Position numbers and translations under genes: made by a program
Shown: in pieces, positions 1-54,482 of the stretch
Layout: every line of letters begins with the position of its first letter
Numbering within the stretch: position 1 is the first letter of the stretch
Notes under the pieces: model-generated
Databases searched by the model: none
What the model was told of the DNA's origin: nothing
The model's input: the letters and a program-made list of their open reading frames with translations, nothing else
Source of the DNA: an uncultured Pirellulaceae bacterium
GTDB taxonomy: Bacteria; Planctomycetota; Planctomycetia; Pirellulales; Pirellulaceae
DNA: 54,482 nt
NCBI GenBank assembly: GCA_937928555.1
Contig: CALFWR010000048.1
Span: 1 to 54,482, forward strand
Reading direction: 5' to 3'

Positions 1-252
1 TGGCATCTTGGACGACCACTGATCGGTGCAGTCCTTGGCATCATGTCATTTCTTATTCTTAGCGTGATCGTGGCCTTGGCCGGTTCCACTCCACCTCCAC
101 CAGACAACGCTCCCAACGTAATGAAAGTGACAATTTTTGAAGTACTGGCATTTATCGTCGGATACCGTGAGGAAACGTTTCGCCATCTGCTCAAACGGGT
201 GACTGATTTGATTCTTCAACCGGCAGGAACACAAGAGCGGAGAGACGATTAA
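1..252 (+). CDS. C-terminal part of a membrane protein (start lies before the window)
   Basis: The reading frame is open from base 1 and stops at 250-252, so this is most likely the last 83 residues of a gene that starts upstream, not a separate 69-residue gene starting at the ATG at 43. The fragment begins with a hydrophobic stretch (about residues 6-28) that can span a membrane. A Pro-rich linker follows, then an amphipathic segment with the motif FEVLAFIVGYREETF and a charged tail ending QERRDD. No enzyme motif can be seen. The gene after it is separated by about 190 bp with no clear terminator. Family not recognised; confident only that the frame is open and membrane-like. Confidence 0.5.
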   Translation, partial: WHLGRPLIGAVLGIMSFLILSVIVALAGSTPPPPDNAPNVMKVTIFEVLAFIVGYREETFRHLLKRVTDLILQPAGTQERRDD

Positions 253-441
253 GCTCCTAAAACGAAATGAAGGTGCCGATTGAGTAACCCAGACAAGCTG
301 AGACTTACAGCCAAAACAAATATCGGTGAGCTCCATTTTTCGATTGAGCAGAGATTGAGAGCAAGGCCCGGGCTTCGGTCGATGAGTCATCGAAACTATC
401 ATGCGGGGTGAACCAGGTTCTTAATTCTAATTCGCCTCACG

Positions 442-1323
442 ATGCAATTTCGATACTTTGCAAACACACTGTTCTCTCTGATCCTGATCGCTGGAATCGC
501 GTGGCCTTGTCTGCTCGGGTGTCGGCAGCCCGAAGAAGTCGTTGTCCTGCCGCCGGCTGATGACGCTGTCACTGAAAAGGAAATCACACCCAAACCCGAA
601 TTCAGTCCGGCGCTGACTGCGTTCCTGGAAAAGTTCGATCGCTTGGAATCCCGTGGGTTCCTGAAAACGCTTCGCAGTGGTTCGACGGGCGTCGGTTACA
701 CACTTGAAACGTTGCTGGAGATCCAAGAGAACAATTCGCCAAAGGGCGATTTCATGGGGATGGAACTGAAGGCCTTCCGCGACGAAGACATCGCCGCGAC
801 GGGCGAGAAGATGAATCTGTTCCTCAAGGAGCCCAAGTGGTGCGACGGTCTGTCCGCTGCCGAGCGTTTGAAAAAATATGGCTACACCGATGACAACGGA
901 CGGGTGGCACTTTATTCGACGGTAAAGGTGCAGGAGAACTCGCACGGGTTTCGATTCGAGGTCCAGCCCGACGATGCCAGCGTTTGGCTTTGTTTTCGCG
1001 GCCAGAGGGTTGGCAGTTGGTCCAGGGAAACGTTGGGCGGCCGATTGTTGGAAAAGCTTTCCGAAACAGTGTTCGTTTCGGCTCACGCCACAGGCCGCGG
1101 CAAGAACGAGCAATTTCACTACTACGGGGTGCTCTGGTGTCAGCAGCCATCGGTGGAGAAATTTATTTCACTGCTACGGCGCGGCGAAGTGATGCTGGAA
1201 CTGCGGATGCACCTGAAAGACAACGGCAGTGCCCGGAATCACGGCTCGGCGTTTCGCATCAAGCAGAATCGAATCAAGGATCTATTCGAAGTCGTTCAGC
1301 AGGTGCGTCCCGAGGTTGAGTGA
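442..1323 (+). CDS. Predicted lipoprotein of unknown function
   Basis: The protein has 293 residues. The N-terminus is a lipoprotein signal: a hydrophobic segment at about residues 9-26 ends in the lipobox LLGC, with Cys27 as the lipidation site, followed by a Pro/Glu-rich linker. The mature part should therefore sit on a membrane facing the periplasm. The remainder is a mixed alpha/beta soluble domain rich in Glu, Lys and Phe, with no catalytic motif that I recognise. The ATG at 442 has no strong ribosome binding site but gives the complete signal. It stands alone on this strand, and the next genes downstream point the other way. Function unknown. Confidence 0.75.
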   Translation: MQFRYFANTLFSLILIAGIAWPCLLGCRQPEEVVVLPPADDAVTEKEITPKPEFSPALTAFLEKFDRLESRGFLKTLRSGSTGVGYTLETLLEIQENNSPKGDFMGMELKAFRDEDIAATGEKMNLFLKEPKWCDGLSAAERLKKYGYTDDNGRVALYSTVKVQENSHGFRFEVQPDDASVWLCFRGQRVGSWSRETLGGRLLEKLSETVFVSAHATGRGKNEQFHYYGVLWCQQPSVEKFISLLRRGEVMLELRMHLKDNGSARNHGSAFRIKQNRIKDLFEVVQQVRPEVE

Positions 1324-1333
1324 TTGCAGGGCG

Positions 1334-1582
1334 TCACTTTTGTTCGCGATTGTCAGGCTCGGGTTTGGATGAGAGTTTGGCTTTGGCTTTGGCTTTGGCT
1401 TTGGGTTTGGCTTTGGGTTTGGGCTTGGCTTTGGCTTCGTCTTCAATTTTGTCAAAAGTCACTCCGAGCTTCACCGGGTCAATCGACGCCAAGAACCTCT
1501 CTTTGCTCTCGAAGCATCTTGCCTGGTCCAGTTCGTCGTTCTCGTAACTTTCGTCATTGAAGGCGAACCAGTGAAAGTCCAT
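1334..1582 (-). CDS. Small acidic-headed protein with a Lys/Ala/Pro repeat tail
   Basis: An 82-residue frame lies 77 bp downstream of the cysteine desulfurase gene on the same strand, so the two may share a transcript. Residues 1-48 are acidic and aromatic (MDFHWFAFNDESYENDE at the start). Residues 50-70 are a repeat of Lys-Ala and Lys-Pro pairs encoded by a hexanucleotide tandem array. Histone-like and ribosome-associated proteins in other bacteria can carry such basic tails, but the head domain matches nothing I can name. The reverse strand of the array also gives open frames (Leu/Gly/Ala or Trp/Leu repeats), which I regard as shadows. Moderately sure that this is a gene, because its N-terminal half has normal composition and the spacing to the desulfurase is short. 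Confidence 0.5.
   Translation of the reverse strand: MDFHWFAFNDESYENDELDQARCFESKERFLASIDPVKLGVTFDKIEDEAKAKPKPKAKPKAKAKAKAKLSSKPEPDNREQK
1375..1438. repeat. Hexanucleotide tandem array (GGCTTT/GGGTTT)
   Basis: About ten consecutive 6-bp units, mainly GGCTTT with GGGTTT variants. On the minus strand they read AAAGCC and AAACCC and encode the Lys-Ala/Lys-Pro tail of the small protein at 1334-1582. A change in copy number would alter the tail length without shifting the frame. Confidence 0.9.
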
Positions 1583-1659
1583 GACAATATCCTGACAGGC
1601 AGCATTGCCACGTTGGCGCCGCGCAAATTCTTTCGCGATTCAGCGGGAAATCAGCCGGA

Positions 1660-2793
1660 TTAGAACGCGAGGTTCTCCCACGCGTCGACCATCAGCATCG
1701 CGGCGCGTTCGATGCCTTCTTTGCTGGTGCTACGGCCAAGGCTAAAGCGTATTGTCCCCATCATGGTGCCCGGGACCACGCCCATCGCGCCGAGCGTCCC
1801 GGACCTGTGGTCTCCCGAGCTGTGGCAAGCGGAGCCCAACGAAGCGCAGACTTCGGGGACGCGCTGAAGAAGTTCATGGCCGAAAACGCCGGGGAAGGCG
1901 ATGCTGATCGTGTTGGGCAAGCGATCGACGTCGCAGCCATGTACGAAAGCGTTGGGGATGTTCTGCGATATCAGTTTCCAAAAATGTTCGCGGAGCAATT
2001 CGATTTCCTCACGGAATTCGTCCAATCGTTCCGCAGCAATGACGGCCGCTTTGCCAAGCCCGACGATGTAAGGCGTGTTCTCTGTCCCGGCGCGCAGTCC
2101 GTTTTCGTGGCCCGCACCATGTAGCAGTGACTCAAGGCCAAGTCCGTCGCGAATGAAGAGCGCACCGACGCCTTTGGGGGCGTAGAATTTGTGTCCCGCG
2201 ATCGTCATCAGGTCGACGTCAAGCTGATCGACGTTGGCAGGAATTTTGCCGATCGACTGGGCCGCGTCGGTGTGCAGAATGACGGCTCGGTCGTGACAGA
2301 TGTTGGCGATTTCGCGGATCGGCTGAATTGTTCCGATTTCATTGTTGGCGTGCATGATGCTGACCAGCTTTGTGTCGGGCCGTATCGCATCGGCGATCGA
2401 TTGGGGTTCAACGACCCCCTGTTCGTTGCAGCCAACGACGGTCACGTCACAGCCAAATGTCTCGCAGTAGTTCGCCGGTTGAAGCGTGGCGGGATGTTCG
2501 ATCGCCGAAGTGACCATGTGGCCTTTGGCGCTGTGGGGACCAATCATGATTCCCTTGATCGCCATGTTGCTGGCTTCGGTTCCGCCCCCGGTAAAGACAA
2601 TTTCGGATTTGGAAGCGCCAACCAGTCCGGCGACTTTGGCCCGGGCGTCTTCGATGGCTTCGTGGGCGGCGCGTCCAAGGCTGTGGTTGCTGGACGGGTT
2701 TCCGTAATGCTGTTCCAAAAACGGCACAATCGCCTTGGTCACTTCCGGATCGACCGGAGTGGTGGCGTTGTAGTCAAGATAAATCTGTCTCAC
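1660..2793 (-). CDS. Cysteine desulfurase (NifS/IscS family)
   Basis: A pyridoxal-phosphate enzyme that takes sulfur from L-cysteine, leaving alanine and an enzyme persulfide for Fe-S cluster or thio-cofactor synthesis. At 377 residues it has normal length. The N-terminus IYLDYNATTPVDP is the family signature. GGGTEASNMA binds the cofactor phosphate, and the PLP lysine is K202 in AGHKFYAPKG. The catalytic loop cysteine is C323 in GSACHSSGD, followed by RFSLGRST. The loop form with SACHSSGD suggests the NifS/IscS branch rather than SufS. No iscU or iscA gene is beside it, so its scaffold must be elsewhere. A small protein gene follows 77 bp downstream on the same strand. The choice between nifS and iscS is not decided here, so no symbol is given. 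Confidence 0.95.
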   Translation of the reverse strand: MRQIYLDYNATTPVDPEVTKAIVPFLEQHYGNPSSNHSLGRAAHEAIEDARAKVAGLVGASKSEIVFTGGGTEASNMAIKGIMIGPHSAKGHMVTSAIEHPATLQPANYCETFGCDVTVVGCNEQGVVEPQSIADAIRPDTKLVSIMHANNEIGTIQPIREIANICHDRAVILHTDAAQSIGKIPANVDQLDVDLMTIAGHKFYAPKGVGALFIRDGLGLESLLHGAGHENGLRAGTENTPYIVGLGKAAVIAAERLDEFREEIELLREHFWKLISQNIPNAFVHGCDVDRLPNTISIAFPGVFGHELLQRVPEVCASLGSACHSSGDHRSGTLGAMGVVPGTMMGTIRFSLGRSTSKEGIERAAMLMVDAWENLAF

Positions 2794-2915
2794 TGCGATG
2801 AAATCCCCGCGAATCGCGATTACTTTAGGGAGTCAAATCCGGGAAGCGTTTGAACCGGCGAGGCCAGTGGTCAATAATACCGCCGCCAGGTTTTGCTTCC
2901 TCAGTTGATGGTACC

Positions 2916-4535
2916 ATGAAAATCAAGTTTGCCTTCCCGCTTGCGATCGCGCTCACGATTGCGTTTTCTACCCAGAGCCTTGTGCAGGCTCAAGTCACCG
3001 ACCAGCAGCGACAGGCTCGCCGCGTGTTCATCAGCGGTCTTTTGGAAAAACTGGTGGAATCCCAGGTGGACCGAAACCCTCAGGCTCCACGCCCCGGGCA
3101 GCCCAATCTGCGACCCGCGTGGCCGGGCCAGGACTTTCGCCCCACCGAGCCTCTTGGCCCAAACATGGCTTCGGCTCGGGCTGCGTTGGGCAAATGGGAA
3201 GTCGAATCAACGCAATTTGTGAATCACCTGCGCCGGCATGAACGAAGACTCCCTGCGGTTCGCCCGATCCTTGCCGACGCGATGGCGACCCACGCACAGA
3301 TCAAGGCATTACGTTCGCACTCGCTGCGGGTTCACGAGCTGAAACCGCTGACGGATTCCTTTTGTGGGCTCGATCAACGATGGCGGGTTCTCAATCACCA
3401 GTTCTCGCGAGTTCGTGGGCTTCCGGCGGATTGTATTCAGAGTTGCGAGCGAATGTGTGGGTTCAACGATCAGCTTGGTGGGCTGTTCGATGTCCAGCCG
3501 CAGTTCAACCGTCGCGAATTGGCGCGGCAGTGTACCGCGATGTCCACCAGCCTGCAGCACCTGATGCAGGACATTCGCTACGACATCCGCAGCGACCCCA
3601 ACTATCAGCAGGCCTTGGTCGGTTGTCAGCGGCTTTATTCGCGGCTGAACGAATCGATCGCGTTGTGCAATCGCGGAACGTACGAACAGGTTTGTGATGT
3701 TTACAACAGCTGTGTTCAGGACTGGAGAAAGCTGAAGTACCAGCTCGCGTCGGGTTCCAGTGGCCGCATTCACCGTAGCGTTCATTCGATCGAAACGACC
3801 GGTGCTCATATCGCCGATCTACTCTGGATCCAGGCGGAGCTTGATCGTGAGTACCTGTGCATAACCCTTGAAGCGATACAGAAAGATGCAGCGTTCGCAT
3901 TCCAAGGCGTGAATCTGGATCAGATGCTTCGTGCGGGCAAGCCCGGCGTTTTGATCGCCTGTTCGCGGGACTTTCGTGACAAGTGCCGCGTGCTTTATGC
4001 GAAGATCAAGAACGATGTCGCTGTTGAAGAATTGATCTGGGACTTTCAGCAGCTTTCGAATCAGTGGAGCCAGTTGAATGACCTGCTGATCGCCTACAAA
4101 GCTCCTCGCATTGATCAGGCTTGCGGCGAGGTCGATTCGGGCATGGTGGTGCTGCAGGGTGTCTTTGGAGATGGCCCATTTATCAATCGCGCGACGATGA
4201 CTGAAATTTGCGGTGACCTTGAGCAGTTGGTTTTCCAGTTTCACAGTGTGGCCGAAACACGCACCGGTCGCGGTTACGAGCCGGCGTTTCACAATCAGAT
4301 TTGCGGTGCCGCAAATTCGATGCTTGTAGGTGTTCACCAGATGCACGAGCACGTGATCGGGGATCGGCGATACGACGCGCATGCCGCGGCAGACGTTGCC
4401 AACATCATGCAGCATTGGACAAGCTTGCGGCCGATGATTGGAAAGTGCAAACCAAAAGATCGCGCGGTGTTGAACCAGCTTCGCGGCAGAATTGAGCCGC
4501 TGTTGGTCAAGCTTCAAGTAATTTTTGCCGGATAA
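2916..4535 (+). CDS. Secreted helical protein of unknown function
   Basis: I place the start at the ATG at 2916, because it begins a normal Sec signal peptide (MKIKFAFPLAIALTIAFS, cleavage near AQA-Q). The longer open frame from 2850 would bury this signal. The mature protein has about 515 residues, is rich in Gln, Arg, Leu and Cys, and looks largely alpha-helical. It has several internally similar blocks of about 90-100 residues with patterns such as LNxQFSRVRGLP, LSNQWSQLNDLL and LRRHERRLP. It is likely periplasmic. No catalytic motif is seen. It is divergent from the cysteine desulfurase and precedes another secreted coiled-coil protein by 115 bp, so these two may be expressed together. 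Function unknown. Confidence 0.7.
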   Translation: MKIKFAFPLAIALTIAFSTQSLVQAQVTDQQRQARRVFISGLLEKLVESQVDRNPQAPRPGQPNLRPAWPGQDFRPTEPLGPNMASARAALGKWEVESTQFVNHLRRHERRLPAVRPILADAMATHAQIKALRSHSLRVHELKPLTDSFCGLDQRWRVLNHQFSRVRGLPADCIQSCERMCGFNDQLGGLFDVQPQFNRRELARQCTAMSTSLQHLMQDIRYDIRSDPNYQQALVGCQRLYSRLNESIALCNRGTYEQVCDVYNSCVQDWRKLKYQLASGSSGRIHRSVHSIETTGAHIADLLWIQAELDREYLCITLEAIQKDAAFAFQGVNLDQMLRAGKPGVLIACSRDFRDKCRVLYAKIKNDVAVEELIWDFQQLSNQWSQLNDLLIAYKAPRIDQACGEVDSGMVVLQGVFGDGPFINRATMTEICGDLEQLVFQFHSVAETRTGRGYEPAFHNQICGAANSMLVGVHQMHEHVIGDRRYDAHAAADVANIMQHWTSLRPMIGKCKPKDRAVLNQLRGRIEPLLVKLQVIFAG

Positions 4536-4650
4536 TTGACTGAAACCCGAATTCGTCGAAACATCGATCGCTCCCGCAGAGTCTCAACAGCAACGGGTCC
4601 GATCCCTTTCTGGACCCTTGGCCGGTCAGGATTCTGCACAGGAGCTTTCA

Positions 4651-5613
4651 ATGTTTTTGTCTCACAGGTTTTTGCTTGTCGCGTGTTGCGTTGTTGGATG
4701 GGTTGTGGTTCCGCTGGCGAATCCTGCTCACGCTCAAATCGACAGATGGGAGGCACATCTCGAAGGCGTTTTCTCGGAAGTCGAAGAGGCTGCCGGTGCG
4801 ATCGAGCAGCACCTCGGCGGCGTCGAAAAGATTTATGGCAAATTTATCCAAGAGCAAGCCAATTCGATCGAGCAGTGGGGCGAAAAGTACGGCGAGCAAT
4901 GGGAGAAGTGGGCCGAGCGTTTCGAAAGCCGCATGGAACGTTGGGGAGCCCGGCAGGAAAAAGAGTGGAACAAGTGGGCTGAGCGTTTTGAGAAAGAAGT
5001 CGAATCGTTCGTCGACAAAATTGATGAAGAAGGTGATTCGCTTGACGCCAAATCGATCTCGAAACTGATTCGTATCGCAATCGAAGAAGCCGGCGATATG
5101 CCGCCGATCGGAGACACGGTCGAGGAAGTCGTTCGCGATTGCCTTGAGCAACTTGAAGAGGCCCCATGGGAAAGCGTCGAAGGGCTTGGCGAACACCTTA
5201 CCGAAATGGCCGAAGATTTTGGGCAAGGCATCGAAGAGCAACTTGAAGCCATCGACATGGGAGACCTTGCAGAGAAAGTCGAACGGATGGTCGAAGGCCA
5301 GTTCGAGCGGCTGCATCAAGACCTCAAAGCTGAACCAAAATCCGGGCAGCGAGTGGCGGCCAAAATGAAAGTCAAATCAAAAGCAAAAGTCAAATCAAAA
5401 GCCGATATTGCGAAAAGCAAGGTTGAATTTGATCCACGCAACCCGGAAGAACGGGAGCTGGCCGAAGAAATCGAGCGGCTCCAGGCAGAGAAGGCACGGC
5501 TGCTTGGTAAAAATACGCGTTTGAAGAAACTTCGCGAGCGCGTCGAGGCTTTGCGGTCAGAGGTCGAGCAGCTTCGTGAGGAAAATCGGGAACTCAAAGG
5601 CGAGATCGAGTAG
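4651..5613 (+). CDS. Secreted coiled-coil protein
   Basis: The start is set at ATG 4651, which has the ribosome binding site AGGAGC at about 4640-4645 and opens a Sec signal peptide ending PAHA-Q. The extension to TTG 4618 has no such support. The mature protein has about 290 residues and is strongly acidic. Residues 40-110 repeat a Trp-containing heptad-like unit (variants of EQWGEKYGEQWEKWAERFE), and the middle is helical. After a Lys-rich linker encoded by a short direct repeat (KVKSKAKVKSKA, near 5368-5400), the last 60 residues form a leucine-zipper-like coiled coil. Probably a periplasmic structural or scaffold protein. No known family recognised. Confidence 0.7.
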   Translation: MFLSHRFLLVACCVVGWVVVPLANPAHAQIDRWEAHLEGVFSEVEEAAGAIEQHLGGVEKIYGKFIQEQANSIEQWGEKYGEQWEKWAERFESRMERWGARQEKEWNKWAERFEKEVESFVDKIDEEGDSLDAKSISKLIRIAIEEAGDMPPIGDTVEEVVRDCLEQLEEAPWESVEGLGEHLTEMAEDFGQGIEEQLEAIDMGDLAEKVERMVEGQFERLHQDLKAEPKSGQRVAAKMKVKSKAKVKSKADIAKSKVEFDPRNPEERELAEEIERLQAEKARLLGKNTRLKKLRERVEALRSEVEQLREENRELKGEIE

Positions 5614-5972
5614 TTGCATCCGCTGGCGACTTATCGAGCCGCCTTCCTTGTCCTTTCCTTAATTCCCTTTCCTTTCCTTTCCTTTCTCGAGTTTTCTGGA
5701 TTTTGGAAATGTATGATGCTCTTTTAAGCGTATCCGTGGGACGGCGGGCAATCCGAACAACTGGCTTGCCGGCGAGCCGTCTTTTGGTCAACAATCTCCT
5801 GCGAACAGGAAGCTTGGGCGGTCCGGGGCCTGAAACATCGACCTAATCAGCCGATTTGTGGAAAAAGCCGTGGAATTTCACCGCTACATTCCCGAAAAAG
5901 CCCTTTATTCTCTGTGGCGCTCGCCCTAGAATCTGCGACTCGCTGAATCCAGCCATCTGAAAGCTGACAATC
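5614..5972. other. Intergenic region before rpmI with a pyrimidine tandem repeat
   Basis: A 359-bp stretch with no convincing gene. It holds a pyrimidine-rich run at 5640-5690 in which the pentamer CCTTT is repeated about four times in tandem (5665-5687). The promoter of the ribosomal-protein cluster must lie here: TAGAAT at 5927-5932 is a possible -10 box, but I see no good -35 partner. No infC gene is present, although infC often precedes rpmI in bacteria. Confidence 0.5.
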
Positions 5973-6176
5973 ATGTCCAAAATGAAGACCCACAAGGGCA
6001 CCAAAAAGCGATTCCGAATCACCGCCACGGGCAAGGTCAAGCACCGCGCGTCGGGCACCAGTCACCGCAACGTTCGCGTTTCCCAAAAGCGTAAACGTAA
6101 CCTGCGGGGCACACGTTGTTTGGATGAGTGCATGGAAGAGTCCGTGAAAAAGGCTCTTGGAAAATACAGTTACTAA
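5973..6176 (+). CDS. rpmI: 50S ribosomal protein bL35
   Basis: A 67-residue protein with the bL35 start MSKMKTHKGTKKRFR, the middle GKVKHRASGTSHRN and a basic core KRKRNLRG. Length is normal (about 65 residues in most bacteria). It is part of the large ribosomal subunit. The next gene is rplT, 163 bp downstream, so the pair is kept as in most bacteria, but the gap is unusually long and filled with a 30-bp repeat. Upstream there is no infC. The end, ECMEESVKKALGKYSY, is longer and more acidic than in E. coli. Confidence 0.97.
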   Translation: MSKMKTHKGTKKRFRITATGKVKHRASGTSHRNVRVSQKRKRNLRGTRCLDECMEESVKKALGKYSY

Positions 6177-6186
6177 TTCACCGGAT

Positions 6187-6257
6187 GGGCGCTGCCCACC
6201 GACAACTTGATTTACTGGGCACTGCCCGCCCACAACTTGATTTACCGGGCACTGCCC
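6187..6257 (+). repeat. 30-bp tandem repeat with small hairpins between rpmI and rplT
   Basis: Two full units (6187-6216 and 6217-6246) and a partial third (6247-6257). Each unit opens with the mini-palindrome GGGC-N3-GCCC and continues with ACAACTTGATTTAC. The position, in the transcribed spacer in front of rplT, is where L20-type autoregulation acts in other bacteria, but no match to the known L20 leader structures is visible here. Confidence 0.8.
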
Positions 6258-6339
6258 GTTCAACAACCAACAGCTCTGTCGGGGCATTAACTTCGGTCGC
6301 GAAAACCAACCGAGGCCTCACTGGCGAAAGGAAAATTCG

Positions 6340-6696
6340 ATGCGTACAAGAAAAGGTGCAGCACGCACCAAGGCAAAACGCCGCCTCTTCAAAAAGACCA
6401 AGGGTTACGTCGGTGGCCGCGGTACTCTGACCCGCAGTGCCAAAGAGACGCTGATCCGTTCTGGTCAATTCGCGTTTCGCGACCGCAAAGTCAAAAAACG
6501 TTCTTACCGTCGCCTGTGGATCACTCGCATCAGCGCCGCGTGTCGCATGCGTGACATCAGCTACAGCCGATTCATGAATGGCGTGATCAAGTCCGGTATC
6601 GAGCTTGATCGCAAGTCCCTTTCTGAAATCGCGATTTGCGATCCCGATGGCTTTGACAAGATTGTCGACGCCGCGAAGGAAGCGTTGGCAGCATAA
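6340..6696 (+). CDS. rplT: 50S ribosomal protein bL20
   Basis: A 118-residue protein, the usual length for bL20, an early-assembly protein of the large subunit that binds 23S rRNA. It shows the family landmarks: the basic N-terminal arm ([15 protein letters not shown]), [19 protein letters not shown] (usually GYRGRRsk.yr.A), then [18 protein letters not shown] and the [19 protein letters not shown] region. A strong ribosome binding site (AAAGGAAAA) precedes the ATG. A typical intrinsic terminator follows 28 bp after the stop, so the rpmI-rplT unit probably ends before pheS. Confidence 0.97.
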
Positions 6697-6724
6697 CAAC
6701 TCAAACCACCATTGAAAAATACTA

Positions 6725-6760
6725 CGGGAAAGCCTGACCCTGTCGGCTTTCCCGTTTTTG
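6725..6760 (+). terminator. Rho-independent terminator after rplT
   Basis: A perfect 10-bp stem, CGGGAAAGCC (6725-6734) with GGCTTTCCCG (6745-6754), a 10-nt loop, and a T run TTTTTGTTT directly after. It lies between rplT and pheS and either separates the two units or acts as an attenuator in front of pheST. Confidence 0.93.
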
Positions 6761-6804
6761 TTTGGCTCCGATACAATTTCTGTTAGCCCGAATCCCAGTC
6801 TCTC

Positions 6805-7866
6805 ATGTCTGTCACGACCATGCCCTTGGACCAGTTTGTCAACGACCTCAAACAGATGCTGACCGAAGCGAGCACCGCGTTTGATGGTGCCCAAACGACC
6901 GATGATCTGGACGCCGCCCGCATCGAATTTCTGGGCGCCAAAAAAGGACGCCTGAAAGCCATTCAAAAATCCTTGGGCTCAATCGACAAAGCGGACAAAC
7001 CCGCAGCAGGCAAAGAGCTCAACGCCACCAAAAACGCAATCAATGCAGCATTCGAATCGGCCAAAGAACGCCTTGCCGGCGGAGCCAGTGGACCCTCGAA
7101 CGATCCGAATTTCGATCCGACCCTGCCCGGCCAGCGACCGCTAATCGGAAACTTGCACCCCATCACGCAGACGATCAACGAACTCAAGGACATCATGGGG
7201 CGATTGGGCTTCACCCACGCCGAAGGTCCGGAGATCGAAGACGACTACCACAACTTCAAGGCGCTCAACATTCCAACGTCGCATCCGGCGCGTGATCCGC
7301 TGGATAACTTTTATCTGCACACCGCCCAGGCCCAAGCGGATTCGATCGGCAAAGAACTGCACAACGACAACCCGCTGCTGCTGCGAAGCCAAACCAGCAC
7401 GGTTCAGATTCGCGTGATGGAAACCACAAAGCCACCGGTTCGGATCTTTTCGCTGGGGCGGGTGTATCGTCCCGACACGCCCGACTGGTCGCACTATCCG
7501 ATGTTTCATCAGATGGAAGGCCTGATGGTGGATGAGAATGTGACGCTGGCAGATTTGAAGACGGTGCTGAAACTGTTCGCGCAGAGTTACCTTGGCGGGG
7601 ACGTTCCGATTCGGATTCGCCCGTCGTTTTTTCCTTTTACCGAACCGTCGGTGGAAGCGGACTACTTCTGGGATGGCAAGTGGGTCGAATTTGGCGGCGC
7701 GGGCATCGTGGATCCGAACGTGCTTTCTGCGGTGGGCTATGACCCCGAAGCGGTAACCGGGTTTGCATTTGGACTGGGAGTTGAGCGGCTTTGCATGATC
7801 CGGCACCAGATCACAGACATTCGCTACCTGTTTACCAACGACGTCAGATTCCTGCGCCAGTTTTAG
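6805..7866 (+). CDS. pheS: Phenylalanine--tRNA ligase alpha subunit
   Basis: Catalytic subunit of the (alpha-beta)2 enzyme that charges tRNA-Phe in the cytoplasm. At 353 residues it has a normal length. Residues 1-90 form the N-terminal coiled coil that contacts tRNA. The class II core starts near [18 protein letters not shown], with [17 protein letters not shown], then TSTVQIRVM, motif 2 ([26 protein letters not shown]) and motif 3 ([16 protein letters not shown]). One detail differs from the common form: the usual GGxGMVHPNV loop reads [10 protein letters not shown]. The stop is 47 bp before pheT, so the two are almost certainly one transcript. A terminator at 6725-6760 separates the pair from rplT. 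Confidence 0.97.
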
Positions 7867-7913
7867 TTCCACCCGATTCACACTGAACGCCCCCAACTCA
7901 ACACTCAAGAAAA

Positions 7914-9962
7914 ATGATCGTCTCCTGGGAATGGCTTAGCCAATACGTTGACCTGAACATGAGCCACGACGAACTTGTCGATCGGCTGACGATGTCGGGT
8001 TTGAATCACGAAGGCACCGACGAGGTCGGAAGCGACAAGGCCATCGATTTGGAGGTGACTTCCAACCGCCCGGATTGCCTTGGCCACATCGGCGTCGCCC
8101 GCGAAGTCGCGGTGCTGTTTGAGCTTCCGCTTTCCGTTCCCGATCCGCAGCCACCGGTCTGCGATCGCAAGACGGCTGATTTTTGCAGCGTTGAAATCAA
8201 CTCGCCACATTGTTACCGGTACACGGCCCGATTGATTCATGGGGCCAAAGTCGGTCCCAGTCCCGATTGGTTGAAGAACCGGCTTGCTGCTCTGAAGTGC
8301 GAATCGATCAACAATGTTGTGGACGTGACCAACTATGTGATGTTCGAATGCGGCCAGCCGCTGCATGCTTTTGATCGCGAAAAGATTCAGGACGGCAAAA
8401 TTATTGTTCGCAACGCCAACGACGGCGAACAGTTCGCAGCAATCGATCATTCGACCTACAAGCTGGACGCCGACATGTGCGTCGTCGCCGACCCCAGCGG
8501 AGCGGTGGCGATTGGCGGTGTGATGGGAGGGCTTGATTCAGAGATCTCTGACAGCACGACTGAGATTCTGGTTGAAGCGGCTTACTTCAATTTGCTTTCG
8601 GTTCGCAAAACAGCCCGACAACTGAGCCTGTTCAGTCCGTCGTCGTTTCGCTTCGAAAGAGACATCGACTCATGGCAGCTTGATTGGGCAAGCCGCCGAT
8701 GTTGCGAACTGATCCTCGAAACCGCAGGCGGCGTTTTGCTTGATGGAGTTGTCGACGTTGGGGACAAGCCCGTCGATCCACCGACGGTGACCTTGCGTTT
8801 GTCGCAACTCAAGCGGGTTCTTGGCATCGAGATCCCTGCCGACTTGCCAGCCAAGATCCTCAAGGACCTTGGCAACGAAGTGAAGCAGTCAACCGGCGAG
8901 TCGGTAACGGTGGTGGCTCCGAGTTGGCGGAAGGATCTGACGCGGGAAATCGACCTGGTCGAAGAAGTCGGTCGCGTGTATGGCTTTGACAAAGTTCCTG
9001 ACAACGCGGCGGTTCCGATGGCCGCGTCTTACAAACAAAAAAGTGATCGGGTGGTTGAAAAAGTTCGCCGCGTGCTGACGGCAGCCGGATTCAACGAAGC
9101 CCTCACGCCCAGCCTTGTGCCGCAGAAGTGGTCCGATGCGATCAGTCCCTGGACGGATCAGCCCGCGGTTCACAGCAGCCAACCGATGGCGGGAGTTGTG
9201 GAAAAAGCCAGCCAACGTCAACTGGGGATCGTCAATTGTGCGCGTCGAAGCTTGATCCCGAGCCTTCTGGAAGCCAAGCGTATCAATCAGGCCCGCTCCA
9301 ATCCGGATATCCATCTGTTCGAAACGGCCCAGGTTTACCTTCCCGTGGCTGACGAAGCGATTCCACATCAGCCGGTGGTTCTTGCTGCCGTGACCGACGG
9401 CGATTTTGCCTCATTGAAGGGCGCTCTCGAAGCGGTGCTTGCCGACATCGATCCGGCAAGTTCGTTTGAGATTGGTCCCTGTGAGGTTGATCTGTTTGAT
9501 AATTCGCGTCGAGCAACGCTGCTGATCAATGGCAAAACGGTCGGGTTGCTGGGAGAGATTTCCGATTCGGGAAAGAAGTCATTTGGCTTGAGAAGCCAGA
9601 CGACCGTTGCCGAAGTACAGCTTTCGGCTTTGGAAGATTTGGCCGTTTTGATTCCGCAGCATGTGGATCAGAGTCCGTTTCCGCCAATGTCCCGTGATTT
9701 TAATTTTGTTGTGGAAAACGCGGTTCATTGGGCGGACCTTGAATCGACCGTTCGCAACAGTGGCGGCGAACTGGTGGAATCAATTCAATACCTGGATACG
9801 TTTCGCGACGCAGAAAAAGATGGCGCTGACAAAAAGCGTTTACTTTTGAATGTGCAGTTGCGATCGGCGTCAGCAACACTGACCGCAGAGCAGGCCGAAG
9901 AAGTTTGCCAGAAGATCATCAAGGGCTGTGCAACGAACCATTCGGCAGTGCTGCTGGGGTAG
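7914..9962 (+). CDS. pheT: Phenylalanine--tRNA ligase beta subunit lacking the EMAP/OB-fold domain
   Basis: Beta subunit of phenylalanyl-tRNA synthetase: editing and tRNA binding. The protein has 682 residues, about 110 fewer than the common ~795-residue bacterial form. The N-terminal segment SWEWLSQYVDLNMSHDELVD is followed almost at once (about residue 40) by AIDLEVTSNRPDCLGHIGVA. In the usual protein, a tRNA-binding EMAP-type OB domain of roughly 110 residues separates these two blocks. The B3/B4 editing domain (SINNVVDVTNYVMFECGQPLH), the B5 region, the catalytic-like core and the C-terminal FDX-ACB anticodon-binding domain (FPPMSRDFNFVV) are all present. The missing domain explains the length, so this is not a frameshift. 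The partner pheS lies directly upstream. Confidence 0.95.
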   Translation: MIVSWEWLSQYVDLNMSHDELVDRLTMSGLNHEGTDEVGSDKAIDLEVTSNRPDCLGHIGVAREVAVLFELPLSVPDPQPPVCDRKTADFCSVEINSPHCYRYTARLIHGAKVGPSPDWLKNRLAALKCESINNVVDVTNYVMFECGQPLHAFDREKIQDGKIIVRNANDGEQFAAIDHSTYKLDADMCVVADPSGAVAIGGVMGGLDSEISDSTTEILVEAAYFNLLSVRKTARQLSLFSPSSFRFERDIDSWQLDWASRRCCELILETAGGVLLDGVVDVGDKPVDPPTVTLRLSQLKRVLGIEIPADLPAKILKDLGNEVKQSTGESVTVVAPSWRKDLTREIDLVEEVGRVYGFDKVPDNAAVPMAASYKQKSDRVVEKVRRVLTAAGFNEALTPSLVPQKWSDAISPWTDQPAVHSSQPMAGVVEKASQRQLGIVNCARRSLIPSLLEAKRINQARSNPDIHLFETAQVYLPVADEAIPHQPVVLAAVTDGDFASLKGALEAVLADIDPASSFEIGPCEVDLFDNSRRATLLINGKTVGLLGEISDSGKKSFGLRSQTTVAEVQLSALEDLAVLIPQHVDQSPFPPMSRDFNFVVENAVHWADLESTVRNSGGELVESIQYLDTFRDAEKDGADKKRLLLNVQLRSASATLTAEQAEEVCQKIIKGCATNHSAVLLG

Positions 9963-10027
9963 TGCAGGGGTGTGTAAGCAGTATGCGATAGCCGACGCCA
10001 CATCCAATGCTCGCGAACAGGCCGGCG

Positions 10028-11197
10028 TCAGTTTCGCAGCGTCAGAACCCCAACCTCCGGCGGGCAAAAGATCCGCAAACATTTGTCGCCGGAAACCCCG
10101 CGACTGACCCGCATGACGGAATTTCCGAACTCAAACGTCCCGCTGGCGAATTTGGTTCTGTACTTGCTGGGTGCGACCAGTGGGCCGATGCCAGGAATTT
10201 GAATCTGTCCGCCATGGCAATGTCCCGCCAGAATCAAATCAAAATCCTGCTCCAACGCCCAGAGGTGCTGGTCGGGGGAATGAGCCAGAAGGATTCGAAA
10301 CGGTTTGGGGTTGGCAAGGCCTCCGTTGTTGGCGACCACTGGCAGTTCCTTTGTTTCACCAAACCAGGGCAACTCGTTTCCCGCGATCTCAATCGCGATG
10401 TCGTTGATGGTCAGAGAATGCCACTTGCCGTCGCCAACCCACGTCATTTTACTGTCCGCCAGAGCCCGCAAAAGTTGACTTTGGCTCGAGACGCGTCGAT
10501 CATGATTTCCGCGGATGAAAAACGTTCCGTGTTTTGATTCGATATTTCCGAAAACGGGATCGATCCAGTCGATGCATTTGTCTTCATCGACCAGGTCACC
10601 GGTGACCAGCACCAGATCGGGCTGGTGCCTGTTCGTTTCGTGGATGACTTCTTCGAACCACCGCCGTGACAGCATTCGCATCAGGTGAAGGTCGGAAAGA
10701 TGAGCGATTTTCAGGCCATCAAGCCGCTCGGGCAAACGGGGAATTCGCAGGGTTACTTCTTCGATTGCCAGGACATGCGATTTGTTCTGAGGGATAGCCG
10801 ATAGCATTCTGGCACGGCTCGTTGCGTAGACGCTTTCTCCAATCCGTTGCTGCAAGTCAATCAACGACCGGGTTTGCTCAATAATGGTGTCAGGTGTTTT
10901 CTGGTTCCACTTGCGCCAACACCAGAAAAGTACTTCGAAGGTTCCAATGCCGATGCACAAGCAAAGATAAATGCGGTGCCGCCACGAGACGTTCACAAAC
11001 TCGGACACTGAAACCGAGCCGATTACAAACGAGCTGTACGCCATCCAGGCGAAGCTGATCAGCAGCATCGCCGCACAGAATTTTTCGGTTCCTTTGCGGA
11101 TCGGACGCGGCAGAGAGCCAGCGTGGACACGGCAGTAGATCGAAAACCAAACCGAAAAATTGCCAATCGCAGCCAATGTCCAAAACAAAAAATCCAT
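10028..11197 (-). CDS. Membrane-anchored metallophosphoesterase (YkuE-like)
   Basis: Calcineurin-like phosphoesterase of 389 residues. The N-terminal ~90 residues contain three hydrophobic segments (about 1-22, 40-62, 72-92), so the enzyme is membrane-bound. The metal-binding signature is complete and in order: SDLHL, TGDLVDEDK, RGNHDRR, LLAHSPDQ and AGHCHGGQ. Proteins of this type (YkuE, YaeI and relatives) act on phosphate esters, in some cases lipid pyrophosphates such as UDP-diacylglucosamine. The substrate here cannot be read from sequence. The stop is 66 bp from the convergent pheT. The upstream gene at 11275-12360 has the same direction and is 77 bp away. Confidence 0.92.
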   Translation of the reverse strand: MDFLFWTLAAIGNFSVWFSIYCRVHAGSLPRPIRKGTEKFCAAMLLISFAWMAYSSFVIGSVSVSEFVNVSWRHRIYLCLCIGIGTFEVLFWCWRKWNQKTPDTIIEQTRSLIDLQQRIGESVYATSRARMLSAIPQNKSHVLAIEEVTLRIPRLPERLDGLKIAHLSDLHLMRMLSRRWFEEVIHETNRHQPDLVLVTGDLVDEDKCIDWIDPVFGNIESKHGTFFIRGNHDRRVSSQSQLLRALADSKMTWVGDGKWHSLTINDIAIEIAGNELPWFGETKELPVVANNGGLANPKPFRILLAHSPDQHLWALEQDFDLILAGHCHGGQIQIPGIGPLVAPSKYRTKFASGTFEFGNSVMRVSRGVSGDKCLRIFCPPEVGVLTLRN

Positions 11198-11274
11198 GCC
11201 TTAATCGTAGCTTCCGCAGGGCGAACAAAAAAGCCGACTTGCGGCCAAGAGGAAGCTTGATCGACGAAAGCGGA

Positions 11275-12360
11275 TTATTCTTCGCTTCGGTTCATGAGCT
11301 TGGCCATGTATTCTTGGACCACACTGTCAGGATTTGTTTCAGGATTCGACGCGGAAGTGACTTCCCGGACACTTGCTCCCAACTCATTGACAAAATTCAA
11401 AGTTGCTGATGCGTCTTCCATCTCTGGCAACTGGCCTGCCAATTCGTCCAACTGCGTCATGGTAACAACAAATTTTACGCCTGATTGTTCGGAGCCCGCA
11501 TCCCGGACTTCTAGCACCGCGTTGTTTTCTGATCGACACTCGGGGCACAGGTGGACCACCAGGCGGGTCATCGATTCACCGGCTTCGATGTGTTTGATGC
11601 TGTTGAAGTCTCCGGCTTGGATGCAATCGGCGACACGCTCTGCGTCACCGGCAAACTGTCCCGCAGGCGAGGCTTCAAGCCATCGCTGGCACTCAGAGCA
11701 GAAAGGTGGCCGTCGCAATCGCGTCGCAGCAAAGGCAACAAGGCCCGTCATCAGGAACCATTCAATCGCCCATGTTGACAGAGTGGCAGCTCTGCTTTTC
11801 CCGTTTGGGTTGGCAGTCTTGTTCTGCAGGCTAACCTGTCCGCCGCGGTTGGCCTTGTAAGCGATAAACTCTTTGAAGCTGTCGATTCGAAGGTACTCAA
11901 GTGCTTCAGCAGAGGCAGCACGATTTGCGATTTCGTTTCGCACGTGCTCTGGAAGTTCGTTTTCGCGACCTTCGAATTCTTCACTCAGGAACACAATCTG
12001 GCGCTGCTCGAGGTAAGCCTTGTCGAGGTGGTCGACGAACTGCCGGTATTCGAACCAGTTGAGAAAAGCGACGCAAACGACCGATGCCACAACCGAAGCA
12101 GTTGCCGTCGCGATGATGTTTCGATTCTTGGTCAACTGTTGGGCGAAAGCCAGCAAACCTCCCATGCAAAGTCCAACGACGATCGGAACAAGGCCCGTTA
12201 CGTAGACTCCGTTGATGCCCAAAAACGATGCGATAAATCCAAATGCCATACCAATCAATCCCGATACAGCGATGAGCTTGAGTGCTGCCTGGGGATCAAA
12301 GGAACTGTCAGCAATGTACTGCGAGATGGGAGTTTGATTGCGGGAAATTTGATTTCGCAT
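11275..12360 (-). CDS. Integral membrane protein with zinc-ribbon-like cysteines
   Basis: A 361-residue protein not assigned to a family. Three hydrophobic segments lie near residues 28-48, 54-74 and 83-102, and a fourth near 192-212. A charged helical loop rich in Glu lies between the third and fourth. After the last segment come CSECQRW and CPECRSENN, two CxxC pairs about 60 residues apart, which could bind one zinc ion. The final ~90 residues are soluble and acidic and end KLMNRSEE. The arrangement suggests a cytoplasmic zinc-binding domain hung from a membrane bundle. Downstream on the same strand is the metallophosphoesterase (77 bp), so the two may be co-transcribed. Function unknown. 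Confidence 0.7.
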   Translation of the reverse strand: MRNQISRNQTPISQYIADSSFDPQAALKLIAVSGLIGMAFGFIASFLGINGVYVTGLVPIVVGLCMGGLLAFAQQLTKNRNIIATATASVVASVVCVAFLNWFEYRQFVDHLDKAYLEQRQIVFLSEEFEGRENELPEHVRNEIANRAASAEALEYLRIDSFKEFIAYKANRGGQVSLQNKTANPNGKSRAATLSTWAIEWFLMTGLVAFAATRLRRPPFCSECQRWLEASPAGQFAGDAERVADCIQAGDFNSIKHIEAGESMTRLVVHLCPECRSENNAVLEVRDAGSEQSGVKFVVTMTQLDELAGQLPEMEDASATLNFVNELGASVREVTSASNPETNPDSVVQEYMAKLMNRSEE

Positions 12361-12553
12361 TGGTTAATCAGTGGTTGGAGCGTTGTTTTGATATGAAATC
12401 AAGGTAGGTGCCGCCGAAAGATAGGTTGAACTGGCGAGCTTGCAAGCAAATGGCAAAATTGGTTTGCCGGCAGCAAGCTAAACCAACCGAGGTACGCGAA
12501 AATGCGACTTTTGGTTAAAACAGTGCTTTTGCCAGATTTGCAGCCGGTTACGA

Positions 12554-13465
12554 ATGGTCCGATTTTTCCAGTACTTGCTCGTCCAAATCGTCGTCAGCGT
12601 CATCCAGGTGATGCCGATGTCTTGGTGTGGTTCGTTTTGTCGTGGCCTGGTGTGGCTGGTATGCGACCGGCTCAAGTTTCGACGCAAGGTCATCCGCGAA
12701 AATATTTTGGGTGTTTACCCGGACGCCAGCGACGAGCGGATCGAGTACCTTTCGCGCCAGATGTGGTACCACTTGTTTTTAATGTGCTGCGAGATTGCCC
12801 AAGCACCCAGGAAGATTCACGACACCAACTGGCGGAAACACGTTTTCATTCGTGACAAAGTCCGCATGACTAGCTACCTGATCGACTACCGACCGCTGAT
12901 CGCGGTGTCGGGTCACTTCGGTAACTTTGAGATGGCGGGATACGTGACAGGTTTGCTTGGCATGCCCAGCTACACCGTTGCCCGTAAACTGGACAACGAC
13001 TACCTGGATCGTTTTCTCAATGCGTTTCGTGAACGCAATGGCCAGTTCATTCTGCCCAAAGACGGCAGCGCACCGATGGTTCAAAAAGTGCTTCAGGCCG
13101 GTGGGATCCTGACGATCCTTGGCGATCAACACGCCGGAACAAAAGGTTGCTGGATTGACTTCCTCGGTCGGCCCGCTGCCTGCCACAAAGCCATCGCCCT
13201 GTTTACGCTTTCGGGCAACGCGCCGATGATGGTCAGCTACTGTAAGCACACCGACAAGCCACTTCATTTCGAGATTGGCTGCACCGGCGTTGCCGATCCG
13301 CTTGAGTTGCCGGACGAACTGCGCGACACTAAATCATTGACGCAGTGGTACAACGATCGGATGGGAGAAGCCATCTACGCCGATCCAGACCAGTTTTGGT
13401 GGGTTCACCGGCGGTGGAAGGAAAAACCGGTTCGCAAAACCAAAAAGCGAATGCAGGCGGCCTGA
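12554..13465 (+). CDS. LpxL/HtrB-like lysophospholipid/lipid A acyltransferase
   Basis: A 303-residue protein of the LpxL/LpxM acyltransferase family, which transfers an acyl chain to a lipid at the inner membrane, typically to Kdo-lipid A. The first 35 residues hold a membrane-entering segment. The catalytic HX4E motif is H121 to E126 in GHFGNFE, and the downstream blocks (RKLDNDYLDRFLNAFRER, GGILTILGDQHAGTKG, FLGRPAACHKAIALF, DPDQFWWVHRRWK) are family landmarks. The position of the conserved D/E after the His and the final WVHRRWK segment make the assignment strong. Planctomycetes often encode several such enzymes. The exact acceptor lipid is an inference. A small hairpin lies about 55 bp after the stop. 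Confidence 0.93.
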   Translation: MVRFFQYLLVQIVVSVIQVMPMSWCGSFCRGLVWLVCDRLKFRRKVIRENILGVYPDASDERIEYLSRQMWYHLFLMCCEIAQAPRKIHDTNWRKHVFIRDKVRMTSYLIDYRPLIAVSGHFGNFEMAGYVTGLLGMPSYTVARKLDNDYLDRFLNAFRERNGQFILPKDGSAPMVQKVLQAGGILTILGDQHAGTKGCWIDFLGRPAACHKAIALFTLSGNAPMMVSYCKHTDKPLHFEIGCTGVADPLELPDELRDTKSLTQWYNDRMGEAIYADPDQFWWVHRRWKEKPVRKTKKRMQAA

Positions 13466-13520
13466 TGTTCTGTTCGATCCTGTTCTGTCCTGCACTTAGC
13501 ATTGCCTGCTTGAGTAGCGT

Positions 13521-13545
13521 GCCTCTTCGAGGCTGTGATTTTTCG
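13521..13545 (+). terminator. Weak possible terminator after the acyltransferase gene
   Basis: The hairpin GCCTC-TTCG-AGGC (13521-13533) is followed by a short T-rich run (GATTTTTCG). The stem is only 4-5 bp with a stable TTCG-like loop, so this is a tentative call. Confidence 0.4.
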
Positions 13546-13548
13546 ATC

Positions 13549-13591
13549 ACCCTCCCACCGGGAAGGTAGGCGGTTCACCGACGGGGAGGGT
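13549..13591. repeat. Inverted repeat ACCCTCCC ... GGGAGGGT
   Basis: Arms of 8 bp (13549-13556 and 13584-13591) pair perfectly around a 27-bp centre that contains its own short ACCG/CGGT pairing. It lies between convergent genes and may act as a transcript end or belong to a dispersed repeat. Only one copy was noticed in this window. Confidence 0.5.
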
Positions 13592-13677
13592 TAACCGCGA
13601 CTGACATTGCGTAGTACGTGCACTGCAAAAGAAGAGCATTGGCATTGCAGTGAATGAAGTCAAAACCTCGACTCCAA

Positions 13678-14085
13678 CTACAGCGAGCTCATCGCTTTTT
13701 CGAGAACGTCCTCGTTGACATAAATCGGCAGCGGTGGGTCACAGGTCATCGCGACGGCAATCGCATCCGATGGCCGCGCATCGAGTTCAACGATTTCGCC
13801 ACTCTTTGAGATCCGCAGGTTGGCAAAGTAGGTGTGCTCTCGAAGCTCACTGATAATCACGCTGTCAAGCTCGCCGCCCATGTTCTCAATTGCCCCTACC
13901 AGCAAATCGTGGGTCAGTGGCCGTGGCCTTTCAAGTCCTTTGACACGTCGGTCGATACTGGTGGCTTCGAAAATTCCAATCAGAATCGGAAACTGTCGCT
14001 CACCGTTGACTTCACGGAGAAAGACCAGTTGGTTGTCGTTGATCTCGCTGATAATGATGCGAGAGAGCTGCATTTCGATGAGCAT
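13678..14085 (-). CDS. Bifunctional nuclease family protein (DUF151/BFN)
   Basis: The 135-residue form starting MLIEMQLSRIIISEI is preferred. The ATG at 14085 has AAGGGA about 8 bp upstream, while the in-frame ATG at 14112 overlaps a TATAAT sequence that is probably the -10 box of this gene. The domain is the BFN/DUF151 fold: ERQFPILIGIFEATSIDR, then RPLTHDLLVGAIENMGG, and the C-terminal VELDARPSDAIAVAM signature. Family members in plants have been described as having nuclease activity, and mycobacterial members may be involved in stress; the biochemical role in this lineage is unclear. Length is normal for bacterial members (about 130-160). It converges with the acyltransferase gene, and a miniature element lies upstream. 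Confidence 0.9.
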   Translation of the reverse strand: MLIEMQLSRIIISEINDNQLVFLREVNGERQFPILIGIFEATSIDRRVKGLERPRPLTHDLLVGAIENMGGELDSVIISELREHTYFANLRISKSGEIVELDARPSDAIAVAMTCDPPLPIYVNEDVLEKAMSSL

Positions 14086-14110
14086 TTTGTTATCCCTTTC
14101 TTGTCGTTCC

Positions 14111-14116
14111 ATTATA
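14111..14116 (-). promoter_or_regulatory. Probable -10 box for the BFN gene
   Basis: TATAAT on the minus strand, 26 bp before the preferred start codon. The six bases before a 17-bp spacer are not a good -35 match, so the promoter is judged from the -10 box and its distance only. Confidence 0.45.
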
Positions 14117-14152
14117 GCAGGCGAGCCAAGCCGGTCACTCCCGCCGATTTAT

Positions 14153-14339
14153 CCCGGATTATTCACGACGACGGGCGTTGCTTCTACGTCTGGCCAACAG
14201 GAGCAAGGGAAAAGCTGAATTTCAACAAGAGTCGCGAATCATCCGATAGATGAAAACCTCAGCGATCGTTTCAGCGCATCAATGTCGTAGATCACTGTCT
14301 CAGCTGATTCTGACGCCCACGCCTCGTGAATAATCCGGG
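14153..14339 (+). mobile_element. Miniature inverted-repeat element, copy 1
   Basis: A 187-bp element beginning CCCGGATTATTCACGA and ending TCGTGAATAATCCGGG; the outer 16 bp of the two ends are perfect inverted repeats, with imperfect pairing further in. It is flanked by the 5-bp duplication TTTAT (14148-14152 and 14340-14344). The central TTA of the right duplication (14341-14343) is the TAA stop codon of the S4-domain gene on the minus strand. There is no coding capacity. Related copies are at 24024, 29903, 34058, 43742 and 54334. Confidence 0.92.
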
Positions 14340-14340
14340 T

Positions 14341-14562
14341 TTATGGTTCCAGGCCCACGCCGTAGACTTCGCCCGCAAACGCGACTTCGTCCCCCTCGTT
14401 AACCTTGCGGCGGCGGCGTGTTTCGACCACGCCGTTGACCAGGACATCGCCTGACTGGATCAGCCGTTTAGCCTGTCCACCGGTGGGCACGCCACACATT
14501 TGGAGGAATTGATCCAGGCGGATTCCAACAGGGGATTCGGGTGTCTCTGATGTTTGGTCCAT
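14341..14562 (-). CDS. S4-domain RNA-binding protein (YaaA/RlbA-like)
   Basis: A 73-residue protein from ATG 14562; an alternative TTG start at 14586 would add 8 residues. Nearly the whole protein is one S4 RNA-binding domain: IRLDQFLQMCGVPTGGQAKRLIQSGDVLVNGVVETRRRRKV. This is very close to the YaaA/YbcJ type of small S4 proteins, which bind structured RNA and in some bacteria take part in ribosome assembly. The stop codon falls exactly within the 5-bp target duplication of miniature element copy 1, so the gene end was regenerated by the duplication and the protein is intact. No same-strand neighbour is close. Confidence 0.92.
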   Translation of the reverse strand: MDQTSETPESPVGIRLDQFLQMCGVPTGGQAKRLIQSGDVLVNGVVETRRRRKVNEGDEVAFAGEVYGVGLEP

Positions 14563-14787
14563 AAATTCCGTGGCGATTTTGTCCAATATTCGTGGCTGGT
14601 CCTCGAAATAAGGGCGAATCTTGAATGGAAAGGTACTTCGATGGTTTCAATCGTGACAATTGTAGCAGCTGAAGCGGAACGCGTTGTTCAAGCTTTGTCC
14701 CGCATTGCGTTCCGTACCTTATCCCTGACCTAGATTGTCACACGTTGTGATCAGACCTTTAGCCGAAGGCCGCATCGCGACGCAAAA

Positions 14788-15447
14788 ATGGAATCCGAAA
14801 ACATGATCGAATTCGTTAACCAGTCATTTTCCCTGTTCAACCTTCCGGCAACGGCTCTGCTGTTGCTGGTGTTGTTGTACTGGGCGATGGTGATCGTCGG
14901 AGCCATCGGGATGGACGCGGTGGATTTTGATTTCGACGCGGATGTGGATGTGGACATCGATGGTGACTTTGACTCTGTCGCGGGCGGGTTTAGCTCATTC
15001 GCAGAGTTCATGCACCTGAACCATGTTCCGATTGTGATTGTGCTTTCGGTATTCGCACTGCTGTTCTGGGCGAGCAGCTTTTTTGGGAATCACTTCCTGA
15101 ACCCGTCAGGCAACAACATCATCGGGCTGGGCCTGATGAGCCTGAACGTTCCGGTCTGCCTGGTTTTGACCCGGCTGATCATTGGGCCTTTCGCGGAAGG
15201 GTTCAAACCACGGGAGGTGGACAAAGTTCGAGAGAGCATGGTTGGCTTGATCGGCGAAGTGACGACTTCGGAGGTGACTTCGGAGTTTGGGCAAGTCAGC
15301 ATTCGGCAGGATGGTCCGGAGTTGGTGATCAATGCCCGCACAGAAACAGACAAACCGGAGCTTGGCAAAGGCGACGCGGCAAAGATCGTGGCATACGACT
15401 ACGAGAAAGACACGTACCTGGTCGAGCTTTGCAAGTGGGAGAAGTAA
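14788..15447 (+). CDS. YqiJ-like membrane protein with a C-terminal OB-like domain
   Basis: First gene of the flotillin block. The 219-residue protein resembles the YqiJ/DUF1449 family, which is regularly found next to flotillin genes (yqiJ-yqiK in E. coli) and is related to NfeD-type partners. Residues 17-38 are a first membrane segment, followed by an Asp-rich loop (DFDFDADVDVDIDGDFD), two further hydrophobic segments (about 77-95 and 107-128), and a C-terminal domain from about residue 148 (VGLIGEVTTSEVTSEFGQVSI) that fits a small OB-like beta barrel. NfeD-type proteins work with flotillins at membranes; that role is inferred from family and position. The following gene is a 36-residue membrane peptide 69 bp away. 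Confidence 0.85.
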   Translation: MESENMIEFVNQSFSLFNLPATALLLLVLLYWAMVIVGAIGMDAVDFDFDADVDVDIDGDFDSVAGGFSSFAEFMHLNHVPIVIVLSVFALLFWASSFFGNHFLNPSGNNIIGLGLMSLNVPVCLVLTRLIIGPFAEGFKPREVDKVRESMVGLIGEVTTSEVTSEFGQVSIRQDGPELVINARTETDKPELGKGDAAKIVAYDYEKDTYLVELCKWEK

Positions 15448-15448
15448 A

Positions 15449-15479
15449 CGTGATTGTGGCTTCCAGCGGCAATCGTGCA
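15449..15479 (+). repeat. Small palindromic repeat, copy A (REP-like)
   Basis: GATTGTGGCTTCCAGCGGCAATC, a sequence of two part-complementary arms around a TTCCA loop, lies just after the YqiJ stop codon. The copies at 17761-17793 and 17876-17903 share the ATTG-GGC core and its complement. Such units often act as 3' stabilisers or transcription ends. Confidence 0.65.
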
Positions 15480-15516
15480 TTTTGGTTTACAAGCGAGAAC
15501 AACTGAGGACTGGAAG

Positions 15517-15627
15517 ATGGGTATGGGAATTCCGGGTGGCATGCGTGATCTGATCGTGATCTGTGTCGGAATCTTCTACCTCATTGGATACATCGTGAAT
15601 CAATACCTCGGCGGCGACGTTCGCTAA
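15517..15627 (+). CDS. 36-residue membrane microprotein between YqiJ and flotillin
   Basis: ATG at 15517, TAA at 15625-15627. The peptide runs MGMGIPGGMRDLIVICVG, then IFYLIGYIVNQYLGGDVR: a short polar head, one hydrophobic segment (about residues 11-31) and a short charged tail. A purine-rich GAGGACTGGAAG sequence lies just before the ATG. It sits in the 260-bp gap between the YqiJ-like and flotillin genes, all on one strand, so it is probably in the same transcript. No homologue is known to me. The chance of a random 36-codon frame is not small, but the transmembrane pattern, start context and position favour a real gene. Confidence 0.6.
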   Translation: MGMGIPGGMRDLIVICVGIFYLIGYIVNQYLGGDVR

Positions 15628-15708
15628 TCAAAACACAACATTCGATCCGGCTAAAACCGGTACTACAAACAGCAAATCAACGTTAGAGAACTTTTGGGAG
15701 AGACAACC

Positions 15709-17727
15709 ATGGCAACCTTGTTAGTCGGCAACGTCATTTGGTGGGCACTGGGAACAATTGGCGGTGTTCTTTTTATCCTGGGCCTGGGCTTTTGCATTTT
15801 CATGCTCCGCTTTTATCGAAAAGTGGCGCAGGGTACCGCCATCGTTCGAAATGGTATGCGAGGAACCATCGTTGATTTTTCTGGCTTGTTCGCCATTCCG
15901 ATTCTCCACAAAACTGAACTGATGGATATTTCGGTTAAGCGAATCGAAATCGACCGCTCGGGTGAAGATGGTCTGATCTGTAAGGACAACATGCGAGCCG
16001 ACATCAAGGTTTGCTTCTTTGTCCGTGTGAACAAAACCAAAGAGGATGTCGAACGCGTGGCCCAGTTCCTCGGTTGTGACCGAGCATCCGACGAAAATGC
16101 CTTGCGAGCACTCTTCGAGCCCAAGTTCTCCGAAGCCCTCAAGACCGTCGGCAAGCAGTTTGACTTTGTCGAGCTGTACAACTCGCGTGAAAAGTTCCGT
16201 GAGCAGATTCTTCGCATCATCGGCACCGACCTCAACGGTTACGTGCTTGACGATGCCGCGATTGACTACCTTGAGCAAACCGATCTGGAAAAGCTCAACC
16301 CGAACAACGTTCTGGACGCCGAAGGCATCAAAAAGATTACTGACTTGACCGCCGAAGAGATCACGCGGGCAAACTTCATTCAGCGTGAAAAGGAAAAGAC
16401 CCTCAAGAAGCAGGACGTCGAGGCTCGCGAAGCCATCCTTGCCCTCGAGCGTCAACAGGTTGAGGCCGAAGAAAAGCAGCAGCGTGAGATCGCCGAAGTG
16501 ACGGCACGACAAAACGCCGAAGCCATCGTCGTCGAGCAGGAAGAGCGTAAGCGCCACGAAACCGCACGCATCCGCGCCGAAGAAGAAATCCTTGTCGCCG
16601 AAGAGAATAAGCTTCGCGCGGTCATCGTTGCCGCCAAGAGCAAGGAACGAACCGAAGCGGTCGAAACAGAGCGTGTCGAAAAAGATCGCGGCTTGGAGAT
16701 CACCGAACGCGAGCGAATCGTGACTTTGGCTCAGATCGACAAAGAGAAAGCCGTCGAAGTCGAAAAGAAGAACATCCAGGACGTCATCCGCGAGCGAGTC
16801 ATCGTTGAGCGTGCGGTTGTCGAAGAGGAAGAGAAAATCAAGGACACCCGCGAGTTCGCCGCAGCGGATCGTAAGAAGCAGGTCTCAGTGACGGCCGCCG
16901 AAGAGATCGCGCAGCAGCAGTTGGTGAAGCAAGTTCAGGCCGCCGAAGCCGAAAAGCAGGCTGCTGAACTCAACGCCGAAACCGTGGTCGTCACGGCAGA
17001 AGCCGAGCGATCTGCTGCCGAAAAACAAACCGACGCCAAGAAGATGCTGGCCGAAGCGACCCAGGCCGAAGTCGCCGCTCCGGGACTTGCCGAAGCCGAC
17101 GTCATCACCGCAAAGGCCGATGCGATCCAACGCGAAGGTACTGCCGAAGCCAAAGTTGCGGAACTGAAGTTCAGTGCTGACGCTCGCGGTATCACCGAAA
17201 AAGCCGAAGCGATGAAGCTTTTCGACAGCGTCGGACGCGAGCACGAAGAGTTCAAGCTGGAGCTGGAAAAGGCCAAAGAGGTCGAGCTGGCCGGAATCGA
17301 TGCTCAACGTCAGATCGCCGAAGCTCAGGCTCACATGATCGCCGAGTCATTGCAGAACGCGAACATCGACATTGTCGGTGGCGACAACAAGTTCTTCGAT
17401 TCGATCGTCAACAGCATCACTGCCGGCAAGCAGGTCGATCGTCTGGTCCACGAAAGCAGCGTGTTATCGGATGTGAAAGATACGTTCATCACGGGCGATC
17501 CGGCTGACTTCAAATCCGAGATTCAGGGTTTGGTTGACATGTTCGGTGTCAGCAGTGAAGACCTGAAGAACCTTTCGGTCGCAGCGTTGATCGGTCAAAT
17601 GATGGGGCAGACCAGCGACACCAACGTGTTGCAGCGGCTTGGGCAGATGATGGGCATGGCCAACAAAGCCGGCGTCGCCACGCAGAACGCCAGCAAGGTC
17701 ATCGAAGCGGTTGGGGCGAAAGTTTAG
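15709..17727 (+). CDS. Flotillin-family protein (YqiK-like)
   Basis: The start is ATG 15709 with GGGAGAG 7-13 bp upstream. The 672-residue protein has a membrane segment at about residues 8-33 (WWALGTIGGVLFILGLGFCIF), an SPFH/band-7 domain at about 40-215 (KVAQGTAIVRNGMRGTIVDF then VKRIEIDRSG and VNKTKEDVERVAQF) and then a very long helical coiled coil rich in Ala and Glu, the flotillin domain with many AxEAE-type motifs (about 220-560). A soluble C-terminal helical region follows. Flotillins form large ring or dome assemblies on the inner membrane and organise lipid domains. The two upstream partners and the giant ATPase downstream support a joint function. Between it and the ATPase lie two palindromic repeats. 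Confidence 0.94.
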   Translation: MATLLVGNVIWWALGTIGGVLFILGLGFCIFMLRFYRKVAQGTAIVRNGMRGTIVDFSGLFAIPILHKTELMDISVKRIEIDRSGEDGLICKDNMRADIKVCFFVRVNKTKEDVERVAQFLGCDRASDENALRALFEPKFSEALKTVGKQFDFVELYNSREKFREQILRIIGTDLNGYVLDDAAIDYLEQTDLEKLNPNNVLDAEGIKKITDLTAEEITRANFIQREKEKTLKKQDVEAREAILALERQQVEAEEKQQREIAEVTARQNAEAIVVEQEERKRHETARIRAEEEILVAEENKLRAVIVAAKSKERTEAVETERVEKDRGLEITERERIVTLAQIDKEKAVEVEKKNIQDVIRERVIVERAVVEEEEKIKDTREFAAADRKKQVSVTAAEEIAQQQLVKQVQAAEAEKQAAELNAETVVVTAEAERSAAEKQTDAKKMLAEATQAEVAAPGLAEADVITAKADAIQREGTAEAKVAELKFSADARGITEKAEAMKLFDSVGREHEEFKLELEKAKEVELAGIDAQRQIAEAQAHMIAESLQNANIDIVGGDNKFFDSIVNSITAGKQVDRLVHESSVLSDVKDTFITGDPADFKSEIQGLVDMFGVSSEDLKNLSVAALIGQMMGQTSDTNVLQRLGQMMGMANKAGVATQNASKVIEAVGAKV

Positions 17728-17760
17728 GGCAAACAGTGGCATAGGCTGCCAGTCGCATGC

Positions 17761-17793
17761 GGCATGGTTGCGGCCTCCAACTGCAATCATGCC
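17761..17793 (+). repeat. Small palindromic repeat, copy B (REP-like)
   Basis: GGCATGGTTGCGG pairs with CTGCAATCATGCC when G-U pairs are allowed, giving a 13-bp stem with a seven-base loop. It is placed about 33 bp after the flotillin stop. There is no T run after the stem, so it is not a classical terminator. Confidence 0.65.
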
Positions 17794-17875
17794 AACTTCG
17801 ACACAGCGCAACTGCTGAAAACTTAAAGCCAAGAAAAATCTGGCCACAAGCAAAACCCAATCCCGGATCCAATAA

Positions 17876-17903
17876 ATGATTGCGGCTGGAAGCCACAACC
17901 ACG
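17876..17903 (-). repeat. Small palindromic repeat, copy C (REP-like)
   Basis: GATTGCGGC-TGGAA-GCCACAACC, the reverse orientation of copy A with the same core. It ends four bases before the ATG of the ATPase gene, so the hairpin could cover the ribosome binding site of that gene. Confidence 0.65.
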
Positions 17904-17906
17904 AAC

Positions 17907-20900
17907 ATGACCGACAATGACACACAACCCGATCCTCAATCGCCGAACGAGCCCACGCTCGAGCGCGGAACGTACGAGATTATCCAAAACCGCCTGAAGT
18001 CCCACACTTCGGAACTTCAAGCTCGGCTGGACAAACTCAACGCCGAACGCCGCAGCGTCTTCGGGGCAATCCCGACCGAGCTGATCTCAAAACAACGGAT
18101 CACCACGCAGCACAACTGTATCGCTCGCGACATCGTTCCCATCGGAGAGAAATTTCTCTTTGGCTATAACGTCCACATGGGGCTGAAATCCGTCACCGAA
18201 CTGGCGGACGTGTTCTCTGTGTATCGCTTCGAAGACGGAAGCTTTCACGAAGAAGCACTGGACTTGTTGGACGACAAACAGTTCAAAATCGATTTCGCGT
18301 CCCTGTACAAGTATTACAAAGATACCCGCTTTTCGAAGTTCCATGTTTCGGGCCCCTACCTTTTTCTTGTCTTCCAGACTGGCAAAGACATAACAGACAT
18401 CAAGACCTTCAAATTCCTGATGTCCGAAGCCGGTCTGAAATACGTTGACAACCGCAGCGACCACGAAGTCAAATTTCCCGAACAGCATGACTTCAAGTGG
18501 AAACGGACCACGCGTGATCAGCATCGCGGCGGACTGCACCCGCACATTTCCATCGAAGACCGGGTGTTTGTGGAAACCGTCGGCGGCGATCTGACGGTCA
18601 AAATCGAAGACAACACCGAAGACGGCAGCGGAATTTACGCCGAACCCGTCGATGATCCGGACCAGGTACTGGACGACGCCGAGACTTACTACGCGATCGT
18701 CGGCAACATCATCCTGATGAAGATCAAGCCGTTCAAGGAAGACAAATTCCGCTACGTGGTCTTCAATGAGAAAACGCAAACAGCCCAGCGGCTCGATTCG
18801 GTCGCCGAATCCTGCATCTTTCTCCCGGAAGACCACGGGCTGATTTTTGCCAACGGTTTTTACTTGCAGACCGGGCTGAGCAAAACATTCGATAGCGGCC
18901 TGACGAATCTGAAGTTCGAACGCCGCATCGCGTCGCCAAACGGCGAGGATTACCTGTACGCGTTCTACAACATGAACACCGGCGACTATGTACTGTTGAT
19001 GTACAATGTCATCGAACAGCGTGTTGATTCGCCGATCGTCTGCAACGGGTTTTCGATTTTTGACAACGGTCATTTGATCTACTTCAAGGCCGACGAAGAA
19101 CCGCAAAAGCACCACGCGATTCAGATTTGGCAAACGCCGTTTGTGGCCGATGAGTCTGCTTCCAGCGAGCAAAACGATTCTTACATCTTCAAGATCGGCA
19201 ACAAGGAAATCGTGCGAGCGATGGCCGAAGCACACGAGGTCATGAACCTTGTCGAACAGGAAGACTCCTACGCGAACCTGTACGTCGACATCGTGAAACG
19301 CAGCGGAGCGGTTGTTGATTCCTATTTTTGGTTGAAGGAAGAGCAGACGTTCAACCTTGCCGAACCCCTAGAGTCGATCCGCGAAGCCGCCACCGCAGCG
19401 GTTGATGAATTCGAAAAAGTCGTCCGCGTTCGCAGCAATACCGCAAAACAGTTCAAGGAAACGTCGAAGCAGGCCAAAGACACCATCCGCGATGCGACCA
19501 GCAGTCGTTTTCAGGTCATCGATGACTTTGTCCAGGCCCTTTCAGGGCTTCGCACCGTTCGCGGGCAAGTCATCTCTCTGAAGGAACTTAAGTACGTTGA
19601 CCTTGCTGCCGTTGAAGCGCTGGGAAAAGAGATCGGCGAGAACTCCGATCGGCTGTCACATAAGTGCGTCGAGTTTCTGCTCGATGACGCGGCTTTGGCT
19701 CCGTATCAGCAGCGAGTCACCGAAAAAAACGCTGCCATCGAAGAACTCAAAACGGGCATGCAAGCCAAACAGCTTGACGAAGACATCGTTCAGATTGGCA
19801 ACGAACTGGAAATGCTGATCGAAATCGTCAGCAACCTCAAGATCGAGGATCCGACGCAGCGAACGCGCATCATCGATAACATCTCGGCGATCTATTCAAG
19901 CCTGAATCAGACTCGGGCTTCGATCAAGAAACGTTCGCAGGAGTTGTTTTCGGTTGAAGGCAAAGCCGAATTTAACTCGCAGGTCAAACTGATCAGCCAG
20001 GCGGTGGTCAACTATCTGGACGTCTGCGATACCCCTGAAAAGTGCGATGAGTACCTGACCAAAATGATGGTTCAGGTCGAAGAGATCGAAGGTCGCTTTG
20101 CCGAGTTCGACGAGTTCGTTGTGCAGCTTGCCGAAAAACGCGAACAGATCTACGCGGCCTTTGATACAAGAAAACTTCAGATCACCGAAGCCCGCAACCG
20201 CCGCGCGACCGCACTGGTGGCGGCATCAGATCGCATCCTCAAAGGCATCCGCTCCCGCGTTGCGAACTTCGATTCCGTCGACGAAATCAACAGTTATTTC
20301 TCGTCGGACCTGATGATTGACAAGGTCCGCGATATCGTGGGCGAGCTTGAGGAGTTGGATGAGTCGGTCAAAGTCGACGACATTCAAAGCCGCCTGAAGA
20401 CGATTCGCGAAGACACCATTCGTCAGCTGCGCGACAAAAATGAACTGTACGTCGACGGCCAGAATGTCATTCAGTTTGGCACGCACAAGTTTTCAGTCAA
20501 CGTTCAACCGCTGGATCTGACGACCGTGATCAAAGACGGTGAAATGTTCTTTCACCTCAGCGGAACGAACTATTTCGAAGAGATTCAATCCGAAGCACTG
20601 GTCGCGACCAAGGACGTTTGGGACCAGACCGTTATCAGTGAAAACCGCAGCGTGTATCGGGCGGAGTTCCTTGCGTGGAAAATTCTTCATTCACCGGACG
20701 TTGATACGGTTGCGTTGGCAAAGGCCGACGCTGCAAAGCGACTCGAAGCAGTCAGCCAGTTCATGGCTCAGCGATACGCCGAAGGTTACATCAAAGGCGT
20801 GCATGACCATGATGCCAACCTGATTCTTGGCAAACTGTTGAAAATGCATGCCGGCCTCGGACTGTTGAAGTATTCGCCAAAGTCCAGGGCTTTGGCCGCG

Positions 20901-23264
20901 ATCCGCTGGGCGGAAATGCAGTCGCAGCGACCGCAGGAGTGCAAGACGTGGGAGGAAAAGCTGGGAAGCCTTGGTGTCGCGACGGAACTGTTTGGCGGTG
21001 TCAGTGAACGAGAGAAGTATATCGAGATGCTGCTGGTTGAGATGGGCGCTGCTCGTAGTGGCGGCTTGCAACCGTCGCAGGATCGCGATGCGACCGCTGA
21101 AAGCCACAAGCCCGGTTTACCCAGCCGCGAATCTGCCGAATACCTCTACGGGCAACTTGCCTCTGGCAGCAGTTGGCCGACCAGCAAACAGGCTGCAGAA
21201 CTCGGCGAGGAGTTCACAGCATTTGTTTCCAAAAAGAAGGGCGGCGATCGCTTTGCGGAAACAATGGCGTCAAAATCGCTTGGAATCGAAGATCGTTTTG
21301 GCATCGCCTGCGACTGGGTGCGTGCTTACGCTCAAAGTGCGGGCAGTCCATTGGCAGACTACATCGAAGAAGCCGCCGCGATCCTCGTACAAGGCAGCGC
21401 CGCCAATCGCACAATGGTCGATTTGGAAACCGTCGTCAAAGTCGATGGCTTGCTGGGCGACCATCCAAAAGTCGAAGCCAAAAAGTACGTTCTGGACTGG
21501 CATGACTTCTCCGGTCGTTTGACAAAATTCGAAAGCGAAGTCGTTCCCGCGTTCGAAAGCTACTTGCACTTGAAAAAAGAACTGGTCGACGTGCGTCGGG
21601 AAGAGCTTCGGCTGAACGAGTTCAAGCCCCGCGTGTTGACTTCGTTTGTCCGCAACAAACTGATCAACGATACGTACCTGCCGATGATCGGAGCCAACCT
21701 GGCCAAACAGATGGGCGTTGTCGGCGAAGAGAAACGCACCGATTTGATGGGCCTTTTGCTGCTTATCTCGCCACCGGGTTACGGCAAGACGACGCTGATG
21801 GAGTACGTCGCCAATCGCCTTGGCATCACTTTCATGAAAATCAACGGTCCTGCAATCGGCCACCAAGTGACGTCGCTGGATCCCGCAGAAGCCCCCAACG
21901 CGAGCGCCCGCGAGGAAGTCGAAAAGCTGAATCTTGCCCTTGAGATGGGCGACAATGTGATGATTTACGTAGATGACATCCAGCACTGCAATCCGGAATT
22001 CCTGCAGAAGTTCATTTCGCTGTGTGATGCAACGCGGCGGATCGAAGGTGTCTTTGGCGGCAAAACGAAAACGTACGATTTGCGCGGCCGCAAAGTCGCT
22101 GTGGTGATGGCGGGCAACCCGTACACCGAAAGCGGCGAAAAGTTTCAGATTCCGGACATGCTCGCCAGCCGCGCTGATACCTACAATCTGGGTGACGTCA
22201 TTGGTGACAATGCAGACCCGTTTGTGCTCAGTTACCTTGAGAACTGCCTGACGTCGAATTCAACTTTAGCGCGGCTGAATTCGAAGTCGCGAGAAGACGT
22301 TTACCGCGTTATCAAAATGGCGGGCACCAACGAAGCACCCGCAGAGTCGCTTGACGGAAATTACTCGGTCGAGGAAGTCAACGAACTTGTGTCGGTGATG
22401 CGAAAGCTGTTGATCGTTCGGGACGTCGTGCTGAACGTGAACAGACTGTATATCGAATCCGCTGCACAGGCCGATGAGTACCGTACCGAACCCGCGTTCA
22501 AACTGCAGGGCTCGTATCGTGACATGAACAAGATCGCCGAACAGATTCGTCCGGTGATGAATGACCAGGAACTTCGCACGCTGATTCGGTCGCACTACAA
22601 CAATCAGGCTCAGACTTTGACGTCCGACGCCCAGGCGAACCTGCTCAAACTGAAAGAGTTGATGGGTGAGTTGGCCGGCGAAGAGCTTGACCGTTGGCAG
22701 GACATCCAGCGAACGTTCCAGCGCAACCTGTTGCTTTCCGGTGCCAGCGATGACGATGGACTTGGTCGCGTGATCGCACAAATGACAACCGTTAGCGAGG
22801 GGCTTGAATCGATCCGGAAATCGGTCGATGCCGGCATGAATCAGTTTGTCGCCAGCAACGCCAACGATCAGTCAACGGAACAGCTTGCCGGGGCGATTTC
22901 GGAGTTGGGCAAGTTCAACGAAACGCTCAGCGGCATCAAATCTCTAATGAACGAAGGCATCAAAACGCAGGGTGTCGCAGGTGCGGTAGGCCAAATTAGT
23001 TCTGCCCCGGTCAACGTACATGAAAAAGGCCTGGAACCGATTGAGGTCGAGGTCATCAACAAGGTACCAAACATCTTTTTGGACATTATCCGCAACCAGT
23101 TCCGAGTCTTGCAAACCTGGATGGATCCGATTCTGGCGATGGCCGATGCCTTGCCGGAAGCAAAAGGTCTCGGCAGTGCCGCAAAGCTGACCGAAAAGAA
23201 TTATGCGGAGCTACTGGAAAAGATTCAGCGGTTTCAAAACGAAAACCCGGACGAAGTCGAGTAA
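17907..23264 (+). CDS. Giant AAA+ ATPase with DUF3686-like N-terminus
   Basis: A 1785-residue protein, started at ATG 17907 (MTDNDTQPDPQ). Residues 1-400 resemble the DUF3686 N-terminal domain of proteins that databases often label 'DNA repair ATPase'. This domain is beta-rich with repeated phrases such as KFHVSGPYLFLVFQTGKDI and YLYAFYNMNTGDYVLLMY. Residues ~470-840 are long coiled coil. A middle domain spans ~840-1200. The AAA+ module has Walker A SPPGYGKTT at about 1287-1295 and Walker B MIYVDDIQHC at about 1352-1361, followed by VAVVMAGNPYTESG and a C-terminal helical region with an amphipathic end. The 'DNA repair' label is a family name, not proof of function. It follows the flotillin gene on one strand with 179 bp between; co-function is inferred. 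An in-frame Ser/Arg-rich patch near residue 1052 looks like an inserted repeat. Confidence 0.9.
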   Translation: MTDNDTQPDPQSPNEPTLERGTYEIIQNRLKSHTSELQARLDKLNAERRSVFGAIPTELISKQRITTQHNCIARDIVPIGEKFLFGYNVHMGLKSVTELADVFSVYRFEDGSFHEEALDLLDDKQFKIDFASLYKYYKDTRFSKFHVSGPYLFLVFQTGKDITDIKTFKFLMSEAGLKYVDNRSDHEVKFPEQHDFKWKRTTRDQHRGGLHPHISIEDRVFVETVGGDLTVKIEDNTEDGSGIYAEPVDDPDQVLDDAETYYAIVGNIILMKIKPFKEDKFRYVVFNEKTQTAQRLDSVAESCIFLPEDHGLIFANGFYLQTGLSKTFDSGLTNLKFERRIASPNGEDYLYAFYNMNTGDYVLLMYNVIEQRVDSPIVCNGFSIFDNGHLIYFKADEEPQKHHAIQIWQTPFVADESASSEQNDSYIFKIGNKEIVRAMAEAHEVMNLVEQEDSYANLYVDIVKRSGAVVDSYFWLKEEQTFNLAEPLESIREAATAAVDEFEKVVRVRSNTAKQFKETSKQAKDTIRDATSSRFQVIDDFVQALSGLRTVRGQVISLKELKYVDLAAVEALGKEIGENSDRLSHKCVEFLLDDAALAPYQQRVTEKNAAIEELKTGMQAKQLDEDIVQIGNELEMLIEIVSNLKIEDPTQRTRIIDNISAIYSSLNQTRASIKKRSQELFSVEGKAEFNSQVKLISQAVVNYLDVCDTPEKCDEYLTKMMVQVEEIEGRFAEFDEFVVQLAEKREQIYAAFDTRKLQITEARNRRATALVAASDRILKGIRSRVANFDSVDEINSYFSSDLMIDKVRDIVGELEELDESVKVDDIQSRLKTIREDTIRQLRDKNELYVDGQNVIQFGTHKFSVNVQPLDLTTVIKDGEMFFHLSGTNYFEEIQSEALVATKDVWDQTVISENRSVYRAEFLAWKILHSPDVDTVALAKADAAKRLEAVSQFMAQRYAEGYIKGVHDHDANLILGKLLKMHAGLGLLKYSPKSRALAAIRWAEMQSQRPQECKTWEEKLGSLGVATELFGGVSEREKYIEMLLVEMGAARSGGLQPSQDRDATAESHKPGLPSRESAEYLYGQLASGSSWPTSKQAAELGEEFTAFVSKKKGGDRFAETMASKSLGIEDRFGIACDWVRAYAQSAGSPLADYIEEAAAILVQGSAANRTMVDLETVVKVDGLLGDHPKVEAKKYVLDWHDFSGRLTKFESEVVPAFESYLHLKKELVDVRREELRLNEFKPRVLTSFVRNKLINDTYLPMIGANLAKQMGVVGEEKRTDLMGLLLLISPPGYGKTTLMEYVANRLGITFMKINGPAIGHQVTSLDPAEAPNASAREEVEKLNLALEMGDNVMIYVDDIQHCNPEFLQKFISLCDATRRIEGVFGGKTKTYDLRGRKVAVVMAGNPYTESGEKFQIPDMLASRADTYNLGDVIGDNADPFVLSYLENCLTSNSTLARLNSKSREDVYRVIKMAGTNEAPAESLDGNYSVEEVNELVSVMRKLLIVRDVVLNVNRLYIESAAQADEYRTEPAFKLQGSYRDMNKIAEQIRPVMNDQELRTLIRSHYNNQAQTLTSDAQANLLKLKELMGELAGEELDRWQDIQRTFQRNLLLSGASDDDGLGRVIAQMTTVSEGLESIRKSVDAGMNQFVASNANDQSTEQLAGAISELGKFNETLSGIKSLMNEGIKTQGVAGAVGQISSAPVNVHEKGLEPIEVEVINKVPNIFLDIIRNQFRVLQTWMDPILAMADALPEAKGLGSAAKLTEKNYAELLEKIQRFQNENPDEVE

Positions 23265-23275
23265 CCAAAGTAGTA

Positions 23276-23291
23276 GGCACACTCGTGTGCC
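23276..23291 (+). repeat. Short perfect hairpin after the ATPase gene
   Basis: GGCACAC-TC-GTGTGCC, a 7-bp perfect stem with a 2-nt loop, 11 bp after the ATPase stop. It has no T run. It could be a transcript 3' end or one copy of a dispersed palindrome. Confidence 0.6.
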
Positions 23292-23352
23292 GTAACACGA
23301 ACACGGCAAACCGTTCAATCGGTATCGGATATCGATACGCGAGACTTGGCCG

Positions 23353-23871
23353 TTATCCTTTTTCCAGCCTCGCGTCTTGGAGCATGTCCGAAACCCAGTC
23401 GTCCACGCGGCCAGGCAAAGGAATCCGCAGGAACATCACCACCAGCAGACCGATGGCGATCAGCAGATTCCAGACACTGCTGTCAATCAGGTAGCCCATC
23501 AGGTTCAAGAACGTGGCTCCTTCCAATAGTGCCAGGCCGATGATCATGGACGTTTGCAAACCGATCATGGCCTTGATTGCAGAATCGGGTTGATCAAGCT
23601 TCCCCTGGTTCTGTTCGGCAATTTCTTTGACACAGGCTTTGCGTGTGAAAATCGGAACGACAACGCTGGGTCCCAGCACAAGGACGGCAAAGGCCGCACC
23701 GATCATCGCCATCAAGCCAAATTTTGTGCTGACCAGTGGCCCTCCTTGACTGATGTTGTGAATAACCGCGAGCACCGCAAAAAACAGAGCCCCGGCAATG
23801 AGGGCACCAAAAATTATTAGCATGACCCGTTTGGGTTGCTCGATCGCATCAGACTGTTGGCTGCCAAGCAT
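23353..23871 (-). CDS. Small membrane protein of unknown function
   Basis: A 172-residue protein with a short charged head (MLGSQQSDAIEQPKR) and hydrophobic segments near residues 17-38, 50-72, 104-125 and 130-148. A cytoplasm-like loop rich in Lys and Glu (TRKACVKEIAEQNQGKLDQPDSA) divides the first and second pair. Four transmembrane helices with both ends inside is a plausible topology. No catalytic residue or family is recognised. The end, DDWVSDMLQDARLEKG, is soluble. It converges with the ATPase gene and has no same-strand partner closer than 480 bp upstream. Confidence 0.7.
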   Translation of the reverse strand: MLGSQQSDAIEQPKRVMLIIFGALIAGALFFAVLAVIHNISQGGPLVSTKFGLMAMIGAAFAVLVLGPSVVVPIFTRKACVKEIAEQNQGKLDQPDSAIKAMIGLQTSMIIGLALLEGATFLNLMGYLIDSSVWNLLIAIGLLVVMFLRIPLPGRVDDWVSDMLQDARLEKG

Positions 23872-24358
23872 TCATTTCACCGGTTCATTTTCGTTTGGTC
23901 ACAGGGTGCCTCTCCCCCACGATCATTAGAAAGATCTCCAGTGGCCAATGCAAGCGATAGCGGTGTCCCCCGGAATTTAGTGGGTGACCGGGAAGCCGTA
24001 GCAGGATTCGTCAGAATTCTCATCCCGGATTATTCACGACGACGGGCGTTGATTCTACGTCTGGCCAACGGGAGCAAGGGAAAAGCTGAATTTCAACAAG
24101 AATCGCGAATCATCCGATAGATGAAAACCACAGCGATCGTTTCATCGCATCAGAGACGCGGATCACTGTCTCAACTGATTCTGACGCCCACGCCTAGTGA
24201 ATAATCCGGGCTCATCAGAGAAAAAGGAATTCTGGCGAAACTCCTGTCATTCATTGTCGATGCGTGATGTTCACCCACAGCAATCTGTGTGGACCCAAAA
24301 AAAGCGAGATGGCCTGCATGCACAAGTCACCTCGCCCTGAAAGCTACCGCGATTTGGG
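23872..24358. other. Intergenic region holding miniature element copy 2
   Basis: No gene is seen. The stretch contains miniature element copy 2 (24024-24210). The rest on each side (about 150 bp each) has no feature I can support; the promoter of the membrane protein gene at 23353-23871 must lie in the left part. Confidence 0.7.
24024..24210 (+). mobile_element. Miniature inverted-repeat element, copy 2
   Basis: 187 bp, same ends as copy 1, flanked by the perfect duplication CTCAT (24019-24023 and 24211-24215). It differs from copy 1 at about a dozen positions. It lies 148 bp downstream of the stop of the PEP-CTERM gene. Confidence 0.92.
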
Positions 24359-25189
24359 CTATCGTTTGCGGCGAGTCAATGCCAGACCACCAATCAAGCA
24401 GCAAATGATCGCGCTTGACGGTTCGGGGACAGCGACAACGGTCAACGTAATTGTGCCCAGGCTTCCGCTACTGGCGCCAAGGAATCGCTCAATTGGCTCG
24501 TTGTTTGGATTGACAAAATCAGTAAACAGGTTTTCGCCAGCGACGCGCTGGACGATCGAAATCAGATCATTCTGGTCGTTCGGGTTTCCACCGTCAGCAT
24601 CCGACAGACGCGGGACAAGCCCAAAAGGATCGGTTCCGGTTCCACCACCACGAGTGAAGTCTTCCAGTTCGGTACCTGCGTCGTAAATCGTATCGAGGTT
24701 GATCGACTGTGTGGTGCTGGCTCCGTTCAGCAGTCCGCTGATATCGACGCCCAATCCGTTGCGGTCGGCGACAAACCAGTCATTGCTGGGCAGGAACATG
24801 GAAGCAAAACTGAACGTCGAATTGCCACCGGCAACGTCGACTTCAAAAGATCGTGACAATGGGCGATTGGATCCGCCAATTTGGCCATCAGTACTTCCGG
24901 TGTCAAAAATTGAATTTTGTGCTTCGGCTTCGGCTAGAAAGGCAGCCGGATTGCCACCTTCGGCCAGCAGCGTCAAACCTTCGGTTTGCGAAAGCTGAGT
25001 CGCCATGTCAAATGTGTTGAAAGATCCATCGTGGAACACGCCTGCCAGAGGAGCAAAGCCGGTTCCCGTTGTGGGGAAGTTCGTCTCAAAATCGACACGA
25101 ATGCGTGTTGTCTGTGCTTGCGAGACAGTACTTAACGAAGCGAACGCTGCGGTTATCAACAGCAGTGAAAAAAGGGTCTTGGTTTTCAT
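24359..25189 (-). CDS. PEP-CTERM sorted secreted protein
   Basis: A 276-residue exported protein. Signs: an N-terminal Sec signal (MKTKTLFSLLLITAAFASL, cleavage after SQA), a beta-rich body, and a C-terminal PEP-CTERM signal: VPEPSSA, a hydrophobic segment (IICCLIGGLAL) and the basic end TRRKR. Such proteins are recognised by an exosortase (EpsH-type) and anchored or released with exopolysaccharide; no exosortase gene is in the window. The body has many Gly, Asn, Asp and Thr residues. It follows the beta-propeller gene on the same strand, 130 bp downstream. The specific function is unknown. Confidence 0.9.
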   Translation of the reverse strand: MKTKTLFSLLLITAAFASLSTVSQAQTTRIRVDFETNFPTTGTGFAPLAGVFHDGSFNTFDMATQLSQTEGLTLLAEGGNPAAFLAEAEAQNSIFDTGSTDGQIGGSNRPLSRSFEVDVAGGNSTFSFASMFLPSNDWFVADRNGLGVDISGLLNGASTTQSINLDTIYDAGTELEDFTRGGGTGTDPFGLVPRLSDADGGNPNDQNDLISIVQRVAGENLFTDFVNPNNEPIERFLGASSGSLGTITLTVVAVPEPSSAIICCLIGGLALTRRKR

Positions 25190-25319
25190 TACTCAGTGTA
25201 CCTTAAGGGGGTTGGTGAACGAAAATAAGGCCCAGACGCCGAAGCGCCGGACCAAAGTGAAGAAGCACAGCACTTCACTTAATTGAATGCCGATGCTTCT
25301 GGTGCGAAACTACTCAAGA

Positions 25320-26801
25320 TTAAAAACCGAATCTTGAAAGAATGCCGAACAACTTTGCCTTGAGTAGGGCGAGAAATTTAATGAACAGGATTTCGCGTGC
25401 AACGCGAGGAGTGCTCACGCTGATGATTCCTTGGGTATCGACATCGGGAAGGCCACCAACTGTTTGAATCAAATTCAACCGACCACCACGAACGCGGTAC
25501 ACGCTGATTTCACCACTAAGACCTTCAAGCTGGTACAGGTGGCGACCATCGTCACTGACATCCAGGTCGATGAAACCGTCAGTGGTACCGAACACTTCCG
25601 GTCCGGTTGTTCCGCCTGTCGAGAAGCCCGAAACACCTTGAGCGGCTACTTCGTCAAGAAGACGCAGTGTCCCGTCGCCACGAAGGCGGAAACTGCTGAT
25701 CGACGCGTTGATCGCGTTGGAAACGAAGAAGGTTCTTCCGTCGCGCCCAAAGTCAATCCAGCAGGTTGTTAGCTGACTGGCTCCATCGAAAGGACTTGCT
25801 GTTGGATCGCCGATTGCGAAATCATCAACCGTGGAAGTCAGTGATCCATCACGATTGAGCTCATAAACCGATACCGAACCGGCTTGCAGTGCTGGCAGCG
25901 CTGGCGGTGCACCTTCTGCGTTGAACTCACGAGCTTCGGTGACGACGACAAACTCACGATTGCCAACGACTGTTGTGTCGAAATCAATAGCGCTGCCGAG
26001 GTTGCGACCTTCCGCGTTACCGACTTGTGTTCCGGTCGCGGCACCGAGCATTCGTGAAACGCGGCCACGACGATTGACGCCGTAGACAACGACTGAATTA
26101 GCCGCATTGGGGCCAGGCAAAGCAGCCGAACCAGCGGTGATTGACGTGATGATCAAGCGGCTGCCCGTTGCAGAAAAACCGATGTTTGCGGGACGATTGT
26201 CCAGTTCGATCGTCGATCCGGAGATCGGCCGCATCTGGCCTGAAGACGAAACCCAAAAACCGGTGACGTTGCCTTCGTCGTTTGGCTCGCCTCGGGTTGT
26301 GCCAGGTTCTCCCAACGCCAGACCATCACGGTCAATGTTGGATACAAACAGGCGGCTTCCTGAAATGGCCAAGCTGTTGGGCCCGACCCCACCGCTGTCT
26401 ACGGTGTCAGCCAGGGTCAGGCTGAAGTCGCGATTGATTCTGAATGAAGAGACAGTATCGCTTCCGGCGTTAACCGCAAACAAAAACCGCTGGTCTTCCG
26501 AAACGATGATCGAATCGGCCGAAATGAGCGGGTCAAGTCCTTCGCCGCCATCGAATTCGGTCGAACCGAGCCCGTTGGTGGAAAAGTTGCCGATGGAAGT
26601 CAGTCTTCCGTTGCCGGCACGGACGAATGCCGCGACTTCGTTGCCATCAACCGCGTTGGTCATCGTGTAGACCGCGCCCTGCTGAGCCATCAGGCGGTTG
26701 CTGACTGAGAAACTCAAGCAACAGACGAGCGTCAGTGCAAGCAAATGCAATGGTCTGGCAAAAAAACAGGGTGCGAAAAAATTGGGAGATTTCCTGAACA
26801 T
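25320..26801 (-). CDS. Secreted beta-propeller protein (lactonase/YncE-like)
   Basis: The 493-residue protein starts at ATG 26801 with a signal peptide (hydrophobic stretch LLALTLVCCLSFSVS, cleavage near MAQ-Q). From residue 40 on, repeated blades of the form 'sedgRfLfavNagsdtvssFrin' appear: SEDQRFLFAVNAGSDTVSS, SGSRLFVSNIDRDG, FGRDGRTFFVSNAINAS and SDDGRHLYQLEGLSGEISV. This pattern is typical of seven-bladed propellers in the 6-phosphogluconolactonase/YncE class. No enzyme residue is evident, so a binding role is as likely as a lactonase role. The C-terminal ~26 residues are hydrophobic and basic (LFIKFLALLKAKLFGILSRF) and may anchor the protein. The PEP-CTERM gene lies 130 bp downstream. 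Confidence 0.85.
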   Translation of the reverse strand: MFRKSPNFFAPCFFARPLHLLALTLVCCLSFSVSNRLMAQQGAVYTMTNAVDGNEVAAFVRAGNGRLTSIGNFSTNGLGSTEFDGGEGLDPLISADSIIVSEDQRFLFAVNAGSDTVSSFRINRDFSLTLADTVDSGGVGPNSLAISGSRLFVSNIDRDGLALGEPGTTRGEPNDEGNVTGFWVSSSGQMRPISGSTIELDNRPANIGFSATGSRLIITSITAGSAALPGPNAANSVVVYGVNRRGRVSRMLGAATGTQVGNAEGRNLGSAIDFDTTVVGNREFVVVTEAREFNAEGAPPALPALQAGSVSVYELNRDGSLTSTVDDFAIGDPTASPFDGASQLTTCWIDFGRDGRTFFVSNAINASISSFRLRGDGTLRLLDEVAAQGVSGFSTGGTTGPEVFGTTDGFIDLDVSDDGRHLYQLEGLSGEISVYRVRGGRLNLIQTVGGLPDVDTQGIISVSTPRVAREILFIKFLALLKAKLFGILSRFGF

Positions 26802-27190
26802 CAAAAAGTAACCTCGAGCAAGTTCAAAGAGTTGGCGTTGGTGATTTTGAAATGCAGACCTTGCGGGAGACGCATGTCTACATCACTGCGTTACCGTTAG
26901 ACGCGAAATCGAAAGCGATCGCGCTTCAGTGAAATTCAAAAAAAACAGCGAAAAATTTTCATCGTATGCCAATTCACCAATGCCGCGATGATTCGTCCCA
27001 GATCGCGAAACAGTTGGCAAAACGAAAGAAAATTCCCGCTTTAAAAGAAAGAATCGCCAGCGGTTCGTTGGAATTTCCCCGTCAATTCGAGTGGTTCCTA
27101 CATCGAAGTGCATCACTTCACCGAAAAGGATTCAAAATTTTGCCCCCCAGCATCTCGCGGAATTTTTTGGGTAGGATTCGCAGAGAAGAG
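26802..27190. other. Divergent promoter region between propeller and kinase genes
   Basis: About 390 bp. An open frame continuous with the kinase runs from 26966 to 27190 (75 codons, basic composition), but the kinase-family N-terminus begins later, so I treat this as leader. Promoters of both divergent genes must be here; no clear -35/-10 pair, operator or repeat was found. Confidence 0.5.
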
Positions 27191-29239
27191 ATGACCAACG
27201 AGAAAGCCATGAGCACGGAATTGATCGAAGAGCTTTTCCACGAAGTGATTCAGCATGACGGCAAACGCCGTGTCGCTGCCCTTTCTGAGTCCCTGTATTG
27301 CGATGAAGTAAAGAAGACTGTCCGGCAACTGATTCAGGCTCATGAGCGGCAGTCGCCTTTTCTCAACCAGGATATTGTTGCTGATTTGCAGCAAATTTCT
27401 CCGGGTTTACTCGATACAGAATCTCTTTCCGGCTCTGACACCGTCAACAACGGCTGTCTTGGGGATGACATTTCGCTGAAGCCCGGACAAAGAGTCGGAA
27501 ACTATGTGGTCGAAAAGGTAATTGGCACCGGCGGCATGTCGGTGGTCTACCGTGCAAGGCAGCTACAGTCGGACGAACGTCGCGTGGCCATCAAATTGAT
27601 TCGACCAAGTAACTCGACCCGCACAGCGTTGAAGCGATTCGTTCGCGAACAAGAGGCAGTTGCCTTGCTGCGACACCCAAACATTGCGGCCCTCTACGAA
27701 GTGATTTGCACATCAAGCAAAAAACCGGTCGCCGTGATGGAACTGGTCTATGGAAAAAGCATTCTGCAGTTTTGCAATCATTACAAACTCAATTGGAAAC
27801 GCCGCATTAGTGTGTTTCTCAAAGTTTGTAGCGGCCTGTCTCACGCGCACCGGCGTGGTGTAGTTCATCGCGACGTTAAACCTGATAACATTCTGGTTGC
27901 GGTCAAGGATCGCAAGCCTCTGCCCAAGATCATTGATTTTGGAATTGCCACCATCAGGAGACCCGGTTCACAGAGTCGTCTGAGGTTGACTCAGACCGGG
28001 GAGTTGATCGGAACGCCACGCTACATGAGCCCCGAGCAGTTTGGAAACGACTGCAATCTGACTCATAAAACCGACATTTACTCGGCTGCCCTGGTGCTTT
28101 TTGAATTGCTTGCCGGAGTTCCTTTTTTACAAGGCGAAACGACAAGCAAGTTAATCGCCAACTCGTGGCAAGCCGATCCTGATCGGCTCAGTGAGCGGAT
28201 TCAAAAAGTGGCCGCGACGAAAGGCGAAAAGTTCTACCGTGGCCAGTCTTCAAAAGCTCTCGCCAAGCTCGCGAGCAAAGACCTGGATTGGATTTTGGCC
28301 AAAGCCCTCGCTCGAAATCCGGATGAACGCTACGCCGACATGGACTCGTTCGCCCGCGATTTGCGCAATGCGGTAACGGGAAATCCTGTTTCGGCTTCAG
28401 CCCCGTCACTGGCTGTCCGTTCACGTGCCATGCTGGCCCGTCATCGTCGACAACTGTGGATTGGGGCATCAATGTCACTGATCCTTTTGCTCTGTGTTGG
28501 GCTTTATCAAAACCGAAATGCGACAGCCGATCTTCACGAGGCACGCCTTCAGCAGACAAAACAGGTTGAAAAAACAGCAGCGGCGAATGAACTGATCATG
28601 ACTCTGCTGGCTTCCCAAGAGCACCCGCTGGAGCCGGACCAGTTTGATCTGGATCTGCTTCCAGCCTATCGAGCTTCGTGGAAGCAGATCCAACAAAACG
28701 GCGGGCCCAGAAACAAGCAGGACCGGGTTGTGTGCGGAATTCTCGCGGTGATGGAGGCCATGATTGGCGATTTCGATAAAGCTGAATCACTGATGGAAAC
28801 CGCAGACGTCGAACACGGTAGTGACCAATTACGAGCGGTGCGCGACAAGATCTGCGAAAAGTATGCGCAGGCCGCCAAAGTCAGGTTGGGGGAACTCAAG
28901 GCCGACGGCAGAAGCTTCGAAAAGGCATCGCAGCAAATGACATTGGCCAGGTGTTATTTTGTCTGGGGGATGTACGACGACGGAGAGAATCTGCTGGTCG
29001 AAGCGATTAGCACGTTCGAGTCCAAACGTCCGCACTGCTACGAGTCGCTCGTTGCGCGCTTGACGCTGATCAAGATCCTCCAGCGCTCCGGACGGCTACA
29101 GGAAATGAGCGACCAGTTGGCCGAGACAATTCGACGATTCGACGATCAACGCGAATTGATTTCCAACACGCGAGGCAAAAAGGCCTGGTCAGTGATCGCC
29201 CGGCTTGCCGGAAGCGAAGTCGTTCAATCGCGGCGCTAA
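27191..29239 (+). CDS. Membrane-bound Ser/Thr protein kinase with C-terminal helical domain
   Basis: A 682-residue kinase from ATG 27191. The first ~75 residues (TELIEELFHEVIQHDGKRR... LIQAHERQSPF) are the helical head typical of planctomycete kinases of this class. The kinase domain covers about residues 106-400: glycine loop GTGGMSVVY, K135 in VAIKLIRP, catalytic HRD with D228 in VHRDVKPDNIL, metal-binding D249 in IDFGIAT, and GTPRYMSPEQ. All catalytic residues are present. One membrane span follows (LWIGASMSLILLLCVGLYQ, about 423-441), then a helical, TPR-like outer domain of ~240 residues. An ECF sigma factor gene follows 84 bp downstream, a kinase-sigma pairing known in planctomycetes. 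It probably signals from the cell envelope to that sigma factor; this coupling is inferred. Confidence 0.93.
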   Translation: MTNEKAMSTELIEELFHEVIQHDGKRRVAALSESLYCDEVKKTVRQLIQAHERQSPFLNQDIVADLQQISPGLLDTESLSGSDTVNNGCLGDDISLKPGQRVGNYVVEKVIGTGGMSVVYRARQLQSDERRVAIKLIRPSNSTRTALKRFVREQEAVALLRHPNIAALYEVICTSSKKPVAVMELVYGKSILQFCNHYKLNWKRRISVFLKVCSGLSHAHRRGVVHRDVKPDNILVAVKDRKPLPKIIDFGIATIRRPGSQSRLRLTQTGELIGTPRYMSPEQFGNDCNLTHKTDIYSAALVLFELLAGVPFLQGETTSKLIANSWQADPDRLSERIQKVAATKGEKFYRGQSSKALAKLASKDLDWILAKALARNPDERYADMDSFARDLRNAVTGNPVSASAPSLAVRSRAMLARHRRQLWIGASMSLILLLCVGLYQNRNATADLHEARLQQTKQVEKTAAANELIMTLLASQEHPLEPDQFDLDLLPAYRASWKQIQQNGGPRNKQDRVVCGILAVMEAMIGDFDKAESLMETADVEHGSDQLRAVRDKICEKYAQAAKVRLGELKADGRSFEKASQQMTLARCYFVWGMYDDGENLLVEAISTFESKRPHCYESLVARLTLIKILQRSGRLQEMSDQLAETIRRFDDQRELISNTRGKKAWSVIARLAGSEVVQSRR

Positions 29240-29323
29240 ACGGACCAGTCGGCCTTTCGTTGACATGGGTGCCACTCGAACAGCCAAGCACAGTTTGTCC
29301 TCTACGAATCCACACCACGAACC

Positions 29324-29902
29324 ATGCCGGATAACAGCTTTGAATCGTTTCGTTCAAAAATCATTGAGGAAACTTCGGAGGGTGATGTTGATGGAGACAA
29401 GCTGACGACACGACAATGGATGGAGCGAACCTATCGTCGTATGCATCAAATCGCCAAATCCCAGATGAGTTTGGAAAATCAGAACCATACTCTTTCGGCG
29501 ACAGCGTTGATTCATGAAGTTTTCGTTCGTCTTCAAAGTCGTGAGCGGAAAGATCTGTTGGCCGAGCGTCAGTTTCTGGGGATCGTCGCTTCAGAGATGA
29601 AGAGAACGCTCATCGATGCTGCCCGGCACAAGCAAGCCGCGAAACGGGGAGGCGGCCGCAGCAGGCTTGAGCTGGACGAGGCTCTGGTAAGCGATGACCT
29701 TGTGGAATACATCTCGGATCTCAACGAAGCGGTCGAGCAGTTCGAGAAAATCGATTCCAATGCGGCCGAGCTGGTTCGTTTGCGATACTTTTTGGGTTTG
29801 TCGGAAGCCGAAGCGGCTGAAATCCTCGGCATCTCCCGCTCCACAGCCTCGCGCAAATGGTCTTTTGCCCGTGCATGGCTGTTGAATTACATGACATGTT
29901 AG
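29324..29902 (+). CDS. ECF-type RNA polymerase sigma factor (Sigma70_ECF/SigK-like)
   Basis: The 192-residue protein belongs to the planctomycete-rich ECF family: region 2 with LTTRQWMERTYRRMHQIAKSQ and LSATALIHEVFVRL, then FLGIVASEMKRTLIDAARHKQAAKRGGG, and region 4 with VRLRYFLGLSEAEAAEILGISRSTASRKWSFARAWL, a helix-turn-helix for the -35 element. It is encoded directly after the Ser/Thr kinase, so it may be controlled by phosphorylation rather than by an anti-sigma factor, which is not seen. The TAG stop (29900-29902) lies inside the 5-bp target duplication of miniature element copy 3, so the element inserted right at the gene end. The protein end, LLNYMTC, looks complete for this family. 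Confidence 0.94.
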   Translation: MPDNSFESFRSKIIEETSEGDVDGDKLTTRQWMERTYRRMHQIAKSQMSLENQNHTLSATALIHEVFVRLQSRERKDLLAERQFLGIVASEMKRTLIDAARHKQAAKRGGGRSRLELDEALVSDDLVEYISDLNEAVEQFEKIDSNAAELVRLRYFLGLSEAEAAEILGISRSTASRKWSFARAWLLNYMTC

Positions 29903-30089
29903 CCCGGATTATTCACGACGACGGGCGTTGATCCTACGTCTGGCCAACAGAAGCAAGGGAAAAGCTGAATTTCAACAAGAAATGTGAATCGTCTGGTAGG
30001 TGAAAGCCACAGTGTTCGCTTCATCGCATCAGAGTCGCGGATCACTGTCTCAACTGATTCTGACGCCCATGCCTCGTGAATAATCCGGG
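29903..30089 (+). mobile_element. Miniature inverted-repeat element, copy 3
   Basis: 187 bp with perfect CCCGGATTATTCACGA ends. The perfect duplication GTTAG lies at 29898-29902 and 30090-30094; its left copy ends in the TAG stop codon of the ECF sigma gene. It differs from the other copies mainly in the middle (around 29980-30030). Confidence 0.93.
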
Positions 30090-30173
30090 GTTAGACGTCG
30101 TCTGTCGCGAAGCGACGACATGATGTCCAGTTTCTGTCGCTGCTTCGCGGCTTGCGGAGTTGTGCGAACCACG

Positions 30174-33100
30174 CTATTGGTTCGTTTGGAAATCGCTCAG
30201 ATACTTGTTGATCACTTCGAGCTTGTTCGACCGCAAGCTGTATTGCCTTGTCGCTTTTGTGTTTGGATCGGGCACCTGATCGTTTTCAACGATCTTGCCG
30301 TCAGGATCAAGCAGGAAATAGCTTGGGTAACCGTCAAGGCCACATTCTGTGTAGGCTTTGATAATCTCGCCTGCGGCGTTGTCGACGACGATCGGATAGT
30401 TCATTCCATTATCGTCAGCAAACTTTTTGACCGCGGACGCCTTTTGCTCATTCGTGTGCACACTTACGACCGTGAACCCGGAGTTTTTGAAAACTTGATG
30501 AGCAAGATTCACCGACGGCATATCCCGATGACAGGGGCCGCAACCAATGAACCAAAAATCAAGTAGAACATACTTGCCGCGAAAATCTTTCAGTGATTTC
30601 GCATCGGTGTTCAACCACGTTCCCTCGCTCATCGTCGGTGCGAGCTTGCCGGGCAAACCTGCAGGAAACTTCTTTGCGAGCTCTGCCGCGTGCTGTTTAA
30701 ATTGCTCGATAACCTCTTTTGAAAAACCTAACGGATGTTCAGCATCTTTCTTTTTGTCAGCCAACGGCTCGAGTACCCAATCCGGAGATTTCTCACCCAG
30801 TTGTAATTTGATATCTCCAACAGAATTTTCATCCGTTAAATCCACGGCTACGCGACCGGCGTAGTTGAGCGCCGGCGCAAACGCAACGACGAACACATCG
30901 GTTTGAAGACCGCCGTCGTCGCTGTACGGTATTCTCGACATTTCAAGTTCAAAATTCCCCTGTTCATCGGTCACAGAGACAGGATCCGCATCTCCCCGGC
31001 CGAGACTGGTCATGCGGACAACCGCATTTGCGACCGGGTCGCCACTGACACCAATGACCGTCCCACTGAGTTTTGGGACTGGGTAAAGCGTGATATCGGG
31101 AATGACCGTTTCGCCCTTCGAATCAGCGGCGACCTTAAAATTTGTTAGCACTGGCTTGGCAAAAACACCTTCTTCAATGATCTCCACCGAGCAATTGCCA
31201 GCCACGACATCAATTTCGTATCGACCATCGTCATCGGTCGTCGCGTTGCCCAATTCGCTTCCCAGTTGGGCAATCGAGGATTTGACGACAGAGGTTTTGA
31301 CGAAACCGTTCTCGACCGAATCGACTTGTAAAGAGTCGCCGGAACCGATGACCCACGCATTGGGCCGTGGTGAGCCATCAGAGTTTATGACCCTTCCTTT
31401 GGCTTTGACAGGTTTTCGAATCAAAACTTTGAATTCAGATTCATTGCGATCTCTCAGATTCAATCTTGGTTCGACATCCGGGTAAATTCGGTGCTGAGGC
31501 GTTACAAAATAGCCGTCGATTTCAATTCTTAGTTCGTTGTACTGTACCTGGTGGGCCGTGACGGCAATCCGTCCTTCTTTGATCGCGAATTCATGAGACA
31601 ACGTTTCAGCAGAGGAACTGCCGCCGATCGCCGGGAACAAATTGATCTTTGGCGTTAGGCGGTTGATTTCTTCTTTCGTCAAATCGTTCGAGTAAAACTT
31701 GATTGTCACCCTCGGGCCTGACTCCAAAGTCACGTCAGCCAACTTTTTTGATTTGGGTTCGGCGATTTCAACCTTTGCAGTCTTCCAATCGGGATGCACC
31801 ACATGCGCTGTCACCATTGATTGCTCAGGGACTTCTGGCAGGTTTAGTCGCCCCTTGTCGTCACTTTCTGAGAAAACGAATCCCAACTCCTTGGCAAATG
31901 CAGGGGTGACGAAGGTTTGGTTCCCATTGATATCAGTGAATGTAAAACGTTGTAACTCGGCACCCACAACGGGTTTCCCGTCAGCGGATTTTATGTTGAT
32001 CCAACCGTTGACTGGCGGAGTCATCTTCACCGTTTCCGTGGTTGTTTGACCGCGATTCAAATTCAGCATTTGCATCGTTTTGGCATATCCAGCAGCACTG
32101 ACCATCATGTACGCGTACGATTCGAACTTGATGTCCGACACCGTCACTTCACCATTCATGTTGGCGACTCCCGAACCGACCTCTTTGAATGTTCCGGTCC
32201 AGTCGAAAACGGTGACCTTGGCACAATCAATCGGATCACCTTTGGCATCGGTCACTCTAACGTCTAACTGCGGCAGTGCGTCAGGTTTGCTTTTTGTTGC
32301 GTTTTCATCGACTTGAATCGGCGCTGCGGCAGCAACGGCGTGGGTCAACTGAACCAAACAAAGTGCAAAACAGATTGACATCAAACCGATCGCAAAACTG
32401 GCCACGATTCGTTTTCTGGAAACAGAAGCAACCGAACGTTGCTTGTTCAGTAGACATTCAACGCGTTGATATAAATCTGATTTGCGTCCCGCCATTGCCA
32501 GTGCTCCTTGAAATTCTGTTTGATTTGATTTTGAAAACGTCAGCAATGTTTCGGCATAATCAGCAGGCGCATCGCTGGTCTCTGCGACGAAATGATCCGC
32601 AAGTTGATCCTGACTCAGTCGCAGCGTCTTTCGCAACGACCAGTAAAACGGCTGGCACCCAAGGAAGATTTGGCAAAACGTCATCATTTGCCATGTGATC
32701 AAATCGCCATTGGCGATGTGTTTCCATTCATGGGCCAGGCTTTGCTCAAGTGCGACTTCGTTGCCGTCGTCCAGCAGCCAGTCAGACAGCAGAATCGTGG
32801 GGCGAATCGCCCCGTGAACCATTGGCACGTCGATTTCTTTTGATCGCGCGAACTGGACTACCGTTTTGCAATCGCTGGATCGAATCGAATCCAACATCGC
32901 GCGGGCTCGTTGTTGATTGCGGCCGCAGAGCGGAGTTGCTGTCCGTAGCAAGCGGCGAGTTGCAAGAAATCCGATCGCGATGCGGAGAGTTTGAAAAAGG
33001 CTCATCATCAGAAACCCCAAACTGACAGTGGCCTTGCAAACGGTCCACACGCCCGGCAAAGTGCTGTTCGATGCCGATTCAATCGAAGTGTCGTCCTTGT

Positions 33101-33521
33101 TTGAAATGGTGGCGTGTTCTGTAGCGTGCAATTTGCCAGTTTCCGCTGCAGGTTCTTTTGCGACGGTGGTGTCAGCGACCTGCATCGAATCCGAATTTTG
33201 AGACTGTTCCACTGATGCGGCATTCATTGGAGCGGCATTCATTGAGCGAATGTTGGTGCGGGCTCTGTCTGAATCGAAAACCGGCAAATTGGAATCAGCT
33301 ATTGCGGGCAGAACATTCAACCGGGCAAAGGAAGGCTGCCAGTTCGAACCGATCAAAATCAACGCCATTAAACTTGCAATCATGGAGACCTGAATCACCC
33401 GGATGCGTTCCAACGGTTGGCCAAGCCCTTTGACTGCCAACAGGCAAATGCCCAGCAGCACGAACGAAACGAGGGAAAACTGAATGACTGTCTGAAACAA
33501 GAAATCGACAAAGGTCATCAT
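30174..33521 (-). CDS. BlaR1/MecR1-like M56 peptidase fused to carboxypeptidase-regulatory repeats and a TlpA-like thioredoxin domain
   Basis: An 1115-residue sensor-protease. The N-terminal quarter has several membrane segments, and the M56 zinc-peptidase motif HEWKH (H264, E265, H268) faces the cytoplasm in relatives such as BlaR1. The last membrane segment is at about 370-395. From ~410 to ~900 come at least three or four CarboxypepD_reg-like beta-sandwich units (LDVRVTDAKGDPIDCAKVTV, WINIKSADGKPVVGAEL, KAKGRVINSDGSPRPNAWV, KLSGTVIGVSGDPVANAVV). The final ~150 residues are a TlpA/redoxin domain, FRGKYVLLDFWFIGCGPCHRDM, with redox pair C994 and C997. BlaR1-type proteins cleave the BlaI repressor on signal; the thioredoxin domain here could sense or reduce an extracytoplasmic substrate. 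The start ATGA overlaps the repressor's stop by 4 bp. Confidence 0.93.
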   Translation of the reverse strand: MMTFVDFLFQTVIQFSLVSFVLLGICLLAVKGLGQPLERIRVIQVSMIASLMALILIGSNWQPSFARLNVLPAIADSNLPVFDSDRARTNIRSMNAAPMNAASVEQSQNSDSMQVADTTVAKEPAAETGKLHATEHATISNKDDTSIESASNSTLPGVWTVCKATVSLGFLMMSLFQTLRIAIGFLATRRLLRTATPLCGRNQQRARAMLDSIRSSDCKTVVQFARSKEIDVPMVHGAIRPTILLSDWLLDDGNEVALEQSLAHEWKHIANGDLITWQMMTFCQIFLGCQPFYWSLRKTLRLSQDQLADHFVAETSDAPADYAETLLTFSKSNQTEFQGALAMAGRKSDLYQRVECLLNKQRSVASVSRKRIVASFAIGLMSICFALCLVQLTHAVAAAAPIQVDENATKSKPDALPQLDVRVTDAKGDPIDCAKVTVFDWTGTFKEVGSGVANMNGEVTVSDIKFESYAYMMVSAAGYAKTMQMLNLNRGQTTTETVKMTPPVNGWINIKSADGKPVVGAELQRFTFTDINGNQTFVTPAFAKELGFVFSESDDKGRLNLPEVPEQSMVTAHVVHPDWKTAKVEIAEPKSKKLADVTLESGPRVTIKFYSNDLTKEEINRLTPKINLFPAIGGSSSAETLSHEFAIKEGRIAVTAHQVQYNELRIEIDGYFVTPQHRIYPDVEPRLNLRDRNESEFKVLIRKPVKAKGRVINSDGSPRPNAWVIGSGDSLQVDSVENGFVKTSVVKSSIAQLGSELGNATTDDDGRYEIDVVAGNCSVEIIEEGVFAKPVLTNFKVAADSKGETVIPDITLYPVPKLSGTVIGVSGDPVANAVVRMTSLGRGDADPVSVTDEQGNFELEMSRIPYSDDGGLQTDVFVVAFAPALNYAGRVAVDLTDENSVGDIKLQLGEKSPDWVLEPLADKKKDAEHPLGFSKEVIEQFKQHAAELAKKFPAGLPGKLAPTMSEGTWLNTDAKSLKDFRGKYVLLDFWFIGCGPCHRDMPSVNLAHQVFKNSGFTVVSVHTNEQKASAVKKFADDNGMNYPIVVDNAAGEIIKAYTECGLDGYPSYFLLDPDGKIVENDQVPDPNTKATRQYSLRSNKLEVINKYLSDFQTNQ

Positions 33522-33913
33522 TTCCTCTCCTGTTCTTTTTGCTTTGACTTTCGAGCTTTGGCGATCATCTTTTCCAGTTCCCGCATCTCTTCGACCGAAA
33601 CTCTTTCCGAAGACAACGCTTTGAGCACAAACTGGTCGATCGAACCATCAAACAGTTTGCCGATAAACCGGTTCGTGGCGTTTTCCAGGGTGTAAAGAGG
33701 CTTGTAATAGTTCGTCCGTTTGACAGAACGCTTTTTCACCAACCCCTTGTCGCACATGATCTTCAGGAAAGTTTGCACGGTCGTAAAAGCGCATTCGCCG
33801 TTGGGACAAAACGCCTCATGGATATCGCGAACTTTCGCTTCGCCGATCGCCCACATGACCTTCAGCAGGTCCAGTTCACGTTCGCTGGGGACAAGATCAT
33901 CCTGTTTGGCCAT
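33518..33913 (-). CDS. BlaI/MecI/CopY family transcriptional repressor
   Basis: A 131-residue winged-helix repressor. The N-terminal domain (VPSERELDLLKVMWAIGEAKVRDIHE, then TTVQTFLKIMCDKGLVKK and YYKPLY) carries the DNA-recognition helix around residues 43-57. The C-terminal helices serve for dimerisation. In the Bla/Mec systems the repressor is cut by the M56 membrane protease; here the M56 gene is the next gene, overlapping by the ATGA at 33518-33521, so they are translationally coupled. A perfect 8-bp inverted repeat stands 38-54 bp upstream of the start and is the likely operator for autoregulation. Confidence 0.95.
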   Translation of the reverse strand: MAKQDDLVPSERELDLLKVMWAIGEAKVRDIHEAFCPNGECAFTTVQTFLKIMCDKGLVKKRSVKRTNYYKPLYTLENATNRFIGKLFDGSIDQFVLKALSSERVSVEEMRELEKMIAKARKSKQKEQERK

Positions 33914-33950
33914 TCGAATTTCCTTGTGATACTTTGGCGAAATCGCACAA

Positions 33951-33967
33951 CTAAACTATTAGTTTAG
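33951..33967. promoter_or_regulatory. Palindromic operator candidate for the BlaI-type repressor
   Basis: CTAAACTA-T-TAGTTTAG: two perfect 8-bp arms with one central base. It lies 38 bp upstream of the repressor start codon, in the position expected for an autoregulatory site. The arms differ from the classical Bla/Mec TACA/TGTA box. Confidence 0.75.
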
Positions 33968-34057
33968 GTTTAAGATAGCGACACCCGGAATGGGTGTCAA
34001 CAAGGAATCGGCGATGATTTGAGTCAGCTAGGCTTATCACCAACGAGCAAATCTGAA

Positions 34058-34245
34058 CCCGGATTATTCACGACGACGGGCGTTGATTCTACGTCTGACC
34101 AACCGGAGCAAGGGGAAAGCTGAATTTCAACAAGAACTGCGAATCGTCTGGTAGATGAAAACCACAGCGATCGTTTCAACGCATCCGAGTCGCGGATCAG
34201 TACCGGAACTGATTCTGACGCCCACGCCTCGTGAATAATCCGGGC
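34058..34245 (+). mobile_element. Miniature inverted-repeat element, copy 4
   Basis: 188 bp with perfect terminal repeats. Its perfect duplication CTGAA lies at 34053-34057 and 34246-34250. It sits between the divergent control region of the BlaI gene and the terminator (34256-34286) of the small anchored-protein gene, only five bases from that terminator. Confidence 0.93.
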
Positions 34246-34255
34246 TGAAATCAGA

Positions 34256-34286
34256 AAAGCCCTTCGGCAACATCGCCAAAGGGCTC
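34256..34286 (-). terminator. Rho-independent terminator of the small anchored-protein gene
   Basis: On the minus strand, AGCCCTTTGGC (34286-34276) pairs with GCCGAAGGGCT (34269-34259) with a single A-C mismatch, with a 6-nt loop, and ends in TTTT (34259-34256). It is 79 bp after the stop of the gene at 34365-34865. Confidence 0.85.
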
Positions 34287-34364
34287 AATTTCATGCGGGT
34301 TACATAGCAGGGTGAATTTCTGGCCATCCATCGATTCACCAACTTGAACGACGTATGGCAGATC

Positions 34365-34865
34365 CTATTTGGCAGGCCCTGCATAGTGGTCCATCTTTAA
34401 TTCTTCGATCGTCGCGTCAAAAAGGTCTCGCGGTTTATCGGTGATCAACGCCAAACCAGACTTTCCATCGAAGCTGTAGCGAACCTGGTAACACTCGAAG
34501 CAAATCAAAAGATAGTTTTCGTGGTTGTTGGGGTCGCGAATCGCATGTCTTGGCCAAAAGCAAGCAGCCGCAGTTGTGTTGTTGGCGCGGTCCGCTGCAT
34601 CGATGGCGTTCAGAAGTTTCTCCGGCGAGACCGATGCCGTTCCCGCGATATGAAACCCATCAATTTCCCCAAGCCCATAATCTGTTCTGGAAAAATCCCG
34701 GTTGTCATTGGGATCCATTGAGCAAAATTCGATCTCTGCCAAGCCACGAAAGTGCTTCATCGCGTCGGCTGGAATTTCCGGTGCCGTAAATTCGTGGTAA
34801 GCGTATGCGGCTCCTCCTACAACGACAATCAGTAACAAGATCGCGATTGTTTTCCAAAGCTTCAT
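34365..34865 (-). CDS. Small signal-anchored protein of unknown function
   Basis: A 166-residue protein. Residues 4-22 (WKTIAILLLIVVVGGAAYAY) form a membrane anchor or signal. The remainder is a small soluble domain with several Cys residues: CSMDPNDN, AACFWPRH and CFECYQVRYSF. These could bind metal or form disulfides outside the cytoplasm. The end (KMDHYAGPAK) is soluble. A good terminator follows. The gene lies downstream of the large surface protein gene on the same strand, but a terminator separates them. No family recognised. Confidence 0.75.
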   Translation of the reverse strand: MKLWKTIAILLLIVVVGGAAYAYHEFTAPEIPADAMKHFRGLAEIEFCSMDPNDNRDFSRTDYGLGEIDGFHIAGTASVSPEKLLNAIDAADRANNTTAAACFWPRHAIRDPNNHENYLLICFECYQVRYSFDGKSGLALITDKPRDLFDATIEELKMDHYAGPAK

Positions 34866-35181
34866 TTCTCTTCTCTCACTGGAGGCAAGGAATTGTCAGC
34901 GGCCGCCGCGTTAGCTGTTGGTTTGTGATCGCCAACAATTCAGCGGTTGAGATTTTCGCCGTAACGGCAGGCGTTGGCTGTTCAATCGAAGAGTCTCTTG
35001 CTTCCCCTGAAACGTCAAGATTTTTGGCAATTCACAGCCCACATGACTGTCAAGAGGTCCGGGTGCTGGCCGCCAACGATGATCGCTGTAGCTCAGGCTG
35101 ATGGTGTTAAAAAACGAAAAATGGCGACCTTCAGAACAGCCTGAAGATCGCCAAAGAAGTCTTGTTGAGTGAAAACTCTGT
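34866..35181. other. Intergenic region with a terminator
   Basis: A 316-bp stretch with no gene I can support; it contains the terminator of the large surface protein gene (35110-35152). The promoter for the gene at 34365-34865 must be here but is not identified. Confidence 0.6.
35110..35152 (-). terminator. Rho-independent terminator of the cyclophilin-containing surface protein gene
   Basis: On the minus strand, GGCGATCTTCAG (35152-35141) pairs with CTGAAGGTCGCC (35134-35123), a 12-bp stem with one G-U pair and a 6-nt loop, followed by ATTTTTCGTTTTTT. It lies 30 bp after the stop codon. Confidence 0.9.
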
Positions 35182-37899
35182 CTAGCCAATTGGCGTTGAA
35201 GCCGATGACAAATCAAGCGTAACGACTTGGAAGTCCAGTGTGCTGGTCGCAATCCCAAAATCGGCTCGCGATTCCTGAACCACTCCAACGATGAACTCAA
35301 TTTGGTCCGGACTGTCAGCTTCTGAACCGATAGTGTACGAAACCAGGCCGGTCGTCGGATCGACTGAGTAGTCGAACGAATCATCGATGTCCAGTCCCAG
35401 GGCATTGATGGAAGCCTGAAGGTCTTCCGCTCCAAGGAAGCGAACATCATCTCCTTCGACGTCCTGTGCTTCGAGTTGCAACGTGCCAGAGGTCCCAAAG
35501 AATCCGGTCAAGTCCGGAATGTCGCTCAGGAAGGGATCACCATCGGTAAGGTCCCGTCCGCCGGGGCCGGGGATCGCAGTCGGTTCGACAACATTCACGG
35601 TGAACGATTGCGTCGAGACGTTTCCATTGGCGTCACGCACCTCGACGGTCATGGTCGTTGATCCGGTCACGCCTTCAGGGGCAACCAGTAACAAGGCAAC
35701 GGTGCCGTTGTCCTGGAAAATTTCCGCTTCGGTGATGGTGACCGTTTCTGTTGGAGTCTGACCGGGTGCATCGACATCCTGGATGGCTTGGCGGACATCG
35801 TCTCCGGACGTCACAACGCCGAAGATTGTGTGGTTAAAGTCCAGATTGCGGGTCGCAGTATCGGTTACAAAGAACTGCGAGTTGTTGGTGTCATCAACAC
35901 TTTTTGCAAACGACAGCAATCCTTCACGGTTGTGCTGAAGTAGCGTGTTGAACTGGTCATCGAAATCTTCTAGGTCTGATCCGCCAGTTCCGTCACCTTC
36001 GGGGTCGCCGCCCTGGATAACAAAGTCCGATGCGACGCGATGGAATGTCAAACCATCGTAGAAGCCCTGATTGGTAAGCGTCCGAATCCGTTCGGTGGCT
36101 CGGGCTGTTTCACCAAAGATGCTCTCGAACAGCTGGAAAGTAATTTCGCCATCGATAGGAGTGTTCACGCCGTTTGTTGTTACGTCAGGCGCCGATACCC
36201 GCAATCGCCAACTGTCGCCGGTTTCGAATCGCGGTGTGACAAGGCTTGAGTCCAGTGCGTCACCGGTAATCTGCAGCTCCGCGTTGGCCGGATTGTCGAC
36301 ATCGAACGTGATCCACAATGGCGATCCGGCTTCCACGACCTGATCCGGAATGGCTGCGATGGCCAAGGTGTTTTCGACGAAGTTGACCGACGCTGTCACA
36401 GACGTGCTTGATTGGTCGTCACCGATAATCGCATCATCGGTAACAACGATTGACAATTCGCGTGTGCCGGCCGTTGGGTTGTTGACCGAAGGTTCATAAC
36501 GAAGCGACTGTAGTACCGTCTGGTAATCGGACACGCTGGCTTCGCCCGAGAGCGTCAGGGTTCCAGTTGTCGGGTCAAAGTTGGAAACAATCCCTGTTGT
36601 GCCGACATCAGCGGCAAGTAAATCTTCACCCGCGGCCGGAGTCTGACTGATCGTGACCGTCGCACCGCTTAGAGTAGAGCCACTTGGATGGGCAAGCTCA
36701 ATGTCCGGAGTTACCAACACGGACGAGCTTCCCTGGGCAAGATCAACGTCGGACGACGTACCCGCCGCATCACCATTGGCATCGACAACCAAGTCGTTGA
36801 TGACGCCTTCGATTGAGAAAAGCTGAATGTTATCGATCAACGCTCCTGAACCATCGCCCCCTGCCCCACCGGGTTCCCGCAATTCCAGACGCGAAAGGTC
36901 TCCCAGACCATCGACTTGAATGCCAAAGGTCTGCCATGTGTCGTTGCCAAAGATTGTCGCGACCCATTGATCAGTTGAGATCGCCGAATCGGGAGTTCGC
37001 CAGCGAACGCGAATTTCGTCGGGGTTCTGATCCTGAGCGCCATCGACTCGAACATCAAACGTGACAAAATAACGTTGGCCTTCGACGGTTCCCAGGTCAG
37101 TGAACACATGATCAACCACCTCTGCGGTGGTATCAAGATTCAGAAGTCTGATCCCGTCAGTGGCATCGGGCGCATTGTCGATCTGGCCATTTTCCTGGAC
37201 TTGAATCAGGGCCGGCGTGTTTGCACGTACCAGTGCGGAAAAGCCTTCGACTTCACCGTTGTTGAAAAACGGACCCGCGCCGGTCACAGTTTCGAAGCTT
37301 CCGTTGGTCACATTCTGTTCAAGGACCGAAACAACATTGACATTGTCAATCAGCACCCCAAGGCCGTCGCCATCGGGATCATCCGCAGTTCCGACTTCGC
37401 GAAACTCAAGCCGAGAAGTGTCGCCGGCGCCACCTTCAACGGTGATCGTGTGGGTTTGCCACTGTGAGGTAGACTCGAAAGTCCCAACGACCTCGCCATC
37501 CCAAAGGACTTCGACGCTTTCAATGATCGTTGTTCCATCAGGCACCTGACCGCGAAGTTCAAACGAGATCAGAAAGTCATCACCTGGTTCGGTGGCGATA
37601 TCCTGAAAGACCGCGTCCACCTGGTCAGCCGAAGAATCAAGCTTCAACGCGGTCCCCCGGTCAGTTTGAAATCCGAACAGAGCCAATTGCTGGCCATCGC
37701 TGGCGTTGGCCGCCGTCCAGCCCTCGACGTCTGCAGAATCGAAAAGCGAACCGGCCACTCCTGTCGGCACGTTACTAAAGTCGCCATTGATGACCAGGTT
37801 CACCGCACCCAGATCAGCGGCCATCAGTTGCTTGGGTTCGAGAACGCCGTAGTTCAATGATTTGCGCACCAATCGCTTGCGCGGAAGTCTGTTTTTCAT
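35182..37899 (-). CDS. LEPR-motif surface protein with cyclophilin-type peptidyl-prolyl isomerase domain
   Basis: A 905-residue protein. The N-terminus RKSLNYGVLEPKQLMAADLG is the planctomycete LEPxxLMAAD type, a signal on many of their large exported proteins. Residues ~30-200 and ~200-370 hold two similar beta-rich carbohydrate-binding-like domains (NGDFSN / NGSFET starts, each with 'wxTfgixvdG...RLEfREvG'). A cadherin-like beta region follows to ~560. The cyclophilin domain is about 560-730: GFYDGLTFHRVASDFVIQGG, NNSQFFVT and LDFNHTIFGVV are its landmarks. Conserved catalytic Arg and His appear; the usual Trp position is Phe or Asn. A further beta domain ends the protein. Cyclophilins speed Pro isomerisation in folding proteins outside the cell. 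The mix of carbohydrate-binding and isomerase parts suggests a cell-surface role. Confidence 0.9.
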   Translation of the reverse strand: MKNRLPRKRLVRKSLNYGVLEPKQLMAADLGAVNLVINGDFSNVPTGVAGSLFDSADVEGWTAANASDGQQLALFGFQTDRGTALKLDSSADQVDAVFQDIATEPGDDFLISFELRGQVPDGTTIIESVEVLWDGEVVGTFESTSQWQTHTITVEGGAGDTSRLEFREVGTADDPDGDGLGVLIDNVNVVSVLEQNVTNGSFETVTGAGPFFNNGEVEGFSALVRANTPALIQVQENGQIDNAPDATDGIRLLNLDTTAEVVDHVFTDLGTVEGQRYFVTFDVRVDGAQDQNPDEIRVRWRTPDSAISTDQWVATIFGNDTWQTFGIQVDGLGDLSRLELREPGGAGGDGSGALIDNIQLFSIEGVINDLVVDANGDAAGTSSDVDLAQGSSSVLVTPDIELAHPSGSTLSGATVTISQTPAAGEDLLAADVGTTGIVSNFDPTTGTLTLSGEASVSDYQTVLQSLRYEPSVNNPTAGTRELSIVVTDDAIIGDDQSSTSVTASVNFVENTLAIAAIPDQVVEAGSPLWITFDVDNPANAELQITGDALDSSLVTPRFETGDSWRLRVSAPDVTTNGVNTPIDGEITFQLFESIFGETARATERIRTLTNQGFYDGLTFHRVASDFVIQGGDPEGDGTGGSDLEDFDDQFNTLLQHNREGLLSFAKSVDDTNNSQFFVTDTATRNLDFNHTIFGVVTSGDDVRQAIQDVDAPGQTPTETVTITEAEIFQDNGTVALLLVAPEGVTGSTTMTVEVRDANGNVSTQSFTVNVVEPTAIPGPGGRDLTDGDPFLSDIPDLTGFFGTSGTLQLEAQDVEGDDVRFLGAEDLQASINALGLDIDDSFDYSVDPTTGLVSYTIGSEADSPDQIEFIVGVVQESRADFGIATSTLDFQVVTLDLSSASTPIG

Positions 37900-38293
37900 C
37901 GTTTTCTGTTCCGTGGATCTGGGTCAATCAGTAGGTGGATCCTGATACACCAAGTTTATTCTGACCAATTGATACTTGCGAACAGCAAGATCTGATCCGA
38001 CCATGGAATATACGATGATTCGGCAAATGTTTCCTTTTTTGCCGGTATTTTTGGTATCTCGTTTACACAGGGTGTCGAGAAACGGCATCATGGGTGGCAA
38101 AAAGCAAGCAGGACCCCGACCGACCCCGACCCCAGGCACAGCTCGAACAGGCAATAATTGTCAAATTGTCATTGGCCGTGATGTCCCGAAACCGGGCGAG
38201 ATGACGTGTAGGTTCTCAATGAGATTCTTTTTGAATTCGCATTGGATTGCTCGTCCGCGGCGGCGCAACCTTAAACTGATTTTTACAGGAACG
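37900..38293. other. Divergent intergenic region
   Basis: About 390 bp between the surface protein gene and the DUF1549/DUF1553 gene. An open frame continuous with the latter runs from 37976 but has no signal peptide or good ribosome binding site, so I regard it as leader. A small direct repeat of the hexamer-like CCGACC occurs at 38116-38132. No clear promoter pair is seen. Confidence 0.5.
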
Positions 38294-40501
38294 ATGATGC
38301 TCTGGCGAAATGAACCCGGCTTGCCCTTTTGGATCGTTAAAGCCCTCTTGTTGCTGATCGCGTCAATCGCGGCAAGCTTTTCCAACACGTCGTCGGTTGA
38401 TGCCCACGAAAACGAAAGTCCTCGGGACAGCCGGCCATCGCCCACCACGTCCGAGTCCCGAAAAACGTGGACGCCAACAGAAACCCTACAGTTCAGTGAA
38501 CAGATCGATCGGTTGATCGAAAAGCACCTGGCCACGTCCGATCAGACGATCGGTGATTTGTCCCGGGATGAGACTTTTCTTCGTCGCACGTACCTGAAAA
38601 CGATCGGTCGCATCCCCAACATCGACGAGACAAACCAGTTTTTGCGCTCCGATTCGAAGAACAAACGCAGCCAGTTGATCGACGAACTGCTGGACTCATA
38701 CGGATACGTCAGCCATCAGTTCAACTACTTTGCCGATTTGCTGCGGATCAAGACTCGTGTTCGCAATGTGCCGGGCCAGCCTTACATCGATTTTGTCAAA
38801 GATGCTCTTGAGTCGAACATGCCATGGGACGATTTCGTCTGGCAGCTTCTGGCCGCTGAGGGGGCTTTGTTCGAAAAAGGAAACGGAGCCGTTGGCTATT
38901 ATCTTCGCGACGTGAACATGCCCGAAGACAACATGTCAAACACCATTCGCGTGTTCCTGGGTACTCGTCTGGAATGTGCCCAGTGTCACGACCATCCTTT
39001 CGACAAATGGACTCAGCGTCAGTATTTCGAGATGGTGGCGTTCACCGGTGGCTTGCAATACCAGGTCGACAGAGAGAACTTTGCGAATGAAATGAGGCAA
39101 TTGCGCAGGAGCGGGGATATTGACGGCCAGGCAGCCGCAGCGGCGAATCGGGCATTGCGGATCCTGCGAGGAGGAGTCGAAGGCAGCGGAACCGGGCTCG
39201 CGAGGTTGCCTGAAAACTACGAAGGTTCAGACGGAGACGCCAACGAAGTCATCACCGCAAAGACAATGTTTGAGGGTGAAGCTCTGGTCGATGCGGAGGT
39301 TCCCGCAACTAACGGCCGCAAGAAAAAGAAGAAGCGGAAACAAAAAGGTGGCAAGCGTCACATGGTTCCCGGTGCCAGAGAAGTCAACTCGCGAGAAGCG
39401 TACGCCACGTGGCTTACCGAAATCGATAACCCGCGGTTTGCGAAAGTTATCGCCAATCGATTATGGAAAGAAGCATTCGGCATCGGCCTGATCGAGCCCG
39501 TGGATGTGATCGAAGATTCAACCGTTGCGTCGAACCCCGAGCTGCTTGATTATCTGGCCCAAATCATGATCGAAGTCCAGTTTGATCTGAAGCAGTTCAA
39601 TCGAATCATCTTCAACACGCGCGCTTGGCAGGCGGAGGTGGCCACCGGTGACGTGGCCGAACCGCACAAGTATGGATTCGCCAGCCCGGTCATGCAGCGG
39701 ATGAGCGCCGAGCAGATTTGGGATTCGCTGGTCGGTTTGACGGTCGACAAAGTTGATGTTCGGTCGTCGAATCCCGTTCAGGTTCCGGGTCAGGGTAAAG
39801 TCGACGGGTATGCTTTTTATGAGCAATTCAAAGACCTGTCGGCAAAAGAATTTTACGACCGACTTCTCAAAGGCAAGGGAAAAGCGTCCAAGCGAGGGAA
39901 GGGCTCCCAGGACGGCGTCGAGACACGAAAAAAGAATCAAAAGATGCTTTCCGACGACGCCCAGAAAAATTCGCGGAAGCAACGAAAAAAGTTTGAACGA
40001 AAGATCAAAGACCTGAACAAGGAGATCCTCAAAGCCCGCAGCGCTGGCGATGACCAAAAGGCACGTGAGCTGATGATTGCCCGGGCAGACATGGTTTCCC
40101 AACAGCGAGCCGGAACGTCCAACGGTCAGTTTCGACGTGCCTCGGAGCTTCCCTCGCCCGCGCCCACCAAGCACTTTCTCCGCGAGTTCGGGCAGTCGGA
40201 TCGCGATACAATTGAAAATGCGAATACCGATCCGGCGGTGACTCAGGTGTTACGTCTGATGAATGGATTTGTGGACCAGACCATTGGCAAAGATCCCAAT
40301 ACGGTTCTGATTCGCAATGTGCTCGAAGCGGATGACGAGAAAGGTGCCGTCGAGGCGGTCTTTCTGACGATGCTTTCGCGTCGCCCGGCGGCCGACGAAC
40401 TTAAACTGTGGCGAAGGGATTTCCAAAAAGACCCTCGCACTGCCTGCACGGATTTGATCTGGACGTTGATCAATTCGAACGAGTTCATCTTTATCAAGTA
40501 A
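38294..40501 (+). CDS. DUF1549/DUF1553 domain protein
   Basis: A 735-residue secreted protein. The start ATGATG at 38294 has AGGA just upstream and begins a signal peptide (WIVKALLLLIASIAASFS, cleaved near VDA-H). Residues ~60-250 are DUF1549 (PSCyt2), LRRTYLKTIGRIPNIDE through MPWDDFVWQLLAAEG and the CxxCH-like RLECAQCHDHPFDKWTQ, in which C228, C231 and H232 could bind heme or metal. DUF1553 follows at ~370-720: SREAYATWLTEIDNPRFAKVIANRLWKEAF, then LFNRIIFNTRAWQ-like and SRRPAADELKLW. Between the two lies a Lys/Arg-rich linker (GRKKKKKRKQKGG). It precedes a DUF1501 gene by 42 bp. Such pairs are a hallmark of planctomycetes, and their role is not established. Confidence 0.93.
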   Translation: MMLWRNEPGLPFWIVKALLLLIASIAASFSNTSSVDAHENESPRDSRPSPTTSESRKTWTPTETLQFSEQIDRLIEKHLATSDQTIGDLSRDETFLRRTYLKTIGRIPNIDETNQFLRSDSKNKRSQLIDELLDSYGYVSHQFNYFADLLRIKTRVRNVPGQPYIDFVKDALESNMPWDDFVWQLLAAEGALFEKGNGAVGYYLRDVNMPEDNMSNTIRVFLGTRLECAQCHDHPFDKWTQRQYFEMVAFTGGLQYQVDRENFANEMRQLRRSGDIDGQAAAAANRALRILRGGVEGSGTGLARLPENYEGSDGDANEVITAKTMFEGEALVDAEVPATNGRKKKKKRKQKGGKRHMVPGAREVNSREAYATWLTEIDNPRFAKVIANRLWKEAFGIGLIEPVDVIEDSTVASNPELLDYLAQIMIEVQFDLKQFNRIIFNTRAWQAEVATGDVAEPHKYGFASPVMQRMSAEQIWDSLVGLTVDKVDVRSSNPVQVPGQGKVDGYAFYEQFKDLSAKEFYDRLLKGKGKASKRGKGSQDGVETRKKNQKMLSDDAQKNSRKQRKKFERKIKDLNKEILKARSAGDDQKARELMIARADMVSQQRAGTSNGQFRRASELPSPAPTKHFLREFGQSDRDTIENANTDPAVTQVLRLMNGFVDQTIGKDPNTVLIRNVLEADDEKGAVEAVFLTMLSRRPAADELKLWRRDFQKDPRTACTDLIWTLINSNEFIFIK

Positions 40502-40543
40502 CGTCAGCGACGCGATTTTTTCACCCAACCGAGGTTGCTTCTC

Positions 40544-41863
40544 ATGAAAAATCTTTCAAAGCAAATGGATTTTGCCGGTCGCCGGCAGTTTGTGCAGGGG
40601 GCTGCGAGGTCACTTTTGGGGCTCGGATTGCTCTCTGCCGCCGAGCCCATGACCGGTGTTGCATCGGCCAGTTCAGCGGGTGCTTTTCGCAGTGACGATC
40701 CGGTAGGTGGACGTGCCAAATCGGTGATCTACCTTTTCATGGAAGGCGGGATGAGCCATCTGGATACATTTGACCCCAAACCGGGAACCGACACTCAGGG
40801 CCCTGTCGAAGCTCTCGACACGACCGGCGACGATATCCAGGTCACCGAGTACTTTCCCAACATGGCAAAGCAGATGCATCATGTTTCGGTGATCAATTCA
40901 CTGAATTCAACCCAGGGTGCCCACGAACAGGGACGCTACTTTATGCACACCGGATATTCTTTGCGCGGCACAACGCGCCATCCGGACATCGGAGCGTGGT
41001 CCTCGTACCACCTAGGAAAGATCAACAAGGGCTTGCCGGCAAACGTCAAAATTGGTGGCAGCAGTTCGGGGCTGGGCGGTGGGTTCCTTGAATCAAAATT
41101 CGCCGCACTCCCGATCGGTGATCCAGAGGCAGGGCTACAGAACAGCAGTTTGCCACGAGGCATTGATGAAAGCCGGTTTCGCAAGCGGATGACGCGACTG
41201 AAGCGGATGAATGGCAAGTTTCTGAAAAAGTTCGACACCAAGGACTCGCGGGCCTTTGCGGCGATGTACGACGAAGCGGTGGCGCTGATGAAGAGCAAGG
41301 ATCTTGAGACTTTTGATTTATCAAAAGAAAGCGACGATGTTCGCGATCGCTACGGCCGTAACCCGTTTGGGCAAGGATGTTTGCTTGCCCGGCGAATGGC
41401 CGAAAACGGAGTCCGGTTCATCGAAGTCAACAACGGTGGCTGGGATACCCACGGAAACAACTTTGAACGTGTTCGTGACAAAGGAGCTATCCTCGATCAG
41501 GCACTCGCGTCACTGCTGGATGACCTGTCAAGTCGCGGCTTGCTGGATTCGACGCTGGTCGTTTTGGCTACCGAGTTTGGACGTACGCCAACGATTCAGG
41601 TCGATCGTGACAACGGTCGCAATCACTACCCGCAAGCTTTCTCCTGCTTGATGGCCGGCGGTGGCATCAAGGGCGGTTACAAATACGGTCTGACCGACGA
41701 AGAAGGTCGCGAGGTTATCGACGGCATGGTGACGGTTCCTGAATTTAACGCCACGATCGGTCACGCGATGGGAATCGATTTGAAGAAGAAAGTCATGTCG
41801 CCTTCGATGCGTCCGTTTACTTTTGCGGACAAAGGCGAGCCGATTCTGGATTTGTTTTCGTAG
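40544..41863 (+). CDS. DUF1501 family secreted protein (twin-arginine signal)
   Basis: A 439-residue protein from ATG 40544. The N-terminus has a Tat-like signal: GRRQFVQGAARSLLGLGLLSA. DUF1501 is related to sulfatase/alkaline-phosphatase folds: IYLFMEGGMSHLDTFDPKPG, then VSVINSLNSTQGAHEQGRYFMHTGY, GGSSSGLGGGFLES, RFIEVNNGGWDTHGNNF and VVLATEFGRTP. The histidines and aspartates fit a metal-binding site, but activity in this family is not demonstrated. It follows the DUF1549/DUF1553 gene by 42 bp on the same strand, a very common planctomycete arrangement that suggests one exported complex or pathway. Confidence 0.95.
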   Translation: MKNLSKQMDFAGRRQFVQGAARSLLGLGLLSAAEPMTGVASASSAGAFRSDDPVGGRAKSVIYLFMEGGMSHLDTFDPKPGTDTQGPVEALDTTGDDIQVTEYFPNMAKQMHHVSVINSLNSTQGAHEQGRYFMHTGYSLRGTTRHPDIGAWSSYHLGKINKGLPANVKIGGSSSGLGGGFLESKFAALPIGDPEAGLQNSSLPRGIDESRFRKRMTRLKRMNGKFLKKFDTKDSRAFAAMYDEAVALMKSKDLETFDLSKESDDVRDRYGRNPFGQGCLLARRMAENGVRFIEVNNGGWDTHGNNFERVRDKGAILDQALASLLDDLSSRGLLDSTLVVLATEFGRTPTIQVDRDNGRNHYPQAFSCLMAGGGIKGGYKYGLTDEEGREVIDGMVTVPEFNATIGHAMGIDLKKKVMSPSMRPFTFADKGEPILDLFS

Positions 41864-42356
41864 CCAAGTTCAAAAGCTGTGATCCATGAGCCGTAGGGCC
41901 GGTTCCCACCGGCCGAGTTTGAGTCGGCCTCTTCGAGGTGCCAGTGGCGAAGAGAGGATTTCGAGACTTGCGGATTCGAACCGATGGTTACCGTGAAGAC
42001 GGCCGGTAGGAACCGGCCCTACTTGAGGACGGCCGGTGTGAATCGACAAAGTCAATGACGGTGGATTGACTGGCAAGGATGTGGGGCTTGGTTGGAATGA
42101 AGAACAGCCGTAGGGCCGGTTCCCACCGGCCGAGTTTGAGTCGGCCTTTTCCAGGTGCCAATAAACGTCGCCTCGGGATCGAACCTGCGCTGCCCCTGAG
42201 TTTGTTGGCCTTTGGAACCCTAGGCACGAAAATGTCCACTGCGCTTTTGGGCAGCGAATAACGGGATTTGAAGGGCTTTCCTGGCTCGCCTTGTCACACC
42301 GACACCTGACCGAATCATTGGCAGGTTGCCCGACTGTTTACCAACCCGATACAGCC
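41864..42356. other. Repeat-rich intergenic region
   Basis: 493 bp without a gene. Most of it is made of GC-rich hairpin repeats (listed separately) in direct and inverted orientation, plus a TTCGAACC stretch near 41975-41982 that resembles a tRNA T-loop but has no tRNA around it. Confidence 0.6.
41891..42160. repeat. GC-rich hairpin repeats (direct 53-bp pair and an inverted copy)
   Basis: A 53-bp unit (41891-41943) recurs at 42108-42160 with a few changes. A shorter copy lies inverted at 42001-42022, and a partial one at 42029-42038. Each unit contains GGCCGGT-TCCC-ACCGGCC, a 7-bp stem with a 4-nt loop. They lie after the DUF1501 stop and may end transcription or be part of a dispersed repeat family. 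Confidence 0.85.
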
Positions 42357-42812
42357 ATGAATACGGATCGTCCATCACGAAAAGAAAATCAGGAAACCGA
42401 CAACCGCTTGCCAACCGGCGAGTGGAATGGATTTTACATCGAACGTGCCCGCAGTGGTCGTGGCTGGATGAGCATGTACCTGCAATTTGAAAATGGCAGG
42501 ATCAACGGGGAAGGCACCGACTATGTGGGTCCATGGGTTGCCACAGGAAGCTACGACACCGATACGGGGCTTTGTTCCTGGACCAAGCAGTACCTTGGCT
42601 TGCATCAGGTCGTGTACTCGGGCAAAGCTTCCAGCGACGGGATCCGCGGTGACTGGCAAATCAACATTAGCTCCGGACCGTTCCACATTTGGCCGATGGG
42701 AATGACCAACACCGGTGAGCTTTACCTGAAAAACGAGTACGAACTTCCGCAAGGTGAAGGCTCGTTGATGGATTCGATCGAAGAAGCCTTGCAGCCGGCT
42801 CTGTCGTTGTAG
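42357..42812 (+). CDS. Small beta-rich protein of unknown function
   Basis: The preferred start is ATG 42357 (151 residues). The earlier open frame from TTG 42291 adds 22 residues without a signal. The middle, GEWNGFYIERARSGRGWMSMYLQFENGRINGEGTDYVG then ATGSYDTDTGLCSW and SSDGIRGDWQI, is rich in aromatic and Gly residues with alternating hydrophobic strands, like a small beta-barrel or lipocalin-like fold. No signal peptide. No conserved catalytic group is obvious. It is followed by a methyltransferase gene 131 bp downstream. Function unknown. Confidence 0.7.
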   Translation: MNTDRPSRKENQETDNRLPTGEWNGFYIERARSGRGWMSMYLQFENGRINGEGTDYVGPWVATGSYDTDTGLCSWTKQYLGLHQVVYSGKASSDGIRGDWQINISSGPFHIWPMGMTNTGELYLKNEYELPQGEGSLMDSIEEALQPALSL

Positions 42813-42943
42813 ATCTTCAATCGCCAACGTTTCTGTTGGCGGATTCCGGGCACGACCTGATTGCAACGATTGCCTCTAAGTGCAACCATTATCCCAACCG
42901 GAGTCGATCGGACTTATCGGTGATCAACTTTCAAGGAGCGACC

Positions 42944-43648
42944 GTGGCATTGAAACGAATCCTCGAACCCGAAATCATGGACACCGTTGAGGATGCTCAG
43001 CACTACGACAGCATGAACCACAACATCGTCAATCAGGGGTTCGTGGACGAGTTGATTCAATTGTTGAAGTCCGACGACAAATTTAGCGGTCGGCTGGGCG
43101 ATACGGACGGGGCATCGATTGACGTGCTGGACATCGGGACGGCCAACGCTTTGCTTCCCGTCCTGTTGTGCCAACAGCATCCGCTGTTCCGAGTGGTCGC
43201 GATCGACATGGCGAACAGCATGTTGGATTTGGCTGCCCGCTATATTCAATCAAGCCAGTACTGCGATCGTATTGAGCTGGCAAAAGTCGATGCCAAAGAC
43301 ATGCAGTACGATCCGGGCGAGTTCGACGTTGTGATGTGCAAAAGCACCATCCACCATATCCCTGTGCCTTCCCAATGCCTTGCCGAGATTGTGCGAGTTT
43401 GCAAGCCCGGTGGTGCGGTGTTCGTGCGAGATTTGATGCGTCCAACCGATGAAGCGACGCTGGAGTTGATTGTGCAGACCTACACTGGCAAGGAGAGCGA
43501 GTATTCCCAGCGTTTGTATCGTGAGTCTTTGCACGCGGCGTTGTCGCTGGATGAAATCCGCGAAATGGTGAGCGAACTGGGATGGGATCCGGGCATGGTC
43601 GTTGCCACTTCAGATCGACATTGGACTTGGGCAGCAATTGACCGGTAA
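42944..43648 (+). CDS. Class I SAM-dependent methyltransferase
   Basis: I take the GTG at 42944 as start because AAGGAGCG lies at 42933-42940, a good spacing; the upstream open frame (from 42836) has no such site. The protein has 234 residues. The SAM-binding motif I is VLDIGTANALLPVLL with the acidic motif II at VVAIDMANSMLDLA; post-motif KVDAKDMQYDPGEFDVVMCKSTIHHI and the motif VRVCKPGGAVFVRDLM complete a Methyltransf_11/25-type fold. The substrate is unknown. It stands between the small unknown protein and a convergent glycosyltransferase gene. Confidence 0.9.
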   Translation: MALKRILEPEIMDTVEDAQHYDSMNHNIVNQGFVDELIQLLKSDDKFSGRLGDTDGASIDVLDIGTANALLPVLLCQQHPLFRVVAIDMANSMLDLAARYIQSSQYCDRIELAKVDAKDMQYDPGEFDVVMCKSTIHHIPVPSQCLAEIVRVCKPGGAVFVRDLMRPTDEATLELIVQTYTGKESEYSQRLYRESLHAALSLDEIREMVSELGWDPGMVVATSDRHWTWAAIDR

Positions 43649-43741
43649 AAGGCTTTTTGGAGAAAGCAACACAAATTCCGACGACCGGATAGGCCACGGT
43701 TTTGAGGATTGAAAGGAAGGCCTGGCCTTGCAGATCTCAAC

Positions 43742-43927
43742 CCAGATTATTCACGAGGCGTGGGCGTCAGAATCAGTTGAGACAGTGATCTGCGGCTCTG
43801 ATCCGATGAAACGATCGCTGTGGTTTTCATCTGCCGGATGATTCGCACTTCTCGATAAAGTTCAGCTTTTCCCTTGCTCCCGTTGGCCAGTCGTAGAATC
43901 AACGCCCGTCGTCGTGAATAATCCGGG
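43742..43927 (-). mobile_element. Miniature inverted-repeat element, copy 5 (reverse orientation)
   Basis: 186 bp in the opposite orientation to copies 1-4; the left end reads CCCAGATTATTCACGA, the right end TCGTGAATAATCCGGG. Flanks CTCAA (43737-43741) and CTTAA (43928-43932) differ at one base, so the duplication has decayed slightly. It lies 15 bp beyond the right end of the duplication from the glycosyltransferase stop (43948). Confidence 0.9.
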
Positions 43928-43947
43928 CTTAAATCTGGCCAGCGAAG

Positions 43948-44802
43948 CTACGCTGACTTGCGGGCTTGAAGTTCTTCATAATTTCGCAAGTCTTCGCGGG
44001 CAATGTCGATGCCTGACTGGCTGTCTTCGAATTCGTCCTGGGTGCGGCCGTGCTTGATCTCCCAGAGCCTCGCCTGTTTACTGAAGCAATAGAACGCGGC
44101 CAGCCATGCTGTTTGCACTCCGGCTTTGCCGTCAAGAATCGCACCTTGAAGGATGTACTCGCGGAAGAATCGAAACGCGGGGCGAATCAACAGTTTGAAG
44201 TAGGACGTATCGCGGCCCTGGTCCATCCACTGCTGGGCTTGCAGCGACGTGTAGCGGTTCACTTTCTCGAAGTACTGGTCGTACTCCCATGCGGTGAAGT
44301 GCAACATCCGGTTTCTGAGTTTGCCGATCTTGTTTGTCGAAATTCTGACTTCGCCATGATCGCTGGGGCCTTCGTAACGGCCTTTGTCACGGTGGAACAG
44401 GCGGAGGACTTTGTCGCCACGGGCATCACCGTGCTTCAAGCGGTGCCCCATGAAGTGGTTGCTGCGATAGATCCAGTAGCCATCGAACGCCGGGCCGCGG
44501 CTGAGTTCCAGTTTGATCTCTTCGGCCAGTTCGGGCGTGATCCGTTCATCGGCGTCGACGATTAGGACCCACTGGTGGCTTGCCTGGGGAATGGCCCAGT
44601 TCTTGAAATCCCCGGAAGTCCGATATTCGCGTTCGATTAAACGCGTCTTTTCGAACTGAAAAGCGATTTCACGTGTAAGGTCCGTCGAGCCTGAATCTGC
44701 GATAATGATTTCGTCAGCAAGATCGTAAAAGCTTTCGATACAGGCACGCAGATTCAGCTGTTCATTTTTGCAGGGAACAATCACACTAAGTGGCTGTTTC
44801 AT
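43948..44802 (-). CDS. Family 2 glycosyltransferase (WaaE/KdtX-like)
   Basis: A 284-residue GT-A glycosyltransferase. The nucleotide-sugar site has SVIVPCKNEQLNLRACIESF, EIIIADSGSTDLTREIA and the DxD-type metal motif VDADERITPELAEEI. The later part (YRSNHFMGHRLKHGDARGDKVLRLFHRDKGRYEG and MLHFTAWEYDQYFEKVNRYT) matches the LPS core heptose/glucose transferase branch of GT2. The likely role is envelope polysaccharide or LPS core synthesis at the cytoplasmic membrane face. The sugar is not known. The start at 44802 lies beside the divergent acyltransferase gene, 170 bp away. Confidence 0.9.
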   Translation of the reverse strand: MKQPLSVIVPCKNEQLNLRACIESFYDLADEIIIADSGSTDLTREIAFQFEKTRLIEREYRTSGDFKNWAIPQASHQWVLIVDADERITPELAEEIKLELSRGPAFDGYWIYRSNHFMGHRLKHGDARGDKVLRLFHRDKGRYEGPSDHGEVRISTNKIGKLRNRMLHFTAWEYDQYFEKVNRYTSLQAQQWMDQGRDTSYFKLLIRPAFRFFREYILQGAILDGKAGVQTAWLAAFYCFSKQARLWEIKHGRTQDEFEDSQSGIDIAREDLRNYEELQARKSA

Positions 44803-44971
44803 TGCAGCTTCGAATCCTGCGGGTTAATGCCCAAAAACGGGCGGGTCTTTGACGGGTTGCGACCGGGAGAGTAGAAAATTCACACCCACACTGTCAACGT
44901 GGTTTGCCTGACACCTGCTAGCTCCGATAATTCGGGCTTAATCCCGCAATCCTGCTCCAGCGATTTTGTCC

Positions 44972-45631
44972 ATGAAGCAAATAACAGTCCCTACTCTGGC
45001 TTTGATCGCAAAGATCCTTAGTGGGGCAACGGTGCGCTGGGTCGAATGTGAGCCCGATACGTGTCAGCGAGTGTATTTTGCCAATCATACCAGCCATCTG
45101 GACGCATTGGTTTTGTGGGCTTCGCTCCCCAAAGCCCTGCGAAATCTGACGCGTCCAGTTGCAGCAGCAGACTACTGGGAAGGAGGGCCAGTTCGGCGGT
45201 ACATGGCAAGCGTTTTCAATGCCCTGCTAATTGATCGAAAGAAAATCAAGGTCCACAACAGTCCCGTAGACATCATGAACCGGGAAATTGCAAACAAGTA
45301 CTCTTTGATCGTTTTTCCCGAAGGCGGCCGCAATCCAACCGGTGAAATGCGCAAGTTCAAGAGCGGGCTGTATCATCTGGCACGCAAACGTCCGGATCTG
45401 GAACTGGTTCCGGTGCATATCGACAACCTCAACCGTGTGATGCCAAAGGGCGAATTCCTGCCGGTGCCACTGCTTAGCTGCATCTCGATTGGGGCGCCCA
45501 TCTTTTTGGAGTCCGGTGAAAACAAGCACCAGTTTCTGGCCAGAGCCCGCGAAGCGGTGCTGAAAATGAAACCACATGAGTGCGAGGAAACGGATCAGGA
45601 AGATGAGGCACCCGCAGAAGCGGGCAAGTGA
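44972..45631 (+). CDS. PlsC-like 1-acylglycerol-3-phosphate acyltransferase
   Basis: A 219-residue protein from ATG 44972. The HX4D catalytic motif is NHTSHLD, with H39 and D44. The second block, FPEGGRNPTGEMRKFKSGLYHLA, is the substrate-phosphate site (the usual FPEGTRS), and VPVHIDNL plus SIGAPIF follow. It can acylate a lysophospholipid or related lipid. No membrane segment is obvious; such enzymes sit on the inner face of the membrane. It is encoded next to a divergent glycosyltransferase, and the two may serve envelope lipids. The end, DEAPAEAGK, is acidic. The related element at 45653 begins 22 bp after the stop. Confidence 0.9.
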   Translation: MKQITVPTLALIAKILSGATVRWVECEPDTCQRVYFANHTSHLDALVLWASLPKALRNLTRPVAAADYWEGGPVRRYMASVFNALLIDRKKIKVHNSPVDIMNREIANKYSLIVFPEGGRNPTGEMRKFKSGLYHLARKRPDLELVPVHIDNLNRVMPKGEFLPVPLLSCISIGAPIFLESGENKHQFLARAREAVLKMKPHECEETDQEDEAPAEAGK

Positions 45632-45652
45632 AAGCGTTGGATCAATTTTGAA

Positions 45653-45838
45653 CCGGAATGATTCACCAGTCGTGGGCGTTGATTGCCGTTTCACTAAACC
45701 AGGCGTACGCCAAAGCAGGAATCCACTCCGGGACTTCGGTTCACCTCGCTGTTGATGTCCAAAACATAATTTTTTCATCTGAAGCTGGAACCTTTGCTTT
45801 AACGGAAAGTCGCGGCCGCGACTCGTGAATAATCCGGG
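45653..45838 (+). mobile_element. Miniature inverted-repeat element of a second sequence type (copy 7)
   Basis: 186 bp. Its ends match the family (left: CCGGAATGATTCAC..GGGCGTTGATT; right: TCGTGAATAATCCGGG), but the middle differs from copies 1-6. It is flanked by the perfect duplication TTGAA (45648-45652 and 45839-45843). It carries the last ~31 codons and the stop codon of the beta-propeller gene on the minus strand. Confidence 0.85.
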
Positions 45839-47156
45839 TTGAAGATCGCAGAAACCGAAACGCCAGGCATATGAACTCAGTGCCGACCAAAAGCTGAACA
45901 AGCGAAAGGTAATTCATGAAACGATCGCTGCCAAAGACGCTGTAATAACCGAAGACCAGGAAGCCGATCCCACAGAACAGAAATGTTCCTGCCAGCAAGG
46001 AGGTATGAGGGGTGTGTGTCGGTTTAGGACCGAGCCAGTCGAACACCGCAGACCAGCCAATGAAAAGCACCGTGTAGTACAAGACCGTCCACGGGACGTT
46101 GATCGATCCAATGCGAGCGCCCATCGAGTTTGATGCGATGTCCCACTTTATCAGGCCACCCTCGTCATCCGGGGCCGCGATCCAGATCGATTTGCCATCG
46201 GCAGAAAAAGCATAGGCGTTGCCGTACTTACTGTTCAGTTCAATTTCGACCAGCTTTTCTCCTGATTCGAGCGTGTATGCGTGAACGCGGGGTTGTTCAG
46301 CGGAGTCGGTGCGAATTGCGAGCATGGATCCCTGCGGCGAGAAGCGAATTGCGTCGGCGGTTCTACACGGGACCGACCAGCGTTTCTCACCAGTGGGCCA
46401 TTGCCTGAGCGTGATTTCGTCGGTGCAGGTGACGACCAGGGAGTCATCAGGTGCGAACGCAAGGACGCTCGAACATTCTGGCAAAGCGAGTCGTTCGTTG
46501 GTATGCAGGTCGAAGCCGTCCGAAAAACCATGTTGGATACGGGCGGCGGCATACGCTTTGGTCCAGCCCTCCCCCGTGTAGAACGCAATGAAGCGTCCAT
46601 CGTTGGTTGCATCAAATGGCATGCACATCGTGGGTGAGGTATACGACTCGCGGGGCCTGGATTCGGCGTCGGCATTTAAATCGAATGTCTGAAAGTGGCC
46701 TCTCAGCTTCCCATCAACCTGTTGAACAAGGATCATGTTGTCCAAGAAGATCACATTTGTGCGTAGCTTCCTGTCCAGGGGCAGGTGACGGGTAAACTTT
46801 CTTTGTTCCAGCGAATAGAAGTTCACACCGAATGGCAAGTCGCTGCCGGTGTTGACAACCGCAAGGGTTTCCTCGTCAACAAATTTCAGTCGCTTAAAGC
46901 TTTCGATTTCAATCGTGCCAGTGTATCTGCCGTTTCGGTAGAGTACGATCCGATTGTGGTAAACCGCAGCGATGTGGTTACCCGATTCCGATACGACTAT
47001 TTGACGGCAGTTGCTGTGCCGCAGAGCCGGTCGGCTTCTTGCGATCGACACGAGCGACATCGCAATTCCGGCCCATGCTACCAGCATCAGCATCCTGGCA
47101 ATGCTGATGTTGCGGATTTGAGGCTGGGAAGGTGATGAGGTCGAGTCCGTTTTCAT
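45741..47156 (-). CDS. Membrane-anchored WD40-like beta-propeller protein with an element-derived C-terminus
   Basis: The start is ATG 47156 (MKTDSTSSPS), giving 471 residues. The N-terminus has a membrane segment at about residues 19-38 (ARMLMLVAWAGIAMSLVS). Blades with patterns like DDSLVVTCTDEITLRQWPTG, SPQGSMLAIRTDSAEQPR and FSADGKSIWIAAPDDEGGLIKWD indicate a WD40-type propeller. Three C-terminal membrane segments follow (about 360-380, 392-412, 418-438). The last ~32 residues (TRIIHESRPRLSVKAKVPAS...) are encoded inside the miniature element at 45653-45838, so the original end was probably different: without the element the frame would run on to a TGA at 45597-45595. Function unknown. 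Confidence 0.8.
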   Translation of the reverse strand: MKTDSTSSPSQPQIRNISIARMLMLVAWAGIAMSLVSIARSRPALRHSNCRQIVVSESGNHIAAVYHNRIVLYRNGRYTGTIEIESFKRLKFVDEETLAVVNTGSDLPFGVNFYSLEQRKFTRHLPLDRKLRTNVIFLDNMILVQQVDGKLRGHFQTFDLNADAESRPRESYTSPTMCMPFDATNDGRFIAFYTGEGWTKAYAAARIQHGFSDGFDLHTNERLALPECSSVLAFAPDDSLVVTCTDEITLRQWPTGEKRWSVPCRTADAIRFSPQGSMLAIRTDSAEQPRVHAYTLESGEKLVEIELNSKYGNAYAFSADGKSIWIAAPDDEGGLIKWDIASNSMGARIGSINVPWTVLYYTVLFIGWSAVFDWLGPKPTHTPHTSLLAGTFLFCGIGFLVFGYYSVFGSDRFMNYLSLVQLLVGTEFICLAFRFLRSSTRIIHESRPRLSVKAKVPASDEKIMFWTSTAR

Positions 47157-47538
47157 TTGTGCTCTGTGATGAACCACAGCGAGTCAACATTGTAGGCCGA
47201 ATCAAGGTCGCGGAAGTGGCTTTGAAATCAAATCAAAGTTATCAAACTGCAAAACGTTTTTCGAACAAGAGACAATGTCCTGCGACCGACGCTCCGGCAA
47301 CGGTGGTGTTCTGGCGCGTTGCCGATCGATATCGATAGCAAGTTCAATGTTGCATGTTTGCAGAGGCGAAACGCGAGGGTGGGCAGTTGCCGGAGGCCGA
47401 CGACCAATGAAGCTGAAGACCGGTGAAATGATAAACCGCCGAATCGCCGAATCGCCGAATCGCTTTGTTGTTGCGGCAGGCCAGTTCGCGCCCTTGACTT
47501 GGCCTACTTTCGCTACTTTCGCTACTTTTGCTGTCTCA
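47157..47538. other. Intergenic region with short tandem repeats
   Basis: No gene is seen. It has three copies of the 9-bp unit CGCCGAATC (about 47437-47462) and a nearby run of the 9-mer TTCGCTACT (about 47508-47530). The promoter of the beta-propeller gene is expected near its right edge at 47157-47240. Confidence 0.6.
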
Positions 47539-47964
47539 CTACATGAGCCGCGAACGAAGGTCGTCTACGACCTGAATCCACTGAGCGTAATCTTCTTCGG
47601 CTTCTTCCCACAATTCGGCGGACTCCGAATCTTTGCCTTTGACCGCATCGACAACCTGCAAGCACTGCTGAATCAGCTCATCGTCTATCGTTTGCGGGTT
47701 CTGCTTGACCCACTGGTTGACTCGCTCAAGGGCCGGAGCGGTCATCCCGTCCTCGGACTCGGCGCCGGGATTGCCCTTGAGCATGGCGACGACTTCGCAA
47801 GCCGCGAGGCCCATGCAACCGACGTCGACTTCGATATAGTGATCGGCTTCTTCGAGAACGGTTTCGATCGAATCGCGGACAAACGTGAAGTCTGCTTCTT
47901 CCAGTTCACACGCCCAATCTCCGGCCGGATCATTGTCAAAGATTCCTGTGCCCCAAGCGCCCAT
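47539..47964 (-). CDS. DUF4259 family protein
   Basis: The start is ATG 47964: AAGGAG precedes it by about 8 bp, whereas a GTG at 47970 would be too close. The 141-residue protein begins MGAWGTGIFDNDPAGDWACEL, the DUF4259 signature, and continues with acidic helices (EEADHYIEVDVGCMGLAACEVVAML, NQWVKQNPQTID, QCLQVVDAVKGKDSES). Length is typical. The family is found in many bacteria, often next to polymorphic toxin genes, but its action is unknown. No partner is encoded nearby. Confidence 0.9.
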   Translation of the reverse strand: MGAWGTGIFDNDPAGDWACELEEADFTFVRDSIETVLEEADHYIEVDVGCMGLAACEVVAMLKGNPGAESEDGMTAPALERVNQWVKQNPQTIDDELIQQCLQVVDAVKGKDSESAELWEEAEEDYAQWIQVVDDLRSRLM

Positions 47965-48073
47965 CGTCACTCTCCTTCTCGATACGTTAAAACTAAAATT
48001 ATAAAGCTACCATCATGAGGCCTGAATCCGGCTACGAGTTTCAGGTTCGCCTGATCGCTCTGGCCGACGCCGC

Positions 48074-49858
48074 TCAACTGCCAAGCTCTTCGGCGAAACG
48101 ATCATGCAAACAGGCAAGGCCTTTTTCTCCGTCGTCGCCATCGACGACCACGTTAACGCGGACTTCAGAGGTGCTGATCATTTCGACATTGATGCCGGCA
48201 CGAGACAGGGCTTCGAACGACCCAATCGCCACGCCAGTGTGACTTCGCATGCCGATGCCGGAAACGGAAAGTTTGGCGATGCTCTGCTTGTGAACAACGC
48301 CCTCGCAACCATGTTCCGAACTGGCTTTTTCGGCAACCGCGAGTGCCCGGGTAAGCTGATCGCGCGGCACCGTGAACGTGATGTCGGCGATCTTTTCGCT
48401 GTTGTGGCTTTGAACAATCATGTCCACAAACACACCGTCGCCAGCGATCTGCTCAAACAGACTCGCCGCCAATCCGGGCTCGTTGGGGATTTTGCAGATC
48501 GTAATGCGGGACTGAGTATCATCCAGGGAAATGTCATCGATAATCAGGGACTCCATTCCAATGACCTGAAGCCGCTTGATAACTTCCACAGGGCTGGCCT
48601 GTTCGGGCGAGCGGATTAGTTCGCTGTTGGTTGTTGGATCGGATTTGACTTCATCGAGCTTGAATTCGCCGTGGATCGTGCGCAGCGAATCCAGTGCACT
48701 TTCGCGGCTGACGAGCACAGAGATTTTGATTTCGCTGGTGGTGATCAGTTCAAGGTTAATTTCGGAGTTTGCCAGAGCGCGGAACATTCGCTTTGCCACG
48801 CCGGCTTCTTCGGCCATCCCCAGCCCCACGGCTGAGACCTTGGAAACATTGGAGTCGACCGGTGCCATTCTCCCGCCAAGCTCCTCGAGGACCGGCGTGA
48901 TCACAGCGACAGCCTCTTCGGCTTCGTCGCGGGGAAGCGTAAAGCTGATGTTGGTCTTGCCATCGTCGGCGACGTTCTGAACGATCATGTCGACCGTGAT
49001 CTTGCGATCAGCGATGGGTGCAAAGATCCTGTAGATCGTGCCGGGAACGTCGGGAACTTCCAGAACTGAAATCATGGCTTCATCACGAGTCAGCGCCGCC
49101 CCGCTGACAACCATCGAAGAGGTACCAGCGTCGTCCACGATCAAGGAGCCGGGAGAATCCGAAAGGCTGCTGCGGACGTGAATTGGCACGTTGAACTTTT
49201 TGCCGAATTCGATCGAACGGCTGTGCATCACGCCTGCACCCAGGCTGGCAAGTTCCAGCATTTCGTCGTAGCAGACCCGCGAAACAATGCAGGCTTCAGG
49301 GAGGACGCGTGGGTCGGTGGTGTAGATGCCATCGACGTCGGTATAGATCTCGCACTGATCGGCGCCCAGAACCGCAGCCAAAGCCACCGCAGTGGTGTCG
49401 CTTCCTCCGCGACCCAGGGTGGTGATGTTGAAGTTATCGTCGATGCCCTGAAACCCGGCCGCGATCACGATGTTGCCTTCGTCCAAAAGCGCCTTCATGC
49501 GATCGGTCGAGATCGAGTGGATGCGGGCTTTGGTGTGTGAGCTGTCCGTTTTGATTCCGATCTGGGCACCGGTCAAGCTGACGGCTTTGTAGCCCAGGGA
49601 ATGAATCGCCATCGCCATCAGCGCCACGCTGACCTGCTCGCCGGTCGAAAGCAACATGTCCATTTCCCGAGCCGGCGGTTTTTCGTTGATCTCGTTGGCT
49701 AGGGCGATCAGCGTATCGGTGTTTTTGCCCATCGCGCTGACGACCATCACCACCTGATGCCCCTGTTGGTGTGCGCGGACCGCTTTGCGAGCAGCGGCAA
49801 GAATTTTCTCACTGTCGGCGACGCTGGTGCCGCCGAACTTTTGAACGACTAGGGACAT
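48074..49858 (-). CDS. Aspartate kinase with four ACT domains
   Basis: Phosphorylates aspartate to aspartyl phosphate, the first step to lysine, threonine and methionine. The 594-residue enzyme starts at ATG 49858 ([15 protein letters not shown]). The kinase domain covers ~1-250, with [20 protein letters not shown] and [17 protein letters not shown]. Two ACT domains lie at ~265-420 and a second pair at ~440-590; each pair has the '[12 protein letters not shown]' or '[12 protein letters not shown]' start and the NINLE-like effector strand. The common bacterial LysC has one pair and ~410 residues; four ACT domains are known in cyanobacterial-type enzymes. This suggests feedback by more than one amino acid. 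No other pathway gene is nearby. Confidence 0.95.
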
Positions 49859-50061
49859 GAACACATTTCAGTTTTCGGTTTCAGTTTTCAGCAAACAGCA
49901 AAAGTATAAATGATGAAACAGAATTGCCACCCGGTGAAGATTGCGGAACTCAAACTGAGGCGATAACTTGCCGGCATGTGGCTGTCGCGGCGGAAGGCAA
50001 TCCAAACTTTGCTACGGTCGGATTCGACAACCGAAACCGGCAACGAAAACGGACAACTTGC

Positions 50062-51696
50062 CTAAACGATGCGGTCCCGCAGCATCTCGATGGCTGCGTT
50101 ACGTCCACAAGCGCCCATCACACCGCCACCGGGATGGCTTGCCGCGCCGCAAAGATAGAGGCCTTCGATCGGGGTGCGGTGGTCCGACCAGCCCGCAACA
50201 GGGCGCAGCATGTGAAGCTGACTCAGGTTCATGGCGCCCTGGAAAATGTTGCCTCCAGTCAAGCCAAAGGTTCGTTCTAGATCCAGCGGTGTGTAGATGT
50301 GCCGGTGCTCGATCGAGCCCAAAACGTTGGGGGCGTACTGAGCCAATCGTTCGACGCAGCGATCGGCAAAACTTTCGCCAATCTCGTCCCACGACTTACC
50401 GCCTGCCAGCTTGTAAGGCGCGTACTGCACGAACATCGACATGATGTGCTTGCCTTGAGGAGAGATCGTCTTGTCAACGCTTGTCGGAATCGTGCACTCA
50501 AGGACAGGACGTTGGGAAGGTTTGCCTTTGAGTGCATCAAAGTACGCGTCTTCGATTTCGTCCAGAGTTTCAGTGATGTGGATCGTGCCGTTGTGCTGCG
50601 GGCCAAGGCCTTTGTCGGGCAAGCAATCGAAGCAGGGGGGTTCGGAGAGGGCAAGATTAATCTTCAGCGATGCGGAGGAGTAATCGATCCGATTGACGGC
50701 GTCACGGAAGTGCTGCGGCAAGTCGCCGTCGGAGAGCAAACGATTGAAAGTCAGGTTGGCATCGACACTCGAAGCGACCGTTTTGGCATCGATCTGCGTG
50801 CCGTCTTCAAGGACCACCCCGGCGGCTTTGTTTTTGTTGACGATGATAGATTTCACTAGAGAGTTGGTGCGAATTTCGACTCCCAACTGTTCGCAGACAT
50901 CACGCAGCACCGTGGCAAGTTCCCCCATGCCGCCCTGAACATAGCCCCACACGCCGCGAGCGCCTCCCGCAGTTCCCATGACGTGATGCAATAGCACGTA
51001 GGCGGTGCCCGGCGACGAGATCGACGAAAAAGCGCCGATGATGGCATCCGTTGCCAGGGTGGCTTTGAGGGCTTCGGACTCGAACCAGCGTTCAAGGATC
51101 GGCCGCGCGGCGGCGGTGAGAAGCTCGAGGCCTTCGGGAATATGATCGCCCATCTGCGACAGGGCTTTGTTAAGTCGCCAGGCTTTCTTCAGGTCCGCGA
51201 ATCGCTTGAGAGCCTTTACCTGTCGCCATTTTTTGGGCAGCGGAAGCAAGTCCGGAGACGATTCGCTAAGGATCGGTTCAAGGTGCGTGGCAACCGACTC
51301 AAGCAACGACTCGTAGCGCGGGTAATTCTCCGCGTCGCGTTGGCTGAACTTTGAAATCTGCTGCTGGTTTTCCGTTTTGTCAGGCCCCAGCATCAAATGC
51401 CGACCGTCGAGCAACGGCGTGAATGAACTGGGAGTGCGAGGAAGGATTACCAGACCGTTGTCTCTCAATCGCAAGTCCTGCATGATCTCGGGAAGCAACA
51501 GGCTCAGCACGTACGCGGCCGAGGAGACCTTGTAACCGGGCCATAGTTCTTCGGTGACAGAGCAACCGCCAAGAACATCGCGACCCTCAACGACACAGAC
51601 TTTCTTGCCCTGCCTCGCAAGGTAAGCCGCCGCGATCAAACCGTTGTGACCGCCGCCGATAATTACGCTGTCGAATTGGGACTGGGTCTGGGCCAT
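50062..51696 (-). CDS. FAD-dependent oxidoreductase (PYROXD2/phytoene-dehydrogenase-like)
   Basis: The 544-residue flavoprotein starts at ATG 51696 (MAQTQSQFDSVIIGGGH). The dinucleotide-binding motif is IIGGGHNGLIAAAYLARQGKKVCVVEGRDVLGG, and the C-terminal FAD signature is IEGLYLCGAASHPGGGVMGACGRNAA. Internal blocks (YVLLHHVMGTAGGARG, YVQGGMGELATVL, ASSVDANLTFNRLL) match the PYROXD2 and CrtI-related branch rather than true phytoene desaturase. The substrate is unknown. Carotenoid genes are not nearby. A longer N-terminus from 51729 is possible but not supported by a ribosome binding site. Confidence 0.93.
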   Translation of the reverse strand: MAQTQSQFDSVIIGGGHNGLIAAAYLARQGKKVCVVEGRDVLGGCSVTEELWPGYKVSSAAYVLSLLLPEIMQDLRLRDNGLVILPRTPSSFTPLLDGRHLMLGPDKTENQQQISKFSQRDAENYPRYESLLESVATHLEPILSESSPDLLPLPKKWRQVKALKRFADLKKAWRLNKALSQMGDHIPEGLELLTAAARPILERWFESEALKATLATDAIIGAFSSISSPGTAYVLLHHVMGTAGGARGVWGYVQGGMGELATVLRDVCEQLGVEIRTNSLVKSIIVNKNKAAGVVLEDGTQIDAKTVASSVDANLTFNRLLSDGDLPQHFRDAVNRIDYSSASLKINLALSEPPCFDCLPDKGLGPQHNGTIHITETLDEIEDAYFDALKGKPSQRPVLECTIPTSVDKTISPQGKHIMSMFVQYAPYKLAGGKSWDEIGESFADRCVERLAQYAPNVLGSIEHRHIYTPLDLERTFGLTGGNIFQGAMNLSQLHMLRPVAGWSDHRTPIEGLYLCGAASHPGGGVMGACGRNAAIEMLRDRIV

Positions 51697-51898
51697 GGAA
51701 ACGCAACGCAGATGGGGCTTGGATGGCACCAGAATAACTGATTTGAGCCGCCAGATCGACTGGATGACCGGTTGTCAACAAACGCTCAAACCCGCAACGA
51801 CATGAAGGCAACCGCGACAGAGCATCGATCGCCTTTACTGCCAACGACCATCACTGTTTGCGTAATCGCAGACTTCCTGAACGTGCACCGCGGTATAG

Positions 51899-52543
51899 CT
51901 AGACCAGTTCGTTCCGTACTGCCCAAACGGCGGCTTGCGTCCGATCATTGACGTGCAGCTTTCTCAGGATATTTTGCACGTGCTCCTTAACGGTTTCGAC
52001 ACTGATGCCCAATGACTTGCCTACCTCACGATTGCTTAAGCCCATCGATACGTGGCGGAGCACCTGCATCTCGCGATCTGTCAACGCAGACAACGCCCCC
52101 CCCGAATTGTTTCGCATTCGCGAGCGGACAGTGTTCAGTAAGCTGTCAGCAGGGGTCGGTTCGCCCCGCGAAGCTCTCAAGATTGAATCCGTCAGCACGC
52201 TGACCGGCGAAGATTTCAGGATGTAGTCGTAGCAACCCAACGCCGACGCGCGAGCAATGTGAGACGATTCAACGAAACCTGAAAAGACGATTACCGGGGG
52301 ACGGTTGACCGGTGCGTCGAAAGCTTCGAGCGATTTGAGGGCGTCTTTGCCGCCCAGTCGCGCTTCCATCACGAGGACATCAGGATTGTGTTCATTGACA
52401 AGAGACACGATCTGTGACGAATGAGTCGCGTTGCCAACGATGCCGATGTCCAGATCGCCCAAACTCCGTTGGATCCCCTCAAGGATCACCGGATGATCGT
52501 CAGCGATAGCGATACTCAATGTGGAACATTCAACCGTAGACAT
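51899..52543 (-). CDS. NarL/FixJ-type response regulator with Glu in place of the phospho-acceptor Asp
   Basis: A 214-residue two-domain regulator. The receiver (about 9-125) has the acidic pair D15-D16, S88, Y107 and K110 in the usual order. At the phosphorylation site, where NarL has an Asp within LLDLNMPG, the sequence reads VLVMEARLGG, with E60 (codon GAA at 52364-52366 on the forward strand as TTC). The LuxR-type helix-turn-helix is at about 150-210: LTDREMQVLRHVSMGLSNREVGKSLGISVETVKEHVQ. A Glu at this position often mimics the phosphorylated state, so the protein may act without a kinase. No histidine kinase gene is adjacent. It is divergent from the NtrC-type regulator (270 bp). Confidence 0.94.
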   Translation of the reverse strand: MSTVECSTLSIAIADDHPVILEGIQRSLGDLDIGIVGNATHSSQIVSLVNEHNPDVLVMEARLGGKDALKSLEAFDAPVNRPPVIVFSGFVESSHIARASALGCYDYILKSSPVSVLTDSILRASRGEPTPADSLLNTVRSRMRNNSGGALSALTDREMQVLRHVSMGLSNREVGKSLGISVETVKEHVQNILRKLHVNDRTQAAVWAVRNELV

Positions 52544-52812
52544 TATGGAGAGCCTCTTTCAAAAACCCATCGCAGTCTTCGGCAGCTAACGATTGGTGGG
52601 AAATCGCCAGTGGTTGGGGCTGTGACAAGGTACCGGACTTTTCAAGGGGCTAACTGCAATCTGGGCTGGCAACTAACGGGGAATGCAGAAAACGACCGCA
52701 GAAAAGGCTGTCTTTATTTGCCGAAAATCAACATCATTCGGGATTCGGGGCCTTTTTGTGACCTACATATTCCAAATTGAGGCTTTTTATCGACATCATC
52801 GCTTGACCAAAA

Positions 52813-54225
52813 ATGACCAAACCAACACACCCAATTCGCCTGCTTTTAGTCGACGACGACCAACATTTGCTGCAATCCATGGGTAGCTGGCTGAGCACTC
52901 AGGGCTTTGACGTCCAGCTGGCATCAGACATCAGCTCCGCAAAGGAACGATTGAGCGATTTGTCTTTCGAAGTTGCCCTGTTGGACCTTCGACTGGGGGA
53001 AGAAGACGGGTTTGAGCTGTTGGAATACTGTCGCAACGTTGCCCCGCAGATGATTAGCATGATCGTAACCGGCTACGCAAATGCCGACACAGGAATTGAA
53101 GCGATGCGCCGCGGCGCGGCGGATTTGCTGACCAAACCCCTGATCGATGAAGAGCTGATGATGGCGATTGAACGCGCGATGTCACAGCGAAAAGTAATCG
53201 AAGAAAACCGTGATCTAAAGAACAAATTGGATCGCAAGCTGGACAAAGGCAACATCATCGGCTCCGACATGCGGATGCAAAAGATCTTTGACATAATCGA
53301 CAACGTGGCCGACACCAAAGCCACGGTGCTGATCACCGGTGAAAGCGGTACCGGGAAATCGTTGATCGCGCGGGCGATCCATCAGCGGTCCAACCGTCGC
53401 GATCGCCCTTTCGTGGAAGTCGCCTGCGGTGCTTTGCCGGAAAACCTGCTGGAGAGCGAGCTTTTCGGCCACGTCGCGGGTTCCTTTACCGGAGCCACTG
53501 CCAACAAGGAAGGCAAATTTCAACTGGCTCATGGCGGAACGATTTTCCTTGACGAAATTGGCACCGCTTCGCCTGGCCTGCAGGTCAAACTGCTTCGCGT
53601 TCTACAGGAACTTGAGTTTGAGCAGGTTGGTGGCACCAAGACCTTCAAGACCAATGCCCGCGTCATCCTGGCAACCAATGAAGACCTTGAACAAGCGGTT
53701 GCCGAAGGTCGTTTTCGTCAGGACCTTTTCTATCGAATCAACGTCATCAATTTTGAGCTGCCCGCTCTGCGTGAACGAAGCAGCGACGTGCCGACCCTGG
53801 CGACACACTTTCTGAAAAAAATCTGTCACGAAGAAAACAAAAACATCGAGGGCTTCGATGCCGATGCCCTCGCCGCGATGAGAGACTACAACTGGCCCGG
53901 AAACGTTCGCGAGTTGCAAAACATCGTCGAACGGGCTGCCCTGCTGGGCAAAGGCCCCGAACTGGGCGTGAAAGACCTGCCGTCGCATGTCTCTGATTCG
54001 TTTGTGCCGACGACTTTCGAAGTCCCAACAGGAAAAAAGCAGACGCTCAAGGAAGCCCTCGAAGGTCCGGAGCGGATGATCATCCTGCAGGTTCTGCGAG
54101 ACAACAACTGGAATCGCAACGAAACAGCCGATCAGCTGGGTATCAACCGCACGACGCTGTACAAAAAGATGAAAAAGCTGGGACTCGACGAAGCCGAATC
54201 AACGCTGCGTCTTCAAGCCAACTAA
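52813..54225 (+). CDS. Sigma-54-dependent response regulator (NtrC/AtoC family)
   Basis: A 470-residue regulator. The receiver (about 8-120) has D14-D15-D16, phospho-acceptor D58 in ALLDLRLGEEDG and a Lys in LLTKPL. The AAA+ domain (about 150-380) has Walker A GESGTGKS, Walker B GGTIFLDEIG, and the sigma-54-contact loop as GSFTGA (G223-A228) instead of the usual GAFTGA. The C-terminal Fis-like helix-turn-helix ends the protein (WNRNETADQLGINRTTLYKKMKKLGL). It should activate sigma-54 promoters when phosphorylated. No cognate kinase is in the window. A strong hairpin follows the stop by 23 bp. Confidence 0.96.
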   Translation: MTKPTHPIRLLLVDDDQHLLQSMGSWLSTQGFDVQLASDISSAKERLSDLSFEVALLDLRLGEEDGFELLEYCRNVAPQMISMIVTGYANADTGIEAMRRGAADLLTKPLIDEELMMAIERAMSQRKVIEENRDLKNKLDRKLDKGNIIGSDMRMQKIFDIIDNVADTKATVLITGESGTGKSLIARAIHQRSNRRDRPFVEVACGALPENLLESELFGHVAGSFTGATANKEGKFQLAHGGTIFLDEIGTASPGLQVKLLRVLQELEFEQVGGTKTFKTNARVILATNEDLEQAVAEGRFRQDLFYRINVINFELPALRERSSDVPTLATHFLKKICHEENKNIEGFDADALAAMRDYNWPGNVRELQNIVERAALLGKGPELGVKDLPSHVSDSFVPTTFEVPTGKKQTLKEALEGPERMIILQVLRDNNWNRNETADQLGINRTTLYKKMKKLGLDEAESTLRLQAN

Positions 54226-54248
54226 ATTCTACTTTCGCACGTTTTGGT

Positions 54249-54310
54249 AACCCGACGCGTGAGCGAGGAAAACTCGAGGGAATTACGGTGCCTCGCTCAC
54301 GCTTCGGGTT
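54249..54310 (+). terminator. Long hairpin after the NtrC-type regulator gene
   Basis: AACCCGACGCGTGAGCGAGG (54249-54268) pairs with CCTCGCTCACGCTTCGGGTT (54291-54310), 19 of 20 positions, with a 22-nt loop. The T run after it is weak (TCGATTTCTTC). It is likely a 3' end structure. Confidence 0.75.
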
Positions 54311-54333
54311 TCGATTTCTTCAAGATTTATTAC

Positions 54334-54482
54334 CCCGAATTATTCACGAGGCGTGGGCGTCAGAATCAGTTGAGACAGTGATCCGCGACTCTGATGCGAT
54401 GAAACGATCGCTGTGGCTTTCACCTACCGAATGATTCACATTTCTTGTTGAAATTCAGTTTTCCCTTGCTCCTGTTGGCCAG
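54334..54482 (-). mobile_element. Miniature inverted-repeat element, copy 6 (cut by the window end)
   Basis: The first 149 bp of an element in the same reverse orientation as copy 5: the left end CCCGAATTATTCACGAGG is followed by the family's internal sequence up to GTTGGCCAG at the window end. The left flank is TTTAC or TTAC; the right end and its duplication are outside the window. Confidence 0.88.

Follow-up and report, generated by a model that had tools for sequence, protein, structure and literature searches.

How mobile elements can multiply to hundreds of copies in a compact genome without being lethal to the host is an open question. It is raised in concrete form by contig CALFWR010000048.1 of assembly GCA_937928555.1 (uncultured Pirellulaceae bacterium), on which a stretch of 54,482 nt (the window) carries six complete copies and one partial copy of a short repeat, two of them at stop codons. 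A preliminary description held that all target duplications fit NTNAN, in which any TNA is, by simple arithmetic, a stop codon (TAA or TGA) on one strand, and that such a preference would on its own direct insertions toward gene ends and could leave coding sequence intact. Here we ask what the repeat is, where it inserts and what accounts for its distribution.

Results

In the window, copy 1 (187 bp; 14153..14339, plus strand) has two exact 16-bp ends and is flanked by TTTAT (14148-14152 and 14340-14344); the TTA at 14341-14343, within the right target site duplication (TSD), is the complement of the TAA stop of a minus-strand gene (14341..14586) for an S4-domain protein (PF13275; Pfam S4_2 at E=1e-18, with the match running to 64/65 of the model). 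Copy 3 (187 bp; 29903..30089, plus strand; both ends exact), flanked by GTTAG (29898-29902 and 30090-30094), adjoins a plus-strand ECF sigma factor gene (29324..29902; PF07638, E=1e-41), and its left TSD terminates in the TAG stop of that gene; the preliminary description had read both stops correctly. The insertion at the sigma factor stop appears to be neutral, since three element-free congener relatives (59-61% identical) terminate at the same residue. Copies 2 (24024..24210; CTCAT at 24019-24023 and 24211-24215) and 4 (34058..34244; ends exact; CTGAA at 34053-34057 and 34245-34249), both 187 bp on the plus strand, were scored as intergenic. Copy 5, which is inverted (187 bp; 43741..43927, minus strand), has TSDs with one mismatch (CTCAA at 43736-43740, CTTAA at 43928-43932) and lies 15 bp downstream of the stop codon of a glycosyltransferase gene on the minus strand (43948-44802). 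Copy 6 (186 bp; 45653..45838, no strand assigned), with a divergent interior and TTGAA on both sides (45648-45652 and 45839-45843), lies 16 bp past the stop of the ORF at 44966-45631; its right end is exact, and it is absent from the paired statistics because its left end has four mismatches. Copy 7 (54334..54482, minus strand; left end with one mismatch; left TSD ATTAC at 54329-54333) is truncated by the right end of the window.

The repeat has a 187-bp consensus with inverted ends, a 16-base terminal sequence (CCCGGATTATTCACGA) and about 650 copies in the genome; 1,299 ends were found genome-wide at up to two mismatches, 787 of them exact. The assembly is a draft in 168 contigs, 91% complete, and its genes were called with a home-made caller. 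Pair-level and flank statistics come from a 2.05-Mb sample (42% of the genome), 2.9% of which is covered by matches to the repeat profile. End pairs were accepted only at a spacing of 150-230 bp, a first limit of 3 kb having linked unrelated ends; this gave 220 pairs, and 218 were used for gene-context tests after two overlapping ones had been dropped. Identity to the consensus has a median of 0.936 and a mean of 0.888 (121 copies), and no exact end was present among the 59 relatives searched, 27 of them congeners; from these two observations a recent spread of the repeat seems likely.

The observation of NTNAN duplications was confirmed. T at position 2 and A at position 4 hold in the six complete copies of the window and in partial copy 7, and the genome-wide logo has the same two positions; that all duplications follow NTNAN is true of the window only, the figure for the genome being 87-90%. 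TNAN stands directly before 683 of the 787 exact ends of the whole genome, against a background TNA frequency of 4.4%, and in the sample 89.2% of flanks have T at -4, 90.0% have A at -2 and 498/609 have both. An exact 5-bp duplication was found in 128 of the 220 pairs (flank matches of 3, 4 and 6 bp in 3, 4 and 1 pairs), and 115 of these 128 are NTNAN with a free central base (C38 T31 G25 A21).

The causal step from motif to gene ends was contradicted. TNA sites are barely rarer in coding sequence than expected (80.4% of them lie in genes, versus 83.5% of all trinucleotides), and genes hold 80% of NTNAN windows, so that a bare NTNAN preference would place about 80% of insertions in them; of 109 insertions, only 8 were found there, the 109 being the 115 exact NTNAN sites minus 6 within other MITE pieces. 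Per 1,000 NTNAN sites, insertions number 21-27 at the stop itself, 12-14 over the following 20 bp, 5-9 as far as 150 bp and 1.6-3.3 farther out, which makes the stop codon the peak of a gradient on the 3' side of genes. Convergent gaps hold a 1.6-fold excess of insertions, and divergent gaps hold 0.6 times the expected number.

Among the 101 insertions that remain when the 8 in genes are set aside, 22 lie on stop codons, which make up 6.1% of non-disruptive NTNAN windows, a 3.5-fold excess (p=2e-7). These primary counts use exact-TSD copies only; ends outside that set gave 15/264 on stops against 6.2 expected. No stop excess was seen in copies whose TSDs differ at two or more letters (3/44, or 6.8% versus 6.1%, scored on the left flank only and with no NTNAN filter), and the 13 copies with exact but non-NTNAN TSDs all miss stops. 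Both checks put forward in the preliminary description, the genome-wide logo and the excess at stops, thus came out in its favor, and its interpretation is supported in part, the causal step excepted. Since duplication covers the entire target, the stop codon survives an insertion centered on TAA, TGA or TTAG/TTAA and the protein keeps its full length, and the stop excess probably arises because such insertions leave the protein unchanged. An age signal of purging was not found, in-gene copies being no nearer to the consensus than others (median identity of exact-TSD copies: 0.930 in genes, n=9; 0.941 intergenic, n=89; 0.941 on stops, n=22). The element has the same orientation as the hit gene in 15 cases and the opposite one in 7, with no clear bias.

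The 16-base end is identical, 16/16, to the left end of L236, a 1,721-bp IS1380 element (left end CCCGGATTATTCACGAAG, right end CCCGCATCATTCACGAAC, CTAG on both sides) whose 463-aa protein is an IS1380 transposase (NF033539, E=5e-111; PF13701, E=7e-122; both above the cut-offs); L128, a congener element (PF13701, E=1e-159), has the end CCCGGATATTTCATC with CTAG. The repeat combines terminal inverted repeats, a target duplication and high copy number, and its 187 bp, coding for at most 62 residues, hold no internal transposase. Judged from these sequence features, it is a miniature non-autonomous element (MITE) with IS1380-type terminal repeats. All 16 resolved related IS1380 elements have 4-bp YTAR duplications (CTAG, CTAA, TTAG, TTAA), and of 17 identical ends in other genomes, 13 have a YTAR flank and none an NTNAN one, which marks the 5-bp NTNAN target of the MITE as a variant; a 4-bp flank match, as in those 16 relatives, occurs in only the four pairs noted above.

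A PF13701 search of the assembly, in which one element may be missing given its completeness, returned no intact IS1380 transposase with matching ends; the matches were C119, split over two frames, the fragment C30 and one weak match to an IS4 transposase. C119 was dropped as a partner, its ends (TCCTTAAACAAG with CTAG) being unlike those of the MITE. IS4 was likewise dropped as the source, on account of the ends of its relatives (see Discussion); C96, the sole PF01609 match, is an IS4 transposase interrupted by a MITE copy. Two copies of an unassigned element end, CCCGGATTATTCATCAGAAATATTTTGCAG, are flanked by NTNAN (ATAAA, TTAAC); a 134-bp query with this end matched two places and no transposase.

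Discussion

Our results suggest that selection on the survival of insertions offers a simpler account of the pattern than the target motif does on its own, and the fall in density past the stop fits selection for harmless sites. The reading that we favor, and regard as likely, is that these are MITEs with IS1380 ends, mobilized probably by an IS1380-family transposase, as the end sequence suggests, whose cut would be made at a palindromic NTNAN target of 5 bp. In place of the 4-bp YTAR cut of the related IS1380 elements, the enzyme would have adopted one of 5 bp, in which a single further base stands in the center between T and A. The survivors are probably found between genes and at their 3' ends because copies that break genes are selected against. 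Against this reading we counted the lack of an intact transposase with MITE ends in the assembly, a 5-bp cut seen in none of the 16 resolved autonomous relatives, the stop excess in convergent gaps and its lack in mismatched-TSD copies, the non-NTNAN copies that all miss stops, and the missing age signal of purging.

It is doubtful, though less so than the other alternatives, that the insertion machinery itself favors gene 3' ends or stops through local DNA structure, an AT-rich TAA(A) context or the end of transcription. In convergent gaps, stops were hit in 11/339 cases and other sites in 14/2,317 (p=1e-4), which argues that promoter avoidance alone is insufficient, since promoters should not matter there; the stop excess also survives weighting by the extended target logo (22 versus 5.0 expected, p=4e-9). 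Exact-TSD hits reach 39 per 1,000 TAA stops and 2.3 per 1,000 TGA stops (17 and 1, p=6e-5) despite little central-base preference in intergenic targets, and A follows 0.67 of hit TAA stops (n=18) versus 0.27 of all TAA stops. However, stops are not hit at a significantly higher rate than the 20 bp that follow them (p=0.17), the TAA:TGA ratio among other ends is 9:6 and not significant (26:7 overall), and copies with mismatched TSDs lack the excess. Between 0 and 150 bp past stops, no gene-level TAA effect was found (TAA 10, TGA 11, with TAG genes higher at 27). A stop-codon-seeking element, in which an IS1380-lineage transposase shifted from the YTAR to the NTNAN cut would favor TAA stops, duplicate the stop on entry and spread to hundreds of copies without protein change, we regard as unlikely. 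The YTAR cut contains a stop codon on both strands, and the NTNAN cut contains one on one strand.

That the MITE ends are recognized, and the NTNAN duplications made, by a DDE transposase from a different family (of IS4 or IS5 type) is improbable. The 5-bp NTNAN is unlike the YTAR of resolved IS1380 elements, and the CCCGGATTATTCATCAGAAATATTTTGCAG-ended copies share NTNAN flanks, yet no transposase is linked to that end and the MITE end exactly equals an IS1380 end. Four relatives of the C96 IS4 transposase have inverted ends bearing GAATGGCACT or GAATGGTACT rather than CCCGG, and on C96 this motif sits between the IS4 gene and the CCCGG end. One subgroup of the IS5 family has a TNA target; it resembles the MITE in this core but duplicates 3 bp, a length matched in only three pairs. 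ISEcp1 belongs to the IS1380 family. For ISEcp1 units, 5-bp AT-rich duplications are reported in PMC9325909, which speaks against an enzyme from another family. Very improbable is steering by NTNAN alone, even though TAA and TGA stops are all NTNAN sites and every TNA is a stop on one strand: stops hold 22% of non-disruptive insertions, far beyond their share of windows, and TNA is scarcely depleted in genes. We give equally little credence to an artifact of the draft assembly or the gene calls. In 59 of the 220 pairs the two TSDs disagree at two letters or more, and 42 of these pairs have NTNAN at either end, as expected of repeat-joined contigs (or real recombination), but the target logo is independent of gene calls and holds genome-wide, the primary counts are restricted to exact TSDs, and the stop test recovered 388/411 called TAA and 388/416 called TGA stops while passing 11/5,450 intergenic controls.

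Because the target holds a stop codon that the duplication preserves, a measurable share of insertions falls on gene ends with the protein sequence unharmed. The same terminal sequence with 4-bp YTAR and 5-bp NTNAN cuts offers a natural comparison, through which the length and the specificity of targets become testable within the IS1380 lineage.

Among known systems, the IS1380 family (PF13701/NF033539) shares with the MITE the identical 16-base end and a palindromic target with a T and A core; the MITE differs in having no transposase gene and in the length of its target. The piggyBac elements, for which IS1380 serves as the outgroup in PMC10813416, also have a T/A-centered target (TTAA, with variants such as TTAG and CTAA), but they are eukaryotic and their target is 4 bp, not NTNAN. 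The titles and abstract openings of the open-licence literature searched name no IS1380-derived MITE, no NTNAN target of IS1380 and no stop-codon bias of a MITE; passages of PMC3542288 name no IS1380-MITE link, and PMC11578231 connects its MITE with IS1182. The repeat resembles bacterial MITEs in its 187-bp length, inverted ends, target duplication, hundreds of copies and lack of room for a transposase; it is unlike usual MITEs, for which PMC4133298 gives TA as the duplication, in its 5-bp NTNAN duplication and its excess at stop codons.

Results

A 187-bp MITE with 16-base inverted ends (CCCGGATTATTCACGA) is present in the window as six complete copies and a seventh truncated at the window's right end. 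The organism's own genome (4.87 Mb in 168 contigs, 91% complete) contains 787 exact ends (399 + 388) and 1,299 when up to two mismatches are allowed, hence about 650 copies; profile matches to the element cover 2.9% of a 2.05-Mb sample. Exact ends were absent from 59 relatives (including 27 congeners); among 391 further genomes sampled from the phylum, 6 carried a few each, so the expansion of the family seems to be specific to this species. Identity to the consensus (121 copies) has a median of 93.6% and a mean of 88.8%. The window also contains two 55-bp direct repeats (AGCCGTAGGGCCGGTTCCCACCGGCC...) separated by 217 bp and enclosing an inverted relative (41889 to 42160), and a 1,115-aa protein (30174 to 33521) combining a BlaR1-type M56 peptidase domain, carboxypeptidase-regulatory-like domains, and a C-terminal redoxin domain.

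The preliminary description had placed T at position 2 and A at position 4 of every target duplication (NTNAN), which holds for most ends rather than all: in whole-genome pattern counts, TNAN directly precedes 683 of the 787 exact ends (TNA background frequency, 4.4%), and among 609 sampled flanks, 89.2% carry T at -4, 90.0% carry A at -2, and 498 carry both. Exact 5-bp duplications flank 128 of 220 paired copies in the sample; 115 are NTNAN, with a free middle base, and the logo is roughly palindromic, a weak T preceding the core and a weak A following it. The duplications are mismatched in 92 pairs and differ at two or more letters in 59; because NTNAN stands on both sides in 42 of these 59, the mismatches suggest exchange (recombination) between copies or assembler joins.

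Gene calling with a dicodon model, after removal of 218 copies and one duplication each, gave 1,539 genes (84% coding) in the sample, where 79.9% of 86,163 NTNAN windows would break a gene, 1.0% lie exactly on a stop codon, and 0.2% touch one. Among 109 unmasked insertions with exact NTNAN duplications, 77 were intergenic, 8 were in genes, 2 were at starts, and 22 were on stops (18 exactly, 4 touching). Stop codons are over-hit relative to random non-breaking NTNAN sites, with 21.8% observed versus 6.1% expected among the 101 non-breaking insertions (p = 2e-7). The excess was also found with one-mismatch copies added (25 of 124; p = 1e-7), with weighting by the extended logo (p = 4e-9), and among ends outside exact-duplication pairs (15 of 264 on gene stops versus 6.2 expected; one-sided p = 0.002). 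In contrast, copies with at least two mismatches between their duplications, judged by the left flank with no NTNAN filter, lay on stops at 3 of 44 permissible sites, as expected, and none of 13 exact non-NTNAN copies contacted a stop. The two genes of the window that meet a MITE copy, encoding the S4 protein (PF13275, model matched to 64/65) and an ECF sigma factor (PF07638), keep their ends, and three element-free sigma relatives from congeners terminate at the same residue; a stop-codon target is rebuilt by the duplication, and therefore nothing is lost from the gene.

Insertions per 1,000 NTNAN sites numbered 21 to 27 at stops, 12 to 14 in the next 20 bp, 5 to 9 up to 150 bp, and 1.6 to 3.3 beyond. 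The stop rate did not differ significantly from that of the next 20 bp (p = 0.17), was borderline against the next 30 bp (p = 0.05), and differed clearly from the next 100 bp (p = 0.001). In the exact set, TAA stops were hit 17 times and TGA once at equal availability (434 and 437), and ends outside it hit 9 TAA and 6 TGA stops; we regard this TAA bias as a lead, not a result. Exact-duplication insertions 0 to 150 bp past the stop in the sample were more frequent for TAG genes (27 over 2,379 sites) than for TAA (10 over 2,004) or TGA genes (11 over 1,674).

Discussion

The proposal that NTNAN, by always holding a stop codon on one strand, would by itself steer insertions to gene ends is not borne out. 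TNA lies mostly inside genes (80.4%, versus 83.5% of all trinucleotides), and a transposase wanting only NTNAN would therefore land in genes four-fifths of the time. The loss of insertions inside genes probably reflects selection, even though the copies that lie in genes today appear no younger than other copies. Convergent gaps are over-hit and divergent gaps under-hit, as predicted by selection for promoter-free sites. The transposase itself may favour gene 3' ends, and stops are over-hit also within convergent gaps (p = 1e-4). IS1380 elements, in contrast to the MITE here, are over-represented in tandem gaps according to PMC9208149.

A Gemmatimonadaceae MAG contains a complete element of 1,721 bp (L236) whose left end matches the 16-base MITE end at every base; this element has CTAG on both sides and encodes a 463-aa IS1380 transposase (NF033539 and PF13701). 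A sequence-identical transposase in a Planctomycetia MAG (L237) reflects either recent transfer or a binning error. End pairs and duplications were sought at 44 IS1380 loci (two of which, L152 and L264, are the same place), and the 16 resolved all have 4-bp YTAR duplications: 12 CTAG (L249 so read, its top-ranked reading being 6-bp GCTAGC), 2 TTAG, 1 CTAA, and 1 TTAA (L257, read over an offset CCGG). These include L128, from a congener, and, in the own genome, the split IS1380 copy on contig C119, whose ends differ from those of the MITE; the remaining 28 gave no end pair or a chance-like pair only. Other genomes supplied 17 distinct exact ends, of which 13 follow YTAR and none follows NTNAN; together with the L236 match, this indicates that one terminal sequence goes with 5-bp cutting in this genome and 4-bp cutting in others. 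In the own genome, a MITE copy splits an IS4-family transposase gene on contig C96 (L041, 1258 to 2280; NF033592 above cut-off), which is the genome's only PF01609 match. Two copies of another element end, CCCGGATTATTCATCAGAAATATTTTGCAG (C96:75620 and C74:357, 70 bp in common), have NTNAN flanks (ATAAA and TTAAC), and no transposase was linked to either.

The MITE was likely moved by an IS1380 transposase that is missing from this assembly or present only in broken form. Its cuts on the two strands would have been staggered by 5 bp about a symmetric T-N-A core, in place of the 4-bp stagger about T-A of its IS1380 relatives, and selection would then have kept mainly intergenic copies, densest on or just past stop codons. 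No mention of an NTNAN rule appears in the accessible portions of the literature searched on IS1380 targets and MITEs. The MITE's 5-bp NTNAN duplication differs from the 4-bp YTAR duplication of IS1380 relatives. ISEcp1 belongs to IS1380. For ISEcp1 units, 5-bp AT-rich duplications are reported in PMC9325909, and 5 bp is therefore not foreign to the IS1380 family.
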